From contig ADAC02000001.1 of the NCBI GenBank assembly GCA_000163555.2, forward strand, positions 806,001 through 870,000: a stretch of 64,000 bases of DNA. The letters run 5' to 3'. This document shows, piece by piece, positions 1 to 64,000 of this stretch. Made by a program: the position numbers and the translations under genes. Below the pieces are notes generated by a model. The model saw nothing but the letters and a program-made list of their open reading frames with translations. It was not told the DNA's origin and ran no database searches. The stretch comes from an alpha proteobacterium HIMB114. Its GTDB lineage: Bacteria; Pseudomonadota; Alphaproteobacteria; Pelagibacterales; Pelagibacteraceae. How positions within the stretch are numbered: position 1 is the stretch's first letter; every line of letters begins with the position of its first letter.

Positions 1-662
1 GTCTGATCTAAATTTTTTAGCATTTTTTTATCCATTAATTTTGTTTTTTTGTCTTGATCTTTAAGTATATCATATGATTTTCTCGTATAACCTGTAAAAA
101 AAAGTCTAAAGTTTTTCTCTAACTTTTTTAAAAACATATTTGAAATTTTTAATTTTTTTACTTTAGAGGAATTGTCTTTATAAAAATAATACTCATTTAA
201 GCCACCATAACTTGATACATATTGATCCTGTTTTCCCACTGCTTCTTTCAACTTATTTATTTCTATATCACATGCAATTTCTGCTATTTTTTTTTTTGAT
301 AATTTTATATTTTTATAAAAACTTAAAATATTTGTTAAAGTTACTGCAAAACATCCAGATGAGCCTAAGCCTGTACCAGCTGGAATATCAGCGTGGCTGG
401 CTAGATGTATAGGTCGTCTAATATTAAAGTATTTTAAAGTTTCTCTAAATAATGGGTGTCTGATGTTTTGAACCTTGTTTGCTATCTCCAGCTCGGAATA
501 ATTTAAAATGAATTTATTATTAAATGTTTCACCTAAACTAATATAAATATACTTATCAATTGCTATTGAAACTAAATATCCATTCCTTTTTTTATAATAA
601 GAAGGTAAATCTGTACCACCGCCACCCAAGGGAATTCTTAAAGGACTTCTAGCAATTATCAA
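1..662 (-). CDS. hddA: GHMP heptose-7-phosphate kinase (HddA-like), 3' end outside the window
   Basis: About 220 N-terminal residues are visible; the C-terminus lies beyond the left edge. The GHMP kinase family is shown by an N-terminal PLRIPLGGGGTDLPS segment and a PAGTGLGSSGCF ATP-binding loop. HddA enzymes phosphorylate D-glycero-D-manno-heptose 7-phosphate at C1 in the cytoplasm, on the way to GDP-heptose. The chosen start is TTG at 662-660, which overlaps the TGA stop of the upstream transaldolase in a TTGA junction and keeps the conserved N-terminus. It is clearly paralogous to the kinase at 18056-19033, so the island carries two such kinases. Family assignment is firm. The exact sugar is inferred from the neighbouring GmhA, GmhB and HddC genes. 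Confidence 0.85.
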   Translation of the reverse strand, partial: MIIARSPLRIPLGGGGTDLPSYYKKRNGYLVSIAIDKYIYISLGETFNNKFILNYSELEIANKVQNIRHPLFRETLKYFNIRRPIHLASHADIPAGTGLGSSGCFAVTLTNILSFYKNIKLSKKKIAEIACDIEINKLKEAVGKQDQYVSSYGGLNEYYFYKDNSSKVKKLKISNMFLKKLEKNFRLFFTGYTRKSYDILKDQDKKTKLMDKKMLKNLDQ

Positions 663-1372
663 ATTTTATAACCTGCTTTTCTTGCATCCTTATAAAACAT
701 TTGAACTGTCTCCAAAGAATACTTCTCTAAATTTTTTCCAATAATATTAATTTTGTTAAGTATATTTGTCGGTACAGTAATTATATCACATTTAGTTTCT
801 ATAGCCTCAATTATATTGTAAAGCTCTCTTGTACTAGCCCAAAGAATTTTGATTTTTTTCTTATTTTTCTTTGTATTTTTTGCATAATGAATAAATGATT
901 TTGGATTTTGACCAGCATCTGCAATTCTCCCACAAAAAATAGAAATAATTGCAGGTGTTTTTTTGTTTAAAGATTTTATAACTTGTTTTATTTGTTTTTT
1001 TGTAAAAATTGCAGTTATATTTAATTTCACACCTTCATCAGATAACTTCTTAATTACTTTATACATCGCAATTTTTTTGGTATTTGTAACTGGTATTTTA
1101 ACAAAAATTTTTTTACTCCAACTAGATATAATTTTAGCTTGTCTATATATATTTTTTTCATCATCGGCAAATATTTCAAATGAAATTGGTTTATTAATTT
1201 TTTTTAAAATTTTTTTTGCAAATTTTTCGTAATTAGTTACACCTGATGCTTTCATCAAAGATGGATTGGTTGTTAGTCCCGATATATAGTTCAATTTATT
1301 AAAATAAGTTATTTCTTTTTCATTTGCACCATCAGCATATATCTGTATGTTTTTTAATTTTTTTTTAAGCAT
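659..1372 (-). CDS. Transaldolase-family protein (small, MipB/TalC type)
   Basis: A 237-residue TIM-barrel aldolase of the short transaldolase/fructose-6-phosphate aldolase group. It has TTNPS at about residues 34-38, the Schiff-base lysine in FVKIPV (about K92), and an LNITAIFT strand. The family moves dihydroxyacetone units between sugar phosphates, or cleaves fructose 6-phosphate. It sits inside a heptose operon, overlapping the phosphatase gene upstream by 8 nt and the HddA-like kinase downstream by 4 nt. This suggests it helps set the pool of sedoheptulose 7-phosphate, the substrate of GmhA. That role is inference; housekeeping use in the pentose phosphate pathway is also possible. The symbol is left empty because tal and fsa cannot be told apart here. 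Confidence 0.85.
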   Translation of the reverse strand: MLKKKLKNIQIYADGANEKEITYFNKLNYISGLTTNPSLMKASGVTNYEKFAKKILKKINKPISFEIFADDEKNIYRQAKIISSWSKKIFVKIPVTNTKKIAMYKVIKKLSDEGVKLNITAIFTKKQIKQVIKSLNKKTPAIISIFCGRIADAGQNPKSFIHYAKNTKKNKKKIKILWASTRELYNIIEAIETKCDIITVPTNILNKINIIGKNLEKYSLETVQMFYKDARKAGYKI

Positions 1373-1889
1373 TGATTATTTTTAAACATCCTACTAAATT
1401 TTTAATCATAAAATCTGGTTTATACAAAACTTTTTCATTGTAATCGTAATCAAGAAAAATACTTTTACAACCTGATTTTTTTGCTGCCCCCAAATCTCTC
1501 CACCTATCTCCAATAAAGTAGCATGAATTCAAATCTAGATTATATTTTTTTTTTGCCATAAATATCATTCCAGGATTTGGTTTTCTATTTTTACATTTAT
1601 CATTTTTACAATAACAAACATAAATATCATCCAATACAAGATCCTTTTCAATTTTTCTGTTTATTTGTTTAATATTCTTTAATGTGTTTTCATTTCTTTT
1701 AAAATCTGGCTGATTAGTTACCATGATTAATAAATATTTTTTTTTTAATTTTTTAACTATTTTTTTTATCCCTCTTACATACTGAATTTCTTCTACTTTT
1801 TTTATTGATTTTGGTTTATTATCTTTATCAACTGGAGCTTTGATTAAAATACCATCTCGATCAAAAAAAATTGCTTTTTTTTTCACCAT
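1365..1889 (-). CDS. gmhB: HAD phosphatase, D-glycero-D-manno-heptose 1,7-bisphosphate 7-phosphatase-like
   Basis: A 174-residue HAD-family phosphatase. Motif I is FFDRDG (nucleophile about D10, acid/base D12), motif II is VTNQ, and the metal-binding motif is IGDRWRD (about D128 and D132). A cysteine cluster before the KPNPGM segment (about C92, C94, C99) recalls the zinc-binding loop of GmhB. GmhB removes the C7 phosphate from heptose 1,7-bisphosphate, following the GHMP or PfkB kinase step. The gene lies between SIS isomerase and transaldolase genes with overlaps of 7-8 nt, so translation is probably coupled. Histidinol-phosphatase-like HADs look similar, but the context favours heptose. 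Confidence 0.85.
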   Translation of the reverse strand: MVKKKAIFFDRDGILIKAPVDKDNKPKSIKKVEEIQYVRGIKKIVKKLKKKYLLIMVTNQPDFKRNENTLKNIKQINRKIEKDLVLDDIYVCYCKNDKCKNRKPNPGMIFMAKKKYNLDLNSCYFIGDRWRDLGAAKKSGCKSIFLDYDYNEKVLYKPDFMIKNLVGCLKIINA

Positions 1890-2467
1890 TTAGTTTTATT
1901 TTTTTGTAATCTCGGGGAAGTTACTAATAAGTGCCAAATATAGGCTTGGATAGTTTCGCTTACAGGTGTTACTAATTTTGCATCGTCAATCTCTAAAATC
2001 ACAGGCAAATCAACATTTTTTGCTGCATAACCATCTTTTTTGGCTACGATTGCTATTGATTTTGCTTTAATTTTTTTTGCATATTTTATCGCATTGATAA
2101 TATTCAAACTGACTTTTCTTTTAAGGTTTCCTCCACCTACAGAAAAAATAAAAATAATATCTTTGTGACTTAATTTGCTAACTCTCAACCATTCAACCAT
2201 TACAGTTTCCCAGCCTTCATCATTTGTTCTTGCAGTCACTTCAGAAACATTATCTAAAGGATTATAGGTTTCAATATTACACAATTTCCTAAAATCATTC
2301 ACTGCATGAGACGCATTCGCAGCACTTCCCCCAACACCTAAAAAAAAAAGCCTACCACCTTTTTTTTTCATGTTAATAATTAAATCAATTATATTATCAA
2401 AAGTTTGATAATTAATTTTATTTAATGTTTTGTTAAAGTTATTTTTAAAAGTACTATAAAAGTTCAT
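1883..2467 (-). CDS. gmhA: SIS-domain sedoheptulose-7-phosphate isomerase-like protein (copy 1)
   Basis: A 194-residue single SIS domain protein. The phosphosugar-binding loop reads FLGVGGSAANASH (about residues 43-55), a second loop FSVGGGN follows mid-protein, and an SETIQAYIWHLL helix near the C-terminus occupies the place of the GmhA catalytic His helix. GmhA converts sedoheptulose 7-phosphate into D-glycero-D-manno-heptose 7-phosphate. It overlaps the nucleotidyltransferase gene by 14 nt and gmhB by 7 nt. A second SIS gene lies at 5366-5932; this copy is the more divergent at the catalytic helix, so it may handle a different phosphosugar. Confidence 0.8.
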   Translation of the reverse strand: MNFYSTFKNNFNKTLNKINYQTFDNIIDLIINMKKKGGRLFFLGVGGSAANASHAVNDFRKLCNIETYNPLDNVSEVTARTNDEGWETVMVEWLRVSKLSHKDIIFIFSVGGGNLKRKVSLNIINAIKYAKKIKAKSIAIVAKKDGYAAKNVDLPVILEIDDAKLVTPVSETIQAYIWHLLVTSPRLQKNKTKW

Positions 2468-3140
2468 TATTTATTTTTTTTTTAAATTCTTTAATACCAT
2501 GAAGACTTCCAATTTCATAAAATTTTTTATTTACCCTATGAATACATATTTTATTTTTTTCTATCAAGTCTTTAACCATATTATTTAATGATATTTTTTG
2601 TATTTTTTTACGAAATAAAAATTTTTTTTTAAAAATTAAAATGCCATAGTCTATATAATTAGCTTTTATAGATTTTCCATAACTTATTATTTTGTTTTTT
2701 TTTATTGTTATATTTGCCTCATGATTTGATACCAATGATTTAGAAACTACTGTTATGACACAATCACATTCTCTCTTTTTAAATAAATTATATATTTTTT
2801 TATAATTTATGTTCAAATAACTGTCTCCATAAGTAACAAAAAAAATATTATTTAATTTCTTTCTACTATTAATCAAAGCTCCTCCTGTATCTAGCATCTT
2901 CTTTTCTATAGAGTAGTTAATATTGACTTTATCAGACTTTAGCTTATTTAAAGTTTTTGTTATTTTTTGGTATTTATAGCCCAAACAGTAAACAAAATCT
3001 TTAAATCCTTTTTTTCTTAAAAGATCATATTGGTAAATAATAAAAGGTTTTTTTTTAAATTTTATCAAGCATTTTGGGTCTTTTTTTGAAATTGATTTTA
3101 CTCTAGTTCCTTTACCGCCATTTAAAATTATAATTTGCAT
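2454..3140 (-). CDS. hddC: Sugar-1-phosphate nucleotidyltransferase, HddC-like
   Basis: A 228-residue GT-A-like nucleotidyltransferase. It opens with the NTP-binding signature LNGGKGTRVKSISKKDPKCL and carries a TYGDSYLN segment supplying the metal-binding aspartate. Proteins of this short type activate sugar 1-phosphates with GTP or CTP. Among GmhA-, GmhB- and HddA-like genes the best guess is a D-glycero-D-manno-heptose 1-phosphate guanylyltransferase, completing GDP-heptose. Nucleotide choice cannot be read from the sequence. Only 3 nt separate it from the membrane transferase gene upstream. Confidence 0.8.
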   Translation of the reverse strand: MQIIILNGGKGTRVKSISKKDPKCLIKFKKKPFIIYQYDLLRKKGFKDFVYCLGYKYQKITKTLNKLKSDKVNINYSIEKKMLDTGGALINSRKKLNNIFFVTYGDSYLNINYKKIYNLFKKRECDCVITVVSKSLVSNHEANITIKKNKIISYGKSIKANYIDYGILIFKKKFLFRKKIQKISLNNMVKDLIEKNKICIHRVNKKFYEIGSLHGIKEFKKKINNELL

Positions 3141-3143
3141 TTT

Positions 3144-4172
3144 TTATGAAAACTTTTTTAAGTTATAATATATTATGAAATATAAAAAAATTTGAAAAAT
3201 AAAAATTATTAAGCATATAATTTCGTCATTGTAAAAAATAATTGAAGGCAATATCGTTATAAAGTAAACAGTATTAATAATCACTGATGTTACTGGATTT
3301 GCATTTTTTTTATTTTTTATAAAATTATATAGAAGCATATGTAAGTGTTCTTTGTCTGGAAGAAAGGGATTTTTTTTTTTTATAATTTTACGAAATACTG
3401 AAAAAAAAATTTCGAAAAACATATAAAATAAAATATTTGCAAAGAAAAAAGGGGTAGCTATATTTTTACTTGATAAAAGTATAATCAAAACTGATAAATT
3501 TGCACCTATAAAATATGCACCTCCATCGCCTAAAAAAATATTTGATTTAGGAAAGTTAAAAAGGCAAAATAAAATTTTGACTGTCAAAAGAATATATAAA
3601 TAATTTTTTAAATCATTTTGTAAAGTGTTTCCAAATAACCAGATTATGATTGATAAAATTATGATGCTATGAATACTCAATAAACCATTAAAGCCATCTA
3701 TCAAATTAGCTCCATTTATTATAAAAAAAATAGCCATTAGGACTAAAATAAAAGCAAAAGGATTATAATTATTTAAATAATCAAGAATATAAAATCCAAA
3801 ATTATCAACTCTTAGTTCAAATAAATAAATTAGAATTGAATTTGAAATTATCATCAAAATAAATCTTTTACTTGGACTTGTAATAATTTTTAAATCATCG
3901 ATCGTACCAATTATATAATTTAAAAAACTAAAAGAAAAAACTATCAAGACAAGGTTAGATGGTTGATGAATGGATAAGTAAAAAATTATTGAAAAAGAAA
4001 TTATTGAACCACCTATCCTTGGTGTAGCTATCTTATGGTAGCTTTGAGGTTTTAAAAAATTGTCGTCTATAAAGAGTTTTTTTATTTTATTATGTTTAAA
4101 AATATAAAGTAAAATAAAAAAAAAAATTACTATTAATAAATTACTTAATATCATGGGCTTTTGAATGTTCAC
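3144..4172 (-). CDS. Polyprenyl-phosphate sugar-1-phosphate transferase (WecA/MraY family)
   Basis: A 342-residue multi-pass membrane protein of glycosyltransferase family 4 (polyprenyl type). It shows the DD pair in GTIDDLK (about residues 92-93), NLIDGFNGL, the catalytic FLGDGGAY segment and the HLHM motif near residue 277. The family transfers a sugar phosphate from a UDP-sugar to undecaprenyl phosphate at the inner membrane, starting a lipid-linked glycan. A start at the internal Met7 would shorten the overlap with the upstream ligase gene. The gene contains a run of 12 T at 3370-3381 with the frame intact. The donor sugar is unknown. Confidence 0.88.
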   Translation of the reverse strand: MNIQKPMILSNLLIVIFFFILLYIFKHNKIKKLFIDDNFLKPQSYHKIATPRIGGSIISFSIIFYLSIHQPSNLVLIVFSFSFLNYIIGTIDDLKIITSPSKRFILMIISNSILIYLFELRVDNFGFYILDYLNNYNPFAFILVLMAIFFIINGANLIDGFNGLLSIHSIIILSIIIWLFGNTLQNDLKNYLYILLTVKILFCLFNFPKSNIFLGDGGAYFIGANLSVLIILLSSKNIATPFFFANILFYMFFEIFFSVFRKIIKKKNPFLPDKEHLHMLLYNFIKNKKNANPVTSVIINTVYFITILPSIIFYNDEIICLIIFIFQIFLYFIIYYNLKKFS

Positions 4173-5385
4173 AAATATAAAAAATTAAGAAAAAAAATAG
4201 CAAACATAGGTGGTGATTATTAAAAATATTACCCTGTGGTCTTAACGGCAACAAATGAATGATTAAACCAAGATGAAGAAAATTAATATATATTAAATTT
4301 TTATTGTTAAAAAATATTATTTTAATTAAATTACGTAAATATTTATAACAAATAATTATAAAAAATATAATTAAAAATAAAAAACCAAAAATTCCAGTTT
4401 CGGCCAATAATTGAAAATAAAAATTGTGAGGATGGGTACTGCATTGTTGATAGTTTATACATTTGTCTCTAAATGATTTTATACCGTGCCCTAAAATTTT
4501 TTTATCTAAAAACATATTATATGATGTTACTAAAAGTTTAGTATGAATTGGAGAAATATAAGAAAAATCTAAAATTTCTGATTTTTTTCCGATCTGAATA
4601 TTTGTATCATAACCTACATTATCTTTAATATCACTTATAAATCTTTCATTATATTTATCTGAATATAATAGATTAAACAAAATAATAGTTAGATAAATTG
4701 CAAAAGCTAAATAAGCTATAATTTTTTTATGATATGATATCAATACACCCGCAGCTAAAACTATAGATAAAATAAATGCAGTCCTTTGACCAGAAAAGAA
4801 AATTAATGGCATAATTATTAAGAAAAAAAAAACCAAAATTATATTTTGAATTTTCTTATCTTCAGGGCAGGTATAAAATATTAAAGGTGATATAAATAAT
4901 AAATAAGAACCTAAAATATATTCATCACCAAATAATCCTGAAAGTCTCTTCGGGTCATTTTTTTCTAAACCAAAAATGTTTTTTTCGAATAAGAGCTGTA
5001 TATAAGCATCTAAACAAAAAAAAGACAGTATGATAATTAATGAAAAAAAAAATTTATCTTTGAATTTATAATTTTTTCTAAATATTGATATTCCAATTAT
5101 TGAAAATAAAATAAACCTTAAAAAAGATACACTCTCAAAAAAATAGATTATATTTTGATGTAAAAAACTTACTATTAATAAAAATAAAAAAAAAAAAATC
5201 AAAAATTTTACTTCTTTCAAATATTTCTTTGAATAAAAAAAAAAGGTAAAAAAAAATAAACTAAAAATAACTGTAACAATGTCTGACAATAAAGCACCGG
5301 AAATTAAAATTGCAGGATACAATAATAACAAGTAACCTAAATAATTTATAGCATTGTTATAAATTTTATCGTTTAATATCATCAT
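4141..5385 (-). CDS. O-antigen ligase / polymerase family membrane protein
   Basis: A 414-residue, highly hydrophobic protein with about ten or more membrane segments. Toward the C-terminus it has the HPHNFYFQLLAETG motif, the periplasmic-loop signature of the WaaL/Wzy (O-antigen ligase) superfamily. Such proteins join undecaprenyl-linked glycan to a lipid A core, or polymerise repeat units. It overlaps the SIS gene upstream by 20 nt and the WecA-like gene downstream. Ligase and polymerase cannot be separated by sequence. Because the island also has an ABC exporter, which needs no Wzy, ligase is favoured. Confidence 0.85.
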   Translation of the reverse strand: MMILNDKIYNNAINYLGYLLLLYPAILISGALLSDIVTVIFSLFFFTFFFYSKKYLKEVKFLIFFFLFLLIVSFLHQNIIYFFESVSFLRFILFSIIGISIFRKNYKFKDKFFFSLIIILSFFCLDAYIQLLFEKNIFGLEKNDPKRLSGLFGDEYILGSYLLFISPLIFYTCPEDKKIQNIILVFFFLIIMPLIFFSGQRTAFILSIVLAAGVLISYHKKIIAYLAFAIYLTIILFNLLYSDKYNERFISDIKDNVGYDTNIQIGKKSEILDFSYISPIHTKLLVTSYNMFLDKKILGHGIKSFRDKCINYQQCSTHPHNFYFQLLAETGIFGFLFLIIFFIIICYKYLRNLIKIIFFNNKNLIYINFLHLGLIIHLLPLRPQGNIFNNHHLCLLFFFLIFYICEHSKAHDIK

Positions 5386-5932
5386 GACATATTTCTTTCA
5401 TTATAATGTGTCCGATCATCATATGAATATCTTCACATAGCTGCATGTCATACGAAGGTACGTGTAAGGTGAAGTTTGCAATTTTCTTTAGTTGTCCCCC
5501 ATCAAATCCAACAATAGCAATAACTTTACCCTTTTTCCTCTTAAAATACTTAGCCGCTTTTATTAAATTTTTAGATTTGCCGCTGCCACTAATGCATACT
5601 AGAATATCTTTTGACTTCACTTGATTTTCTAATTGTTCTAAAAATATATTATCATAACTAATATCATTAGATGTTGCGGTTATAATTCCTAAATTATCGC
5701 AAAGAGAAATACTTTTAAATTGCTTAATTTTTTTTTTTATAAATTTATTCCAATCTGTTACATAATGCGAAGCATTATAAGCACTACCACCATTTCCACA
5801 TGTATATACTATACCACCTTTTTTACCTGCATCTGAAATAATTTTAGAGCACTCTGATATTTTTTCAAAATTAATTTTTTTAAACAATAAAGCGTGATGA
5901 TTAAAATAACTCTTTGAAATTCTTTTTATCAT
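5366..5932 (-). CDS. gmhA: SIS-domain phosphoheptose isomerase (copy 2)
   Basis: A 188-residue SIS protein closer to classical GmhA than the copy at 1883-2467. It has the CGNGGSAYNASH loop, a CISGSGKS second loop, and a C-terminal EDIHMMIGHIIMK helix that matches the GmhA catalytic histidine helix. The predicted reaction is sedoheptulose 7-phosphate to D-glycero-D-manno-heptose 7-phosphate. It overlaps the glycosyltransferase gene upstream by 4 nt and the O-antigen ligase gene downstream by 20 nt. Two GmhA-like genes and two HddA-like kinases in one island suggest two heptose branches, which is inference. Confidence 0.85.
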   Translation of the reverse strand: MIKRISKSYFNHHALLFKKINFEKISECSKIISDAGKKGGIVYTCGNGGSAYNASHYVTDWNKFIKKKIKQFKSISLCDNLGIITATSNDISYDNIFLEQLENQVKSKDILVCISGSGKSKNLIKAAKYFKRKKGKVIAIVGFDGGQLKKIANFTLHVPSYDMQLCEDIHMMIGHIIMKEICHDDIKR

Positions 5933-6678
5933 TTTCTAATTAAAAAATATTTTTTTTTAAAATTGTTTATTCCAAGCTTAGTAAAAATAACAATTATTTT
6001 AAAAAGACTAAATTGTAAAACATTTTTATATATTAAGAATAGCGACTTTAAATTCTTAAGTAGATTTTTTGATCTATTGTCTTGTGAAATGGTTAAATAT
6101 GTCAAATTAACATTATAAAAATATAAATAATTAATTCTTTTTAATATCATTATCCACCACAAATAATCTTCCGCATATTCAGAGAAATATTTTTTTGGTA
6201 TCTTCATTAGAAGAGACCTATAACAAACAACTGATGAATTTGCCACGGGTCTTGAGACAATTAAATTTTTTAACAAAATTTTTTTTGGAAAGTTACTAAT
6301 AGAATATTTTTTAAAATTTTTTATATATACAAAGCCAGTACAACAAAATTTATTTCTCTGCAGCTTAAGATATTGTAAATATAATTTTCTTCTATCCCAA
6401 TAATCATCAGAGTCCAAAAATGCAATAATTGAACCTGTTGCCTTTTTTATTCCAAAATACCTTGCATCAGCTAATGTTCTATTTTTTGGAAACCTAAAAA
6501 ATTTAACTTTATTTTTTAGATTAAAGCTTCTAATATTTTCAAAAGTTTTATCGATTGAATAAGAGTCAACAACTATAATTTCGAAGTTTTTAAAATTTTG
6601 ACTTAACACTGAGTTTATTGATTTTCTAATTGTTTTAGATGAATTTAAAGTTGGTATTATTATACTAATTTTTTTCAT
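5929..6678 (-). CDS. Family 2 glycosyltransferase
   Basis: A 249-residue GT-A fold enzyme. It starts with ISIIIPTLNSSKTI, has the VVDSYSIDKT segment, and carries a metal-binding FLDSDDYWD motif near residue 90, followed by a conserved C-terminal acidic region (EYAEDYLWW). GT2 enzymes use nucleotide-activated sugars to extend glycan chains on the cytoplasmic face of the membrane. It overlaps its neighbours by 4 and 14 nt within a continuous minus-strand run. Donor and acceptor are unknown. Confidence 0.88.
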   Translation of the reverse strand: MKKISIIIPTLNSSKTIRKSINSVLSQNFKNFEIIVVDSYSIDKTFENIRSFNLKNKVKFFRFPKNRTLADARYFGIKKATGSIIAFLDSDDYWDRRKLYLQYLKLQRNKFCCTGFVYIKNFKKYSISNFPKKILLKNLIVSRPVANSSVVCYRSLLMKIPKKYFSEYAEDYLWWIMILKRINYLYFYNVNLTYLTISQDNRSKNLLKNLKSLFLIYKNVLQFSLFKIIVIFTKLGINNFKKKYFLIRK

Positions 6679-8215
6679 TAGCTAATTTTAATTCAGATCT
6701 TAAACTGGATACTAAAAAAGTTATAAAAACAAAATATATTAAAAAATATCCGAATTGTAAAATTAAATACTTTTTATTTAAATTGTCTATAAATTTAATT
6801 TTAGTATTTATATTGTTTTTGCCTAAATAAATTAATCTACCAATTCCTGTTTGTGGGTAAAAAAATTTAGAATTTATTTCTTGGTCATTGATAACAATTT
6901 TATCTTTATTAAATAATTTATTTATAAAAATTTTATTTGCAAATACAACATTATTAAATTCTAAACTATTGATAGGATAATTATACATCAAATATTTTTT
7001 ATTTATTTTTGGATTAATATTTTTTATTGCTGGTCCTTTTGGCTTATTTAATATTACAGTTCCATTAATATATTCAGTAATAGCAAAATTTCGATATTCT
7101 ATACTAGGTAAATTTGCACAAGTTATAAATACAAAAAATATTAAAAAATATTTTTTTGCTTTATTTTTTTTCATTAAGAAATTATAACCACTAATAAATT
7201 CTGGTATAAAAATAAAATAGACTGGAATTAAATGTCTATTGCCAGCGACACCACCATGATATCCATCATAAAATGAAAGTGTAAGACTAAGAAAAAAAAT
7301 ACTTAAAATTTTTAGCACTGTCTTACTTTTTTTCCATCCAAAAAATAAAAGGATAACTGGTATTAAAGAATAAGTTATAAACCCTGCACTTGATGAGAAT
7401 AACAAATTAAACAAATTATTAATATATTCACCAAAATCTGTTACTAAAACTTGAGAATAAGCGTAGTTTTTTGTTTGTCCAAAATCAAAGCACAAAACTT
7501 TTAATAAAAAATAACAAATGAGAATTAATATACACAATCCTAACTCTTTAATTTTTTTTTCAGGCAAGGAAAATATTTTATAGTCACTTACTCTTAAAAA
7601 AAAAATAATTACAAAGTAAAATGGTTTGATTAAAATTATAATAAAATCTATGAAAAAAATTGAAATTTGACTTTTTAGAAAAAATCTTAAACAAAATAAC
7701 AATAATGTTAATGACCCTATAAACTGACCAGTAAAAAAACTTATAACCCCAGTCCCAAAAAAAATAACAATAGATAAAAATAATGATCTTTCAGAACTAA
7801 TATTGCTTCTCCTGCATATTTTAAAAAAGAAATACATACTTAAAGTACAGTAAAAAGATAATATCCAACCAGAAAAATATTGATGAAAGAAAAGTGTATC
7901 TAAATTAATTGCACTCGTAAAAAAACTAACAAATTGAAAGGAGATATAGGCTTGAACAACCCATATAAATCGATGGTAATAAGTATAATAACTATGTTTT
8001 TGTATATCGTTATAATATTGCCTTTTACCATTTTCACTTCTTAACATTTCAAAATATTCTGTAAAATTTCCATTAAAGTTTTCAAAATTATAGATAAAGT
8101 TAAATACTTCCAAATCATCAGAACCTAATCGTCCCCTGAATAAAAGTGTTGATAATAAAATTAACAAAATTAATAGAAAAAGATTTTGTTGCCTTGATAA
8201 AATATTATTTTTCAT
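6665..8215 (-). CDS. Multi-pass membrane protein, probable GT-C-type glycosyltransferase
   Basis: A 516-residue membrane protein with roughly ten or more hydrophobic segments, followed by a soluble stretch and a final helix near the C-terminus. Just after the first helix is an acidic GRLGSDDLE motif, placed like the Asp/Glu motif in the first periplasmic loop of GT-C (PMT/ArnT-like) transferases, which use polyprenyl-linked sugars. No closer family was recognised. The gene overlaps its neighbours by 14 and 11 nt. The alternative is a Wzy-like polymerase. The GT-C call rests on the topology and the one acidic motif. Confidence 0.6.
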   Translation of the reverse strand: MKNNILSRQQNLFLLILLILLSTLLFRGRLGSDDLEVFNFIYNFENFNGNFTEYFEMLRSENGKRQYYNDIQKHSYYTYYHRFIWVVQAYISFQFVSFFTSAINLDTLFFHQYFSGWILSFYCTLSMYFFFKICRRSNISSERSLFLSIVIFFGTGVISFFTGQFIGSLTLLLFCLRFFLKSQISIFFIDFIIILIKPFYFVIIFFLRVSDYKIFSLPEKKIKELGLCILILICYFLLKVLCFDFGQTKNYAYSQVLVTDFGEYINNLFNLLFSSSAGFITYSLIPVILLFFGWKKSKTVLKILSIFFLSLTLSFYDGYHGGVAGNRHLIPVYFIFIPEFISGYNFLMKKNKAKKYFLIFFVFITCANLPSIEYRNFAITEYINGTVILNKPKGPAIKNINPKINKKYLMYNYPINSLEFNNVVFANKIFINKLFNKDKIVINDQEINSKFFYPQTGIGRLIYLGKNNINTKIKFIDNLNKKYLILQFGYFLIYFVFITFLVSSLRSELKLANEKN

Positions 8216-9125
8216 TCAATATATCTTTAACTATATCCCTTAAATTTTTTTTAGGTGACCAACCCAATTTTCTAATTTTGTTATTATTACCTTGGATGAA
8301 TTTTTCATCGTACTTTCTAAGTAAATTCTTATTTTTTTTAATTATAATTTTTTTATTTAATTGCTTCTTTATAATTTTTAAAATATTTGAAATTTTTTCA
8401 AGTTTGTTAGATGAAATAATATAACTCTCTCCACTTTTACCCCTTTGCATTAATAAGTATAAAGCAGTTACTGTATCATCAACATGAGAAAAATCTCTAA
8501 GGTTATTAATATTACCAACCTTTAATAAGATAGTTTTATTTTTTTTTTGTTTTATTATTTGTGATTTAAAATCTTGAAAAACATCAAAGTTTTTTCCTGA
8601 TCCAGAGGTATTAAATATAATAGCTCTACAAATATTCATCTTAAACATTTTGAAATATTGAAGACTTAATAAATCTTGTACTAATTTAGATAATCCATAC
8701 AGATGTTCTGGATTTTTTTTGAATTTTTCGTCAATAGGTAGTTCTTCTTTTGAAAAAGAACCAAATTCAGCACTGGAACAAGCTACAATAATTTTTGTTT
8801 TAGAACTATAATTTTTAACACTTTCAAACAAATTTGCTGTACCGATTATATTTGTATTAAGAGTATCAAGTGGAAATTTAAACGAATATGTTGGATGACT
8901 TTTAGCTGCCAAATGAAAAATATAATGTGGTCTAATTTTTTTGATAATTTTTTTTATATCATCAATCTTTCTTACATCACACTTGATAGAATTATTGCCT
9001 AAGCCGGTTATTTTTTTTTTATAATAAGTAGAAAATACCTTATAATTTTTTTTTGCTATTAGAAATTTTCTTAATTTTCTACCGATAAAACCTTCAGCGC
9101 CAGTAATTAATATTTTTTTTTTCAT
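8205..9125 (-). CDS. NAD(P)-dependent sugar reductase, RMD/GMD-like extended SDR
   Basis: A 306-residue extended SDR. It has the nucleotide-binding GAEGFIG motif, an HLAAKSH strand, the Ser of ACSSAEFG, and a catalytic YGLSK (Y-x3-K). The later segments FNTSGSGKN and RDFSHVDDTV resemble GDP-4-dehydro-6-deoxy-D-mannose reductase (RMD) and GDP-mannose 4,6-dehydratase. The probable substrate is a GDP-linked 4-keto-6-deoxysugar, possibly a GDP-heptose derivative in this operon. It is joined by overlaps of 4 nt upstream and 11 nt downstream. The exact reaction is not decided by sequence. Confidence 0.8.
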   Translation of the reverse strand: MKKKILITGAEGFIGRKLRKFLIAKKNYKVFSTYYKKKITGLGNNSIKCDVRKIDDIKKIIKKIRPHYIFHLAAKSHPTYSFKFPLDTLNTNIIGTANLFESVKNYSSKTKIIVACSSAEFGSFSKEELPIDEKFKKNPEHLYGLSKLVQDLLSLQYFKMFKMNICRAIIFNTSGSGKNFDVFQDFKSQIIKQKKNKTILLKVGNINNLRDFSHVDDTVTALYLLMQRGKSGESYIISSNKLEKISNILKIIKKQLNKKIIIKKNKNLLRKYDEKFIQGNNNKIRKLGWSPKKNLRDIVKDILNEK

Positions 9126-10285
9126 TTTATTTTTATGATTAAATCTGTATCAAATTTTTTTGAGTTTAAACTATCTCTTAAATTTCTATAATTTTTAGTC
9201 AAAACTTTTTTTTGCAAATTTTCATTTTCATATATTTTTTTTATTTTCGTCCTAAGATCATTAAGGTCTTCGTAAACTAAATCATTATTCATCGCAATTT
9301 CTTTAGAACCTCCAGAGTTATGTGTAAATACAATCATACCTTTTTTCTTCATCTCCAAAACAGCTCTTCCAAAATGTTCAAACATAGACAAATGTAAACC
9401 ATATTTAGTATTTTTTAAAATTTTGTCTCTTATCTTTGTTTTAATAAAGCCAAAAAATTTAATGTCATCGGGATATTTATTCCTGTAATACTCAATCTTT
9501 TTTATGTTTTTATTATTACTCGGACCGATAATTATTAATCTTGATTTTTTAAATATTCTAAATTTTTTTTTAAGTAAAATAAAAAAATCTATACCTTGAA
9601 ATGTATTTTTATCTTTTCCTACTCTGCCTAAAATCACAAAACTATTTTCTCTTTGTTTAAATCGATTAAATTTTTCGTGATAATATTCTGGAATTTTGAA
9701 TGTAGGATATATAATGTAAATTTTTTTGAAAAAATTTTTATAAATTTTAATAAATCTTTCTTTAGTCCATCTTGAGTTTGCAATTGTAATGTTATTCTTA
9801 AATTTTTTTTTATTAAAAAATAAATATATCCTAAATGAAAGAGATACCACAAACCTACACAAAATTTTATGAATTTCCCAAGATTTAGATCCAATTGCCA
9901 AATAATGCCATGGACTTAAAGAATAAAAAGGATGGTGAATGTATTGATAAACTCTAAATTTTTTTGAAACAAACTCACCAGCAGCTGAAAATATAAACTT
10001 ATAATTTTTATTATTTAATAGTGATGCGTGATAAATTAAATATATTTGAGCCAAAAAAATATATCTTTTACAAAAAAAATCAATCAATAGACTATCTGAT
10101 TTTACTTTTACTATTTTAATTTTTTTTTTAAATTTTAATTCTCTGTGTATTTTTTTATTTATATAAAAATACAAATCTATATTAAATTTTTTTGATAATA
10201 AATTCGTAACATGTTCGCAAAAAATTTCTCCACCACCAAAATCATGGAGATGGGGGAAAAAAATTGCAATATTATTTTTTACCAC
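9122..10285 (-). CDS. Family 4 glycosyltransferase
   Basis: A 387-residue GT-B enzyme. The N-terminal domain has an HDFGGGEIF loop; the C-terminal domain has ILGRVGKDKN and the donor-binding E-x7-E type segment EHFGRAVLEMKKKG, followed by HNSGGSKEI. The pattern is close to the ALG11-like branch of GT4, which adds mannose-type sugars from GDP donors, so a GDP-mannose or GDP-heptose donor is plausible here. It overlaps the reductase gene by 4 nt and the next glycosyltransferase gene by 14 nt. Confidence 0.85.
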   Translation of the reverse strand: MVKNNIAIFFPHLHDFGGGEIFCEHVTNLLSKKFNIDLYFYINKKIHRELKFKKKIKIVKVKSDSLLIDFFCKRYIFLAQIYLIYHASLLNNKNYKFIFSAAGEFVSKKFRVYQYIHHPFYSLSPWHYLAIGSKSWEIHKILCRFVVSLSFRIYLFFNKKKFKNNITIANSRWTKERFIKIYKNFFKKIYIIYPTFKIPEYYHEKFNRFKQRENSFVILGRVGKDKNTFQGIDFFILLKKKFRIFKKSRLIIIGPSNNKNIKKIEYYRNKYPDDIKFFGFIKTKIRDKILKNTKYGLHLSMFEHFGRAVLEMKKKGMIVFTHNSGGSKEIAMNNDLVYEDLNDLRTKIKKIYENENLQKKVLTKNYRNLRDSLNSKKFDTDLIIKIK

Positions 10286-11351
10286 AAACTAAACCTAATT
10301 TTTTTATATAATTTTTTTCAGAATGAAATTTTGAATAACTTTGAGACATAAAATTTATTTTTCTATTTAATTCTGATTTATCAATTTTTTTCATTGCAAG
10401 CTCTAAATTAAATTTTTTCCAATTTCTAACTATTAATTCTTCCAGTTTAAATTTTCTTAATTCATTACTCATCCATGTATTATTAGTAACAAATATTTTT
10501 TTTTTTAATGAAATCGCCTCTATAAAAATACCAGAAGTTCTTAACAAATAACTCTTTGAGTCATAAGGGAGTATAACATAACTAGAACTATTCATTATTT
10601 CTGAATATTTTTTGATTGATAGATGATTATTAAAACTCAGTTTTTGAAATAAGTATTCATCTTTCGATTTGAAATTTTCGTGAATTATAAATGTATATTT
10701 TTTATTATTATGATTTTCTAAAAAATTTTGAAAATTTGCACCGTATTTCTCTGGTCTAAAAGGCCCTGGAAAAAAAAGACAGTTTTTGTTCTTTCTTTTT
10801 TTTACATTAAAAAATGTATGAGGAACAGGCATCAAAATAGTTTTTATATTATATGTCTTGTAGATAAACTTTTTAAGTACAATAGTGTCAGTTAATAAAG
10901 TGACATTATTTGAAAACCTTTTCAAAATATATAAAATTAATTTAAAGATAAATTTTTTTTTGTATTCGTAATCATATCTGCAGTAAATATAAATGTTAAA
11001 TTTAAGATCAGAGAATATATTTGATAGAAGAAAAGAAATCAAAAATTCAAATGAAGCACTTTCTAAAAGAAAAATATCTTTTGAGTTTATCTTTTTCTCT
11101 TTATAAAATTTTTTCAAATAATAAAAATTTGGAATTATTTTTTTAAATATTTGTTGGAAATTACTCAACGCAACATGATTTAAAATTTTAACAACCTCTT
11201 TGGCCTTTTTAATTTCGTTTTTTTTTGGTGCTACTATAAATAATTTACACTGATATTTTAATGCAAATTTCTTTAGAGTTTTAATGTAAGAAATTTCATG
11301 ACCAGAATTATTTAACCAGGTTGGGTAACAACAAACAAATTTTTCAACCAT
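10272..11351 (-). CDS. Putative GT-B glycosyltransferase
   Basis: About 359 residues from the preferred start, ATG at 11351-11349. This start gives a TAATG stop-start junction with the upstream epimerase gene. A longer frame from 11378 would overlap that gene by 28 nt. The sequence opens with VEKFVCCYPTWLNNSGHE. The second half has an FFPGPFRPEKYG segment and a late IEAISLKKKIFVTNNTWMS stretch, resembling the donor site of GT4-like enzymes. Overall similarity to known families is weak, so the class is inferred from the pattern and from the glycosyltransferase neighbours. Confidence 0.65.
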   Translation of the reverse strand: MVEKFVCCYPTWLNNSGHEISYIKTLKKFALKYQCKLFIVAPKKNEIKKAKEVVKILNHVALSNFQQIFKKIIPNFYYLKKFYKEKKINSKDIFLLESASFEFLISFLLSNIFSDLKFNIYIYCRYDYEYKKKFIFKLILYILKRFSNNVTLLTDTIVLKKFIYKTYNIKTILMPVPHTFFNVKKRKNKNCLFFPGPFRPEKYGANFQNFLENHNNKKYTFIIHENFKSKDEYLFQKLSFNNHLSIKKYSEIMNSSSYVILPYDSKSYLLRTSGIFIEAISLKKKIFVTNNTWMSNELRKFKLEELIVRNWKKFNLELAMKKIDKSELNRKINFMSQSYSKFHSEKNYIKKLGLVCGKK

Positions 11352-12271
11352 TACTGAAAATATTTTTTTTCGAACCAATTTACAGTATCTTTGATTCCAT
11401 TTTCGATTGATATTAAATTTTTTTTGTAACTTGGGTTAAGCTTATTAATTTTTTTAATACTTAATAGTTTATTTTTTGCGCCAACATACTTAGATTTATC
11501 ATAAACAATTTTTTTAAAATCATAATTTGCGAATTTACATATTAACTTCGCAAAATATTTTATTGGGTATGATTTTCCGTAACCTAAATTAATAATTTTA
11601 TTTTCATGATTTCTATCTACTTGAATAAGATTTTTAACAAAATCCTCAACATGAATTAATTCTCTTTTTTGATTGCCATCTCCCCACAATACAACTCTTT
11701 CATTAAAATATTTTCCTCTTAAAATTTTTCTGATTAAGTCAAAAATAAAATGAAGTTGTTTATTTTTGATTTCATAATTTTTTCCATATAACGTAGAGGG
11801 TACCAAACAAATCCATTTCATTCCAAACTGTTTTTGCATTGAAATTGCTCCTTGCAACAACATTTTTTTTGTCATCGCATATGTTTGCAAACTTTCATGC
11901 GGTTTACTAAATAAATAATTTCCTTCTGTGTGTAATTTAGTTTCATCATAACAACAACTAGTGCCAATAATGACCATTTTTGCATTTGGGTTTAGATGCC
12001 TCCACCAACTTATTATGTTAGTATTAATTTCTTGATTTATAATCCATTGGCTTCCAGAATTTTTAAGGCAAAAATCACCAGCTTGTGTCCACGCTGCTAA
12101 ATGAAAAATTTTATCGAACCTTTTAGTTAATTTAAATAATTTTTTCTTATTTAACAAATTTAATTGTTTTGAACTAGGACTATAAATTTGATAATTTTTT
12201 TTCAATAAATTCTTAATTAAACATCTTCCAAGAAATCCATTTCCACCAGTAATAAAAGCTTTTTTTTTCAT
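11351..12271 (-). CDS. NAD-dependent epimerase/dehydratase, GDP-fucose-synthase-like
   Basis: A 306-residue extended SDR. It has a GGNGFLGRCL nucleotide-binding loop, HLAAWTQAG, a GTSCCYDE strand and catalytic YAMTK. The segments VPSTLYGKNYE and ELIHVEDFV resemble GDP-L-fucose synthase (WcaG/Fcl), a combined 3,5-epimerase and 4-reductase acting on GDP-4-keto-6-deoxyhexoses. It overlaps the methyltransferase gene upstream by 4 nt (ATGA type), so the C-methylation and reduction steps may belong to one branched-sugar pathway. Confidence 0.78.
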   Translation of the reverse strand: MKKKAFITGGNGFLGRCLIKNLLKKNYQIYSPSSKQLNLLNKKKLFKLTKRFDKIFHLAAWTQAGDFCLKNSGSQWIINQEINTNIISWWRHLNPNAKMVIIGTSCCYDETKLHTEGNYLFSKPHESLQTYAMTKKMLLQGAISMQKQFGMKWICLVPSTLYGKNYEIKNKQLHFIFDLIRKILRGKYFNERVVLWGDGNQKRELIHVEDFVKNLIQVDRNHENKIINLGYGKSYPIKYFAKLICKFANYDFKKIVYDKSKYVGAKNKLLSIKKINKLNPSYKKNLISIENGIKDTVNWFEKKYFQ

Positions 12272-13476
12272 ATCTTTACATTAATTGGGAAAAAAAACTT
12301 TTTTTTATTTTTATATTTATTGTAATAGTTTTTAAGTATTTCTTTTTTAAAATTCCAAGCCAATACATAAAAGACATCAAAATTCATATTACTTTTTTTT
12401 TCTTCTTTGATTAAAATATGCGAGCCCGGTGTATACATTCCAAATCTTAATTTATTTTTTTCTAATATTATAGAAATGTCTTTATTTGAGATTTTAAAAT
12501 AATTTAATAATGTATTCCCTTTTGCTGGGGCTCCAATCCCGCAAATGCTGAGTTTTTTCTTTTTGCAATTATCAATAAATTTTATATTTTTATTTTTTAA
12601 AACACTTACTTTTTTTGCAAAATTTTTATAATAATTATAACTGTTGCATTTTAATTTTTTTTCTAAAATAATGTATCTTTGTAATCTTTTCGTTCTTTTA
12701 TATTTTTTTTTATGTGAAATATAGCACACCATTTGACCTCCGTGTGCAGACGTTAAATAACAATCGAAAATTTCTAAATCAAATTTATTTAATAAAAAAC
12801 TAAGATTTTTAAGATTGTAATAGATTAAATGTTCATGATAAATTTGATCAAAAGCAACATTTGTAACAATAGATTTCATATATAAAAATTGTACGATAAA
12901 TACCCCCTTTTCATTTAATAGATTTTTTACACCTTTTGTAAAAGAGTAAAGCTCTTCTAAATGAAAAAATACTCCAGATGCATTTATAAAATCAAATTTT
13001 CTATCAATTTTTTTTGCAATTTTTTCATTAAAAAAGAAATTTAAAGTCTTAATTTTTTTTTTATTTGCTATTTGACAAATGTTTTTTGAAGACTCAACTC
13101 CTAGTAAACTCCATTTAAATATTTTGAATTGTTCCAAAAAAGTACCATCGTTTGAACCAATATCTAAAATACTTTTGGTGCTTCCATTTTTATTGAATTT
13201 CTTATTTAAATCTATAGCAATAGTTTTAAAATGTTTCCTTAACGTATCTGTTATTCCTGAAAGGTAAGTATGATTTGAAAACATAATTTCTTTTTTGACA
13301 GTAAAGTTTAATTGAGGAGTTTTGCAAAAATCACAAAAAATTAAGTTTAATGGGTATTTTTTTTCTTTGCCTAAATCTTTTTTTCTTAAAAAGTCATTGC
13401 ACCAGGGTTGATCACCGAAATTTAATATTTTTTTCAATTTTTTAGAATTGCATACTCTACATTTTTTTATATACAT
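12268..13476 (-). CDS. NDP-sugar C-methyltransferase family protein
   Basis: A 402-residue, three-part protein typical of sugar C-methyltransferases. It has an N-terminal zinc-binding region (CRVCNSKKL and CDFCKTPQ), a central SAM domain with motif I ILDIGSNDGTFLEQF, and a C-terminal domain with SICGIGAPAKGNTLL. The family methylates C3 or another ring carbon of a 4-ketosugar nucleotide, giving branched deoxysugars. Motif I is intact, unlike in the relative at 22657-23808. It is the first gene of a long minus-strand run and faces the reductase at 13551 across a 74-nt divergent gap, where its promoter must lie. Confidence 0.87.
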   Translation of the reverse strand: MYIKKCRVCNSKKLKKILNFGDQPWCNDFLRKKDLGKEKKYPLNLIFCDFCKTPQLNFTVKKEIMFSNHTYLSGITDTLRKHFKTIAIDLNKKFNKNGSTKSILDIGSNDGTFLEQFKIFKWSLLGVESSKNICQIANKKKIKTLNFFFNEKIAKKIDRKFDFINASGVFFHLEELYSFTKGVKNLLNEKGVFIVQFLYMKSIVTNVAFDQIYHEHLIYYNLKNLSFLLNKFDLEIFDCYLTSAHGGQMVCYISHKKKYKRTKRLQRYIILEKKLKCNSYNYYKNFAKKVSVLKNKNIKFIDNCKKKKLSICGIGAPAKGNTLLNYFKISNKDISIILEKNKLRFGMYTPGSHILIKEEKKSNMNFDVFYVLAWNFKKEILKNYYNKYKNKKKFFFPINVKI

Positions 13477-13550
13477 ATTTTAAATTTTATTTTTTCGAGA
13501 TAGTAAATATTACAACATAATTGAAATATCAATTTTAAAATTTGAGTTTA

Positions 13551-14399
13551 ATGGTTACCACTAATATAGCAGTATTCGGATCCGACGGTTCTATTGGAAA
13601 TTATATAAGAAAATATTCAAAACTAAAAAAGAATATGACTTTTTATAGTCGGAAATATAAAAATAATTTTTTTGATATTAAAATAAGTAATGTTGAAAAT
13701 ATTTTGACCAAGAAAAAATTTACAAGAATCGTTTTCCTAATTTCTTTCACACGACCTGAGAAATGCTTTTTAAAGAAAAAATTAAGTTATGAAATAAATG
13801 TTAAAAAAACTAAAAAATTTCTAAAATATTTAATAAAGAGAAAAATTTATTTTATATTCTTTTCAAGTGAATATGTTTTTTCTGGAAAAAATAATAAAAA
13901 ATATAGAGAAAATGATAAGAAAAATTCACGTATGACTTATGGACTAAATAAAATTGAAATTGAAAGTTTTTTAAATAGACAATTAACTAAAAATTTTTCT
14001 ATACTTCGTTTAGGTAAAGTTTACGATAATTCATTGTCTGATAACTCTTTTTTTTCAAATTTAATCAAATATTCAAAAAAAAATAAGAGTGTTTATGTTG
14101 CTGATGATCAATATTTTTCACCTGTTTTTTCGAGAGATTTAGTAAAAATAATAGATATTTTTTTAAAAAAACAAATTGCTGGGACTTTTAATATCTGTGG
14201 CGACCAAAGTTTTTCCAGGTACGAATTTGCACAAAAATTATTTAAATTACTCAAAATAAATACTCAGCTAATTCCAATTAAATTCAATCAATTAAAGATG
14301 AAAGAAAACTTTTCTTTAAATACAACTATGAGTAATAAAAAAATTAAAAAAAGACTGAATTTTAAATTTTGTAATTTTGAAAAGAATTTTAAAACTTAA
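13551..14399 (+). CDS. RmlD-like dTDP-4-dehydrorhamnose reductase family SDR
   Basis: A 282-residue protein from ATG 13551; an in-frame TTG at 13542 is possible but less likely. It has a GSDGSIGNYI nucleotide-binding loop, FFSSEYVFSG (the RmlD-type strand) and catalytic YGLNK. The later SPVFSRDLVKII and GTFNICGDQSFSRYEFA segments are characteristic of the RmlD substrate-binding family, which reduces 4-keto-6-deoxysugar nucleotides. Unlike its neighbours it is on the plus strand, and its end overlaps the convergent GT2 gene by 11 nt. No RmlA, RmlB or RmlC accompanies it, so rhamnose itself is not assured. Confidence 0.75.
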   Translation: MVTTNIAVFGSDGSIGNYIRKYSKLKKNMTFYSRKYKNNFFDIKISNVENILTKKKFTRIVFLISFTRPEKCFLKKKLSYEINVKKTKKFLKYLIKRKIYFIFFSSEYVFSGKNNKKYRENDKKNSRMTYGLNKIEIESFLNRQLTKNFSILRLGKVYDNSLSDNSFFSNLIKYSKKNKSVYVADDQYFSPVFSRDLVKIIDIFLKKQIAGTFNICGDQSFSRYEFAQKLFKLLKINTQLIPIKFNQLKMKENFSLNTTMSNKKIKKRLNFKFCNFEKNFKT

Positions 14400-15096
14400 A
14401 ATTTAAAAATCTTTTTAAAAACATTTTAATCCAAACAACAGCAAAATTCTTCACTGTTCCACTACTCAGTGTATTAGATTTAAATAAAGTTTCTTGATTG
14501 ACGAAAATATCCTCTTCACAATATTTTAATTTGGCGTTCATGAAAATAGTGGGTAATATTTCAACCCAACAAGCATACCTTATTCCAAAAAAACTAACTT
14601 TGCTAAGATTGTTTTTAGAGTGAATTTGTAATCCATGCGCGTCACCTAATCTTTTTAAACATAAAAAACTAATCATAAGATTATTAAATTTAGATAAAAC
14701 TTTTCTTTTAATGTTAAATACTTCTGTATTTTTTCTTACACCAATAACTAAATCATGATCAGCAGATCTTAAAAAGAAATTATCTAAATTCTTTGATAAA
14801 AATGAATCATCACCAGGAAAATAAGTGAGTCTATTATAATTAGCGTGTCCAAGAGATAATTTTATTAAACCACTTAAACCTGTATTCCTATTGATTGAAA
14901 TAATTCTAAATTTTTCTTTATCGCTAAATTCAGTTAAAAAATTTTTAGATGTATTGTCAGTACTACAATCATCTAAAACTATTATTTCATAATTTAAATT
15001 GACTTTTTCTAATATAGCCTCAAGCCTTTTACATGTCTGAACAATAAACTCTTCTTCATTATACGCAAAAATAAAAACACTTATACCATTTTTCAT
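14389..15096 (-). CDS. Family 2 glycosyltransferase (dolichol-phosphate-mannose-synthase-like)
   Basis: A 235-residue GT2 enzyme with GISVFIFAYNEEEFI at the N-terminus, a VLDDCSTDNT loop and an FPGDDSFL metal-binding region near residue 95. The pattern recalls the DPM1/GtrB group, which can charge polyprenyl phosphate with a sugar, but no C-terminal membrane helices are evident. It lies directly downstream of the WbuC-like gene (9-nt gap) and ends by overlapping a convergent reductase gene. Donor and acceptor are unknown. Confidence 0.82.
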   Translation of the reverse strand: MKNGISVFIFAYNEEEFIVQTCKRLEAILEKVNLNYEIIVLDDCSTDNTSKNFLTEFSDKEKFRIISINRNTGLSGLIKLSLGHANYNRLTYFPGDDSFLSKNLDNFFLRSADHDLVIGVRKNTEVFNIKRKVLSKFNNLMISFLCLKRLGDAHGLQIHSKNNLSKVSFFGIRYACWVEILPTIFMNAKLKYCEEDIFVNQETLFKSNTLSSGTVKNFAVVWIKMFLKRFLNFKF

Positions 15097-15105
15097 ATTT
15101 TTTAA

Positions 15106-15585
15106 TCAATAATCACGAGAGTTTACAAATTTATTTAAAAAAATATTTTTATGACTGATAAACGATCCGGATCTAAATTCTAAATAAACGCAATAAGATG
15201 AAGTTGGTATTGTTACATGTCTTTCTTTTTTATTAACCCTGCCAATAATATTATCTTTCCCTATGACTATTTTAGATTGTAACTTTCCTTTTTGATTAAA
15301 TTTTAACAATTTTAAAGATCCTTTTATTGGAAAATAATATTCATCAGAATATTTATGATAGTGAATTTCATATTGTTTCTTTTTAACTATTAAATTTACC
15401 ATTACTTGTAATTTATCACTTTTGTTTTTATGTACACAAATTCTGATATCTTTTTTTTCTTTTTTAAATCTTTCTATCAGAAAAGTTATATATTTCTTTT
15501 TGAATATTAGTTGACCAGATTTCTTAAAAAAAAATGCATCTGATTTTCCGGATTTGTCTAACTTAAATACTTTGTGATAATTCAT
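15106..15585 (-). CDS. WbuC-family cupin
   Basis: A 159-residue protein. The C-terminal half fits the WbuC cupin pattern: a CVHKNKSDKLQVM segment, metal-ligand candidates in IHYHKYSDEYYF, a glycine turn (IKGSLKLL), then VTIPTSSYCVYLEFRSGSF. WbuC-type cupins occur in O-antigen clusters, and their exact reaction is not settled. It sits between the cytidylyltransferase-kinase fusion and a GT2 gene with small gaps. The cupin fold call is fairly firm; the function is open. Confidence 0.72.
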   Translation of the reverse strand: MNYHKVFKLDKSGKSDAFFFKKSGQLIFKKKYITFLIERFKKEKKDIRICVHKNKSDKLQVMVNLIVKKKQYEIHYHKYSDEYYFPIKGSLKLLKFNQKGKLQSKIVIGKDNIIGRVNKKERHVTIPTSSYCVYLEFRSGSFISHKNIFLNKFVNSRDY

Positions 15586-15597
15586 GGTATATGTAAA

Positions 15598-17121
15598 TTA
15601 AATTAAATGCTCCAAATCTTTTAATAATTGAATTTTATTGATACTTTCTTTATTTCCAATTGTATTTACAGATTGTGCAGCACATAAAGAAGCGATTAAT
15701 AAAGATAGGTTGTAGTCTAATTTATTATAAAGGCATAAAGTTATAATTGATAACATCGCATCACCTGCTCCAACTTTGTCTATTACTTTTGTGGCTAACC
15801 CATCACAATAATAATATTTTTTATTTTTTCTAACATACATTATTGATCCAGAAGCACCTCTTGTAACAACTAAATATTTGGTATTTAATGTAGAAGATAA
15901 TTTTTTCATAAGTTCTTCAAGTTTTCCTATTTTTGATCTCAATTCATATCGCAATTCGCTTTCATTTATAATAATACAATCAACATTTTTATAATTCTTT
16001 AAGCTATGATATCCTAGATTAGATGAGTTTATTTGAACATTTACTGAAATAAATTTTTTTTGATTACAGATAGTTTTAGCAAAATTTTCATCAATTAACC
16101 CATGACCATAATCTGAAATAATTATTAAATCTGATAGTTTAGATGATTTAAAAAAAATTTTTTTTAAAAGAACCTCTTCTTTACTATTCAAAAGCCTATC
16201 ATCTACTTCATAGTTTCCTATAATTTTTGTTTTTGAAATATCATCAATAAATCTTCTTTTCAAAATAGTAGGTACATTCTTACGTGTTATCTTATTTATT
16301 TTAAATTTTTTTGGTAAATTATTTAAAATAAATTTATTATTTGACTTATTTTTTCCCAAATAACTTACAAAACTTCCTCGTAAAACAAATTCTGAAAGAT
16401 GTCTGCATACCGCTCCTGCGCCACCAAGATATCGTTCTACTTTTTTATCTCTGATAACTAATACAGGTTCTTTCCCAGATTTTCCAAGGGTTTCAGTATA
16501 GTGATATTGGTCAATAATGCTCTCGCCAATTACAAGTGGTCTTATTTTTTTAAAATTGTCAATTTCAGATTTAATTTTTTCAATACTATATAATTTGCTA
16601 ATTTTTGATACAATTTTACTTTGTTTTTCTGACAGTAATCCAAAATATTTTTTAAGTAATACACTTGAACTAAATTTATCACTAGTTGTAAAGTAAATTT
16701 TTCCTTTATTTTTTTTTAATACATTTATTTCTTTTTTTATCTGGCCTGTAATATCTTTATTAATATTTTTATAATCTGGACCTTTAAAAAAAATATTTGG
16801 CTTAATTGTAGCGAGCATTTTTATAGCTGTTGGGAATGAAGAAATAACAACATAATCAATAAAATTAATTGCAGAAAGAGCTTCGGATCTTTGAAGATTG
16901 TTGAATGATGGACGACCAGGGCCCTTATTTACATACCTGTCATCTGTAACTGAAACAATTAAAATATCGACTTTTTTTTTTGCTTCCTCAAAATGTTTAA
17001 TATGCCCCAGGTGAAGTAAATCAAAAACGCCATGACATAAGCCGATGCTTTTTTTTTGTTTTTTTAAATAAGAAACTTTTTTTTCTAGAAATGTAAGATT
17101 AACTAATTTTGAATTATTCAT
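15598..17121 (-). CDS. Fused nucleotidyltransferase-PfkB kinase (HldE-like, reversed domain order)
   Basis: A 507-residue fusion. Residues about 20-160 form a cytidylyltransferase-type domain with CHGVFDLLHLGHIKHFE (HxGH), SVTDDRYVNKG and LQRSEAL motifs. Residues about 190-505 form a PfkB ribokinase domain with YLGGAGAV and the catalytic KVGAGDAM loop. Bacterial HldE has the same two activities (heptose-7-phosphate C1 kinase, heptose-1-phosphate adenylyltransferase) but in kinase-first order. The probable role is activation of heptose or a related sugar to an NDP-sugar. The epimerase gene lies 3 nt upstream and the cupin gene 12 nt downstream. Confidence 0.83.
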   Translation of the reverse strand: MNNSKLVNLTFLEKKVSYLKKQKKSIGLCHGVFDLLHLGHIKHFEEAKKKVDILIVSVTDDRYVNKGPGRPSFNNLQRSEALSAINFIDYVVISSFPTAIKMLATIKPNIFFKGPDYKNINKDITGQIKKEINVLKKNKGKIYFTTSDKFSSSVLLKKYFGLLSEKQSKIVSKISKLYSIEKIKSEIDNFKKIRPLVIGESIIDQYHYTETLGKSGKEPVLVIRDKKVERYLGGAGAVCRHLSEFVLRGSFVSYLGKNKSNNKFILNNLPKKFKINKITRKNVPTILKRRFIDDISKTKIIGNYEVDDRLLNSKEEVLLKKIFFKSSKLSDLIIISDYGHGLIDENFAKTICNQKKFISVNVQINSSNLGYHSLKNYKNVDCIIINESELRYELRSKIGKLEELMKKLSSTLNTKYLVVTRGASGSIMYVRKNKKYYYCDGLATKVIDKVGAGDAMLSIITLCLYNKLDYNLSLLIASLCAAQSVNTIGNKESINKIQLLKDLEHLI

Positions 17122-17124
17122 ATT

Positions 17125-18063
17125 TTAAATATTTGAGTATTTCTCACCTTTGGGTAAATTTCTTATTCCTAAATTCAACTCTTTTATACCTTCATTTAAA
17201 CTGCCAACAAAATTAAATCCATGTTCTAAAATCTTTTTATTTGTAACTATATAGTTTCTTTGGTCAGGATCTTTGTCAAATTCATTTATTTTAAATTTAA
17301 AATTAGGAATAATTTTTTTTATCTCATTAGCTAAATCAATCTTACTTAAATTTACATCTTCCAGACCAAGATTGAATACATTATTTTTCATTTTATCAAA
17401 ATTTTCAATACAATAACAGAAAGCTCTAGCAACATCTAAAATGTAAACATAGTTTCGCATAAATTTGCCCTCAAAAATTTCAACTTCATTATCGTTAATC
17501 GCCTCACTAACAAAATGATTTACCAGTAAATCAAGCCTCATTCTCTGAGACATTCCAAATACTGTAGCCAGACGCAATGATATAGAGTTTTTATGAGACA
17601 TTACAATTCTTTCACTTTCAACTTTTGATTTTCCATAAATTGATATCGGATTTAAAGGAGAACTTTCGTCACAATACTTCGAACCACCAATTCCATAACC
17701 AGAATTTGTATTTGGTAAAATAATTTTAGTATTTGATGAAATATTATTTACAATATGTTGTATACTCTTTGTATTAATTTCATAGGCAGCTTTTTGATTT
17801 GCTTCACAAATTGGGGCACCTACTAATGCCGCTAAAGGAATAATAACACCAAAACTTTCTAAAAAATTTTTTGTAATTAATTTAGCGTCTCTCACATCCC
17901 ATTTTAAAAAATTAATTTTACAGGATTCTAAATAATTTTTTTGATTAAAATATAGATTATCTATTACTGTTATTTCATAATTTTTTTTTATCAATTCTCT
18001 TACGATAACATTACCTAAATAACCAGCTCCCCCAGTAATTAAAATTTTATCTTTATTAAACAT
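17125..18063 (-). CDS. NAD-dependent epimerase/dehydratase
   Basis: An extended SDR of 312 residues from ATG 18063-18061. This start gives an 8-nt overlap with the kinase gene upstream and begins MFNKDKILITGGAGYLG. An upstream start at 18102 would add 13 unconserved residues. It has a GGAGYLG nucleotide-binding loop, LAALVGAPICE, PNTNSGYG and catalytic YGKSK. It resembles the epimerase at 29733-30722. Its place between a heptose kinase and an HldE-like fusion suggests that it modifies an activated heptose or hexose; the exact reaction is unknown. Confidence 0.8.
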   Translation of the reverse strand: MFNKDKILITGGAGYLGNVIVRELIKKNYEITVIDNLYFNQKNYLESCKINFLKWDVRDAKLITKNFLESFGVIIPLAALVGAPICEANQKAAYEINTKSIQHIVNNISSNTKIILPNTNSGYGIGGSKYCDESSPLNPISIYGKSKVESERIVMSHKNSISLRLATVFGMSQRMRLDLLVNHFVSEAINDNEVEIFEGKFMRNYVYILDVARAFCYCIENFDKMKNNVFNLGLEDVNLSKIDLANEIKKIIPNFKFKINEFDKDPDQRNYIVTNKKILEHGFNFVGSLNEGIKELNLGIRNLPKGEKYSNI

Positions 18064-19033
18064 TAAGTATTTTTGTTCCCTCTTCGCTAAATTTAAAATC
18101 AATGATTTGATATTTTGAATTTATTTTTTTTATAAATTTCTTTTGATTTTGTTTTGGCACATAAAACAAAAAAAAACCACCAGCGCCAGCACCTAATAGT
18201 TTTCCTCCTGTAGATCCATATTTTTTTGCGTACCTATACATTCCATCGAAAAAATTATTTGTTACATTGTCAGCTAATTTTTTTTTACAATCCCATGAGT
18301 AATCTAATAGGGTTCCAATTTTATTAATATTATATTTTTCTGAGAAAATTTTTTTAGCTTCATATGAAATTTCTTTTATTTTATCAAAATAATTTTTATT
18401 TAATTTAATTTGCTTTAATTTTTTTTTTTCTATTTTTGCAGCACTTCTTGTGCGACCTGTAAAAACTAAAAAAAGATTTTTATTTAATTTATTTATAAAT
18501 TTTTTATTATTGTATTTAATTATTTTAAATTCCTTTTTATATAATTCGATAAAATTAAAACCTCCATAGACAGAATGGATTTGATCTTGATAGCCAACAC
18601 AATCCTGTAACAATACTCTTTCAAAATTAATTACTTCGTTTGCTAATTTTTTTTTACTCATACGTGTGCCACAAATGTTTGATAGCAAGTTAATTATTGA
18701 GGTAGAAAAAGTAGATGATGAACCTAACCCTGAAAACCCTGGTAAATCAGCGGCAATATGCATTTCGATATTATCGTCATATTTATAATATTTTTTTAAA
18801 GCCTGCTTAATTACTTTATGCTTTATATCACTAACATTATTTACAAATTCATTATTTTTATAAAATATTTGATATTTTGTTTTAGATAATTTTGTATTTT
18901 TATTAAATGTTACATATATATACTTATCAATTGTTGATCCAATAATCGTAGTTTTATTATTTGAAAAATACTCAGGAAAATCAGTTCCGCCACCAAACAA
19001 GCTAACTCTTAAGGGAGTTTTAACAACTTTCAT
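18056..19033 (-). CDS. hddA: GHMP heptose-7-phosphate kinase (HddA-like), complete copy
   Basis: A 325-residue GHMP kinase. It has N-terminal TPLRVSLFGGGTDFPE, ATP loop PGFSGLGSSSTFS, and C-terminal GGKLLGAGAGGFFLFYV. These match D-glycero-D-manno-heptose 7-phosphate kinases, which phosphorylate C1. It leads a minus-strand run with the epimerase and the HldE-like fusion, and faces the exporter genes across an 82-nt divergent gap that should hold both promoters. It is a paralogue of the truncated gene at the left edge. A fucokinase-like activity is a less likely alternative. Confidence 0.87.
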   Translation of the reverse strand: MKVVKTPLRVSLFGGGTDFPEYFSNNKTTIIGSTIDKYIYVTFNKNTKLSKTKYQIFYKNNEFVNNVSDIKHKVIKQALKKYYKYDDNIEMHIAADLPGFSGLGSSSTFSTSIINLLSNICGTRMSKKKLANEVINFERVLLQDCVGYQDQIHSVYGGFNFIELYKKEFKIIKYNNKKFINKLNKNLFLVFTGRTRSAAKIEKKKLKQIKLNKNYFDKIKEISYEAKKIFSEKYNINKIGTLLDYSWDCKKKLADNVTNNFFDGMYRYAKKYGSTGGKLLGAGAGGFFLFYVPKQNQKKFIKKINSKYQIIDFKFSEEGTKILNV

Positions 19034-19115
19034 AATTTTTGGACTTTAAAAAATAATTTCTGTTGTTATAAGCTAAAAATCATAAACATCAAATAATGAA
19101 ATTTACCAAAAAATA

Positions 19116-19904
19116 TTGAACCCGAACGAAAAATTTATCGACGCTATCAAGAATTATAATTTATGGTTAGAAATGGCCATATCTAAGATTAGGGTTAGAT
19201 TTATAAGAACAGCTTTAGGGCCTATATGGGAAGTTCTTGGAACACTTATTTTCTTAATATTTATTTCAGTAGTCTGGTCTAAACTGTGGAAAATACCTTT
19301 TATTGAATTTTTTTTATATTTATATCCAGGTTTCATAATATGGAAAGCAATCTATTCTGTTATTGTTGATGGGACATATTTATTCTCAGATACATATTCA
19401 AGTCACTTTGAAAATGTCAAAGTTCATCCAATAGTATTTTGTTTAGCTCATGCAGCTAAAAATTTTATAGTTCTTTTGTTTAGTTTTCCAATTGTTTTAA
19501 TAATAGTTTTTTACTCGGGAAGTTTACATGTTTACACTTTAATATTAATTCCATTTTTTTTATTACTTTTTTTTATTACAAGTGTTGCCGTAACTTTTAT
19601 AATTGCTACTTTTTGCTTAAAATATCGAGATTTACAATTTTCTATTGCAGTTTTTTTGTCACTTGCTTTTTTTATTACTCCAGTAATTTGGCAGGTAGAA
19701 CAACTTGGCGAAAAATCTCAACGATTTCTTATCGAGCCTAATTTAATTTATCATTATATAGAATTTTTTAGGTCTTCTTTTATAAATGGAAATGTGAATG
19801 AATTAAGTCTTAATATAGTGATAATAACAACCTTATTAACATGTTTAATTGCTTTTATTACTTATAAATTTGTAAAAAACAAATTAGCTTTTTGGATTAC
19901 ATGA
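19116..19904 (+). CDS. wzm: ABC-2 type glycan exporter permease (Wzm-like)
   Basis: A 262-residue inner-membrane permease with about six hydrophobic segments and the ABC-2 N-terminal pattern RVRFIRTALGPIWEVLG. It forms the channel that flips a complete polyprenyl-linked glycan across the inner membrane, as in ABC-dependent O-antigen export. The start is TTG at 19116; the nearest upstream ATG is out of frame and closed by a stop, and the first in-frame ATG would remove about 19 conserved residues. The stop overlaps the ATPase start in an ATGA junction. Confidence 0.88.
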   Translation: MNPNEKFIDAIKNYNLWLEMAISKIRVRFIRTALGPIWEVLGTLIFLIFISVVWSKLWKIPFIEFFLYLYPGFIIWKAIYSVIVDGTYLFSDTYSSHFENVKVHPIVFCLAHAAKNFIVLLFSFPIVLIIVFYSGSLHVYTLILIPFFLLLFFITSVAVTFIIATFCLKYRDLQFSIAVFLSLAFFITPVIWQVEQLGEKSQRFLIEPNLIYHYIEFFRSSFINGNVNELSLNIVIITTLLTCLIAFITYKFVKNKLAFWIT

Positions 19905-20674
19905 TAAAACTTAAAATTGAAAATCTAGAATTGTACTATCCACTAAAATCTATTGATAGTTATTTAATTAGAGCGAGACTTGTTAAAAAGGTAAAGAATT
20001 TTTTCTTTCAAAAACAAGAAAGTTCTAAAAAGATAAAAGAAAACCAAAAATATATAAAAGCACTTAAGAATATTAATTTTGAACTTGAGCAAGGAGATCG
20101 TTTAGGTTTAATTGGATTAAATGGATCGGGCAAAAGTACTCTATTAAAATGTTTATCCAATATTATACCTATTTCTAGTGGTAACATTAATAACTACGAT
20201 AACGAATTTCTTCCAATAATTATTCCACAGTCAATGTGTGAACCAAATGATACAATAAAGAATAATTTAATATTGTTGGGTTATTTGTTGGGTTTTAAAA
20301 AAAAGGATATTCTAGAAAGTATAGATCATATTCTGAAATTTGCAGATCTTGAAAAGTATAAAAATTTACCCTTTAATACATTATCTACTGGAATGAAATT
20401 TAGATTAGTATTTTCAATTTGTTTTTTAATTGAAGGAAAAAGTCTTTTTTTTATAGATGAATTTCTAACAACCGGAGACGAAAAATTCCAAAATAAAGGA
20501 TTTGAATATATAAATTCAATGACATCAAAAAATATAATTATATTATGCTCACATAGCAGAAGAGTAATTCAGAAATTCTGTAACAAGCTACTAATTCTTA
20601 ATTCTGGAAATCAAGTATTCTTTGGTTCAATAGGAGAAGGTTTAGATTATTACGACAAAATTGTAAAAAATTGA
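19901..20674 (+). CDS. wzt: ABC glycan exporter ATPase (Wzt-like, without C-terminal sugar-binding domain)
   Basis: A 257-residue ATPase from ATG 19901, which overlaps the permease stop (ATGA). It shows Walker A GLNGSGKSTLL, an LSTGMKFRL signature and Walker B FFIDEFLTTGD, in the order typical of the polysaccharide-export subfamily (Wzt, KpsT, TagH). It powers export together with the Wzm-like permease. The protein ends soon after the nucleotide-binding domain, so the C-terminal carbohydrate-binding module that some Wzt proteins use to recognise modified chain ends is absent. Its 3' end is 5 nt from a convergent gene. Confidence 0.88.
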   Translation: MIKLKIENLELYYPLKSIDSYLIRARLVKKVKNFFFQKQESSKKIKENQKYIKALKNINFELEQGDRLGLIGLNGSGKSTLLKCLSNIIPISSGNINNYDNEFLPIIIPQSMCEPNDTIKNNLILLGYLLGFKKKDILESIDHILKFADLEKYKNLPFNTLSTGMKFRLVFSICFLIEGKSLFFIDEFLTTGDEKFQNKGFEYINSMTSKNIIILCSHSRRVIQKFCNKLLILNSGNQVFFGSIGEGLDYYDKIVKN

Positions 20675-20679
20675 TACTT

Positions 20680-21390
20680 TTACCATTTAATTTCGTAAAA
20701 TTTATTATTTAAGAATTTGCCACTATGTTTTTTACCAATTTTTTTGATTATTAGACTTAAATCTTTAGTGGACTTAGATAAACTGATATTTCCGCCTCCA
20801 GATGATTTTGTCATTACCCAACCTGGGTCATAAGCTATTATAATTTTTTTTGTATTTTTATTTTGAAAAGCCAAATTTTTTACGAAAGAATTCAAAAGTG
20901 CCTTTGAGGCTCTATAAATGTTATTTCCCTTCTTTGAGTGATGCTTTTTGGTACCCCTCTCAGTAATGCTACCTGATCTACTTGAAAAAAAAATTATTTT
21001 TGCAGCAGCTTTAAAATTATTATTGTTTATTAAACAATAAACTATTTTTACTGGAAAAATTGAATTGGTATTAAAGATTTGTAAAATTTTTTTATTTTTA
21101 ATTTCGTTTAATGATTTTTTTTCAATTTTTTGATCACCAATAAATGATATAAAATATGAAAATTTAATACTGCCAAAATATCTTCTCAACTTATTGTTAC
21201 TCAAATTATCAGAAGAATTAATTATATAGTTTTTTTTTATTGATTTATGAAAAAAATTACGTCTTGAAATTGAATAAACATTTAGGTTGGTATCTAAATT
21301 ATCTAAAAAGGATTGTGCAATTTCACTTGATGGACTAATAATTAACATGTTATGTTTTTTTTTTTTAGTGGGCATATTTTTATTAATCAA
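20680..21390 (-). CDS. Short-chain dehydrogenase/reductase (classical SDR-like)
   Basis: A 236-residue protein. It has an SDR-like N-terminal strand IISPSSEIAQSF (a departure from the usual TGxxxGxG loop), FFSSRSGSITERG with the catalytic serine region, YRASK as the Tyr-x3-Lys dyad, and an AYDPGWVMT segment after it. These support a Rossmann-fold oxidoreductase. The substrate is unknown; reduction of a ketosugar is plausible in this island. It diverges from the GT9 gene at 21408 with only 17 nt between the starts, so promoters must overlap coding sequence or be very compact. Confidence 0.72.
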   Translation of the reverse strand: MINKNMPTKKKKHNMLIISPSSEIAQSFLDNLDTNLNVYSISRRNFFHKSIKKNYIINSSDNLSNNKLRRYFGSIKFSYFISFIGDQKIEKKSLNEIKNKKILQIFNTNSIFPVKIVYCLINNNNFKAAAKIIFFSSRSGSITERGTKKHHSKKGNNIYRASKALLNSFVKNLAFQNKNTKKIIIAYDPGWVMTKSSGGGNISLSKSTKDLSLIIKKIGKKHSGKFLNNKFYEIKW

Positions 21391-21407
21391 TAAACTATCT
21401 ATTATAA

Positions 21408-22691
21408 ATGAAAATATTAATCATTAAAAATGACGGTTTTGGTGACCTAAAAATCATACATACTCTCATAGAACAACTTTCAAATAATGAAAAATTTACC
21501 ATAGATTTTATTATTTCTAGTAAAAATTTAGATGCGATCAACAATATAAAAGGAATAAGGTATGTTTATAAATTTAATTCACTTGCTAATAATTATGACT
21601 CTAAAAAAGATTTAACAAATGACGATATAGAAAATATTCAATTATTGAAAAAAACAAAATATGACAAATGTATTGTTTTGAGAAGATATTTAAATGAAGA
21701 GCAGGTTATATTAATGAACTACATAAATGCTGATAAAAAATATTCATGTTTTGCAATTAAACATGATAAAAATATAAAATTAAATGATGATTGGGAAAAT
21801 ATAAAAATATCAAAAGAAAATATTCACGATTACGATTATTTTAAACAATTTCTAATAAACATTAAGTTAATTAAAGAAAATTTTAAACCAATATCGATTT
21901 ATAATAAAAAAATCTCAGAAGATTATCTTTTGATTAATTTGAGTGGCGAAAAAGGGGTATCAAGAAAAAAAGATTTAAAAAGTTTAATAGGATTAATTTC
22001 AAAAAATTATAATAAAAAAATTGTAATAATAGGTAAAACTTTTGATGATATTACAAAAATAAACATCGAAAGTTACTTAAATGAAAACTCTAATTCCAAT
22101 ATTGAAAACCTTTGGAATAAAACCTCCTTTAATGAGTCAATGAAACTTATTGATAATTGTAGATATTATATAGGATTTGACACAGGCCTCAGTCACCACG
22201 CCTCACTAATTAAAAAAAAATCTTTAATTATTCTGGCTTCAGGAGGCGGCGGAAAATACTGGCCATATCCAAATAAACTTGGTCATAAAACCAGTTATCT
22301 TATGTATAACATACCTTGCTCAGGATGTAATTATTCTGGAATAAAAAATTATTGTTTTTTTGATAATAAAGAGTGCTTAACTCCAATATTTAACAATAAA
22401 AATTTAGAAATAAAAATTAAAGAATTTTTAAATAATGAGGGGAATTTTTTTTTAAATCTTTCAAATTTTAATTTCTTTATTTCTGATTGGAATTTTAGAT
22501 CAGAAAATATGAAAAAAAATTTATATGCTATAAATAAAGAAGGGGCTCTGAGATACGAAAAAAAAAAACTTTCTATTTTTATGAGTTTTTTTTACCATTG
22601 GATAATTTTATTTTTAAAACTAAAAAAAATAAAATTAGATATGATAAAAATATTTATTAAAAATCTACTCTCCTTTTTTGATAAATATTAA
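21408..22691 (+). CDS. Family 9 glycosyltransferase (heptosyltransferase-like)
   Basis: A 427-residue GT9-like protein. It begins KILIIKNDGFGDLKII, the N-terminal G(D)xG pattern of WaaC/WaaF heptosyltransferases. It has LLINLSGEKGVSRKKDL, and a donor-site region GFDTGLSHHASL followed by a Cys-rich PCSGCNYSG stretch. Heptosyltransferases transfer heptose from NDP-heptose to LPS core or other glycans, which fits the many heptose-activation genes here. The C-terminal 80 or so residues are an extra basic tail. The end overlaps a convergent gene by 35 nt. Confidence 0.83.
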   Translation: MKILIIKNDGFGDLKIIHTLIEQLSNNEKFTIDFIISSKNLDAINNIKGIRYVYKFNSLANNYDSKKDLTNDDIENIQLLKKTKYDKCIVLRRYLNEEQVILMNYINADKKYSCFAIKHDKNIKLNDDWENIKISKENIHDYDYFKQFLINIKLIKENFKPISIYNKKISEDYLLINLSGEKGVSRKKDLKSLIGLISKNYNKKIVIIGKTFDDITKINIESYLNENSNSNIENLWNKTSFNESMKLIDNCRYYIGFDTGLSHHASLIKKKSLIILASGGGGKYWPYPNKLGHKTSYLMYNIPCSGCNYSGIKNYCFFDNKECLTPIFNNKNLEIKIKEFLNNEGNFFLNLSNFNFFISDWNFRSENMKKNLYAINKEGALRYEKKKLSIFMSFFYHWIILFLKLKKIKLDMIKIFIKNLLSFFDKY

Positions 22692-23808
22692 ATTTAGGGA
22701 CTAAAGATATAATATAATCTCCTAGACAAATTTTTTTTTCTAATTTTTTAATTATACTACTTTTATACCTCGGTGCTAAAATAATAATTATTTTATTTTC
22801 TTTTTTAAATTTTTTGAATTTATTGACTTTTATATTAACTTTGTTTGAAAGCCTAAAATTATATTGTAAAGGATTATCATCAAATATATTAGAAAATTTA
22901 TCATCTAAATTAAATATCTTTATTAAAGGTAATGCTCCAATTGAAGCACCAAATCCATAAATACTACAATTTTTATTTTTTATAATAAATTTATTAAATT
23001 TATTAATAATTAAATTCAAATTTATTTGAAAATTCACAATATTCTTTTTTGTAAATTTTCTTTCTGCGACTAAAGTTTTTTTAATATTGTTTGATCCAAG
23101 CTTCATAAATGATTTAGATAATACAACTTCAAAAAAATTTTTATTTTCTATGAAATTAAAATCAATGATATGTAAATTTAATTTATCTGCTATTTCTTTA
23201 ATTGCATTTAAGCTCAAAAAATCTTTATGTTCAAAATATATTCTATCGATATTTAGATTCTTTACTAAAGATGGGCCATAATGATGATAAATAAAAATTT
23301 TTCCATTTTGATTTATTTTTTTTTTAACACATTTTAAAAAATGTTTTATATTACCAGTGTTTCCTATGACATCGTAACAAAAAATATAATCAAAACTATC
23401 ATTTGATAATAACTTGAATTTTTTAAATATTTTTTGAAAATTTATTCTATTAAATGTTATTTTTTTTTTTTTAAATACTTCAGGATTTAAAAACTTATTT
23501 TTTGAAATTTCTAAAACTCTTGAATTCATAAAAATTTTTTTTTCTTTAATAAGTTTTGTACTTTTTTTTTTGCTTAAATTTTTGTAAAAAATATCATTCA
23601 CTAAAAAATCTCCATATAATATAGAATGTTGTATTTTTGGATAAGTTGTAATATTTTTACATTTATTACAAAAGTACAGACTTAAATCTTTTAATTTAAT
23701 TTCTTTGTTTTTATAAAAATTATTAATTGTCTTTAATGGGAATTTGTCTATTTTATAAAATAAAAATAATTTGTTTCTGCAAATTTTACATGTTTTATTG
23801 TTAGGCAT
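22657..23808 (-). CDS. C-methyltransferase-family protein with degenerate SAM motif
   Basis: A 383-residue protein with the same architecture as the gene at 12268: a zinc-binding N-terminus (CKICRNKL and CNKCKNIT), a central Rossmann region and a C-terminal domain with SIYGFGASIGALPL. The expected glycine-rich SAM motif I reads RVLEISKNKFLNPEVF and lacks the usual GxG, so methyl transfer is doubtful, or SAM is held differently. It lies 3 nt downstream of the fused LIC12192-methyltransferase gene and overlaps the convergent GT9 gene by 35 nt. It may be an inactive partner or a repurposed enzyme. Confidence 0.7.
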   Translation of the reverse strand: MPNNKTCKICRNKLFLFYKIDKFPLKTINNFYKNKEIKLKDLSLYFCNKCKNITTYPKIQHSILYGDFLVNDIFYKNLSKKKSTKLIKEKKIFMNSRVLEISKNKFLNPEVFKKKKITFNRINFQKIFKKFKLLSNDSFDYIFCYDVIGNTGNIKHFLKCVKKKINQNGKIFIYHHYGPSLVKNLNIDRIYFEHKDFLSLNAIKEIADKLNLHIIDFNFIENKNFFEVVLSKSFMKLGSNNIKKTLVAERKFTKKNIVNFQINLNLIINKFNKFIIKNKNCSIYGFGASIGALPLIKIFNLDDKFSNIFDDNPLQYNFRLSNKVNIKVNKFKKFKKENKIIIILAPRYKSSIIKKLEKKICLGDYIISLVPKFNIYQKRRVDF

Positions 23809-23811
23809 CTA

Positions 23812-24891
23812 CTATTCAAAATATATAAACTCGTAATCTCCAGTATATCCAGATATTTCATATAACCATAGCCATGATTGCTTGCCTATTAAAGTTTCAG
23901 CTGTTAAAGCCCAACATTGAACACCAAATTGTTCTGCCTCATTTCTAAAAGATTCAACGCAAATATATTTTTTTTTACCAATTCTTTCTATCTCTTTAAC
24001 AGCAGAGTATATGTCAGGGAGTTTGAAATTATGTAATGTTGTATTAGAAAAAATAAAATCAAAATACTTGTCCTTGAATTTAAATTTTTTTCTAGCATCA
24101 TGAAAAAAAATATTATTTTTCATTTCTTTTTTTGAATTTTTAATAGCATGTCTTGAAATATCACATCCATATACATTTTTACTTTTTAGTAGTCTTGATA
24201 TTTCATAAATTAAAAAACCCTTTCCACAGCCAATATCTAAAATCTTTGATTTTGAGGTTAATTTATAATCTTGGATTAATTTTTTGGCTAAAAAATTGTA
24301 ATATCCTTCTATATAGTAGTATCCTCCATATCCGTACTTTCTATCTCCGTCCCAATAATCTTTTTCAAATTTTTTTGATATCTTCATGCATTTAACTTTA
24401 TTATCCATAACACGTTCAATATAATTTCTTTTGGTTTTTTTGTGTCTGAAATTTACATAAAATTTCTCTTTTCCTAATTTTATTATTTTTTGAAATTTTT
24501 CTTTGTTTTGTTCTGAGAATATAATTTGCTTTAAATCAAAAATTTTTTCAACTTTTTGAAGATCAACCTTATTAAATATAGAAAGATTTTCTACTGCAAA
24601 ATGAATTGATTTTTTATTTTTTAATATTTTGTCGAAAAATTGTTTTCTTCTTTTTTTTAATAATGGCAACTGAAGTAAGCTGTAAAAAAGAACGCCATCA
24701 TATTTTTTTAAGTTATCTAAAATTTCGAATAATATATAATCACTATTTTCAAAAGAATACTCGGTAGAACTCATTAAAAAATTATAATTATTTTTTTTAC
24801 AGTAATCTCGATTCACTATATTTTGTATGTGTTGCGGTGCTCTCTCCCCAAAAAACGGCCTACTGAAGATGTAACCTTTAAGTGATTTCAC
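23812..24891 (-). CDS. Fusion: LIC12192-family sporadic carbohydrate cluster domain plus SAM methyltransferase
   Basis: A 359-residue two-domain protein. Residues about 1-130 resemble the standalone protein at 34680-35111 (shared GY-PF start, QNI-N-Y, LP-KR, IHF-E and K-EKIF positions) and fit the LIC12192 family described from scattered carbohydrate clusters. Residues about 160-359 are a class I methyltransferase with ILDIGCGKGFL as SAM motif I. This half matches the separate methyltransferase at 40790-41449, including DYWDGDRKYGYGGY. It abuts the 2OG-Fe(II) oxygenase gene upstream. The fusion implies that the two domains act on the same substrate; that substrate is unknown. Confidence 0.75.
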   Translation of the reverse strand: MKSLKGYIFSRPFFGERAPQHIQNIVNRDYCKKNNYNFLMSSTEYSFENSDYILFEILDNLKKYDGVLFYSLLQLPLLKKRRKQFFDKILKNKKSIHFAVENLSIFNKVDLQKVEKIFDLKQIIFSEQNKEKFQKIIKLGKEKFYVNFRHKKTKRNYIERVMDNKVKCMKISKKFEKDYWDGDRKYGYGGYYYIEGYYNFLAKKLIQDYKLTSKSKILDIGCGKGFLIYEISRLLKSKNVYGCDISRHAIKNSKKEMKNNIFFHDARKKFKFKDKYFDFIFSNTTLHNFKLPDIYSAVKEIERIGKKKYICVESFRNEAEQFGVQCWALTAETLIGKQSWLWLYEISGYTGDYEFIYFE

Positions 24892-25682
24892 TATTCAAAT
24901 GGATTTTTATATTTATTTCCTAAGTCTGTTATTGACCTCGAAGTTATTGGTACAAAAAATTCTCCAATTTTTTTATCACCATAAGGAGAGAATATAGATT
25001 TGAATCTACAATTCATTGAAACTCTTGTTTCGTTTTCTAAATTTATCACATTTCCGTGTGGCAATGTTTGATCAAACAATAAAAAATTATTTTTTTTGAT
25101 ATTAATCCATTCTAAATCTTTTTTTAAATATTTATATATTTCATCACTACTTATGTACTTTTTTTTTTTTCTTTTCATAAATTTTAAATTTTTCGTTGGA
25201 TTTAATATATACATAGATTTTGTTTTATAACAGTTAACTAATGGAACCCATAGATTAATCTCATAAGGAGAATCTCCTGACCATACATCTGAATGTATTG
25301 GTAGCAAAGACGAAGAGTCATGTGGGAACTGAATACTTAAATTGATATTTTTTTGCATCATTAACTCATTGCCTGCTAATTCATAAATTTTTTCTCGGGC
25401 CATATTAAAATAATGGAACTTAAAATCAGAATTTCTATTTATTTGATATATTAAGTTTAATCTAAATTCGTTTAAATCATTTACCTTAACTAATTTATGT
25501 AATTTATTTAAATCAGGATTTTTTATTTTCAAATTTTTTTTTATAACTTTTAGAATAAAATCATTTATATATTTGTAAGACTCACTTTTCGCTTTACAGA
25601 TTACATATCCCTTTTTTTTAAATTTATCGTTGATTGTTTTTTCGTTTTTTGTAAGAAAAGTTTTCATTAATTTAATATGCAA
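24891..25682 (-). CDS. Sporadic carbohydrate cluster 2OG-Fe(II) oxygenase (copy 1)
   Basis: A 263-residue protein with a probable non-haem iron site: HxD in LPIHSDVWSGD, a distal histidine in TLPHGNVI, and a downstream arginine in TRVSMNCRF that would bind 2-oxoglutarate. It matches the oxygenase type found beside LIC12192-family genes. Such enzymes hydroxylate or oxidise a substrate using O2 and 2-oxoglutarate. It is paralogous to 35095-35862, which has the same motif spacing. Its end touches the start of the LIC12192 fusion gene. The sugar or lipid substrate is unknown. Confidence 0.78.
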   Translation of the reverse strand: MHIKLMKTFLTKNEKTINDKFKKKGYVICKAKSESYKYINDFILKVIKKNLKIKNPDLNKLHKLVKVNDLNEFRLNLIYQINRNSDFKFHYFNMAREKIYELAGNELMMQKNINLSIQFPHDSSSLLPIHSDVWSGDSPYEINLWVPLVNCYKTKSMYILNPTKNLKFMKRKKKKYISSDEIYKYLKKDLEWINIKKNNFLLFDQTLPHGNVINLENETRVSMNCRFKSIFSPYGDKKIGEFFVPITSRSITDLGNKYKNPFE

Positions 25683-25730
25683 AAATATTAATTATTTCAT
25701 TGTATTTTAAATTTCTATTAATTCTTTTAT

Positions 25731-25736
25731 ATTATA
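25731..25736 (-). promoter_or_regulatory. Possible -10 element upstream of the oxygenase operon
   Basis: A perfect TATAAT lies in the 136-nt gap between the epimerase (25819-26808) and oxygenase genes, about 50 nt upstream of the oxygenase start on the same strand. No convincing -35 is seen, and the background is very AT-rich, so chance occurrence is likely enough to keep confidence low. Nothing else is recognisable in this gap. Confidence 0.25.
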
Positions 25737-25818
25737 ATCAATTTCAAATATAGGGTATTTATAGCGTTTTAAAAAATCTATTGTTTATCAGTAAACGAAA
25801 GTGTTTCATAAAAAAAAT

Positions 25819-26808
25819 TTATTTTAAAAACTTAAACCATACCTTAGTAGCTTTTGAAATTTTTGTTTTATTCCAAACAGGTGCATTTTTCCAATAATTA
25901 ATATTATCAAGTAGCATTTGAATGCCATTTGCAATTTTTATTGTCGGTTTCCAGTTCAATAATTTATATGCCTTAATAATATTTGCTCTAGATCTGTCAG
26001 GCTCTCCAGGTCTTTTGGGTAAATATATCTTGTTATTTTTGCTTATAAAATTAGCAATAAAATCTACTGTTGTTTCTTTTCCACTACCAATATTAATTAT
26101 ATCTCCACTCTTTTTATATTTTGAAGCTTTGTAAAAAGCTTTAGCTACATCACTAACGTAGATGAAATCACGAGTCTGCTTTCCATCACCAACAACCGTT
26201 AGTGGCTTATTATTTATTTTTTGAGCTAGAAATACACCAAATACCGCTCCATATGCCCCACTTGTTCTCGAACGTGTTCCATAAACATTAAATAATCTTA
26301 ATGATGTTACATTTAATTTATAAACTTTAGACCAATGTAATACCAAATCCTCACCCATTTTTTTTGTTAATGCGTAAGGATACTCAAGTTTAATTTTTGT
26401 ATTTTCATCAGTTGGAAATTTATCTGGTATACCGTAACATGAAGCTGAGGCCGCATAGACAAATTTTTTTATATTATTTTCTTGCGATGCTTTTAGAACA
26501 TTTAATGTTCCGTTAACATTTGTTTGAAAATATTCTTCTGGATGATTTATGCTGGGAACTATGTCAGCCAAAGCAGCTAGATGTATAACAACATCTATAT
26601 TTTTAAAAATACTTTCTAACCTCTTGCTATAATTTTGAATATTGCAATTTACAAATTTCAATTTTTTATTTTTTAATTGAATATTCTTTTTTCTTCCAGT
26701 GCACAAATTGTCAACAACCGTCACCGACTTTTTATTTTTTAATAATAAGTCTACAACATGACTGCCAATGAATCCTGCACCGCCGGTAACTAAATAATTT
26801 TTTGACAC
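25819..26808 (-). CDS. UDP-sugar 4-epimerase-like NAD-dependent epimerase
   Basis: A 329-residue extended SDR. It has VTGGAGFIGSH, DNLCTGRKKN, HLAALADIVPSI, an AASASCYG strand, catalytic YALTK, and the RLFNVYGTRSR and GDGKQTRDFIYV segments. The pattern is typical of UDP-glucose/UDP-GlcNAc 4-epimerases (GalE/WbpP group). It probably interconverts UDP-linked hexoses or hexosamines or their uronic acids for glycan assembly. It diverges from the plus-strand gene at 26841 across 32 nt. A C-terminal extension after the usual fold adds about 20 residues. Confidence 0.82.
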   Translation of the reverse strand: MSKNYLVTGGAGFIGSHVVDLLLKNKKSVTVVDNLCTGRKKNIQLKNKKLKFVNCNIQNYSKRLESIFKNIDVVIHLAALADIVPSINHPEEYFQTNVNGTLNVLKASQENNIKKFVYAASASCYGIPDKFPTDENTKIKLEYPYALTKKMGEDLVLHWSKVYKLNVTSLRLFNVYGTRSRTSGAYGAVFGVFLAQKINNKPLTVVGDGKQTRDFIYVSDVAKAFYKASKYKKSGDIINIGSGKETTVDFIANFISKNNKIYLPKRPGEPDRSRANIIKAYKLLNWKPTIKIANGIQMLLDNINYWKNAPVWNKTKISKATKVWFKFLK

Positions 26809-26840
26809 TTTTCAATCCTTAATATACAAAAAACACGAAA

Positions 26841-27998
26841 TTGAAATATTTAATTAATATATTTTTAAAAGAGGTAAAAGGTATATTTACACTTTTCATT
26901 CACCAAAATTATTATTTAATATTATTATACCCATTAAAGTTTTTTTTTAAGAAAAAAAAAATAAATCTTCAAAACAAAATATATATCTATGTTAATAACA
27001 ATAATTTCAGAGAAATTGATCTATATAATTTTCTAAAAAATAAATTTGAGATAGTTTTAATATATAAAAAAAAGCCAAAATACTCTTCTATTTTAGAAAA
27101 TCATGCAGCGATCATTGAGGAAAAAAATTTTTTTATAAGTCTTGTAAGTAATCCGTATAAAAAAATATTACATGTTTCTGAAACTTCAGAAATTTTTCCG
27201 TTTTTATTATTTGACAAAAATATAATATTTTCTATTTATGATATGGTAAAAGGTTATAATAAAGGGCTTTTAAGAGAATATTTTGAAAAAATTTCAGTCA
27301 AAAATATTAAATTTGCAATTTACAGAGATCCAAGAATTAAGAAAAATTTTAATAAATTTCATAAAAATATAAAATCTATATTAATACTAGAAGATACTTA
27401 TAATTTTAAAAAATCAAAAAAATTAAAAAAAATTCATGCAGTTTCTCTTGGATCTATAGATCAAAATATATGCTCTATCAAAAAAACAATTGATTTACTT
27501 TGCAAAAATAAAATTACAGTCCATATATTTTCTAATCAAAAAAATATCATTGAAAACATAAAATATCTAAAACATCAGAAGAAAAAATATAAAAAATTTC
27601 TTGTTATTGAAAAACCATTATACGGTCTAAAACTTTTAAAAAAAATATCCAAATATCATATTGGTATATCGCCACACGAAAACTATGATAATTTTAAAAA
27701 TTTAAATCATTTAAAGTGTTATTATGAAAATTGTGGTTCGGCAAGAATTGTCAGTTATTTATCGTCAAATCTAATTAACCTTTTATCAAAAAAGCTAAAG
27801 TTTCAAATATCAATGATAAAAGCCTATGGGGGAAAATTAATATATTACGAAGATTTTTTTAATGACCTTGATGATAATTTTAATTACAAAAAAAATATTT
27901 ATAATTTTAATAAGAATAATAATTTAAAAAAAAATTACTATAACTTCAATTTTAAATCAAAAAAAATTATAAATTTTTTAAATCAAATATCTAATTAA
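26841..27998 (+). CDS. Unrecognised protein, possibly a GT-B glycosyltransferase
   Basis: A 385-residue, Lys/Asn-rich protein that I do not recognise. A hydrophobic stretch near residues 18-35 may be membrane-associated. The middle and C-terminal part has a HAVSLGSIDQNICSIK strand-turn, VHIFSNQKN, GIKLLKK-like alternation and an ENCGSARIVSYLSSNLI segment that loosely resembles the donor domain of GT-B enzymes. It stands between a divergent epimerase gene and the split transketolase on the same strand (46-nt gap). The glycosyltransferase call is inference from fold-like patterns and context. Confidence 0.45.
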   Translation: MKYLINIFLKEVKGIFTLFIHQNYYLILLYPLKFFFKKKKINLQNKIYIYVNNNNFREIDLYNFLKNKFEIVLIYKKKPKYSSILENHAAIIEEKNFFISLVSNPYKKILHVSETSEIFPFLLFDKNIIFSIYDMVKGYNKGLLREYFEKISVKNIKFAIYRDPRIKKNFNKFHKNIKSILILEDTYNFKKSKKLKKIHAVSLGSIDQNICSIKKTIDLLCKNKITVHIFSNQKNIIENIKYLKHQKKKYKKFLVIEKPLYGLKLLKKISKYHIGISPHENYDNFKNLNHLKCYYENCGSARIVSYLSSNLINLLSKKLKFQISMIKAYGGKLIYYEDFFNDLDDNFNYKKNIYNFNKNNNLKKNYYNFNFKSKKIINFLNQISN

Positions 27999-28044
27999 CT
28001 TTACCTTTTATATTTTAAATATTAATAATATATGCAATTAATTT

Positions 28045-28839
28045 ATGATACATTCTTTTAATAAAAAAATTTTCAGAACTTCAATGTCACTTCGGTTGAG
28101 AATATTAGAATTATCTCAAAAAGTAAGCGCACTTCACGTTGGCGGTTCGTTTTCAAGCGCTGAGATAATAACAACCATTTTTAAAAATTTAAAAAAACAT
28201 GATAAATTCATACTCTCCAAAGGCCATGTAGCAATTTTACTTTATTGCATTTTAGAAAAAAATGGTTTCATAAAAAAGAGTGATTTAAATCAATATTGTC
28301 AACCTAATGGGTCTTTAGGGGTTCATCCTGAAAGGTATTTGCCTGGTGTTGAAGCTTCTACAGGTTCACTTGGACACGGTTTAGGTTTAGCTTCTGGAAT
28401 GGCATTGTCCAAAAAGTTTAAAAATATTTTTGTATTAATGAGTGATGGTGAATTAATGGAAGGATCAGTTTGGGAAGCTGTTTTGACCATATCATCGCTA
28501 AAATTAAATAACATTATTTTGATTATTGACAATAATGATTTACAAAGTGCCACTAGGGCAACTGATACTCATCCAACTTTGTACCCCATAGATAAAAAGT
28601 TTCGTACTTTTGGTTGGGAGTCTATGAAATGCAATGGTCATAATCCCTTTGAAATTAATAAAATGATTAAATTGAAGAAGAAAAATAAACCATTATGCAT
28701 TGTGTCTCAAACTACCAAAGGATACCCGATATCTTTTATGCGTGACAAACCAATATGGCATTATAGATCACCAAATAAGAAAGAATACGAACTATCAATT
28801 AAAGAAATAAAAAAACTGATGAAAAAATATGAGAAATAA
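28045..28839 (+). CDS. Transketolase, N-terminal (TPP-binding) subunit
   Basis: A 264-residue polypeptide equal to the N-terminal third of transketolase. It has SKGHVAILLY, the GSLGHGLGLASGMA loop and the TPP/Mg motif SDGELMEGSVWEA followed by DNNDLQ. With the next gene it should form a two-subunit transketolase that moves two-carbon ketol units between sugar phosphates, using thiamine diphosphate. The two genes overlap by 11 nt. Split transketolases are common in secondary and glycan clusters; here it could make sedoheptulose 7-phosphate for the GmhA-type isomerases. Confidence 0.9.
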   Translation: MIHSFNKKIFRTSMSLRLRILELSQKVSALHVGGSFSSAEIITTIFKNLKKHDKFILSKGHVAILLYCILEKNGFIKKSDLNQYCQPNGSLGVHPERYLPGVEASTGSLGHGLGLASGMALSKKFKNIFVLMSDGELMEGSVWEAVLTISSLKLNNIILIIDNNDLQSATRATDTHPTLYPIDKKFRTFGWESMKCNGHNPFEINKMIKLKKKNKPLCIVSQTTKGYPISFMRDKPIWHYRSPNKKEYELSIKEIKKLMKKYEK

Positions 28840-29728
28840 ATTTGCAAAAACTATTTTTGAAGAAATAAAAAAAAATAATAAGATTTTTGTAGTTGCTGCA
28901 GATATCTCTCCTTCTGGGGATATGGCAAAATATCAAAAATATGCAAAAAATTTTATTAATGTTGGCGTGGCAGAACAAAGCATGATTAGCATGTGTGCTG
29001 GATTAGCTATGAGCGGAATGAAACCTTTTGCGTATACTATAGCTACATTTGCTGTTTTTAGACCTTTTGAAATGATTAGAGATGACATTTGTTATCAAAA
29101 TCTTCCTGTTACAATTATTGGTATGGGATCAGGGACAACATATGCAAACTTGGGTGGTACACATACTGCTACTGAAGATATTGCTGTATTAAGATCACTA
29201 CCAAATATGCAAATACTTTCTCCTTGCGACCCAGAGGAGCTTGAAGAATGCATAAGATATTGTGCAAGAAAAAGTAAATTCCCTACATATATAAGAATTG
29301 GAAAAACTGGGGAAAGCACATTTACAAAAAAAATTAAAAAAAAATGGCTATTTGGCAAAATTAGACAAATTAAAAACGGAAATAAAACTTGTATACTTAC
29401 TCACGGGCCAATTATGAACTTAGCAATAGAGGCGTCAAAAAAAATAAAAAAAAAAATATCAATATATTCATGTCATACACTTAAGCCTTTTGATAACGTA
29501 GGCTTAAAAAAAATTTTTAATAAGTATGAAAGAATAGTAGTTTTAGAAGATCATTCTATAATAGGTGGGTTGAGTGATATTGTTAAAAATAAAGCCTATG
29601 ATTTTAAGTACAAAAAAAAAATTACAACTTTTTCTTTAAAAGACCAGTTCATTCATGAATTTAGTTCACAGACAAACTTACAAAATAAACATGGGATAAA
29701 CTTAAAAAAGATACTTGATGAAATTTAA
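28829..29728 (+). CDS. Transketolase, C-terminal (pyrimidine-binding) subunit
   Basis: A 299-residue partner of the previous gene. It holds the Pyr domain, with GVAEQSMISMCAGLAMSG carrying the glutamate that activates the TPP aminopyrimidine ring, the FAVFRPFEMIRDD segment, and a C-terminal transketolase domain ending near ILDEI. The 11-nt overlap with the upstream subunit suggests coupled translation and a heteromeric enzyme. The 3' end is 4 nt from a convergent epimerase gene, leaving no room for a separate terminator. Confidence 0.9.
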   Translation: MRNKFAKTIFEEIKKNNKIFVVAADISPSGDMAKYQKYAKNFINVGVAEQSMISMCAGLAMSGMKPFAYTIATFAVFRPFEMIRDDICYQNLPVTIIGMGSGTTYANLGGTHTATEDIAVLRSLPNMQILSPCDPEELEECIRYCARKSKFPTYIRIGKTGESTFTKKIKKKWLFGKIRQIKNGNKTCILTHGPIMNLAIEASKKIKKKISIYSCHTLKPFDNVGLKKIFNKYERIVVLEDHSIIGGLSDIVKNKAYDFKYKKKITTFSLKDQFIHEFSSQTNLQNKHGINLKKILDEI

Positions 29729-29732
29729 TTTA

Positions 29733-30722
29733 TTATTTTAAATGTAATGACATCATTTTTTTTACATTAAAGAAATTATCATTATCAAAAGTATTAATAA
29801 GTTTTTTATTAATAAATGCTTCTAATAAATCCCTGATGCCTTGTGATACATCATATTGGGTTTTGAAATTTAACTCGTTTAAAATCTTATTAGATGAAGT
29901 GTGGTAAGATCTATTATCATCTGAATGAACTTTTTTTATTGTAACGTCGCTACCTATGATTTTTTTTACCTCTAATGCTATTTCATTAACTGTTTTATTT
30001 TCAGCTCCTACGTTGTAAATTTTACCATTAATTTTACTAACATCTAAATCTACAAATAACTCATAGGCTCTTACCATATCATTTATATGAATATTTGGCC
30101 TCAATTGCTCGCCCCCAAAGACCGATATTTCTCTCTTATGAAAAGCTAAATTTGTTAGAATATTAACAACTAAATCTAATCGTTGTCTTGGTGAATATCC
30201 ATGAACAGTAGAAGGTCTTAATACCACAGTACAAAAATTGTCCGAGGTATATTTAGATAATATTTTCTCACAATCTGCTTTAAATCTCGAATAATCAGTT
30301 AATGGCTCCAGCGGCATCTCTTCTGTAACATTTTTCATTTTTTTTATGCCATAAACTGATGATGATGATGCATATATAAATTTCTTAATATTATTTTTAA
30401 TTGAACTTTCAACTAGCGGTGCAAAAGAATCCAGATTAATTTTTTTTCCTAATTCAGGATCTAATTCAAAACTTGGATCATTAGATATGCATGCCAAATG
30501 GATCACAGTATCATGACCTTCTAAAGATTTATTTAGAAGATTAAAATCTCTAATGTCGCCTCTTATTATATTTAATTTTTTGTGTTTTTGTAATGTTTGT
30601 CCAAATATCATAAGATCATAGGAAGTTACTTGATGCCCTTTATCTAAAAGTTTTGGAATTAAAACCGAACCAACATAACCCGCTCCACCAGTGATAAATA
30701 TTTTTTTAGATTTCTGTTTCAT
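29733..30722 (-). CDS. NAD-dependent epimerase/dehydratase
   Basis: A 329-residue extended SDR with ITGGAGYVGSVL, HLACISNDPSFELD, YASSSSVYG, catalytic YSRFK, RPSTVHGYSPRQRLD and RPNIHINDMV. It belongs to the same branch as the epimerase at 17125-18063, whose closest well-studied relatives act on GDP- or UDP-sugars. Reaction and substrate are not determined. The start overlaps the TIGR04372-type gene stop by 1 nt, so the two probably form an operon. Confidence 0.8.
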   Translation of the reverse strand: MKQKSKKIFITGGAGYVGSVLIPKLLDKGHQVTSYDLMIFGQTLQKHKKLNIIRGDIRDFNLLNKSLEGHDTVIHLACISNDPSFELDPELGKKINLDSFAPLVESSIKNNIKKFIYASSSSVYGIKKMKNVTEEMPLEPLTDYSRFKADCEKILSKYTSDNFCTVVLRPSTVHGYSPRQRLDLVVNILTNLAFHKREISVFGGEQLRPNIHINDMVRAYELFVDLDVSKINGKIYNVGAENKTVNEIALEVKKIIGSDVTIKKVHSDDNRSYHTSSNKILNELNFKTQYDVSQGIRDLLEAFINKKLINTFDNDNFFNVKKMMSLHLK

Positions 30723-31924
30723 TATTCAATTAGTAAATGCTTATATCTATTTATAAATGAAGATGATATTGTAGCTTCCGCACCATAGCAATAAGAATCT
30801 TTATGAAATAAATTATTAAATTTTTTTTGCATCTCATTTAATTCAAAATCATTATTTATTATTTTTTCATGCAATTCTTTTACTGCTTCAAGGATCTCTT
30901 CGGAAGTATTAGATATGCAAGTCAAATTATTTTTCTTAAAATCTCTATCTAATCGCAAATCAGCGAAATTATAATTAATTAAATCGTGGAAAGACAAAAT
31001 TTTTTCATTTTTTGTGTTTTTAACGAGTTTTGGCAGTGCAATACATTTTTTTGATAAAGGCAAAGATGCTGCCAGAGGTGCCATATCTATTGAAACTACA
31101 GGTTTGTCAAATACTTTTGCAATTTTTTCTGGTCCAGAGCATGTTGAAATAAAAAATCTAGATTTACTAGTAAAATAGAAATCTAAAATTGGATCACTAT
31201 AACCAAAACTATTCTGGGTAGTATCAATTAATAAATTTTCAAAACTACATTTTACCATTCCTTTATTACCAATTCTAATTATTTGATAACCATTATCTTT
31301 TAACCATTTAATTGTTAATTTATAATTTTCTATATTTGATGACCTATAACTTTCTCCATCAAAGGGCTTGTAAGTATCATCTCTAACATGAAGAATAACT
31401 AATTTTTCTTCTAATTTAATTTTTTTTTCTTCTAAAATCTTCTTACAATATCGAATATCATTTTCAGAAAAATTGATTTTAAAGTCTGTTTTTTTTAAGA
31501 TAGAATAAGCTTTGGCATTTTTTCTTGTTGCCAAATATGGGTCTGTGTTAAAACAAACATTATCAAACTTTTTTTGATAATACAAAATTGTGCATATAAA
31601 TTTGTTTTTAACTGTAAAAAATTTGAATTTCTCTTTTTGCTTCGACAATAAAAAGGGATTTGATATAAATTTTGGCGACTCTAAAATCAAAGGAGTGAAG
31701 TCATAATTATTTTTATTTTTTTCATAAAAAAAACATTCCATATCATAAATTTGATGACCAATAGCTTCGAAAGGTGATTTTAATAATTTAATTTTTAAAA
31801 TCTTAAAAATTGGAAATAAAAGTAAATTTATTATTCTATTAATTATACTAAAAACTACTGATAAGCGTGAAAAAACATTTCTATCACCGTAAGGGTCAGT
31901 AATATGTTTTATCATGGAGATCAT
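30722..31924 (-). CDS. Putative glycosyltransferase, TIGR04372-like
   Basis: A 400-residue protein resembling the TIGR04372 putative glycosyltransferases. It has VILHVRDDTYKPFDGESYRSSNIENYKL, RIGNKGMV, and an SKSRFFISTCSGPEKIAKVF donor-site-like region followed by KPVVSIDMAP. The family occurs in surface glycan islands; its chemistry is not established as far as I know. A hydrophobic N-terminal stretch near residues 25-45 may tether it to the membrane. It is first in a two-gene minus-strand unit and diverges from the radical-SAM gene across 146 nt. Confidence 0.7.
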   Translation of the reverse strand: MISMIKHITDPYGDRNVFSRLSVVFSIINRIINLLLFPIFKILKIKLLKSPFEAIGHQIYDMECFFYEKNKNNYDFTPLILESPKFISNPFLLSKQKEKFKFFTVKNKFICTILYYQKKFDNVCFNTDPYLATRKNAKAYSILKKTDFKINFSENDIRYCKKILEEKKIKLEEKLVILHVRDDTYKPFDGESYRSSNIENYKLTIKWLKDNGYQIIRIGNKGMVKCSFENLLIDTTQNSFGYSDPILDFYFTSKSRFFISTCSGPEKIAKVFDKPVVSIDMAPLAASLPLSKKCIALPKLVKNTKNEKILSFHDLINYNFADLRLDRDFKKNNLTCISNTSEEILEAVKELHEKIINNDFELNEMQKKFNNLFHKDSYCYGAEATISSSFINRYKHLLIE

Positions 31925-32070
31925 TTAAAATGACGTATAAACAATTAAAATCTTAATTAATATAGTAAAAATTCAAATTTTTTTTATAAAATTCCTGCTA
32001 ATTTGCATAATCAGATAGTATTAATACTTAATTTATTGTTATTGTTTAAAAAAAATATATACATTCAGCG

Positions 32071-33762
32071 ATGTCAATTGATCAATCAGATTTTGAGTCT
32101 GAGCATAATAAAAGGTTCCACCTTAAAGGAAAAAGCGCTCTAGAGATAAAAAAGGGCAAAAAAAATATTTTATTGATTGGACCACAAACAGAACTTGCCT
32201 CTGCGGAAAGATCTTTTATGGCACCAGCTCTTGGAGTAATCAGATTAGCTGGTTACCTAAATAAAAAAGGACATTACGCGGAATCATTTGAACCAAATCT
32301 TTCAATGCTGACTGGAAAACCACCATTTCTTGAAGAAGTACTTAAAAAGAAAAAGTGGGATATTATTGGTTTTTCAGTCTTAGAGGAAACATTTATATTT
32401 GATATTGAAAATATGCAGTTGGCAGAAAAAATTTGTCCAGAAGCAATTTTTATAGCTGGAGGTATTGAGGCTCAATTTAACTATCAAAATGTATTAGATA
32501 AAACTCCATGTAAGTTTGTAATAATATCAGAAGGAGAAAAAAGTTTACTAGCTCTGGCAGATGGCAAACCTATAAATGAGATACCTGGAATAGTATTTAA
32601 AAATAGTTCAGTTCCATTAGATCAACATACCTTTGATTTTGCTACATCTGCAATAGACTGGGAAGAATTGCCTTATGAGGAATATTGGGATTATTATGTT
32701 AATAAATATGGAGATAAAATTACAGAGCAAAATTTAGACGAAATTCATACGGTTAGAGTTTTCTCAAGAAATAGATGTCCTATAGGATGTAAGTTTTGTA
32801 GCTCAACAAACCAAATCACATGGGGATCTGAACAAAAAGTTCCTGTTATAAGTGCATCCGAAGAAACTTTAATTCATAACATTAAAAGAATTTGCAATGC
32901 CCACCCAAGAACAAGAACAATATATCTAACAGATGATGATTTTTGCATCAATAAAAGATCAGTTATTAGATTTTGTGAAAAAGTTATAAAAGAGAAAGAG
33001 AAAAATGACTTACCAAAACATTTAACTTTTATGTCGTTTTGTAGAGCGAGCGATGCCAGTGTAGAAATGTTTGAATGGATGAAAAAAGCTGGGTTTAGAA
33101 GACTAAATATTGGGATAGAAAGTTTTTCAACAAAAGTTTTACACGAAATGAACAAAAAATGTACAGCTGAAGAAAACCATGAATGTATGAAAATTGCAAA
33201 ACAAACTGGCGTTGGTCCATATGCAAATATAATAGTTACAACTCCAGAAAGTACTTTGGAAGATGTAGAGAAAACAGTTAATGAGGCATATCAATATACC
33301 TTGGACCCATTTTTTCACTTGGGTGTTACTATGGGAATAAAACCTCTTAAGGGGACAGACTATTACGAAACATTTAGTGACTTTAGAACTAGGATAGTTC
33401 CTATTAAAAATACTCAATACCACTTAAAATATGATGATCTAATCTATGCTAAGGACCCTAGAGTAAAACATCTTCAAATCAGATACTGGAATGAAATTGA
33501 TGATTATATGAATGAAGAAATTCAAAAGAATGATATTAGACATGGAAATGCTCGTAACTTATCACAATTAAAATTAATCTTTTTAAAAAAACTCGTTAAA
33601 GAAATAAAAGAAAACAAACTAGAAATATTAAGTAATTTCAAAGATGATTTAAATAAATCAGATCCATACAACGAAAGACAAACTGTAGATGTTGGAACTG
33701 ATGTAGAATATAATCCAAAAAAAACTAAAAAAAATAAATCTAAGTGGGGAAGCTGGTCCTAA
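32071..33762 (+). CDS. Radical SAM protein with B12-binding-like N-terminal domain
   Basis: A 563-residue protein. Residues about 25-190 form a Rossmann-like region (LLIGPQTELASAERS, APALGVIRLAGYL, FIAGGIEAQ) as in cobalamin-binding radical-SAM enzymes, but no canonical DxHxxG is seen. The [4Fe-4S] cysteines are C236, C240 and C243 in RCPIGCKFCSS. TIM-barrel features follow (LTDDDFC, RRLNIGIESFS). The C-terminus is a Lys-rich tail. Its codon content looks less AT-extreme than its neighbours, suggesting a distinct history. The substrate is unknown. It is alone on the plus strand between minus-strand genes. Confidence 0.82.
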   Translation: MSIDQSDFESEHNKRFHLKGKSALEIKKGKKNILLIGPQTELASAERSFMAPALGVIRLAGYLNKKGHYAESFEPNLSMLTGKPPFLEEVLKKKKWDIIGFSVLEETFIFDIENMQLAEKICPEAIFIAGGIEAQFNYQNVLDKTPCKFVIISEGEKSLLALADGKPINEIPGIVFKNSSVPLDQHTFDFATSAIDWEELPYEEYWDYYVNKYGDKITEQNLDEIHTVRVFSRNRCPIGCKFCSSTNQITWGSEQKVPVISASEETLIHNIKRICNAHPRTRTIYLTDDDFCINKRSVIRFCEKVIKEKEKNDLPKHLTFMSFCRASDASVEMFEWMKKAGFRRLNIGIESFSTKVLHEMNKKCTAEENHECMKIAKQTGVGPYANIIVTTPESTLEDVEKTVNEAYQYTLDPFFHLGVTMGIKPLKGTDYYETFSDFRTRIVPIKNTQYHLKYDDLIYAKDPRVKHLQIRYWNEIDDYMNEEIQKNDIRHGNARNLSQLKLIFLKKLVKEIKENKLEILSNFKDDLNKSDPYNERQTVDVGTDVEYNPKKTKKNKSKWGSWS

Positions 33763-33800
33763 AAAAGCTTAATAAACTACAAAAAATCATACAAAACCAA

Positions 33801-34670
33801 TTAGATACTATTAATATTCTCACTTATGAAGCGGTGAACAGCCTGCTTCGTTGTATAAAGTGAAAAATTTTTTTTCAAATTTTTATTCAAATTAATACTA
33901 AAGCCTCCATTTTTTTTATTAATTCTAATTTTTTTTTTGATCCGTAACCTTTCAAACATTAGTTCAAAAATATTTTGAAACCTCATAGGATTTTTACAGC
34001 CTAGATTATAAATTTTAAATTTAATTTTTTGCTCTAATGACTGTTTAACAATTTCTGCAAGATTTCTAACATGTACAATATTATTGTATTTTAAATTGGG
34101 ATTATTAATTGTTATTTCTTTGTTCTCTTTAATAATACTTAGGGCATTCGATAAGAAATTATGCTGACTTTTAAAACCTAATAATCCAGGTAATCGAAAA
34201 ATTACTGCCTCCGCACCATTTTTAATACAATAATCCTTTAATTCTTTTTCCATTTTAATTTTAGATAACCCATAAGCATCTGGTTTATTAAAACTTTCAT
34301 TTTCAGTAATTTTTTTTTTAGTTATTTTGCCATACACGGACATAGTTGATAATAAGATAATTTTCTTACAATTGTTTTTTTTTGCTAATTTCAAAAGTTT
34401 CTTAAAACCAAGATAATTTACTTTATTGAAAAGATGTTTTTTAATTCCTTTTTCTGGAACTATGGACGCACAATGAACAAGTGCATCAAATTTTTTTTTC
34501 ATATTAATTTTTTTTGTGATGTCAATTTTCACAACTTTTATATTTTTATCTTTCACAAAATTTATTGGTCTATTTTTATTAAACGAAGCAATTACTTTAT
34601 ATTTTTTTGCTAAAAATTTAGAAATTGTATTTCCAACTAAAGTTCCTGACCCGGTAATTAAAATTATCAT
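33801..34670 (-). CDS. NAD-dependent epimerase/reductase
   Basis: A 289-residue SDR with an ITGSGTLVGNTI nucleotide-binding loop (slightly off the usual TGGxGxxG), VHCASIVPEKG, LLSTMSVYG and catalytic YGLSK. Later segments VHVRNLAEIV and IYNLGCKNP are standard for the extended SDR family. It lies 9 nt downstream of the LIC12192-family gene and two genes downstream of the oxygenase gene, so it probably serves the same sugar modification. The reaction is unknown. Confidence 0.77.
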   Translation of the reverse strand: MIILITGSGTLVGNTISKFLAKKYKVIASFNKNRPINFVKDKNIKVVKIDITKKINMKKKFDALVHCASIVPEKGIKKHLFNKVNYLGFKKLLKLAKKNNCKKIILLSTMSVYGKITKKKITENESFNKPDAYGLSKIKMEKELKDYCIKNGAEAVIFRLPGLLGFKSQHNFLSNALSIIKENKEITINNPNLKYNNIVHVRNLAEIVKQSLEQKIKFKIYNLGCKNPMRFQNIFELMFERLRIKKKIRINKKNGGFSINLNKNLKKNFSLYTTKQAVHRFISENINSI

Positions 34671-34679
34671 AAATTAATT

Positions 34680-35111
34680 TTATTTTTTTAATCTTTTAAA
34701 AATTTTATCAGATTGTTCGGTAAATTTTTGGTATGAGAAAAGCTCTTCTATTTTTTTTATGTCTTTTTTTTCTTTAAATATTATATCTTCAATTACAAAA
34801 TGAATTTCTTTATGTTTTTTAATTGCAAGCTTAAAAATTTCGTTCCTCTTAGATCTTGTTTTTGGGAGCATGTAGAAAGATAACATTACTAATCCTCTTG
34901 AGATTGTTTTGTCATTAATCATGCTTCTTAATTGTAAGTGATTTTTTGAAAAGATTGGCTCTCCTTGACCAGGGCCATAAATCAAATTTTTTTTATATGC
35001 ATAGTTAGCATTAATTATATTTTGAAATTTAACTGGCAAAGAATATGGACCAAATGGCTTATTATGACAGTATCCAGCTAATGCTTTAATTTTTTTATTT
35101 TGCAAAGTCAT
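34680..35111 (-). CDS. LIC12192-family sporadic carbohydrate cluster protein (standalone)
   Basis: A 143-residue protein that aligns with the N-terminal domain of the fusion at 23812-24891. Shared positions include GYCHNKPFG against GYIFSRPFFG, FQNIINANY against IQNIVNRDY, LPKTRSKRNEIF against LPLLKKRRKQFF, and IHFVIED against IHFAVEN. No catalytic motif is known to me. It overlaps the oxygenase gene upstream by 17 nt, repeating the gene order seen around 24.9 kb. The family name is from memory and the function is undetermined. Confidence 0.72.
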   Translation of the reverse strand: MTLQNKKIKALAGYCHNKPFGPYSLPVKFQNIINANYAYKKNLIYGPGQGEPIFSKNHLQLRSMINDKTISRGLVMLSFYMLPKTRSKRNEIFKLAIKKHKEIHFVIEDIIFKEKKDIKKIEELFSYQKFTEQSDKIFKRLKK

Positions 35112-35862
35112 TAAATGGATAATGTAAATTAAAAGAAGTAATCAATTTTTTGTTTACTGTTTTATAAAAATTTTCTATGTTTTTTAAATTACCTACATTT
35201 TTCACATATGGGCTATATAAATTTTTGAATCTAAGATTTATAGAAATTCGAGTAGTCATTTCTTGATTAACAACGTTTCCATGTAAACAATTTGGAGAAA
35301 AAAATATTGCTTCTCCAAAATTTAAATTTAACCACTTCATTTTTTTTTTATATCTTTTGTTAGCATCATGAATTTTGTAATTTTTATTATTTTTCATTTT
35401 TTTTAAGATATCAATTGAATTTTTCGGGTTTATTATAAACATAGATTTTGTTTTTTTTACATTTACAAACGGTATCCACAAATTAACTTGAAAAACAGAG
35501 TCACTCTGAGAACTATCGGAATGAAGTGTTAATAATGATGTACCATCGTTAGGATATTGAATCGATAATGATATGTAGCTTTGGACATTTTCAGAGCCCA
35601 CTAATTCACTGATCTCGTTTTCAAATATTTCATAAATTTTATTGTTGAATTTTTTATCTTTGTTAATTTTATTATATAAGTAAAGCCTTAATTGATTTAG
35701 TTTATTTACAGGGTAAACTTTATGTAATTCATTTAGGTCAACTTTTTTTAATTTTGTTTTTGTCTTAATTAATTTTATTATTGTAGATCTTAAAAAATCT
35801 GCATCCTTTTTTTTATATCTTATCTTTTCATAGCCATATTTTATAAAGTTTTTATGATTCAT
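35095..35862 (-). CDS. Sporadic carbohydrate cluster 2OG-Fe(II) oxygenase (copy 2)
   Basis: A 255-residue paralogue of 24891-25682. The iron ligands are H and D in LTLHSDSSQSD and the distal H in NCLHGNVV; the arginine in TRISINLRF would bind 2-oxoglutarate. The segment QVNLWIPFVNVKKTKSMFIINP matches copy 1 closely. It leads a minus-strand unit with the LIC12192-family and epimerase genes. The promoter should be in the 57-nt gap up to the PQQ dehydrogenase gene, unless it is co-transcribed from further upstream. Confidence 0.78.
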   Translation of the reverse strand: MNHKNFIKYGYEKIRYKKKDADFLRSTIIKLIKTKTKLKKVDLNELHKVYPVNKLNQLRLYLYNKINKDKKFNNKIYEIFENEISELVGSENVQSYISLSIQYPNDGTSLLTLHSDSSQSDSVFQVNLWIPFVNVKKTKSMFIINPKNSIDILKKMKNNKNYKIHDANKRYKKKMKWLNLNFGEAIFFSPNCLHGNVVNQEMTTRISINLRFKNLYSPYVKNVGNLKNIENFYKTVNKKLITSFNLHYPFNDFAK

Positions 35863-35919
35863 TATTTTAATTAATAGCTAAAATTATAATAAAATTAAAT
35901 AAATATAAATAAATATAAA

Positions 35920-38268
35920 TTATTCTAGCGAGAAGGTATATAAAGTTGAGCCTCTTTTTTTAAAATTAATAGCTCCGCCTCCGGTGGATAGGAAGCTTAT
36001 ATATTGTTTATTATCCAATGAGTAAATAATTGGTGGAGCTGTACCACTTGCCTCCATATCAAAAGTCCATAAAATATTACCTGTAAACTTATCTATAGCA
36101 TAAGATTTATTATCCTCTGTTCCAGTATAAAAAAGTACACCACCTGAATTTAATGCAACCCCACCAAAACTCACAGTTCCTACCAGCTTATTTCCTATAT
36201 ATCCAACTGGTTTTTTCCATGCTATTTTTCCAGAAACTAAGTTTAGCTTTGTAAGATATCCCCATGGAGGATTAGATGCTGGCAGCATATCATCTGTTAA
36301 AAACTCAAACCAATCGTAATTACTAACTTGAATTAAGTTTTCTTCAAAAATAGATTGATCCCAATCTCTAAAAAGCTGTACAACCCTAGTATAATTTTTT
36401 TCGTTAATTTTTAAATTTGGATGTTTTGTTTTAAAATTTTTAAAATTTAATCTTCGTTCGTTATTCTTATTTAAAGTTAAACCAACTAAACTAGGAATAT
36501 ACTTATATACTATGTCTAAATTAACATTGTATTCACCGTTACGTTTATTTCCATGACAACTTGAACAATTAGAGTTGTAAATTTCTAATTCTGCAGTTTT
36601 TTCTTTTTCTACCAAAACTTTATTCTCTGTTGAAAACATGTACATTCGCATCGCATAAGGCGTGTTAATTGTTGGTATGTAAAGATCTTGATTTACAGGA
36701 TCTAGTGCAGCTCCCATCCATTCTGCTCCTCCATGAATACCATAATATATTAAAGATTTTCCAAAACTTGGTGGCTTGAACCATCCATACTCTGAGTCCT
36801 CTAGCTTATTTAAGATTTCACTTTGTTTTTTTTTTGATAATTTATCAATATCTTTTTTACTATATTCTATTTTTGAAATCTGCTCTGGTTTTGGAAATAC
36901 TTTTTGATAAGGACTCGTATATTCTCCTTTAATTTTAGATTTAGGTGCTTTTTTATAAATATAATCATAAATATTTTTTCCATTTAGCCTATCTAAAATA
37001 ATTGTATTGCCTCGTTTTGTTATCGAAATTACTACTTTATGTACCTTATCTCCAATACGTAAATCATGTAAAATTGGAGGACTTGGTATATCGAAATTCC
37101 AAAGATCATGTGCAGTTTCTTGAAAGCTCCATAGTATTTTTTCTTCATCAATACTGATTGCTACAATACTATTAGAGTTTTTATTATCACCTGGTCTATG
37201 AACACCATAATTAGTTGGTAAAGGATTTCCTGTATTCAAGTATACGATGCCAAGGTTATCATCTATTGCCACCCCTCCCCATGGTGTACCGCCTCCAAAA
37301 TTTTTATTTTTTGGGTGCAAATTAACTTCTTTTATTAATTCTCCACTAAATTTATCGTAAATTTTTAATCCTGGACTTGCTCCAACATTTGCGAAGGCAA
37401 TTTTATTTTTATAAATCATCGGTGCAGTTATACTTGTTGCTGACCAAACATATCCCCGTCCAGAATTAAAATTTTTTTCTAAGTTGCCATTTTGTACATT
37501 TATTTTAAATACCTTCTTGCCGATAGGCACAAATATATAATTTCCTCTTTTTTCTTTAGATAATGTTATTCCCCTTCTACTTGGAGGAAACAAACATTCT
37601 TTATCCCATAAAACTTTTCCTGTTTTTGCATCTAGTGCATATAATTTCCAATCAGATGAAATATAAAATATTTTTTTATCTAAAAATACGGGATTGACTT
37701 CGATATTCTGCTTCCATTTTTTTTTGATTTCATCTGGATGAATTGTCTTGTGTTTCCAAGCTAATTTTAATTTATGAGCATTATCAATGTTAACAAAATT
37801 GTTGTTTGCGAAATGATTGTTCCAGTTTCCTCCGTGAGATCTTAACCAGCTATTATATTCTATATTTTTTTCAAGATTAATACTTTTATTATTTAATAGT
37901 TTGTCAGTAATACGATAAATTCCATATTCTGTAGTTTTTGAAATATTTTTATATGGATTTTTTAATTCCTCATTTAGTTTATTTAAAGAATCTATTCTCG
38001 TTTGATTTTTTTTAAATTTCTTATCAATATTTAGTAAAAAATTATAAAAGTAAGAATTTTTTTTAATAGTATATTTAAATCTATCTACAAGTGTGCTGCC
38101 ATAATAAAAACAAGGAACTATATGTCTAATTCCAAAGTCATTAATTGCAAAAAATATTTTATAAGTCTTGCAGTGTCGATTGAAACCTATTGTATAATAA
38201 GTCAATAAAAATAACAAAATGACTAAAGAAATAAAAATTTTAAGAGGTAATTTTATTTTTTTTGACAT
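35920..38268 (-). CDS. PQQ-dependent quinoprotein dehydrogenase with haem c motif
   Basis: A 782-residue membrane-anchored beta-propeller enzyme. One N-terminal helix (about residues 8-28) tethers it to the inner membrane facing the periplasm. Propeller repeats carry W-docking motifs such as LYALDAKTGKVLWD and AIDKFTGNILWTF. A CSSCH haem-c motif lies near residue 570, and the C-terminal GTAPPIIYSLDNKQYISFLSTGGG region resembles glucose-dehydrogenase-type quinoproteins. It would oxidise an alcohol or aldose and pass electrons to the quinone pool or a cytochrome. PQQ biosynthesis genes are not in the window. It is unusual inside a glycan island. Confidence 0.87.
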   Translation of the reverse strand: MSKKIKLPLKIFISLVILLFLLTYYTIGFNRHCKTYKIFFAINDFGIRHIVPCFYYGSTLVDRFKYTIKKNSYFYNFLLNIDKKFKKNQTRIDSLNKLNEELKNPYKNISKTTEYGIYRITDKLLNNKSINLEKNIEYNSWLRSHGGNWNNHFANNNFVNIDNAHKLKLAWKHKTIHPDEIKKKWKQNIEVNPVFLDKKIFYISSDWKLYALDAKTGKVLWDKECLFPPSRRGITLSKEKRGNYIFVPIGKKVFKINVQNGNLEKNFNSGRGYVWSATSITAPMIYKNKIAFANVGASPGLKIYDKFSGELIKEVNLHPKNKNFGGGTPWGGVAIDDNLGIVYLNTGNPLPTNYGVHRPGDNKNSNSIVAISIDEEKILWSFQETAHDLWNFDIPSPPILHDLRIGDKVHKVVISITKRGNTIILDRLNGKNIYDYIYKKAPKSKIKGEYTSPYQKVFPKPEQISKIEYSKKDIDKLSKKKQSEILNKLEDSEYGWFKPPSFGKSLIYYGIHGGAEWMGAALDPVNQDLYIPTINTPYAMRMYMFSTENKVLVEKEKTAELEIYNSNCSSCHGNKRNGEYNVNLDIVYKYIPSLVGLTLNKNNERRLNFKNFKTKHPNLKINEKNYTRVVQLFRDWDQSIFEENLIQVSNYDWFEFLTDDMLPASNPPWGYLTKLNLVSGKIAWKKPVGYIGNKLVGTVSFGGVALNSGGVLFYTGTEDNKSYAIDKFTGNILWTFDMEASGTAPPIIYSLDNKQYISFLSTGGGAINFKKRGSTLYTFSLE

Positions 38269-38317
38269 AACATTTATATTGATATCAATTCATTTTTTAA
38301 ATTTACTATTTACTCTG

Positions 38318-39352
38318 CTAATTTAAGAAAACTTTTATAGTTCTTAAAAATTCTTTCTCATTGCAAAATTGTTTATTACAAATAAATTGTCCATGTATAC
38401 CTGCATAAATATTTCCAACAAAATTAGTTAAAAATGGATCATTATAAAATTTATTAAATACCGAAGTAATGGCAAAAAAAGCATCTCCACACCCAACTGG
38501 ATCTAAAATATTTTTATTAATAGCTGGAAAATGAAATTCTTTTTTATCACTTATTATAGTACTTCCTGCATTTCCAAGTGTAATTGCAAAATTTGATTTT
38601 AACTTTGAACTTGCCTCATTAATTTTTTTGTTAAAATTTTTTTGACCTCTGAAACTAAACTCAAACTCTTTCTTATTGAAAGTAATGAAATTAAACTTTT
38701 CATATTTATCATAATAGTTTGTTACATAATTTAATGAATTTAAATGGCAATTCAGAGAATAGGGGGTTTTACAAACATTAATTTCTTCAATAACATTTTT
38801 GGTTAACAAACCAAATCCAAAGTCAATAACTAACATTAAATCGGATTTATTTTTGATAATCAAATTTATTAGTAACTTTTCCTTTTTTTTTGGCAGTTTT
38901 ATATTTTCAAGGTTATATAGTTGAAGTAATTTAACCATACTTCTATTGTTATCTACGAATCTCTCTATTTTTGGCATCATACTTAAGGTAAAAGGCGTCA
39001 AAAGATTAATTTTTTTACTAATTTTAATTTTTGTATTTATTTCTCTAAAAATTAATAAATCCACATCAAAACCAAGATTGCTTAACATTTCTGCTACAGC
39101 AATAGAGCCACCTTTATAATACTCAATGTTATTTTCTAAAAATGCAATACTTGGTGACTTGGATGAGGTTCCGACGGTCCCACCATATCTATAAACATCA
39201 ATAATAGGGTCTCCAATTACTAAAATTTTTTTTTTTTTAATATTTTTGTAAATTTTTAAAAATTTTGAAAATGAATATTTTTTTTTTAAGAGATTTATTT
39301 TTTTTTTTAAATCAACATCTAAATTTTGATTTTTTAAAAACCTGTCGTTCAT
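38318..39352 (-). CDS. PfkB-family sugar kinase, HldA-like
   Basis: A 344-residue ribokinase-fold enzyme with VIGDPIIDVYRYG, EYYKGGSIAVAEML (the glycine pair of the sugar site) and the catalytic loop DPVGCGDAFFAI, where the usual GAGD reads GCGD. It resembles the kinase half of HldE, which phosphorylates D-glycero-D-manno-heptose 7-phosphate at C1. It has no nucleotidyltransferase half, unlike the fusion at 15598-17121. It is divergent from the flavoprotein gene at 39417 (64-nt gap). Heptose specificity is inferred from context. Confidence 0.8.
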   Translation of the reverse strand: MNDRFLKNQNLDVDLKKKINLLKKKYSFSKFLKIYKNIKKKKILVIGDPIIDVYRYGGTVGTSSKSPSIAFLENNIEYYKGGSIAVAEMLSNLGFDVDLLIFREINTKIKISKKINLLTPFTLSMMPKIERFVDNNRSMVKLLQLYNLENIKLPKKKEKLLINLIIKNKSDLMLVIDFGFGLLTKNVIEEINVCKTPYSLNCHLNSLNYVTNYYDKYEKFNFITFNKKEFEFSFRGQKNFNKKINEASSKLKSNFAITLGNAGSTIISDKKEFHFPAINKNILDPVGCGDAFFAITSVFNKFYNDPFLTNFVGNIYAGIHGQFICNKQFCNEKEFLRTIKVFLN

Positions 39353-39416
39353 TAATTTCTTGATTTATTAAGATTATATAATTAGTTATATCAATATATA
39401 CATTTATTATCAATCT

Positions 39417-40586
39417 ATGAAAAAAAAAGTTTTAATCATTGGAGGTGGTTTTGGAGGTTGTGCCTCTGCACATATATTATCTAAAAATAAAAGTTTAGAT
39501 GTTACTCTAGTTGAAAAAAATAAGTATTTAGGTGCTGGTGTCAGAACTTTATTTTATGGCGGACACCCTTACACTTTTGGGCCAAGACATTTTTTAACTC
39601 ATAATAAAAAAATTTTTGATTATCTTAACAAACATGTTCCAATGAGAAAATGTTCAGAACATCAATTTATTACTTACGTTGAACGAGATAATAAATTTTA
39701 TAATTACCCGTTACATGAGAATGATATAAAACAAATGCCTGATAAGAATATAATTAAGCGCGAATTAAAGAAAAAAAAATTATTTAAAATAAAAAGTTCA
39801 AAAAATTTAGAGGAATATTGGATAAATTCTTTTGGCAAAACTTTATATTCAAAAACCATAGATCTTTACAATAAAAAAATGTGGATGGTCGATGATAATA
39901 AAAAAATTGATACATTCAATTGGTCTCCGAAAGGGGCTACAATAAAACAAGGTCCCAGAGCAGCATGGGATAAGGCAATATCAGCATACCCAATCAAAAA
40001 AAATGGTTATAACGATTTTTTTGATAAAGTTTTTAAAACTAAAACAAAAGTAATTTTAAATGCTAAACTAAGCGTTTCAAACCTTAAAGCAAAAAAATTT
40101 AAAATAAATGGCAAGTCTCACAAATTTGATATTGTGATCTCCACTATCTCTCCTGATTTTTTTCATAACTATAAACTTGGTGAATTGGGTTTTATAGGAA
40201 GAGATTTCCATAAAATTGTATTTCCAACTGAGCATGTTTTTCCAAAAAATATTTATTTTTTATATTATGCGAATGATGAAAAATTTACTCGTTTAGTCGA
40301 ATACAAAAAATTTACAAAACACAAATCAAAAACAAGTTTAATTGGTATAGAATTTCCATCTAAAAATGGAAAATATTACCCTTTGCCCTTTAAAAAAGAG
40401 ATTAAAAAAGCTCAAAAATATCTTAAGGCTTTTCCATCTTGGTATTTTTCTATTGGTCGGGCTGGGACGTATAGATATGAAGTAGACATCGATGACTCAA
40501 TTGAACAAGCTTTGGAAATAGAAAACATAATTAAAAATAATAAATATAAAAATGCAATGCCTATTGAAAAATGGTGGAAATTATAA
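39417..40586 (+). CDS. FAD-dependent UDP-galactopyranose-mutase-like protein
   Basis: A 389-residue flavoprotein. The N-terminal dinucleotide-binding motif is VLIIGGGFGGCASA, followed by VEKNKYLGAGVRT. It then has GGHPYTFGPRHFLTHN, YNYPLHENDI and a KMWMVDD region as in UDP-galactopyranose mutase (Glf). Glf contracts UDP-galactopyranose to the furanose form using reduced FAD. The match is partial, so a related ring-contraction or sugar-oxidation role is possible. It opens a plus-strand unit with the Trm112-like, methyltransferase and NeuD-like genes. Confidence 0.72.
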   Translation: MKKKVLIIGGGFGGCASAHILSKNKSLDVTLVEKNKYLGAGVRTLFYGGHPYTFGPRHFLTHNKKIFDYLNKHVPMRKCSEHQFITYVERDNKFYNYPLHENDIKQMPDKNIIKRELKKKKLFKIKSSKNLEEYWINSFGKTLYSKTIDLYNKKMWMVDDNKKIDTFNWSPKGATIKQGPRAAWDKAISAYPIKKNGYNDFFDKVFKTKTKVILNAKLSVSNLKAKKFKINGKSHKFDIVISTISPDFFHNYKLGELGFIGRDFHKIVFPTEHVFPKNIYFLYYANDEKFTRLVEYKKFTKHKSKTSLIGIEFPSKNGKYYPLPFKKEIKKAQKYLKAFPSWYFSIGRAGTYRYEVDIDDSIEQALEIENIIKNNKYKNAMPIEKWWKL

Positions 40587-40587
40587 A

Positions 40588-40800
40588 ATGAATAAAATAT
40601 TTAAATGTCCTGAGTGTTCATATAAAGATAAAAAAAATAAATTAATAAAAAAAAATAAATTTTTTATTTGCAATAACTGCAAAACATTTTACCCACTATA
40701 CAAAGGTCTTCCTGTCTTATTAACCAGAGAGGATGATTTTTATCATTTACGAAAAGCTTTATCGCCTGCTAAATATAGAGTTTTTAAATATGAAGATTAA
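40588..40800 (+). CDS. Trm112-like zinc-ribbon protein
   Basis: A 70-residue protein from ATG 40588, immediately after the flavoprotein stop; the longer frame from 40552 overlaps that gene. Two cysteine pairs, CPEC and CNNC, flank a short loop, and the segment YPLYKGLPVLL is the typical end of Trm112/YcaR-like proteins. Trm112 proteins bind and activate methyltransferases in eukaryotes and archaea. Here the 3' end overlaps a methyltransferase gene by 11 nt, which supports a partner role. That role is inference. Confidence 0.78.
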   Translation: MNKIFKCPECSYKDKKNKLIKKNKFFICNNCKTFYPLYKGLPVLLTREDDFYHLRKALSPAKYRVFKYED

Positions 40801-41449
40801 TTTATTAAAATCCTTACCAAAAACTTGGAAAAAAAAACCTCTTAAAATAAGACACAGTGCATCTATAGAAGATAGAATTTTATCATGGAGATTGGACAAA
40901 GAATATTTTGATGGAAATAGAAAACAAGGTTATGCTGGTTATAAATATGATGGAAGATGGAGACCTGTTGCTCAAGATTTTATTGAACATTATAAGTTAA
41001 AAGATAATGCTAAAATTCTAGATATTGGTTGTGCTAAAAGTTATCTGTTAGATGAGTTTGGAAAATTGTTAAAAAAACCAACTCTATGTGGATTAGATAT
41101 TTCTCATTATGCAATCACAAAAAGTAATAAAAGAATAAAAAAAAATCTATGTATTGGAAATGCAACCAAACTGCCGTTTGAAAAAAATTATTTTGATTTG
41201 GTAATATCAATAAACTCACTGCATAATATAATGACTTTGGACGAATTAAAAAAGTCATTTAAAGAAATAAAGAGAGTCTCTAAGAAAAATACTTTTATAT
41301 CTTTAGGAGCTTATACAAATAAAAAAGACCAAAATATTCTTGATAATTGGGCTGTAGTCGCAACAACTTATATGAGCGTAAATTCATGGTTAAACTTTTT
41401 TAAACATGTTAATTACAGAGGGGATTATTGGTGGTTCAAACCGAATTAA
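40790..41449 (+). CDS. SAM-dependent methyltransferase
   Basis: A 219-residue class I methyltransferase from ATG 40790. SAM motif I is ILDIGCAKSYLLDEF, with GLDISHYAI and the post-motif GNATKLPFEKNYFDLV. It closely matches the C-terminal half of 23812-24891, including EYFDGNRKQGYAGY before motif I and NYRGDYWWF at the end. The start overlaps the Trm112-like gene by 11 nt and the stop overlaps the NeuD-like gene. The substrate is unknown; a glycan or nucleotide sugar is likely. Confidence 0.82.
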   Translation: MKINLLKSLPKTWKKKPLKIRHSASIEDRILSWRLDKEYFDGNRKQGYAGYKYDGRWRPVAQDFIEHYKLKDNAKILDIGCAKSYLLDEFGKLLKKPTLCGLDISHYAITKSNKRIKKNLCIGNATKLPFEKNYFDLVISINSLHNIMTLDELKKSFKEIKRVSKKNTFISLGAYTNKKDQNILDNWAVVATTYMSVNSWLNFFKHVNYRGDYWWFKPN

Positions 41450-42084
41450 AAAAGATAATCATCTTGGGAGCATCAGGATCAAGTCTCGATATACTTTCCA
41501 TAATAAATCAAATAAATTTAAAAAAAAAGAAATATCAATTTGTTGGATATTTAGACGACAACATTAATAAAGTTTCAAAAAAATATAAAAATAAAGTCTT
41601 GGGAAAATTTAAAGATATAAATAAATTTAAAGGATATTACTTTGCAATTGGTATCGGAAATGAAAAAAATTACAAAATAAGAAAGGGATTAATATCTGAT
41701 TTGAAAATTCCTACTAAATATTTTCCAAATATTATTCATCCTTCAGCTTTAATTAATGACGATATAGAAATTGGTCATGGAAACATTATTCACGCTTATG
41801 TAACAATTTCAAGGGATGTTAAAATTGATAATTTTGTAAATATTTTACCTAAAGTAACTGTAAACCATGATGTAAATATTAAATCTTATACTATAATTAA
41901 TTCAAATACTGTTATATCTGGAGACATAAATATCGGTGAAAATTGTTATATTGGCCAAGGCTCAAATTTAAGAGATCATATTAATATTGGTGACAAAACT
42001 CTGATTGGCATGGGCTCAGTTGTAACTAAAGATCTAGAAGGCAATTTTACCTATTTTGGCAATCCTGCAAAAATAAAAGCTTGA
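41428..42084 (+). CDS. NeuD/PglD-family sugar O- or N-acyltransferase
   Basis: A 218-residue protein. The N-terminal Rossmann-like part has IIILGASGSSLDIL. The C-terminal left-handed beta-helix has hexapeptide repeats (NDDIEIGHGNIIHAYVTIS, and the later GENCYIGQGSNL and GSVVTKDL). This NeuD/PglD layout acetylates amino or hydroxyl groups of nucleotide sugars using acetyl-CoA. Possible starts are TTG 41428 and GTG 41431; both overlap the methyltransferase gene, and no ATG precedes the conserved strand. It is the last gene of the plus-strand unit before the B12 riboswitch. Confidence 0.82.
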   Translation: MVVQTELKKIIILGASGSSLDILSIINQINLKKKKYQFVGYLDDNINKVSKKYKNKVLGKFKDINKFKGYYFAIGIGNEKNYKIRKGLISDLKIPTKYFPNIIHPSALINDDIEIGHGNIIHAYVTISRDVKIDNFVNILPKVTVNHDVNIKSYTIINSNTVISGDINIGENCYIGQGSNLRDHINIGDKTLIGMGSVVTKDLEGNFTYFGNPAKIKA

Positions 42085-42131
42085 ATAAATTAATGTTTAT
42101 ATTGCTTATTCCTAAAAAATTTCATATTCTT

Positions 42132-42265
42132 AATTGCTGAATCTTGATGGGGAATAGTGTGCAAATCACTAGCTGTTCCTGCAACGGTAATATCTAATTG
42201 ATAAAGTCCGAGTACCATCCAGCAAAGTCCTTTGTTGAATGAAGGCCAGGAAAAGTCTAGTTCTA
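42132..42265 (+). promoter_or_regulatory. Cobalamin (adenosylcobalamin-type) riboswitch
   Basis: Core motifs of the cobalamin riboswitch appear in order on the coding strand: GGGAA, TGTGCAAATCACT, then AGCTGTTCCTGCAACGGTAA (the B12-box-like core), AGTCCGAGTACC, a CAGCAAAGTCCTTTGTTG hairpin, and GAAGGCCAGGAAAAGTCT near the 3' end. It precedes the BtuB-like receptor by about 50 nt. A weak helix between GAGGCAC (42283 on) and GTGTCTT just before the start codon may be part of the expression platform. Binding of cobalamin would be expected to lower receptor expression. Confidence 0.9.
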
Positions 42266-42316
42266 CAATTTTAAAATTAACAGAGGCACAATTTTAAATA
42301 AAAAAAAGTGTCTTAA

Positions 42317-44188
42317 ATGTTAAAAAAAAATTTATTTGTCAGTTTTTTTGTTTTTTTCTTTTCTATGTATTTTCAATCATCATTGGCATATGGCGATGAA
42401 TGCGAATGGGATAATAAAAATGGTCCCTGTTTAATAATTAACAGTTCTCTGCCAAATTCTTCTGAATTTACTTATGATAGTATTAAGAGAAAAATAATTT
42501 CAAAAAACGATATTGAAAATATAAATGCCAAAGATCTTATAGACGTCCTTGAAACAATTCCTGAAATTAGTATCACTAGATCAGGTCCAGCTGGTCAGCA
42601 AACATCAATTTTTTTTAGAGGCACAAATTCTAATCACACATTAGTAATGATAAATGGCATCCCTATTAATGATCAATCAACTACACAAGGATTACACGAC
42701 TTTGGTGTTGATTTCATACAGGTAATACAACAAATTGAGATTTATCCAGGCTCTAGTGCCAGTCAGTTTGGGTCAAATGCAATTGGTGGTGCTATAAATT
42801 TAATCATGACTGGAGATTATAAAGATAAAATTAATGTTAATTTTGATAAAGATAAAAATTTTGATGCCCTAATAAACAAAAATTTTCAGTGGGAAAATGA
42901 AGTTTTAAATTTTAAATTTGGTTCCGTGTACAACAATACCATTTCAGCCAGAGAAGGTGTGAATGAAGATCGTGATAGGTTAAAAAATTACAGTGGCAAT
43001 ATAAACTATCAAAAGTGGCTTAAAAACAACTTACAAATTTTTAAAAACACATACCTAAGACAAACAATTGCGGAATATGATAATTCAAGCTCTAATCAAA
43101 CGGGATATGAGGGTGATAACAAAATGCTGAATACTCAATTCGGTATAAAAGACTCAAATAAAAATAAAGCTCGTATATTAAAAGTTTATTATACTGGGTA
43201 CGATAGAGAGTACGATGAAAGAGGTATAATTGACAATTACTATAGCAATGCCCTGGGAACAAAATATGATTTTTCAAATTCATATAATAATAAATTTTCT
43301 ATAGGCTATGGCTTGGACTATAGATACGATTGGGGTAAATTTAATAACAGAGGAACTTATTCAGCATCGACAAAAGGTAATTCAGATAGCATAGCAACAT
43401 ATGCCAATTATGGGAGTAAACTTGGTAATTACAATTATTCAATATTTTTACGAAATGATAAGCATAAGTTTACAGGTAATAGCAAGTCATACAAAATTGA
43501 TTTGAATACAAATTTATTTAAAAACCTTAAAATTGGAATTAACAGAAACACAGGTTTACGAAATCCTACATTATATGAACTATTTGGAACTGACAGCTAT
43601 GGTTATAGTGGAAATAGAAATTTGAAACCTGAAAAAAGTGTTACAAACGAAGTTTACTCTAATATTAATTTTTTAAAAAATAGCAATTTGTCTGTTTCAA
43701 TTTTTAAAAGTGCAATTTCAAACAATATAGAGTACGTTAGCAATAAATATATTAATGATAATGATGATGTTGATTTAAATCAGTATGGTTCAGATATAGC
43801 TTATAATTTTAATAATAAAACAAGCAATTTAAAAGTTTTCTTTACGCAAATAAACTCTGAAGATGAAACAAAAAGAAGGCAGTTAAGAAGACCAAAAAAT
43901 AGTTATGGATTTAATTTGGTTCAAAAATTAAATTCAAAAATATTTGGACTTTATGATATTAATGTAAACTACAAACATTATGGAAGGCACTTGGATACAC
44001 ACTCGACTACATTTAATCGTATTGAAATGGATAGCACTGATATAGTAAATATTGGATTATCAAAAAAAATAAAAACTTATAAACTTTACTTCAAAATCTC
44101 CAACCTTTTAAAAGAAAATTATCTAAGACCACACGGTTATAAACAACCAGGAAGACATATAGGTTTTGGTTTCACAATTTTAAGATAA
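42317..44188 (+). CDS. btuB: TonB-dependent receptor, BtuB-like cobalamin receptor
   Basis: A 623-residue outer-membrane protein. Residues about 1-24 are a signal peptide ending near SLAYGD. The plug domain follows, with DVLETIPEISITRSG, FFRGTNSNHTLVMINGIPIND and GSSASQFGSNAIGGAINL. The rest is a beta-barrel rich in aromatic and Asn residues, with GLRNPTLYELFG and LKPEKS typical of TonB-dependent receptors. The B12 riboswitch upstream points to cobalamin or cobinamide as the ligand. The last residue is Arg, not the usual aromatic. No TonB, ExbB or ExbD gene lies in the window. Confidence 0.87.
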   Translation: MLKKNLFVSFFVFFFSMYFQSSLAYGDECEWDNKNGPCLIINSSLPNSSEFTYDSIKRKIISKNDIENINAKDLIDVLETIPEISITRSGPAGQQTSIFFRGTNSNHTLVMINGIPINDQSTTQGLHDFGVDFIQVIQQIEIYPGSSASQFGSNAIGGAINLIMTGDYKDKINVNFDKDKNFDALINKNFQWENEVLNFKFGSVYNNTISAREGVNEDRDRLKNYSGNINYQKWLKNNLQIFKNTYLRQTIAEYDNSSSNQTGYEGDNKMLNTQFGIKDSNKNKARILKVYYTGYDREYDERGIIDNYYSNALGTKYDFSNSYNNKFSIGYGLDYRYDWGKFNNRGTYSASTKGNSDSIATYANYGSKLGNYNYSIFLRNDKHKFTGNSKSYKIDLNTNLFKNLKIGINRNTGLRNPTLYELFGTDSYGYSGNRNLKPEKSVTNEVYSNINFLKNSNLSVSIFKSAISNNIEYVSNKYINDNDDVDLNQYGSDIAYNFNNKTSNLKVFFTQINSEDETKRRQLRRPKNSYGFNLVQKLNSKIFGLYDINVNYKHYGRHLDTHSTTFNRIEMDSTDIVNIGLSKKIKTYKLYFKISNLLKENYLRPHGYKQPGRHIGFGFTILR

Positions 44189-44225
44189 AACTAGATAATA
44201 AAATTATTTAAGTTAAAGTTGAATA

Positions 44226-44717
44226 ATGGACAAATACAAAATATTTATAGCAACATTAGTACTTTTAGCGAGTAGTAGGCTTCTGCCACACCCTCCAAAT
44301 TTTACAAATTTAATCGCCATCAGTTTTTATGTTCCTTTATTATTCGGTCGTAAATATATACCATTAGTTTTTTTTAGTTTTGTTATAACAGATTTGTTTA
44401 TTGGTTTTCACAAAACTATATTTTTTACATGGGGAACGATAATCCTAATCGGTTACACGTCTATTTATTTTAGAGGAATAATTAAAAATAGAGTTAAAGG
44501 GATTTTTATAAGTTTAATGGCTTTTTATATACTGTCAAACTTTGGTGTATGGTTATCCGGAATGTATACCTATGACATCAAAGGCCTTATAAATTGCTAT
44601 GTCATGGCATTACCATTTTTTGGAAATACAGTTCTATCAACAGTTATTTATAGTTCAATTATAGAAATACTCTTAAAATATTTACAATTAGATAGTTTTA
44701 AAAAATATCAGTCTTAA
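44226..44717 (+). CDS. DUF6580 family membrane protein, putative cobalamin-related transporter component
   Basis: A 163-residue inner-membrane protein with about five hydrophobic helices. It fits the DUF6580 pattern: SSRLLPHPPNFTNLIAISFY at the N-terminus and VITDLFIGFH before the middle helix. The fold recalls ECF-type substrate-binding components, though no ATPase is next to it. It starts 37 nt after the receptor gene and has no promoter of its own that I can see, so the riboswitch probably controls both. A role in moving cobalamin across the inner membrane is inference. It runs convergently toward the 23S gene. Confidence 0.7.
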   Translation: MDKYKIFIATLVLLASSRLLPHPPNFTNLIAISFYVPLLFGRKYIPLVFFSFVITDLFIGFHKTIFFTWGTIILIGYTSIYFRGIIKNRVKGIFISLMAFYILSNFGVWLSGMYTYDIKGLINCYVMALPFFGNTVLSTVIYSSIIEILLKYLQLDSFKKYQS

Positions 44718-44729
44718 ATTTTTTAAAAA

Positions 44730-44743
44730 ATTTTTTCAGTGCA

Positions 44744-44753
<10 letters not shown>
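44730..44753 (-). other. 3' arm of the 23S rRNA processing stem
   Basis: This arm pairs with 47487-47510: reading one arm against the reverse complement of the other, 22 of 24 positions match. The arms close the ends of the 23S transcript, the usual target of RNase III. Beyond it, toward lower coordinates, no 5S gene follows. Confidence 0.8.
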
Positions 44754-47486
<2,733 letters not shown>

Positions 47487-47495
<9 letters not shown>

Positions 47496-47510
47496 ATGCA
47501 CAGAAAAAAT
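47487..47510 (-). other. 5' arm of the 23S rRNA processing stem
   Basis: The partner of 44730-44753. A short AT-rich inverted repeat (CAGAAAAA and TTTTTCTG, 47501-47518) begins in the same place and could form a competing hairpin before 23S is complete. About 120 nt of unremarkable AT-rich spacer separates this arm from tRNA-Ala. Confidence 0.75.
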
Positions 47511-47627
47511 TTTTCTGTTCATTGAATTTTTGAAAAAATAATTTCTTAGAAATAAATTTCTAAAAAATTAAGGATAAAAAAATTAAGATTATTCGTATTT
47601 ACAATTTTAAAAGAGTGTCTCTAGGTT

Positions 47628-47703
47628 TGGTGGAGGATAGCGGGATCGAACCGCTGACCTCCTGAATGCAAATCAGGCGCTCTCCCAGCTGAGCTAATCC
47701 CCC
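47628..47703 (-). tRNA. tRNA-Ala(TGC)
   Basis: A 76-nt tRNA including an encoded 3' CCA. The acceptor pairs GGGGGAT with ATCCTCC (one G-U). The D-arm has AGCTCAGCTGGGAGAGC, the anticodon loop TTTGCAT carries TGC, and the T-arm has GGTTCGATCC. Position in the 16S-23S spacer after tRNA-Ile is the standard bacterial order. Confidence 0.97.
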
Positions 47704-47711
47704 AGAAAAAA

Positions 47712-47788
47712 TGGTGGGCCGAGAAAGACTTGAACTTTCGACCCCACCCTTATCAAGGGTGTGCTCTAACCAACTGAGCTACCGGCCC
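47712..47788 (-). tRNA. tRNA-Ile(GAT)
   Basis: A 77-nt tRNA including an encoded CCA. The acceptor GGGCCG pairs with CGGCCC, the D-arm has TAGCTCAGTTGGTTAGAGC, the anticodon loop TTGATAA carries GAT, and the T-arm has AGTTCAAGTCT. It lies 8 nt upstream of tRNA-Ala in the transcript. Confidence 0.97.
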
Positions 47789-47820
47789 GCATTATTGAGC
47801 TCATTACAAACACCAGAGTT

Positions 47821-47840
47821 AGAAGAGAAACGAGGACGGT
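47821..47840 (-). other. 3' arm of the 16S rRNA processing stem
   Basis: The 20 nt here pair with 49487-49506: 18 Watson-Crick pairs, one G-U and one mismatch. The two arms enclose the 16S gene, as expected for the RNase III site of the primary transcript. This arm lies between 16S and tRNA-Ile. Confidence 0.85.
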
Positions 47841-47892
47841 CAACTTATCGATGTTAAGTGAGAACTTAAAAACAAGTTTTAAGCTATCCTTA

Positions 47893-49380
<1,488 letters not shown>

Positions 49381-49486
49381 ATAACGGCGTACACAAGCTT
49401 TGTGTATTAAATACACCACTCGTACAAATTACTATTTGTATAAGTTTATTATAAGCGTGTACGACAAATTTTTTTTGACAAATATA

Positions 49487-49506
49487 ACCGTCCACGCTTC
49501 TCTTCT
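49487..49506 (-). other. 5' arm of the 16S rRNA processing stem
   Basis: Partner of 47821-47840 (see there). It lies about 105 nt upstream of the mature 16S 5' end and directly downstream of boxA in the transcript, the order known from other bacterial rrn leaders. Confidence 0.85.
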
Positions 49507-49515
49507 ATAATTTAC

Positions 49516-49529
49516 GTTTTAAAGAGCTC
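49516..49529 (-). promoter_or_regulatory. boxA of the rRNA antitermination signal
   Basis: GAGCTCTTTAAAAC on the minus strand closely matches the bacterial boxA consensus (TGCTCTTTAACA), the NusB-S10 loading site. It stands between the boxB-like hairpin and the 16S processing arm, the expected place in an rrn leader. Confidence 0.7.
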
Positions 49530-49532
49530 AAC

Positions 49533-49579
49533 AAAACTGTGAAAAATCTCTTAACCGGTAAAAGATTTTTTTCAGTTTT
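49533..49579 (-). promoter_or_regulatory. boxB-like hairpin in the rRNA leader
   Basis: An inverted repeat with a 7-bp outer arm (AAAACTG and CAGTTTT), a 2-by-2 internal loop, an 8-bp inner arm (AAAAATCT and AGATTTTT) and a short extra TTA/TAA pairing around ACCGG. It precedes boxA in the transcript, like boxB in E. coli rrn leaders. It could also act as a hairpin pause or attenuator. Confidence 0.6.
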
Positions 49580-49638
49580 ATTTAAATTTATTAGCTAAAC
49601 ACCTGAATAATTTAAATTAATCGGCGCTAGGAAGCTGC

Positions 49639-49666
49639 GTAATATATGAAAACTAACCTAAGTCAA
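49639..49666 (-). promoter_or_regulatory. Probable rRNA operon promoter
   Basis: On the minus strand, TTGACT (49666-49661) is followed after 16 nt by TATTAC (49644-49639). An alternative -10, TATATT, overlaps at a 14-nt spacing. A second TTGACT lies just upstream. A GC-containing stretch follows the -10, as is common at stringently controlled rRNA start sites. The distance to mature 16S, about 260 nt, leaves room for the leader elements seen. Confidence 0.55.
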
Positions 49667-49774
49667 GCAGTCAAAATTATCAAAAAAACGTTGATTTATA
49701 AGGGTTTTTTGACAACATTTTTCTTTAAAATCAACTTATAGTAGATAAATAATACAAACTAACTTTTTAAAAAT

Positions 49775-51046
49775 ATGGTTCAGAATCTTAACAAAAAAAA
49801 CTTAAAATTCATTATTTCTGGATTAATTTTTTTAATCATCTCAGCTTTTTTTTTTTTAAATCAAAATTATTACAACAAAAATAAAGAAATTAAAAATTAT
49901 GTAGAATTCAAAGGTGAGCTAATAAATTTTCACTCATTAATAAAAGGTAAAATTCAAAACCAACATAATAAAAAAACTATTGGTATCAAAAAAGGGCAAA
50001 GTCTTAATTCAATACTGAGTGAAGCAGGTGCTTCCCAAAAAGAAATTTTTAATATTTCTAAAATTTTAAGGCAGTACATCAGCCTGAAAAAAATTAATAC
50101 TAATCAAATTTTTGAGGTTTTAACTAATAAAGATAATGGCGAAATTATTAGACTTACTGTCAATTTAGATAACATAAACTCTTTACATATTTTTAAAAAG
50201 GATAACAAATTTGTAGCTAATAAAATTGAAAAAGTTCTCTATAAAAAAACTGTTCTTGGTGAGGGATTAATTAAATCAAGCTTATTCCAAGCCGCTCAAA
50301 AAGAAAATATTGATGCTGAAGTTGTGGTAGATTTTGCAAGAATATTTGGTTTTGAAATTGATTTTCAAAGAGACATTAGAAAAAATGATATCTTTCAAAT
50401 TGTTTATGACAAATATGTAGATGACGATGGAGAGCTTCAAAAAAATGGTGAAATTATTTATGCTTATATGAAAAACAGAGGAAGAGAAATTGCACTTTAT
50501 CGTTTTGTAGATCAAAAAGGAATTCCTGGATATTATCAAACAAACGGAAAAAGTATTGAAAAAGCATTAATGAAAACTCCTATCAACGGTGCTCGATTAT
50601 CTTCTACTTATGGTATGAGGAAACATCCAATCCTTGGTTATAATAAAATGCATAGAGGAACAGATTTTGCTGCTCCAAAAGGAACTCCTATCATGGCATC
50701 AGGTTCGGGAATAATTGAAATGGCAAAATGGAATGGTGCATATGGCAAGTATATAAGGATAAGACATAACTCAAAATATAAAACTGCTTATGCTCATCTA
50801 AATGGATACGCGAGAGGAATCAAACGAGGAGCAAAAGTTAGACAAGGACAAATAATTGGTTATGTCGGTAGCACAGGAAGGTCAACTGGTCCTCATTTAC
50901 ATTACGAAGTTTTAGTAAATGGAAAAAGAAGAAACTCACAAAGATTAAAACTGCCTTCAGGTAGAACTTTGAAAGGTGAAGATAGAGAAAAGTTTGAAAT
51001 CTCTAGAATTAAAATTGATGTAATGAGATCTAATTTAGTAAATTAA
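49775..51046 (+). CDS. M23 family metallopeptidase (LytM domain), membrane-anchored
   Basis: A 423-residue envelope protein. One helix at about residues 10-28 anchors it in the inner membrane. A LysM/OapA-like middle region follows (KKGQSLNSILSEAGAS). The C-terminal LytM domain has zinc ligands in MHRGTDFAAP (H and D) and PHLHYE (HxH). M23 enzymes cut peptidoglycan cross-bridges or activate amidases during growth and division. A run of 12 T (49846-49857) sits in the anchor with the frame intact. The end overlaps the DUF4167 gene by 4 nt in convergent orientation. Confidence 0.88.
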   Translation: MVQNLNKKNLKFIISGLIFLIISAFFFLNQNYYNKNKEIKNYVEFKGELINFHSLIKGKIQNQHNKKTIGIKKGQSLNSILSEAGASQKEIFNISKILRQYISLKKINTNQIFEVLTNKDNGEIIRLTVNLDNINSLHIFKKDNKFVANKIEKVLYKKTVLGEGLIKSSLFQAAQKENIDAEVVVDFARIFGFEIDFQRDIRKNDIFQIVYDKYVDDDGELQKNGEIIYAYMKNRGREIALYRFVDQKGIPGYYQTNGKSIEKALMKTPINGARLSSTYGMRKHPILGYNKMHRGTDFAAPKGTPIMASGSGIIEMAKWNGAYGKYIRIRHNSKYKTAYAHLNGYARGIKRGAKVRQGQIIGYVGSTGRSTGPHLHYEVLVNGKRRNSQRLKLPSGRTLKGEDREKFEISRIKIDVMRSNLVN

Positions 51047-51465
51047 CTATTGTCTGCCTTTGCAACAATCGTATCGTTATTTTCAATTTCAGAATTTTTT
51101 TCTTCAGTAATTTCTGAATTTTCTTCCTCAGTATTATTTTCAGAAGATACTACTTCGTTATTAGAATTTTCATTAGATGTATTTGATAATTCTGAAGGCG
51201 GCGGCATCATTCTTGCAAAGTGATCTGCATGTTGAAAATAGTTTTCTGCTAAGATTTTATCACCTGAAGCCAAGGCTTCTGAAGCTAATTTGTTATACTT
51301 TTCAAATAATTTTGATGCATTTCCATTAAATCTAACTCTTTGGTGATTAAATGAGCGCCCCTGGTCATTTAATTTTATTACTTGTGATGGCCTTGAACCA
51401 TTGTGTCTTCGACCATTTCTTCTATTATTATTTCGTCCTCTTGGACGTCTATCAAAATTTGTCAT
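51043..51465 (-). CDS. DUF4167 domain protein
   Basis: A 140-residue protein with a basic Arg/Asn-rich start (RRPRGRNNNRRNGRRHNG), a central conserved block (VRFNGNASKLFEKYNKLASEALASGDKILAENYFQHADHFAR) written here only by its role as the DUF4167 core, and an acidic Glu/Asn/Ser tail. The family is typical of alphaproteobacteria. The basic end suggests nucleic-acid binding, possibly RNA, but the function is not known to me. It lies near prmC in the same orientation, 87 nt downstream. Confidence 0.82.
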   Translation of the reverse strand: MTNFDRRPRGRNNNRRNGRRHNGSRPSQVIKLNDQGRSFNHQRVRFNGNASKLFEKYNKLASEALASGDKILAENYFQHADHFARMMPPPSELSNTSNENSNNEVVSSENNTEEENSEITEEKNSEIENNDTIVAKADNS

Positions 51466-51552
51466 TTAGTTGGTTTTTTATAATTTATAATAATTAATTA
51501 AAATCTTATTTAAGATACCTCTAATGATCATAAATTTATATTATTGTAAAGT

Positions 51553-52407
51553 CTAATTTTTTACCTTTTTAGCTAACAAACACCGTATTTGATTATTAAT
51601 TAGTTTATACTTAGAGACTACAATAAAACCATTTAAAATTAATAATTTATTAATTTGCATAAACTGATTATCTCCAATTTCAAAAGCAAGGTAACCATTT
51701 AATTTAATATTATTTTTAAATTTTTTTATTATCTCCTTATAAAATCTTAAGCCTTCTTTGTTGTCTCCGATTAATGCTTCTTTTGGCTCATATTTTTTTA
51801 TACCTGGATCTAAACTAATATAATCAGATAATTTAAGGTAGGGCGGATTAGAAATAATTAAATCAAATTTTTTATCAGTTTTATAAATAAAAATATTCTT
51901 TCTTAAAAGTTTAATCCTATTTATTAAATTATAATTACTTAAATTTATTTTAGTGTTTACAATAGCATCTTTTGAAATATCAATTCCGGTGCCTACAGAT
52001 TTTTTATATTGTTCCAATAAAGATATGCTGATACAGCCTGAACCACATCCAATGTCTAAAAATTTAAGATTCTTTTTTTTATTTATTTCTTTTGTAACCA
52101 TTTCAATCAAAACTTCTGTTTCAGGTCTTGGTATTAAGACTTTTTTTGAGACATCTAAATCAAAATTCCAAAAACTTTTTTGATTTATTATTTTAGATAT
52201 AGGTTTTTTTGAAATTCTTTGATTAATAAAAACTTCAAATTTATCTCTTTCTTCATTATTTAATTCTTCTTCAGTATTTAAAAATAAATCCAATCTATTT
52301 TTTTTCTTTAAGACATGCGCCAATAAAACTTCTGTATCCAGTTTATATGTTTGAGATGCACTAGATAACAAATTGTAAGAATTTTTTAAAACCTGACTGA
52401 TATTCAT
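51553..52407 (-). CDS. prmC: Peptide chain release factor N5-glutamine methyltransferase
   Basis: A 284-residue methyltransferase with an N-terminal helical domain, SAM motif FLDIGCGSGCISISLL and the catalytic NPPY in IISNPPYL. PrmC methylates the glutamine of the GGQ motif in release factors RF1 and RF2, raising termination efficiency. Its start shares one base with the prfA stop (TAATG), so substrate and modifier are translated together. Length and motifs are normal for the family. Confidence 0.94.
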   Translation of the reverse strand: MNISQVLKNSYNLLSSASQTYKLDTEVLLAHVLKKKNRLDLFLNTEEELNNEERDKFEVFINQRISKKPISKIINQKSFWNFDLDVSKKVLIPRPETEVLIEMVTKEINKKKNLKFLDIGCGSGCISISLLEQYKKSVGTGIDISKDAIVNTKINLSNYNLINRIKLLRKNIFIYKTDKKFDLIISNPPYLKLSDYISLDPGIKKYEPKEALIGDNKEGLRFYKEIIKKFKNNIKLNGYLAFEIGDNQFMQINKLLILNGFIVVSKYKLINNQIRCLLAKKVKN

Positions 52408-53474
52408 TAATTTTCTAATTGCTGTTCCTGAAATTGAATTTGTAACGCGTCAGAAATTTCTGAAAATACATCGCCAGATAAAAAATCAGATAATTTATGA
52501 AGTGTAAGGTTAATTCGATGATCTGTTACCCTTCCTTGCGGAAAATTATAGGTCCTGATTCTTTCAGATCTGTCACCTGAGCCAATTTGAGATTTTCTTG
52601 CAGATGACCTTTCTTTTTCTAATTTTGATCGCTCAAGTTCATAAAGTTTTGATCTTAAAATTTTTAATGCTTTAGCTTTATTTTTGTGTTGTGATTTTTC
52701 GTCTTGTTGTGAAACTACAATTCCACTTGGGATATGAGTAATTCTTACAGCACTATCAGTTGTGTTTACTGATTGTCCGCCTGGTCCACTAGACCTAAAC
52801 ACATCAATCCTAAGTTCGTTTTCGTCAATTTTTACATCTACATCTTCTGCTTCCGGTAAAACTGCAACTGTTGCTGCAGATGTGTGTACTCGTCCTTGCG
52901 TTTCTGTTTTTGGGACTCTCTGAACTCGGTGTACACCAGATTCAAATTTTAACTTAGAAAATACATTTTTTCCTGTGACTGAAAAAACAACTTCTTTATA
53001 GCCTCCAGCATCGCTGTCAGAAATACTGATGATCTCGGTTTTCCAACCGTTGTTTGAGGCTACTTTTTGATACATTTCAAATAAATCTCCAGCAAATAAA
53101 GACGCTTCTAAACCACCAGTGCCAGCACGAATTTCAATAATGGCATTTTTTTCATCAGCTTCATCTTTTGGTAACATGAAAATTTTAATTTTAGTTTCAA
53201 GGTCACCTATTTTTTCTTTAATTTCATTTAACTCTAATTCTGCCATTTCTTTTAACTCTTTATCAGCAGATTTATCTTCTAGAATCTTTTCAGAACCTTC
53301 TTTATCCTCAACCATTTTAATATAGTTTTTTACGTCGATAATAATATCTCCAATTGAAGAATATTCTTTTGAATTTTTAACGTATGTATTTTTATCTATA
53401 TCAGTTTGAGAGAGTGTTTTTTCTAATGTCTCATATCTAGAAATAATTTCTTTAACTTTATTAATTGGTAACAT
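52407..53474 (-). CDS. prfA: Peptide chain release factor 1
   Basis: A 355-residue class I release factor. It has the GGQ motif in [16 protein letters not shown], which reaches the peptidyl-transferase centre, and the conserved [20 protein letters not shown] block before it. RF1 reads UAA and UAG. Overlaps of 14 nt with ispG upstream and 1 nt with prmC downstream show an operon. Length is normal. Confidence 0.96.
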
Positions 53475-54576
53475 TTTTACTTTTTCTTATTTCTTCTGCT
53501 TTATTCTCAACCAGTTTTACAATATGTTCGACAATATCATCGCTTGGAACTTTGTGATCTTGAAGACCTGAAAGATACACCATGTTATTTCCTTTGCCAC
53601 CACCAGTTAAACCAATATCTGTCTGTGCAGCTTCGCCTGGGCCATTAACAACACATCCAATAATAGAAAGTGTCATAGGTTCTTTTATATGAGAAAGTTT
53701 TTTTTCTAAGATTTCAACAGTCTTAATTACTTCGAAAGCTTGTCTTGCGCATGAAGGGCAAGATATAATTTTTACACCTCTATTTTTTAGACCAAGACTT
53801 TTAAGAATTTCTAATCCAGCCTTTACCTCTTCCACAGGGTCTGCAGATAAAGATACTCTTATGGTATCTCCGATACCCTCTAATAATAATAAACCAAGAC
53901 CAATTGATGATCTAACTGTTCCAGAAAATAAACCTCCAGCTTCTGTAATTCCAAGATGTAAGGGGTAATTACATTCTTTAGCTAATAATCTATAAGACCC
54001 TACTGCTAGAAAAATATCTGATGCTTTAACGCTAATCTTAAAGTTCTCAAAATTATTCTCTTCTAATAAAGCAATATTTTTTTTAGCACTTTCAACTAAA
54101 GCTTCAGGACATGGTTCTTTATATTTTTCTAAAATTTCTCTTTCTAATGATCCCCCGTTAACTCCTATTCTAATTGAACAATTATAATCTTTAGCAGCTT
54201 GAACTACCTCTGCTACTCTATCTTTAGAACCAATATTGCCTGGATTTATTCTTAAGCAACTAGCTCCTGCTTTTGCTGCCTCAATTGCTCTTTGGTAATG
54301 GAAATGAATGTCAGCAACAATAGGAACGTTAACCTGTTTAATTATTTCCTTGAGCGCTTTTGTAGAATCTTCATCTGGACAAGAAATTCTTACTATATCT
54401 GCTCCAGCTTCATGAATAGCATTTACTTGATCTACCGTTTTTGAAACATCAGTAGTTAGTGTATTTGTCATAGATTGAACGGATATTGGATTAGATCCAC
54501 CAATCTTTAACTCACCAACAGAAATTTCTTTTGATGCTCTTCTTTTAATATCTCTAAATGGTCTTACCGATGTCAT
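53461..54576 (-). CDS. ispG: 4-hydroxy-3-methylbut-2-en-1-yl diphosphate synthase
   Basis: A 371-residue enzyme of the MEP isoprenoid pathway, reducing methylerythritol cyclodiphosphate to HMBPP. It has VQSMTNTLT at the N-terminus, TIM-barrel segments VADIHFHY and RINPGNIG, and the [4Fe-4S] cysteines in [10 protein letters not shown] and [10 protein letters not shown], with the glutamate ligand in the latter. It stands 8 nt downstream of lysC and overlaps prfA. Undecaprenyl phosphate for the glycan island depends on this pathway. Confidence 0.96.
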
Positions 54577-54584
54577 TTTTTAAT

Positions 54585-55802
54585 TTAATCTAATTCAAAT
54601 GCAGAATGCAATGTTTTTACAGCTAGCTCTGTATTTTTATCATCTATTAACACTGAAATTTTAATTTCTGATGTTGAGATTACTAATATATTTATGTTTT
54701 TTGAGGCTAAAGCGTTAAACATCTTAAAAGCGACTCCCGGATAAGTTATCATTCCAGCTCCAACAATTGATATTTTTGATACTTTATTGTCAGTTGAAAG
54801 TTTATCATAACCAATATCAGATTTAAGACCGCCAAGTATAGTCTCAGTTTTTTTTAAATCATCTCTTTTTATAGTAAAAGTGACATCAGTTTTTTGAGTT
54901 TCAGCTGAAATATTTTGAACAATCATATCGACTACAATATTCTGATCATTAAGGGGTTTAAATATTGCAGAAGCTACACCAGGCTTATCTTTTACGCCTA
55001 CCAGAGTCACTTTTGCATCATCTCTAGTATAAGCAACACCAGTAATTACTTTGTCATAAGAAATTTTATCTTCAGCTAAAATTTGTGTTCCATCTTTTTC
55101 AGGAGCAAATGTAGACTTTACATATATCTCAACATCATTCATCATTGCTTTTTGAACTGAAGAGCTTTGCATTACTTTTGCGCCTAATGTTGCCATCTCT
55201 AACATCTCATCATAAGAAATTTTCTCAATTTTTTTTGCTTGATCACAAATATCAGGATTAGTAGTAAAAACTCCTTCAACATCTGTATAAATTTCACATC
55301 GATCTGCATCTAGTGCTTTTGCTAAAGCGACCGCAGATGCGTCTGATCCACCTCTTCCGATTGTTGATATTCTTAATTTTTCAGAAACACCCTGAAAGCC
55401 TGGAACAACAACAACGTGATCATTATTTAAATTTTCTAAAATAGGTTTTGAATTTACAGATACAATTCTACTATTTTTATGTTGACCTTCTGTAACTATA
55501 GGAATTTGCCAACCCAGCATCGATCTTGCTTTTATACCTTTGTCTATCAAGCAAGCTGATAAAAGTGCTGAAGTTACCTGTTCGCCAGATGATAAAAGAA
55601 CATCATATTCTTCATTAGAAAAATTGCTTGAAATAGCTTTTGATTTGTCAACCAAATCATTCGTAACGCCAGCCATAGCAGATACAATCACGGCTATTTT
55701 AAAACCTTCTTTTTTTTTATTTACAATTATATCGGCAACATTTTTAATTCTATCGATATTAGCAACAGAAGTACCGCCAAATTTCATTACGATTGTAGTC
55801 AT
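54585..55802 (-). CDS. lysC: Aspartate kinase
   Basis: A 405-residue aspartokinase. The catalytic domain has KFGGTSVANIDRI, SGEQVTSALLS and GRGGSDASAVALA, and the C-terminal third has two ACT domains (GVKDKPGVASAIF and SIVGAGMITYPGVA) that normally bind lysine or threonine for feedback control. It catalyses the first step toward lysine, threonine and methionine. It is the first gene of the lysC-ispG-prfA-prmC run and is divergent from ubiG, with 68 nt between the starts. Confidence 0.95.
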   Translation of the reverse strand: MTTIVMKFGGTSVANIDRIKNVADIIVNKKKEGFKIAVIVSAMAGVTNDLVDKSKAISSNFSNEEYDVLLSSGEQVTSALLSACLIDKGIKARSMLGWQIPIVTEGQHKNSRIVSVNSKPILENLNNDHVVVVPGFQGVSEKLRISTIGRGGSDASAVALAKALDADRCEIYTDVEGVFTTNPDICDQAKKIEKISYDEMLEMATLGAKVMQSSSVQKAMMNDVEIYVKSTFAPEKDGTQILAEDKISYDKVITGVAYTRDDAKVTLVGVKDKPGVASAIFKPLNDQNIVVDMIVQNISAETQKTDVTFTIKRDDLKKTETILGGLKSDIGYDKLSTDNKVSKISIVGAGMITYPGVAFKMFNALASKNINILVISTSEIKISVLIDDKNTELAVKTLHSAFELD

Positions 55803-55870
55803 TTTATTATTAAAAATTTGTACTTAAATACTCTTCAGTTATAAATTAAACAATACCAACAACGAAAAAT

Positions 55871-56602
55871 ATGCAAACAAAAAACACAGCAAATAAAGAA
55901 GAAATAGAAAAGTTTAATAAACTCGCTGAAGAATGGTGGAATCCAAAAGGTAAATTTGCACCATTACATAAATTTAATCCTGTAAGACAAGAATATTTAG
56001 TAAATGAAATATCAAGTCAATTCGCAAAAGACTTAGATCAAAGCAAACCCTTCAATAATTTAGATATACTTGATGTAGGCTGTGGTGGTGGACTTTTATG
56101 TGAACCGCTTTGCCGCCTTGGCGCTAATGTTACTGGCATAGATGCTGCAAAAACAAATATTGAAGTAGCCAAAATTCATATGAAACAAAATGATCTAAAA
56201 ATTAATTATATCAACATTAAGCCTGAAGAAATTATAAATCAAAAGTTTGATGTCATTTTATGTATGGAAATTATTGAACACGTTGAAGATGTAAATTTTT
56301 TTATTGAGAGCTGTGTAAACTTATTGAAACCTAATGGAATTATATTTTTTGCAACTTTAAATAAAACACTTAAGTCATTTGCATTGGCTATAGTTGGGGC
56401 TGAATATGTTTTACGTTGGCTTCCAATTGGAACGCATGATTGGAAAAAATTTATATCACCAAACGATATAATTAATAAAGTTTCAAAACATCTTCTTACT
56501 CATATAGAAACTAAAGGTGTTACCTTTAATCCCTTTAATAACAAATGGAGTTTAAGTAGTGATACTGATGTAAATTATATGTGTTACTTTAAAAAAAATT
56601 AA
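55871..56602 (+). CDS. ubiG: Ubiquinone biosynthesis O-methyltransferase
   Basis: A 243-residue class I methyltransferase. The N-terminal EEWWNPKGKFAPLHKFNPVR block is diagnostic for UbiG, SAM motif I is ILDVGCGGGLLCEPL, and the later segment GTHDWKKFISP is also typical. UbiG performs both O-methylations of ubiquinone synthesis at the membrane. Its 3' end overlaps the DUF1178 gene by 4 nt in convergent orientation. Confidence 0.94.
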   Translation: MQTKNTANKEEIEKFNKLAEEWWNPKGKFAPLHKFNPVRQEYLVNEISSQFAKDLDQSKPFNNLDILDVGCGGGLLCEPLCRLGANVTGIDAAKTNIEVAKIHMKQNDLKINYINIKPEEIINQKFDVILCMEIIEHVEDVNFFIESCVNLLKPNGIIFFATLNKTLKSFALAIVGAEYVLRWLPIGTHDWKKFISPNDIINKVSKHLLTHIETKGVTFNPFNNKWSLSSDTDVNYMCYFKKN

Positions 56603-57021
56603 TTATTTGCCTTATCAATCCAAGGTACAGTATTTACTTCAATTCCTTCGTCCAAAAGCTCCTCGGTTTGTTCGGGAGTAGCTTTTCCATAAATACTTCT
56701 TACATTTTTTTTGTCATAATGAATTGATCTAGCTTCAGATACAAAATTATCTCCAACGTATTCTGCATTTTTTTCAACATAATCCCTTAGATCTCTTAAT
56801 TTTTTGTTTACTGTTTTATAAAATTCTTCTTGCTTGTTTTTTTTTGTATCAACTTTTTTAGAAGCAATTTGAGGTGCCATTAATTGTTTAGAAATATTAT
56901 TTGATTTTCCGCACTGGCAAGAAAGCATTTTTTTCTTTTCTAAGCGGTCATATTCTTTTGAACTTGAAAACCAACTTTCAAATTCTACTCCACATTCACA
57001 TTTCAAATGATATTTAATCAT
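56599..57021 (-). CDS. DUF1178 family protein
   Basis: A 140-residue protein with a rubredoxin-like zinc ribbon: CECG near residue 9 and CQCG near residue 37, followed by KQLMAPQIA. The C-terminal half has the conserved EARSIHYDKKNVRSIYGKAT and EELLDEGIEVNTVPW segments of DUF1178, a family common in alpha- and betaproteobacteria. The function is unknown. The gene is separated by 42 nt from the lipoprotein gene upstream. Confidence 0.87.
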   Translation of the reverse strand: MIKYHLKCECGVEFESWFSSSKEYDRLEKKKMLSCQCGKSNNISKQLMAPQIASKKVDTKKNKQEEFYKTVNKKLRDLRDYVEKNAEYVGDNFVSEARSIHYDKKNVRSIYGKATPEQTEELLDEGIEVNTVPWIDKANN

Positions 57022-57063
57022 ATAATTAGAGTAATATTGAAAAGTATTTTTTCAATATTTAAA

Positions 57064-57591
57064 TTATTTTTTTTCAAAAAATAGAATAACGCGTCCTAAT
57101 GTAATCCCAAACTTTTTAACTTTTGCAATATTTATTAAATAACCATCCTCTTGCAAAAACATCCAGTCATCAAATTTTACATTTAAAGTACTATTTCCGA
57201 CTTTTAACTTAAATCCATATTTCCAATTAAATGCATTACCACTCACCGAACCACTTGCGGTACCAATAACACCATCAGCATATCCAGAATAATGGTTTGG
57301 ATTATTCTGATCTTTAGTTAATTTCCATTCTCTATAATCCTTGGTTCCATCATCATAAATAAAATCTTCTTTTAAAATTAAATATTTTCCGTCCCAAGAT
57401 CCATCAATAAAAACTTTAAAACTTTTTTTTATATTTCCAAAACGATCTTCAAATACACCTCTGGCAATAGTTTTTCCGTTAAAATACTCTTCCAACTTTA
57501 AAATAGGTTTTTTATCTTTGTAATCTTCTAGTTTCATATTTGAACAAGCATTTATCAAAAGAAAAATAAAAAGGTAAATAATATTTTTCAT
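57064..57591 (-). CDS. DUF3833 family lipoprotein
   Basis: A 175-residue exported protein. The N-terminal hydrophobic stretch ends in a lipobox-like LINACSN, so a lipidated cysteine near residue 16 is expected. The mature part has YFNGKTIARGVFEDRFG, DGSWDGKYLIL and the GYADGVIGTASGSVSGNAF segment, matching DUF3833. It probably sits in the outer membrane. The function is unknown. It overlaps the NUDIX gene upstream by 4 nt. Confidence 0.85.
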   Translation of the reverse strand: MKNIIYLFIFLLINACSNMKLEDYKDKKPILKLEEYFNGKTIARGVFEDRFGNIKKSFKVFIDGSWDGKYLILKEDFIYDDGTKDYREWKLTKDQNNPNHYSGYADGVIGTASGSVSGNAFNWKYGFKLKVGNSTLNVKFDDWMFLQEDGYLINIAKVKKFGITLGRVILFFEKK

Positions 57592-57995
57592 ATTTCATAA
57601 TACCCATCTTTTAATCTTTTTAAAATCAATAAACCGCCATCTAAAAACTTTTTAGGATAGGGGCCTTTAATATTTAGCCAAGAAAATTCTTTTGTATCCT
57701 TGTTTCTTATTTTTCCGTGCCATTTTTCTATACAAAAAACACTCATCATAATAAAATTTTTTTTATCATAGGTATGATTGACTAAATCCAAGTTAATTAA
57801 ATCTTGTATTTTAATTCGAATACCCAATTCTTCAAAAAGTTCTCGCTTTATAGCTTCTTCAAAAGTTTCATTTTTTTCTAATTTTCCTCCAGGAAATTCC
57901 CAGTAATCACCAAAATATTTTTTTGAAGGTCTTTTTGTAAAAAGAATTTTTTTATTTTTTTTTAGTATACAAACTGCAACGAAAGTAAAATTCAC
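57588..57995 (-). CDS. mutT: MutT-like NUDIX hydrolase
   Basis: A 135-residue NUDIX protein. The Nudix box reads GGKLEKNETFEEAIKRELFEELGI, given here by its key residues G38, E54, E57 and E58 approximately. MutT hydrolyses 8-oxo-dGTP and prevents A:T to C:G errors. The gene starts immediately after argJ ends, a placement seen in other alphaproteobacteria. Other nucleoside-diphosphate substrates are possible. Confidence 0.85.
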   Translation of the reverse strand: MNFTFVAVCILKKNKKILFTKRPSKKYFGDYWEFPGGKLEKNETFEEAIKRELFEELGIRIKIQDLINLDLVNHTYDKKNFIMMSVFCIEKWHGKIRNKDTKEFSWLNIKGPYPKKFLDGGLLILKRLKDGYYEI

Positions 57996-59258
57996 TTAAT
58001 TTCTATAATCTGCATTTATTGAAATATACTTATGAGTAAGATCACAAGTATAAGCCGAAAAACCTGATTTCCCCATGCCAAGATCAACTGACACTTTTAT
58101 TTCACATCCTTTCATATATTTTGAGGCTAAACTTTCTTTATAAGCTTTTGAAATATTCCCAGATTTAAAAATAATTTGATTACCTAATTTTAAATTTATT
58201 TTACTAATATTTGTACTGACTTTAGATTTTCCTATAGCCATTAAAATTCTACCCCAGTTTGGATCTTCTCCAGCAATTGCAGTTTTAAATAATTGTGAGT
58301 TTGCAATTGAAAAAGCTATTTGCTTTGCATCTTTTTTGTTTTGGGCCCCCGTTACATCAATTTCTATTAATTTGCTTGCTCCTTCGCCATCTATTGTAAT
58401 TTGTTTTGCCAAAGACATCATAACTTCATTTAATTTACTCTCAAAAATTCTATATTCCTTAGATTTTAAATTAGTAATTTTTTTATTTTTTGCTTTTGAA
58501 GTAGAAAAAATTAAGACCATATCGTTTGTTGATGTATCCCCGTCAACACTTATTGCATTAAATGTTTTTTCTAAATTATTTTTTAAAGCTACTTTTAATA
58601 GCTGATTTGAAATATTTAAATCTGTAAAAATAAAACCAAGCATTGTTGCCATGTTGGGAAATATCATGCCAGAACCCTTTGCTATTCCAGCAATATTTAT
58701 TTTTTGCTTTTTGATTTTAAATGATTTGCTACTTAACTTTGCTATTGTATCGGTAGTCATTATTGCTTTAGCGGCCTTAATCCAAATATTACTAGATGAA
58801 GATTTCATCTTATTTATTAAGTCTGGTATTTTTTTTTCTATCTTTTCAATTGGAAACCTTTCACCAATAACTCCAGTTGAAGCACAATAAAACTCTTTGT
58901 CTTTCAATTTAATTTGATTGGATATTTTTTTTTGAATTTTTTTTATAGAATTTAAACCTTGTATCCCAGTTAAAGCATTTGCATTTTTTGTATTAACAAA
59001 TAAAGCTTTAACCTTGTTTGATTTTGACAATTTATTCCATTTAATACATTCTGCAGCAGCTGTAGATTTGGTGAATACGCCTGCATGATTAGCTCCATCT
59101 TCAAAATAAAACAAACAAAGATCATTTCTCTTCTTTTTTTTATAAAGATTAGCGCTATTAGTTGATATTTTTAGACCTTTAATGTTTGGAAGATCTACAA
59201 AAAGGCCATTTTTTTTTAGAAAATGACTTTTGAAAAATTTTTTTAGTTTTAAATCCAT
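57996..59258 (-). CDS. argJ: Bifunctional ornithine acetyltransferase / N-acetylglutamate synthase
   Basis: A 420-residue ArgJ. The autocatalytic cleavage site is seen in FPNMATMLGF, where the chain is cut before the threonine to give alpha and beta subunits. Other family blocks are CASTGVIGERFP, DGDTSTNDM and GEDPNWGRI. It recycles the acetyl group in arginine biosynthesis and may also make N-acetylglutamate. It is divergent from secA; the secA start at 59335 leaves a 76-nt gap. Confidence 0.95.
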   Translation of the reverse strand: MDLKLKKFFKSHFLKKNGLFVDLPNIKGLKISTNSANLYKKKKRNDLCLFYFEDGANHAGVFTKSTAAAECIKWNKLSKSNKVKALFVNTKNANALTGIQGLNSIKKIQKKISNQIKLKDKEFYCASTGVIGERFPIEKIEKKIPDLINKMKSSSSNIWIKAAKAIMTTDTIAKLSSKSFKIKKQKINIAGIAKGSGMIFPNMATMLGFIFTDLNISNQLLKVALKNNLEKTFNAISVDGDTSTNDMVLIFSTSKAKNKKITNLKSKEYRIFESKLNEVMMSLAKQITIDGEGASKLIEIDVTGAQNKKDAKQIAFSIANSQLFKTAIAGEDPNWGRILMAIGKSKVSTNISKINLKLGNQIIFKSGNISKAYKESLASKYMKGCEIKVSVDLGMGKSGFSAYTCDLTHKYISINADYRN

Positions 59259-59334
59259 TAGTTTAAAAGTTGATATTTTTAGGGTTTATAAGATACATAA
59301 GCAGAATTTACTATTATTAAAAAAGCACTTAACT

Positions 59335-61926
59335 ATGAAACTTAATTTCTTAAATAAATTATTTGGTTCTACAAATGATAGAAAAATAAATGCTTTAAGA
59401 CCAATTATTGAAAAAATTAATGGTTTAGAAAAAGAAATAGAAAAATTATCCGATAATAATCTTGCCGAAAGAACTAATAATCTTAAAAAAATAGTAAGTG
59501 ATAATGGAGATTTAGATAAAGTGTTACCTGAAGCTTTTGCTTTAGTAAGAGAAGCAAGCAAAAGGACTATTGGCCAAAGACACTATGATGTTCAGTTAAT
59601 GGGTGGAATTGTTCTCCATCAAGGGAAAATTTCTGAAATGAAAACTGGTGAAGGTAAAACTTTGGTTGCCACCCTGGCAGCTTATTTAAATGCCTTAACT
59701 GACAAAGGTGTTCATATTGTAACTGTGAATGACTACCTTGCTAAAAGAGATTCTGAGTGGATGGGACAAATTTATAAATTTTTAGGTTTAACCGTTGGTT
59801 GCTTAACAAATGAAACTCCTGATGAAGATAGAAAAAAAGTTTATCAATCAGATATAGTTTATGGAACTAATAACGAATTTGCTTTTGACTACTTAAGAGA
59901 CAATATGAAACTTTCGTTAGACGAAATGGTTCAAAGAGAGTTTAGCTACTGTATTGTTGACGAGGTTGATAGTATATTAATTGATGAAGCTAGAACTCCA
60001 CTTATAATATCAGGGCCAACTGAAGACTCATCAACTGAATATTTTTTGTGTAATAAAATTGTAAATGAATTGAGTGAAGATTTTTACCAAAAAGATGAAA
60101 AAGATCGAAATATAACTCTAACTGATCTTGGTGTTGATGCGGTTGAAAAAAAATTAGCAAATGCAAATTTACTTCAAGGCGATAACTTTTACGATCCTAG
60201 AAATATTTCACTAGTCCATCATATAAATCAATCCCTTAAAGCAAACAAATTATTTCAAAAAGATAAGGACTACATTGTAAGAGATAATGCTGTTCAGATT
60301 ATTGATGAATTTACAGGTCGTGTTTTAGATGGAAGAAGATATTCTGATGGTCTTCATCAAGCCATCGAGGCTAAGGAGGGTGTTCCGATACAAAATGAAA
60401 ATCAAACTTTTGCATCTACGACATATCAAAATTATTTTAGACTTTACAAAAAACTGTCCGGTATGACTGGAACTGCGCTGACAGAAGCTCAAGAGTTTTA
60501 TGATATTTATAAACTTGATGTTGTTGATATGCCCACAAACGTTCCAGTTAAAAGGTTAGATTTAAATGATCAAATTTATAGAACTGAAAAAGAAAAGGTA
60601 AATGCAATTATAGAAAATATTAAAGAGGCAAATAAAAATGGCCAGCCTGTTTTAGTTGGAACAACCAGTATTGAAAAATCAGAGGAACTTTCTATCTATT
60701 TAAAGAAAAATAATTTAAAACATAATGTTTTAAATGCCAAACAGCACGAAAAAGAAGCTTCAATCATTGCGCAAGCAGGAAGATTAAAAGCAATAACTAT
60801 TGCAACCAATATGGCTGGTCGTGGTACTGACATTCAGCTTGGTGGTAACTTAGAGCTTAGAAAATTAGAAGCATCTGACAAAAATCAAGAAGAAATTAAT
60901 TTTAAAGAAGAAAAACAAAAAGTCATGGATGCTGGTGGTCTATTCGTTATAGGAACTGAAAGACATGAAAGTAGAAGAATTGATAATCAATTAAGAGGTC
61001 GATCTGGTCGACAAGGTGATAATGGTAAATCTATTTTCTTTTTAAGCTTAGAAGATGATTTAATGAGAATTTTTGGGTCTGAAAGAATTGACTCAATGTT
61101 GCAAAAATTAGGCTTTAAAGAAGGCGAAAGTATCGATCACCCTTGGATCAATAAGGCATTAGAAAAAGCTCAGCAAAAAGTTGAGGGTAGAAACTTTGAT
61201 ATTAGAAAATCATTATTACAGTTTGATGATGTTATGAGTGATCAAAGACGTGTAATTTACGAACAAAGATTAGAGATTCTTAAGACTGAGGATATATACC
61301 GTACTACAAATAATTTCTTTGAAGATGTTTCTAACGATATAATTGACTACTCAAAATTACCAGTGGAAAATTTAGATAAAGGAATTCTAAAATCAAGAAT
61401 TGAAAGAATTTTAGGAGCTAAATTAAATGATACAGATATTGATAACTTCATTCAACTTAATCAGGACGAAAAGATAAATAAGTTAAAAACAAAATTTGAA
61501 GATAAAAGGAAAGATAGGATTAGCAAAGTTGGGGATGAGGTAAACAAAGATATTGAAAAGAAAATATTTCTACAAAATTTAGACTTTGAATGGCGTAGTC
61601 ATCTTCAATATTTAGAACAATTAAGACAAGTTATTGGTCTACGTGGTTATGGTCAAAAAAATCCAATTGATGAGTATAAAAGAGAAAGCTTTAATTTATT
61701 TCAACAACTTCTGGAAAAAATAAAGGAAAATATAGTTATCTTTTTATCAAATATTGAAGTTACTATTGCAGAACAAATGCAAAAAGAACTTTCAAAAGAT
61801 GTTTCAAAAGTCAGTAGACCAGAGGGTTGCTTGCTTGAAAATTCTGATAAGAATAAAATCTCAAGAAATGAAAAATGTCCTGCAACAGGTAAAAAATTTA
61901 AATCTTGCTGCGGATCTCTAGTTTAA
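59335..61926 (+). CDS. secA: Preprotein translocase ATPase subunit
   Basis: An 863-residue SecA from ATG 59335 (KLNFLNKLFGS); the upstream in-frame extension from 59230 is unconserved and runs into argJ. It has the Walker A loop KTGEGKT, DEVDSILIDEAR (DEAD-type Walker B), MAGRGTDIQLGG and the RGRSGRQGD motif. It drives preproteins through SecYEG. The C-terminal SEC-C zinc finger is incomplete: where CPCGSGKK is usual, the sequence reads CPATGKK before SCCG, so one cysteine ligand is missing. The end overlaps accA by 9 nt. Confidence 0.96.
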   Translation: MKLNFLNKLFGSTNDRKINALRPIIEKINGLEKEIEKLSDNNLAERTNNLKKIVSDNGDLDKVLPEAFALVREASKRTIGQRHYDVQLMGGIVLHQGKISEMKTGEGKTLVATLAAYLNALTDKGVHIVTVNDYLAKRDSEWMGQIYKFLGLTVGCLTNETPDEDRKKVYQSDIVYGTNNEFAFDYLRDNMKLSLDEMVQREFSYCIVDEVDSILIDEARTPLIISGPTEDSSTEYFLCNKIVNELSEDFYQKDEKDRNITLTDLGVDAVEKKLANANLLQGDNFYDPRNISLVHHINQSLKANKLFQKDKDYIVRDNAVQIIDEFTGRVLDGRRYSDGLHQAIEAKEGVPIQNENQTFASTTYQNYFRLYKKLSGMTGTALTEAQEFYDIYKLDVVDMPTNVPVKRLDLNDQIYRTEKEKVNAIIENIKEANKNGQPVLVGTTSIEKSEELSIYLKKNNLKHNVLNAKQHEKEASIIAQAGRLKAITIATNMAGRGTDIQLGGNLELRKLEASDKNQEEINFKEEKQKVMDAGGLFVIGTERHESRRIDNQLRGRSGRQGDNGKSIFFLSLEDDLMRIFGSERIDSMLQKLGFKEGESIDHPWINKALEKAQQKVEGRNFDIRKSLLQFDDVMSDQRRVIYEQRLEILKTEDIYRTTNNFFEDVSNDIIDYSKLPVENLDKGILKSRIERILGAKLNDTDIDNFIQLNQDEKINKLKTKFEDKRKDRISKVGDEVNKDIEKKIFLQNLDFEWRSHLQYLEQLRQVIGLRGYGQKNPIDEYKRESFNLFQQLLEKIKENIVIFLSNIEVTIAEQMQKELSKDVSKVSRPEGCLLENSDKNKISRNEKCPATGKKFKSCCGSLV

Positions 61927-63009
61927 GAAAAAAAACAACCCTAATAATGTAGCTATAGATATTAAAAGAGTTATATAAATTACTTTTTTATTTTTATTAA
62001 AATTATCTTTTATCTTTCTGTTACTGAAACCATCAAAAGAAACAATATCGGCTGGTAAATTATTACCAACATTTTTAAACTTCTCTGTTCTTTCATTCAT
62101 AACTTCAATTGAAGATTTAGATTTGTAATATTGGATATGACTTAAAATTTCTTGTTTTATTTTACTAGACATTAAATCTGGATTTCTATGAGCTCCACCT
62201 TTTGGTTCAATCAAAATACCATCAATAATTTCATATTTATAAAGATCTTGAGCAGTTAAATGCATTGCCTCGGCAGCGTCTTTGGATTTCGTCGCGTCTT
62301 TCCATAATATGGATGCGCATCCTTCTGGAGAAATTACGGAATAAATAGAATGTTCTAACATTAAAACTTTGTTCGAAGTTGCCAAAGCTATAGCGCCTCC
62401 TGAGCCTCCTTCGCCAATTACGATTGAAATAATTGGAACTTTCAAACCTAAACAACAATTAATTGATTGAGCTATTGCTTCCGCCTGCCCTCTTTCCTCA
62501 GCACCCTTCCCTGGGTAAGCACCTGGTGTATCTATAAATGTAACAACAGGAACATTGTAATTTTCGGCCAATTTCATGAGTCTTATACATTTTCTATAAC
62601 CCTCAGGTCTCATCATTCCAAAATTTCTCTTAATTCTTGACTGAGTGTCATTTCCTTTTTCCTGACCAATGACCAAAACTGACTCACCGTTTATTTTTGC
62701 AAAACCAGTAATCGCGGCATCATCCTCTCCAAAATTTCTATCACCAGATACTTGCTGAAAGTTCTCAAAAATAGATGAAATGTAAAATTCAGCTTTAGGT
62801 CTATTTTCATGCCTAGCAATTTTAGTTTTTTTCCAACCATCAAGATTAGAGTATATTTCATCAATTTTTACTTTGATCTTATTTTCTAATTCGTCGATTT
62901 GAGAATTATTTACAGACGAAAGGCCTCCCTCTTCATTGAAAGGGTGTTTTAACTCTTCTAAGTTTTTATCAAGTTGTTCAAGATCTTTTTCAAATTCTAA
63001 ATATTGCAT
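61918..63009 (-). CDS. accA: Acetyl-CoA carboxylase carboxyltransferase subunit alpha, with C-terminal membrane extension
   Basis: A 363-residue AccA. Family blocks include RKCIRLMKLAENYNVPVVTF, DTPGAYPGKGAEERGQAEAIA and GEGGSGGAIALA. With AccD it transfers the carboxyl group from carboxybiotin to acetyl-CoA, the committed step of fatty-acid synthesis. The usual length is near 320 residues; here the core is followed by about 45 extra residues ending in a hydrophobic segment (KKVIYITLLISIATLLGLFF) that looks like a membrane anchor. The extension is in frame and includes the overlap with secA. Confidence 0.94.
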   Translation of the reverse strand: MQYLEFEKDLEQLDKNLEELKHPFNEEGGLSSVNNSQIDELENKIKVKIDEIYSNLDGWKKTKIARHENRPKAEFYISSIFENFQQVSGDRNFGEDDAAITGFAKINGESVLVIGQEKGNDTQSRIKRNFGMMRPEGYRKCIRLMKLAENYNVPVVTFIDTPGAYPGKGAEERGQAEAIAQSINCCLGLKVPIISIVIGEGGSGGAIALATSNKVLMLEHSIYSVISPEGCASILWKDATKSKDAAEAMHLTAQDLYKYEIIDGILIEPKGGAHRNPDLMSSKIKQEILSHIQYYKSKSSIEVMNERTEKFKNVGNNLPADIVSFDGFSNRKIKDNFNKNKKVIYITLLISIATLLGLFFFLN

Positions 63010-63012
63010 TTT

Positions 63013-64000
63013 TTATAAGCTAAATTCGCTGTTTATAAATGTAGTTTTCAAACTATCTAATTTTATATTATCAAAAATTTTTATTATAGCCAAAATATCT
63101 CTTGTATAATTATTCTTAGTTTGATCCAAATCTGCAATAAATAATAAAGTTTTAAGTATCGCCTCATCGTTTAATTTTTTTTCGATAGAATTAAATATTT
63201 CATTCGGTATATAAATTTCTTTATTATATATTACATCAGACATTGACTTGGGTAGATCGATTTTTTGTACATTTAAAATGTTGATTAAAGCGATATCTTT
63301 ATTAGTTAATTTATAACTTTTTTCTTTAATTTTTTTATCAAAATCTCCGAGAAGATTTAAGATTTTCTTTTTATCTTTTTTAGTTAATTTTTTATCAAGT
63401 AATTTTTTTATTTCTGAAGAAAAAAAATAACTATTATTAAAGCTTTTATCTTTATTTTCTTCAGATATTTTAAAATTTTTAATTTTTTCTACAATTTTTT
63501 GATCAATCAAATCAGGGTTTGTTGAATAAATCCCTTCTAGTTCTAAATAATAAACTGGTTCAGCAATCTTTTCTAAACCGTTAACCGTTAATTTATCTTT
63601 AAAATTATTTAAAATCTTTAATTTGATATCAGGTTTTTGAGCAAGTAACATTGCTTGATATAAAATTGCATGAGACTCGGGACGTCTCAAATTTTTTACA
63701 GCATCTTCAACTTGAAATAACTGGTTAAATGAAAAATTATATTTTTTATAAATATCTAAAATTTTTTCATAAGGATAAAGATCTTCATTAACTGAACGTT
63801 CTAAAAAAATTACTAAATCATTTAATTCCTTTTTTTTATCTGGGGATGTATCTTTCATTGCATCATCTAAAAGTTTATTAGCTAAATTACTTTTAAAAAA
63901 ATAATTTCTTAATTCTTTAGATTTTGAAAAATTATTATATTTTAATTCAAGACTATCGTTCGTGATTAGAGTAAGGTGTGTGTAGAAAACATTATCAAAA
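63013..64000 (-). CDS. Unrecognised protein, start beyond the right edge
   Basis: The frame stays open from the stop at 63013 to the end of the window, so the true start lies outside; the first visible Met (63858) is probably internal. At least 329 residues are visible, Lys- and Ile-rich and mostly helical by eye, with a segment KNLRRPESHAILYQAMLLAQKP near its middle and no cofactor motif, signal peptide or membrane helix seen. It is 3 nt upstream of accA, so the two are probably co-transcribed. I do not recognise the family; a helical-repeat envelope or scaffold protein is only a guess. Confidence 0.6.
   Translation of the reverse strand, partial: FDNVFYTHLTLITNDSLELKYNNFSKSKELRNYFFKSNLANKLLDDAMKDTSPDKKKELNDLVIFLERSVNEDLYPYEKILDIYKKYNFSFNQLFQVEDAVKNLRRPESHAILYQAMLLAQKPDIKLKILNNFKDKLTVNGLEKIAEPVYYLELEGIYSTNPDLIDQKIVEKIKNFKISEENKDKSFNNSYFFSSEIKKLLDKKLTKKDKKKILNLLGDFDKKIKEKSYKLTNKDIALINILNVQKIDLPKSMSDVIYNKEIYIPNEIFNSIEKKLNDEAILKTLLFIADLDQTKNNYTRDILAIIKIFDNIKLDSLKTTFINSEFSL

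Follow-up and report, generated by a model that had tools for sequence, protein, structure and literature searches.

We propose, with moderate confidence, that a 64,000-nucleotide stretch of the HIMB114 genome (hereafter the window) encodes a modified surface sugar through a conserved cassette present in two versions, in which the LIC12192 protein serves as an obligate non-catalytic subunit of the adjacent 2OG-Fe(II) oxygenase. The association of the oxygenase, LIC12192 and methyltransferase families was far beyond chance, and the strict bond of LIC12192 was with the oxygenase, not with the methyltransferase.

Two oxygenase-LIC12192 pairs and their methyltransferases

The initial annotation had described an oxygenase gene followed by a LIC12192-type gene, present twice in the window, and profile searches confirmed this observation. 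Both oxygenases passed the curated TIGR04324 cut-off of 150 bits, and both small proteins passed the TIGR04323 cut-off of 55 bits; in copy 1 the match covered residues 4-123 of the fusion protein encoded at 23812-24891. The genes of the two copies are as follows.

24891..25682, minus strand: copy 1 2OG-Fe(II) oxygenase (TIGR04324, 351 bits); predicted PhyH-type fold, pLDDT 92.9
24523..24891, minus strand: copy 1 LIC12192 domain (TIGR04323, 126 bits), N-terminal part of the fusion protein; predicted serine-recombinase-like fold (AF2 pLDDT 89.6, pTM 0.82; Foldseek matches to serine recombinases)
23812..24483, minus strand: class I SAM methyltransferase domain (family c3), C-terminal part of the fusion (Methyltransf_11/25/31)
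22657..23808, minus strand: C-methyltransferase-like gene, next in the operon after the fusion, same position as in locus L132 (PF08484, E=1e-5)
35095..35862, minus strand: copy 2 2OG-Fe(II) oxygenase (TIGR04324, 314 bits), divergent subtype, nearest to G089/L136
34680..35111, minus strand: copy 2 LIC12192 protein (TIGR04323, 152 bits), 17 bp overlap with the oxygenase gene; nearest to L136
40733..41449, plus strand: free-standing c3 methyltransferase, most likely partner of copy 2 (clade with the L136 c3, support 86/64, inside a six-row clade, 100/99)

The two small domains belonged to one family, with 28% identity (E=7e-13), and the two oxygenases were 40% identical over 212 aa. Copy 2 grouped with genome G089 (L136) in both proteins. 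A recent tandem duplication was rejected on these identities of 28-40% and on the differing nearest relatives, and because the copies have separate methyltransferases and the counterpart of copy 2 is a compact cluster of another genome in the SAR11 family. The two copies are old, separate subtypes, and the earlier wording of a pathway "duplicated for two substrates" is misleading.

Motif I (LDxGCGKG) and a Pfam match place the methyltransferase among the class I SAM enzymes. As had been noted earlier, the nearest relative of the fused methyltransferase in the window stands alone (39% identity over 185 aa); the gene placed at 40790-41449 was correctly identified, but its longest open reading frame begins at 40733. 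The statement that the fusion links components found apart elsewhere also held, since only 1 of 109 LIC12192 open reading frames was fused. The fused methyltransferase domain grouped with the L131 c3 gene, which lies directly 3' of LIC12192 (95/92 support), and the gene order in L132 was oxygenase, LIC12192, c3 and c10. The fusion unites two genes that normally lie side by side.

Association of the families and the wider cassette

In all complete loci examined, LIC12192 lay directly 3' of the oxygenase, mostly with an overlap of 4-8 bp. The distance from the oxygenase stop was at most 40 bp in 70 of 72 measurable cases (median -4 bp), one gene that begins at a contig end being left out of the count; the gaps of 121 and 41 bp in the other two cases belonged to divergent members with starts shortened by the profile. 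No LIC12192 lacking an oxygenase turned up among the loci examined, and LIC12192-like proteins below the threshold were paired with matching divergent oxygenases. A distant oxygenase without LIC12192 was observed in L143, and the neighbourhood of the G108 oxygenase contained runs of N. Oxygenase and LIC12192 co-diverge: the tree distances of the two families were correlated (r=0.87, 67 pairs), a value reached by 0 of 2000 permutations.

The methyltransferase family was present in 23 of 23 relatives' genomes with TIGR04323 over the cut-off, and 28 of the 293 genomes have it overall (for the co-occurrence, hypergeometric P about 1e-29, not corrected for kinship). It was directly next after LIC12192 in only 38 of 57 loci and occurred without the oxygenase in five genomes. 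The three families named by the initial annotation were thus associated in other genomes as well. Its picture of modules that mix and match was rejected because the order is fixed (oxygenase, LIC12192, methyltransferase). The three families form one conserved functional unit, most naturally read as oxidation and methylation within sugar biosynthesis.

The conserved unit was larger than first described. It also includes a pair of ThDP enzyme genes (28045-29728), heptose-type genes and the neighbouring C-methyltransferase-like gene, all of which had been missed. In the larger cassette, a split transketolase (or an E1-type ThDP enzyme in some loci) is followed by the oxygenase, LIC12192 and the methyltransferase, often together with HAD, APH-type kinase and heptose-type (HldE/GmhA-like) genes, and it occurs in several phyla. 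The corresponding genes of the window are as follows.

28045..28839, plus strand: split transketolase, N-terminal (ThDP-binding) subunit (c4; PF00456 E=8e-29), a family upstream of the oxygenase-LIC12192 pair in most loci
28829..29728, plus strand: split transketolase, C-terminal subunit (c9; PF02779, PF02780)
25819..26808, minus strand: SDR epimerase/dehydratase (c5) beside copy 1 (PF01370 E=1e-60); c5 in 38/69 loci
29733..30722, minus strand: SDR epimerase (c7); cluster c7 in 46/69 loci
33801..34670, minus strand: SDR epimerase/reductase after copy 2 (c45; PF01370); adjoins the pair in L121 and L136 too
38318..39352, minus strand: PfkB-type sugar kinase related to the HldE kinase domain (c6), without the nucleotidyltransferase part (TIGR02198, 70 bits)
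39417..40586, plus strand: UDP-galactopyranose-mutase-like flavoprotein (c55) of the copy 2 type of cluster (PF03275 E=5e-28; 72% identity to G089, 71% to G108)
15598..17121, minus strand: HldE-like nucleotidyltransferase-kinase (c6; HldE model 159 bits, below the equivalog cut-off)
5366..5932, minus strand: GmhA-like SIS-domain isomerase (c18; PF13580 E=9e-21)

Among 37 well-flanked, dereplicated loci, methyltransferase c3 was found in 35, the transketolase C-terminal subunit in 32, and the N-terminal subunit and the HldE-like family in 31 each; no ThDP pair of any kind was present in 5 of the 37 within the DNA covered. In 39 of 58 loci the C-terminal subunit was the gene immediately before the oxygenase. 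An E1-alpha/beta ThDP pair was beside or near c3 in L121, L133 and L180-L182, with the transketolase absent. The transketolase domain set (PF00456, PF02779, PF02780) was complete over the split pair, and the N-terminal subunit fell below every NCBIfam transketolase equivalog cut-off among the matches listed. The literature searched held nothing useful on transketolase in O-antigen loci.

Predicted structure and proposed role of LIC12192 and the oxygenase

The LIC12192 model was compared with PDB and viral structure libraries using Foldseek. Serine integrases or resolvases accounted for all of the six best PDB matches, with a highest TM of 0.74; for gamma-delta resolvase 2gm5 the target-side TM was 0.80. 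The named viral fold matches at E<=0.001 were serine recombinases or integrases and poxvirus OPG061. The Y-x-R-x-S catalytic serine motif was found in 0 of 73 LIC12192 proteins versus 21 of 21 recombinases, and the protein is about 130 aa long, with the C-terminal DNA-binding domain absent. None of 49 LIC12192 members matched PF00239 in a Pfam scan, and the poxvirus F16 profile gave three weak matches among the 49 (E 0.07 at best), which are suggestive only. A PDB sequence search with LIC12192 found no relative, the best hit being a chance match at E=0.09. The kinship with recombinases rests on fold because the profile-profile alignment was weak (hhalign probability 0.4%). LIC12192 is thus predicted to adopt the fold of the serine-recombinase catalytic domain without the serine motif, which suggests a repurposed recombinase domain. 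It had earlier been singled out as a family without known chemistry; given this fold, chemistry of its own need not exist.

It is less likely that LIC12192 is an enzyme acting on the oxygenase product (e.g., a sugar isomerase, lyase or hydrolase) and that its recombinase-like fold has acquired a new active site. R11, Q20, Q23, N24, E44, S71 and E101 are nearly invariant across phyla, and among them the invariant Q23, E44 and E101, with the nearly always kept R11, could form such a site. LIC12192 is a separate gene with its own start, and its fusion partner in the window is the methyltransferase instead of the oxygenase. Two enzymes that catalyse successive steps would likewise be expected to show strict adjacency and co-divergence. 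However, subtypes drop much of the residue set: in window copy 2, SR is replaced by NK and TEY by GEP, and SR is lost entirely from the most divergent pairs. The bond with the oxygenase is also strict, whereas c3 is often not the next gene.

The key residues of the oxygenase were intact. H130, D132, H209 and R220 were invariant in 48 relatives, and both copies have the HxD...H iron triad and the 2OG-binding Arg. The iron-binding Asp is kept; therefore, the protein is not halogenase-like, and this candidate function was rejected. The AF2 model matched PhyH-type enzymes, including CurA Hal, GriE, PtlH and SyrB2, as well as SnoN and AviO1 of avilamycin biosynthesis; a PDB sequence search with the oxygenase found no relative. 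We consider it rather improbable that the methyltransferase acts first and that the oxygenase then attacks the methoxy group so formed, closing a methylenedioxy bridge or one like it, as in orthosomycin antibiotics, with no hydroxylation of a sugar carbon. The resemblance to AviO1, the near-constant presence of the methyltransferase in the cassette and the ThDP two-carbon branching common to avilamycin agree with such a reaction, and EvdMO1, a fused methyltransferase-oxygenase, provides a precedent. However, AviO1 is only one of many similar matches (TM about 0.5), the data do not fix which step comes first, and five genomes have c3 without the oxygenase. Finally, the recombinase fold, sporadic distribution and hypervariable region would suit a regulatory or DNA-binding remnant of a recombinase that once moved the cassette, but the missing DNA-binding domain and serine motif, and conservation across phyla inside an operon with divergence matched to the oxygenase, make this very improbable.

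Proposed pathway and comparison with known systems

In the pathway that we propose for the cassette, the SDR and HldE/GmhA-like genes would supply an activated keto-sugar or sugar phosphate, to which, judging from gene context, the ThDP enzyme, in the window the split transketolase at 28045-29728, would add a two-carbon unit. The class I methyltransferase would O-methylate the two-carbon-branched product (a putative specificity), and the Fe(II)/2OG oxygenase would oxidise it by hydroxylation or by ring or bridge formation at the new methoxy group; the order of these reactions, the substrate and the surface location are predicted. LIC12192 would form a complex with the oxygenase as its obligate non-catalytic subunit and probably holds or positions the sugar substrate. 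It may have derived from a serine recombinase catalytic domain by loss of the serine motif and the DNA-binding part.

The initial annotation had offered the genes as an undescribed system. The oxygenase-LIC12192 pairing is not new, because NCBIfam already names both small families (TIGR04323/TIGR04324) "sporadic carbohydrate cluster"; the names imply the pairing, and both window pairs exceed the cut-offs. Neither "sporadic carbohydrate cluster" nor "LIC12192" was mentioned in the literature searched. Neither function nor fold can be read from the NCBIfam names, nor do they mention the ThDP/methyltransferase context or the fusion, and divergent pairs fall below the TIGR04323 cut-off. The fixed adjacency, the larger ThDP cassette, the recombinase-like fold and the ages of the copies are additions to the named pairing.

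Previous studies have reported ThDP-dependent two-carbon branching in octose pathways, by AviB1/AviB2 of avilamycin (proposed) and YerE of yersiniose (PMC4753412). These ThDP enzymes likewise lie in sugar clusters beside SDRs and methyltransferases, and some loci here have an E1-type pair; however, most loci use a split transketolase, with an extra 2OG oxygenase and LIC12192 and HldE/GmhA-like activation. The non-catalytic subunit TlxI raises the kcat/Km of the 2OG oxygenase TlxJ from 0.02 to 1.63 min-1 uM-1, and TalA is a natural fusion of the two (PMC12141560). The predicted role of LIC12192 resembles that of this catalytically incompetent partner, but TlxI has a 2OG fold, whereas the fold of LIC12192 is unrelated and recombinase-like, and its fusion partner is a methyltransferase. 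Poxvirus F16 (OPG061) is an inactivated serine recombinase, a viral nucleolar protein of unknown role (PMC4304020); it shares the fold without catalysis, and OPG061 models were among the best viral fold matches, but LIC12192 is a bacterial sugar-operon protein. Like the SAR11 hypervariable region HVR2 (PMC2217521), the window has an AT-rich island of sugar genes beside the single 23S gene; the available passages of that study name no such cassette. The 23S gene (44744-47494) flanks one end of the sugar island; no 5S match was found within the 64 kb, and the 5S end of HVR2 may lie outside.

More tentatively, a serine-recombinase catalytic domain may have turned into an obligate 2OG oxygenase subunit, so that LIC12192 would define a new class of two-component bacterial oxygenases, set in a ThDP/oxygenase/methyltransferase cassette that makes a branched surface sugar not described before. 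The proposal gives a testable role to an orphan family of several phyla, with hosts in Pseudomonadota (including SAR11, Azospirillum and Bradyrhizobium), Cyanobacteriota, Bdellovibrionota and others, and it would add to the examples of DNA-recombinase folds taken over for metabolism. It also points to a surface sugar, oxidised, methylated and so far undescribed, of ocean bacteria and root-associated bacteria; in these, phage attack and symbiosis are likely to depend in part on surface glycans.

Two oxygenase-LIC12192 pairs in the window

The initial annotation had claimed that a 2OG-Fe(II) oxygenase gene beside a LIC12192 gene occurs twice, and we confirmed this with four of four proteins over the curated cut-offs for the oxygenase (TIGR04324) and for LIC12192 (TIGR04323).

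Oxygenase-LIC12192 pairs of the window
24891-25682, copy 1 oxygenase, over the TIGR04324 cut-off
23812-24891, copy 1 LIC12192-methyltransferase fusion protein; residues 1-123, LIC12192 domain, over the TIGR04323 cut-off; remainder, methyltransferase
35095-35862, copy 2 oxygenase, over the TIGR04324 cut-off
34680-35111, copy 2 LIC12192 protein, over the TIGR04323 cut-off

The TIGR04323 profile gave no match in the genome beyond these two, and no PF00239 recombinase was found there. Pairwise identity between the copies was 28% for LIC12192 and 40% for the oxygenases; that between the fused methyltransferase and the free one (40733-41449) was 39%. The fused methyltransferase was complete and grouped with the class I SAM methyltransferase (c3) directly after LIC12192 in locus L131 (95/92), and the fusion junction (...KIIKLGKEKFYVNFRHKKTKRNY) resembled the way in which free c3 proteins begin (MGKLINIVSKLHQSTNRDY in locus L135). 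These results indicated an end-to-end fusion of operon neighbours. As annotated, the fused parts are separate elsewhere, the fusion being present in 1 of 109 LIC12192 ORFs; since it is known from one genome, it may instead reflect a sequencing error that removed a stop.

The free methyltransferase grouped with c3 of L136, a copy-2-type partner (86/64, inside a 100/99 clade), and copy 2 clustered with L136 in both the oxygenase and LIC12192 trees. L136, from another SAR11-family genome (G089), is a compact form of copy 2's cluster, in which c3, LIC12192, the oxygenase and an SDR (c45) adjoin a second SDR (c7), split transketolase (TKT-N, TKT-C), a UDP-galactopyranose-mutase-like gene and an HldE-like gene. 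These families were also found in the window, partly rearranged (33801, 34680-35862, 38318, 39417, 40733 and 28045-29728). The tree groupings and the L136 cluster suggested that the two copies are old, separate subtypes (28-40% identity), each with its own methyltransferase; to call them duplicated is misleading.

Also observed in the window were a PQQ-dependent dehydrogenase-like protein whose C-terminal stretch is cytochrome-like, encoded between copy 2 and a sugar kinase (35920-38268); an AdoCbl-II riboswitch (42134-42225) preceding a TonB-type receptor gene (42317-44188); and, within the sugar island, a B12-binding radical SAM protein (32071-33762), possibly for C-methylation or ring chemistry.

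Pairing across loci and the larger cassette

We collected 80 loci from named genomes, one from IMG/VR and some 25 from relatives. Because the genome scan relied on a single peptide pattern characteristic of standard members, it captures too few of the rare subtypes. Roughly half of the 80 loci were Bradyrhizobium-like and were collapsed to one for counts. LIC12192 lay directly 3' of the oxygenase, on the same strand, in all loci with sequence on the relevant side, at a median distance of -4 bp (overlapping stop and start). The tree-distance matrices of the two proteins were correlated (r=0.87, 67 pairs; 0/2000 permutations as high). A distant oxygenase (L143, 66 bits) occurred without LIC12192, which together with the constant position of LIC12192 indicated that LIC12192 depends on the oxygenase and not vice versa. 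This L143 gene (7549-8412) adjoins an aldo-keto reductase-like gene. Six divergent pairs clustered together in both trees, and their LIC12192-like proteins are an unnamed sister subfamily.

Divergent LIC12192-like proteins, each beside a TIGR04324 oxygenase and below the TIGR04323 cut-off
L127:697-1876
L131:4163-5372
L139:9271-10445
L140:1370-2538
L045:4083-5304
L142:3537-5029

Clustering of neighbours revealed a recurring order, HAD, APH-type kinase, TKT-N, TKT-C, oxygenase, LIC12192, c3, with an HldE-like nucleotidyltransferase-kinase, a GmhA-like isomerase and SDRs (c5, c7) nearby. The kinase was sometimes fused to HAD; in cyanobacteria (L056:5349-6968) these genes, elsewhere separate neighbours, form another fusion of adjoining cassette genes. 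Among the 37 dereplicated loci flanked by 6 kb or more on each side, c3 was present in 35, TKT-C in 32, and TKT-N and the HldE-like family in 31 each. The three families proposed to be associated thus proved to be so in other genomes. TKT-C immediately preceded the oxygenase in 39/58 loci, and c3 immediately followed LIC12192 in 38/57. Of 293 relatives' genomes, 28 had c3, and these included each of the 23 in which TIGR04323 exceeded its cut-off (P about 1e-29 without correction for kinship). In three of the five genomes with c3 and no LIC12192, the genes after c3 were an E1-alpha/E1-beta ThDP pair carrying PF00676 and transketolase domains. This AviB1/AviB2-like pair also lay near oxygenase-LIC12192 in L121, L133, L137 and L138, and beside or near c3 in these and in L180, L181 and L182; several SAR11-family genomes had it instead of transketolase. 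The window has a single ThDP pair (28045-29728). The most general theme is therefore a ThDP C-C bond-forming enzyme with c3.

Among the named genomes with this cassette was one of Pelagibacteraceae (L097); the host of the window itself is probably SAR11. A near-identical Bradyrhizobium cassette lay on a contig filed as viral (L120, IMGVR_UViG_3300027357_000030), probably a misfiled bacterial contig.

Predicted folds of LIC12192 and the oxygenase

The AF2 model of the copy 1 LIC12192 domain, built with 49 family members (pLDDT 89.6, pTM 0.82), had alternating strands and helices and a long terminal helix. Its best Foldseek matches in the PDB were serine integrases and resolvases (9dxd, E=2.8e-5, TM 0.74; 3bvp; Bxb1; 3guv; 3g13; gamma-delta resolvase 2gm5, target TM 0.80), ranking above LacI-type sugar-binding and other Rossmann-like folds. 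Named matches among viral models, to E=0.001, were serine recombinases, integrases or poxvirus OPG061, which we take to be F16. Poxvirus F16 has been described as an apparently inactivated serine recombinase (PMC4304020). The TIGR04323 profile independently matched a true serine recombinase in one genome, G276 (E=3.5e-4, calculated for this genome alone); kinship by sequence profile was not significant alone. The Y-x-R-x-S motif was found in 0/73 LIC12192 proteins versus 21/21 recombinases, Bradyrhizobium has Ala in place of the Ser in the LIC12192 'SR' but keeps the Arg, and LIC12192 has no DNA-binding domain. The modelled fold, with the non-significant profile, suggested that common descent with serine recombinases is likely, though not proven.

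The oxygenase model (pLDDT 92.9, pTM 0.90) matched PhyH-type enzymes, among them CurA Hal, GriE, PtlH, SnoN, SyrB2, ThoJ and AviO1 (TM about 0.5). The iron and 2OG residues were invariant; the retained iron-ligand Asp indicated a hydroxylase-type enzyme, and a halogenase type was rejected on the same residue.

Proposed pathway and role of LIC12192

Most likely, the HldE, GmhA and SDR genes would activate a sugar, and the transketolase or E1-type enzyme would transfer two carbons onto it; c3 methylation and then oxidation by oxygenase-LIC12192, or the reverse, would follow. The two-carbon step was proposed by analogy with AviB1/AviB2 and YerE (PMC4753412); alternatively, the transketolase could supply the heptose-type genes with a ketose phosphate. 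The main rival for LIC12192 itself is that it works as an enzyme, through a new active site. With TlxI/TlxJ as a precedent (PMC12141560), we infer from the pairing, the co-divergence and the lost recombinase catalysis that LIC12192 is a subunit of the oxygenase.

The system had been annotated as a candidate for an undescribed one: we found no published function for the pair in the literature, but its association is a named NCBIfam cluster and is not a discovery. New, as far as this analysis shows, are the recombinase-type fold, the strict operon logic that also takes in a ThDP enzyme and a methyltransferase, the existence of divergent pairs scoring below cut-off, and the fusion.
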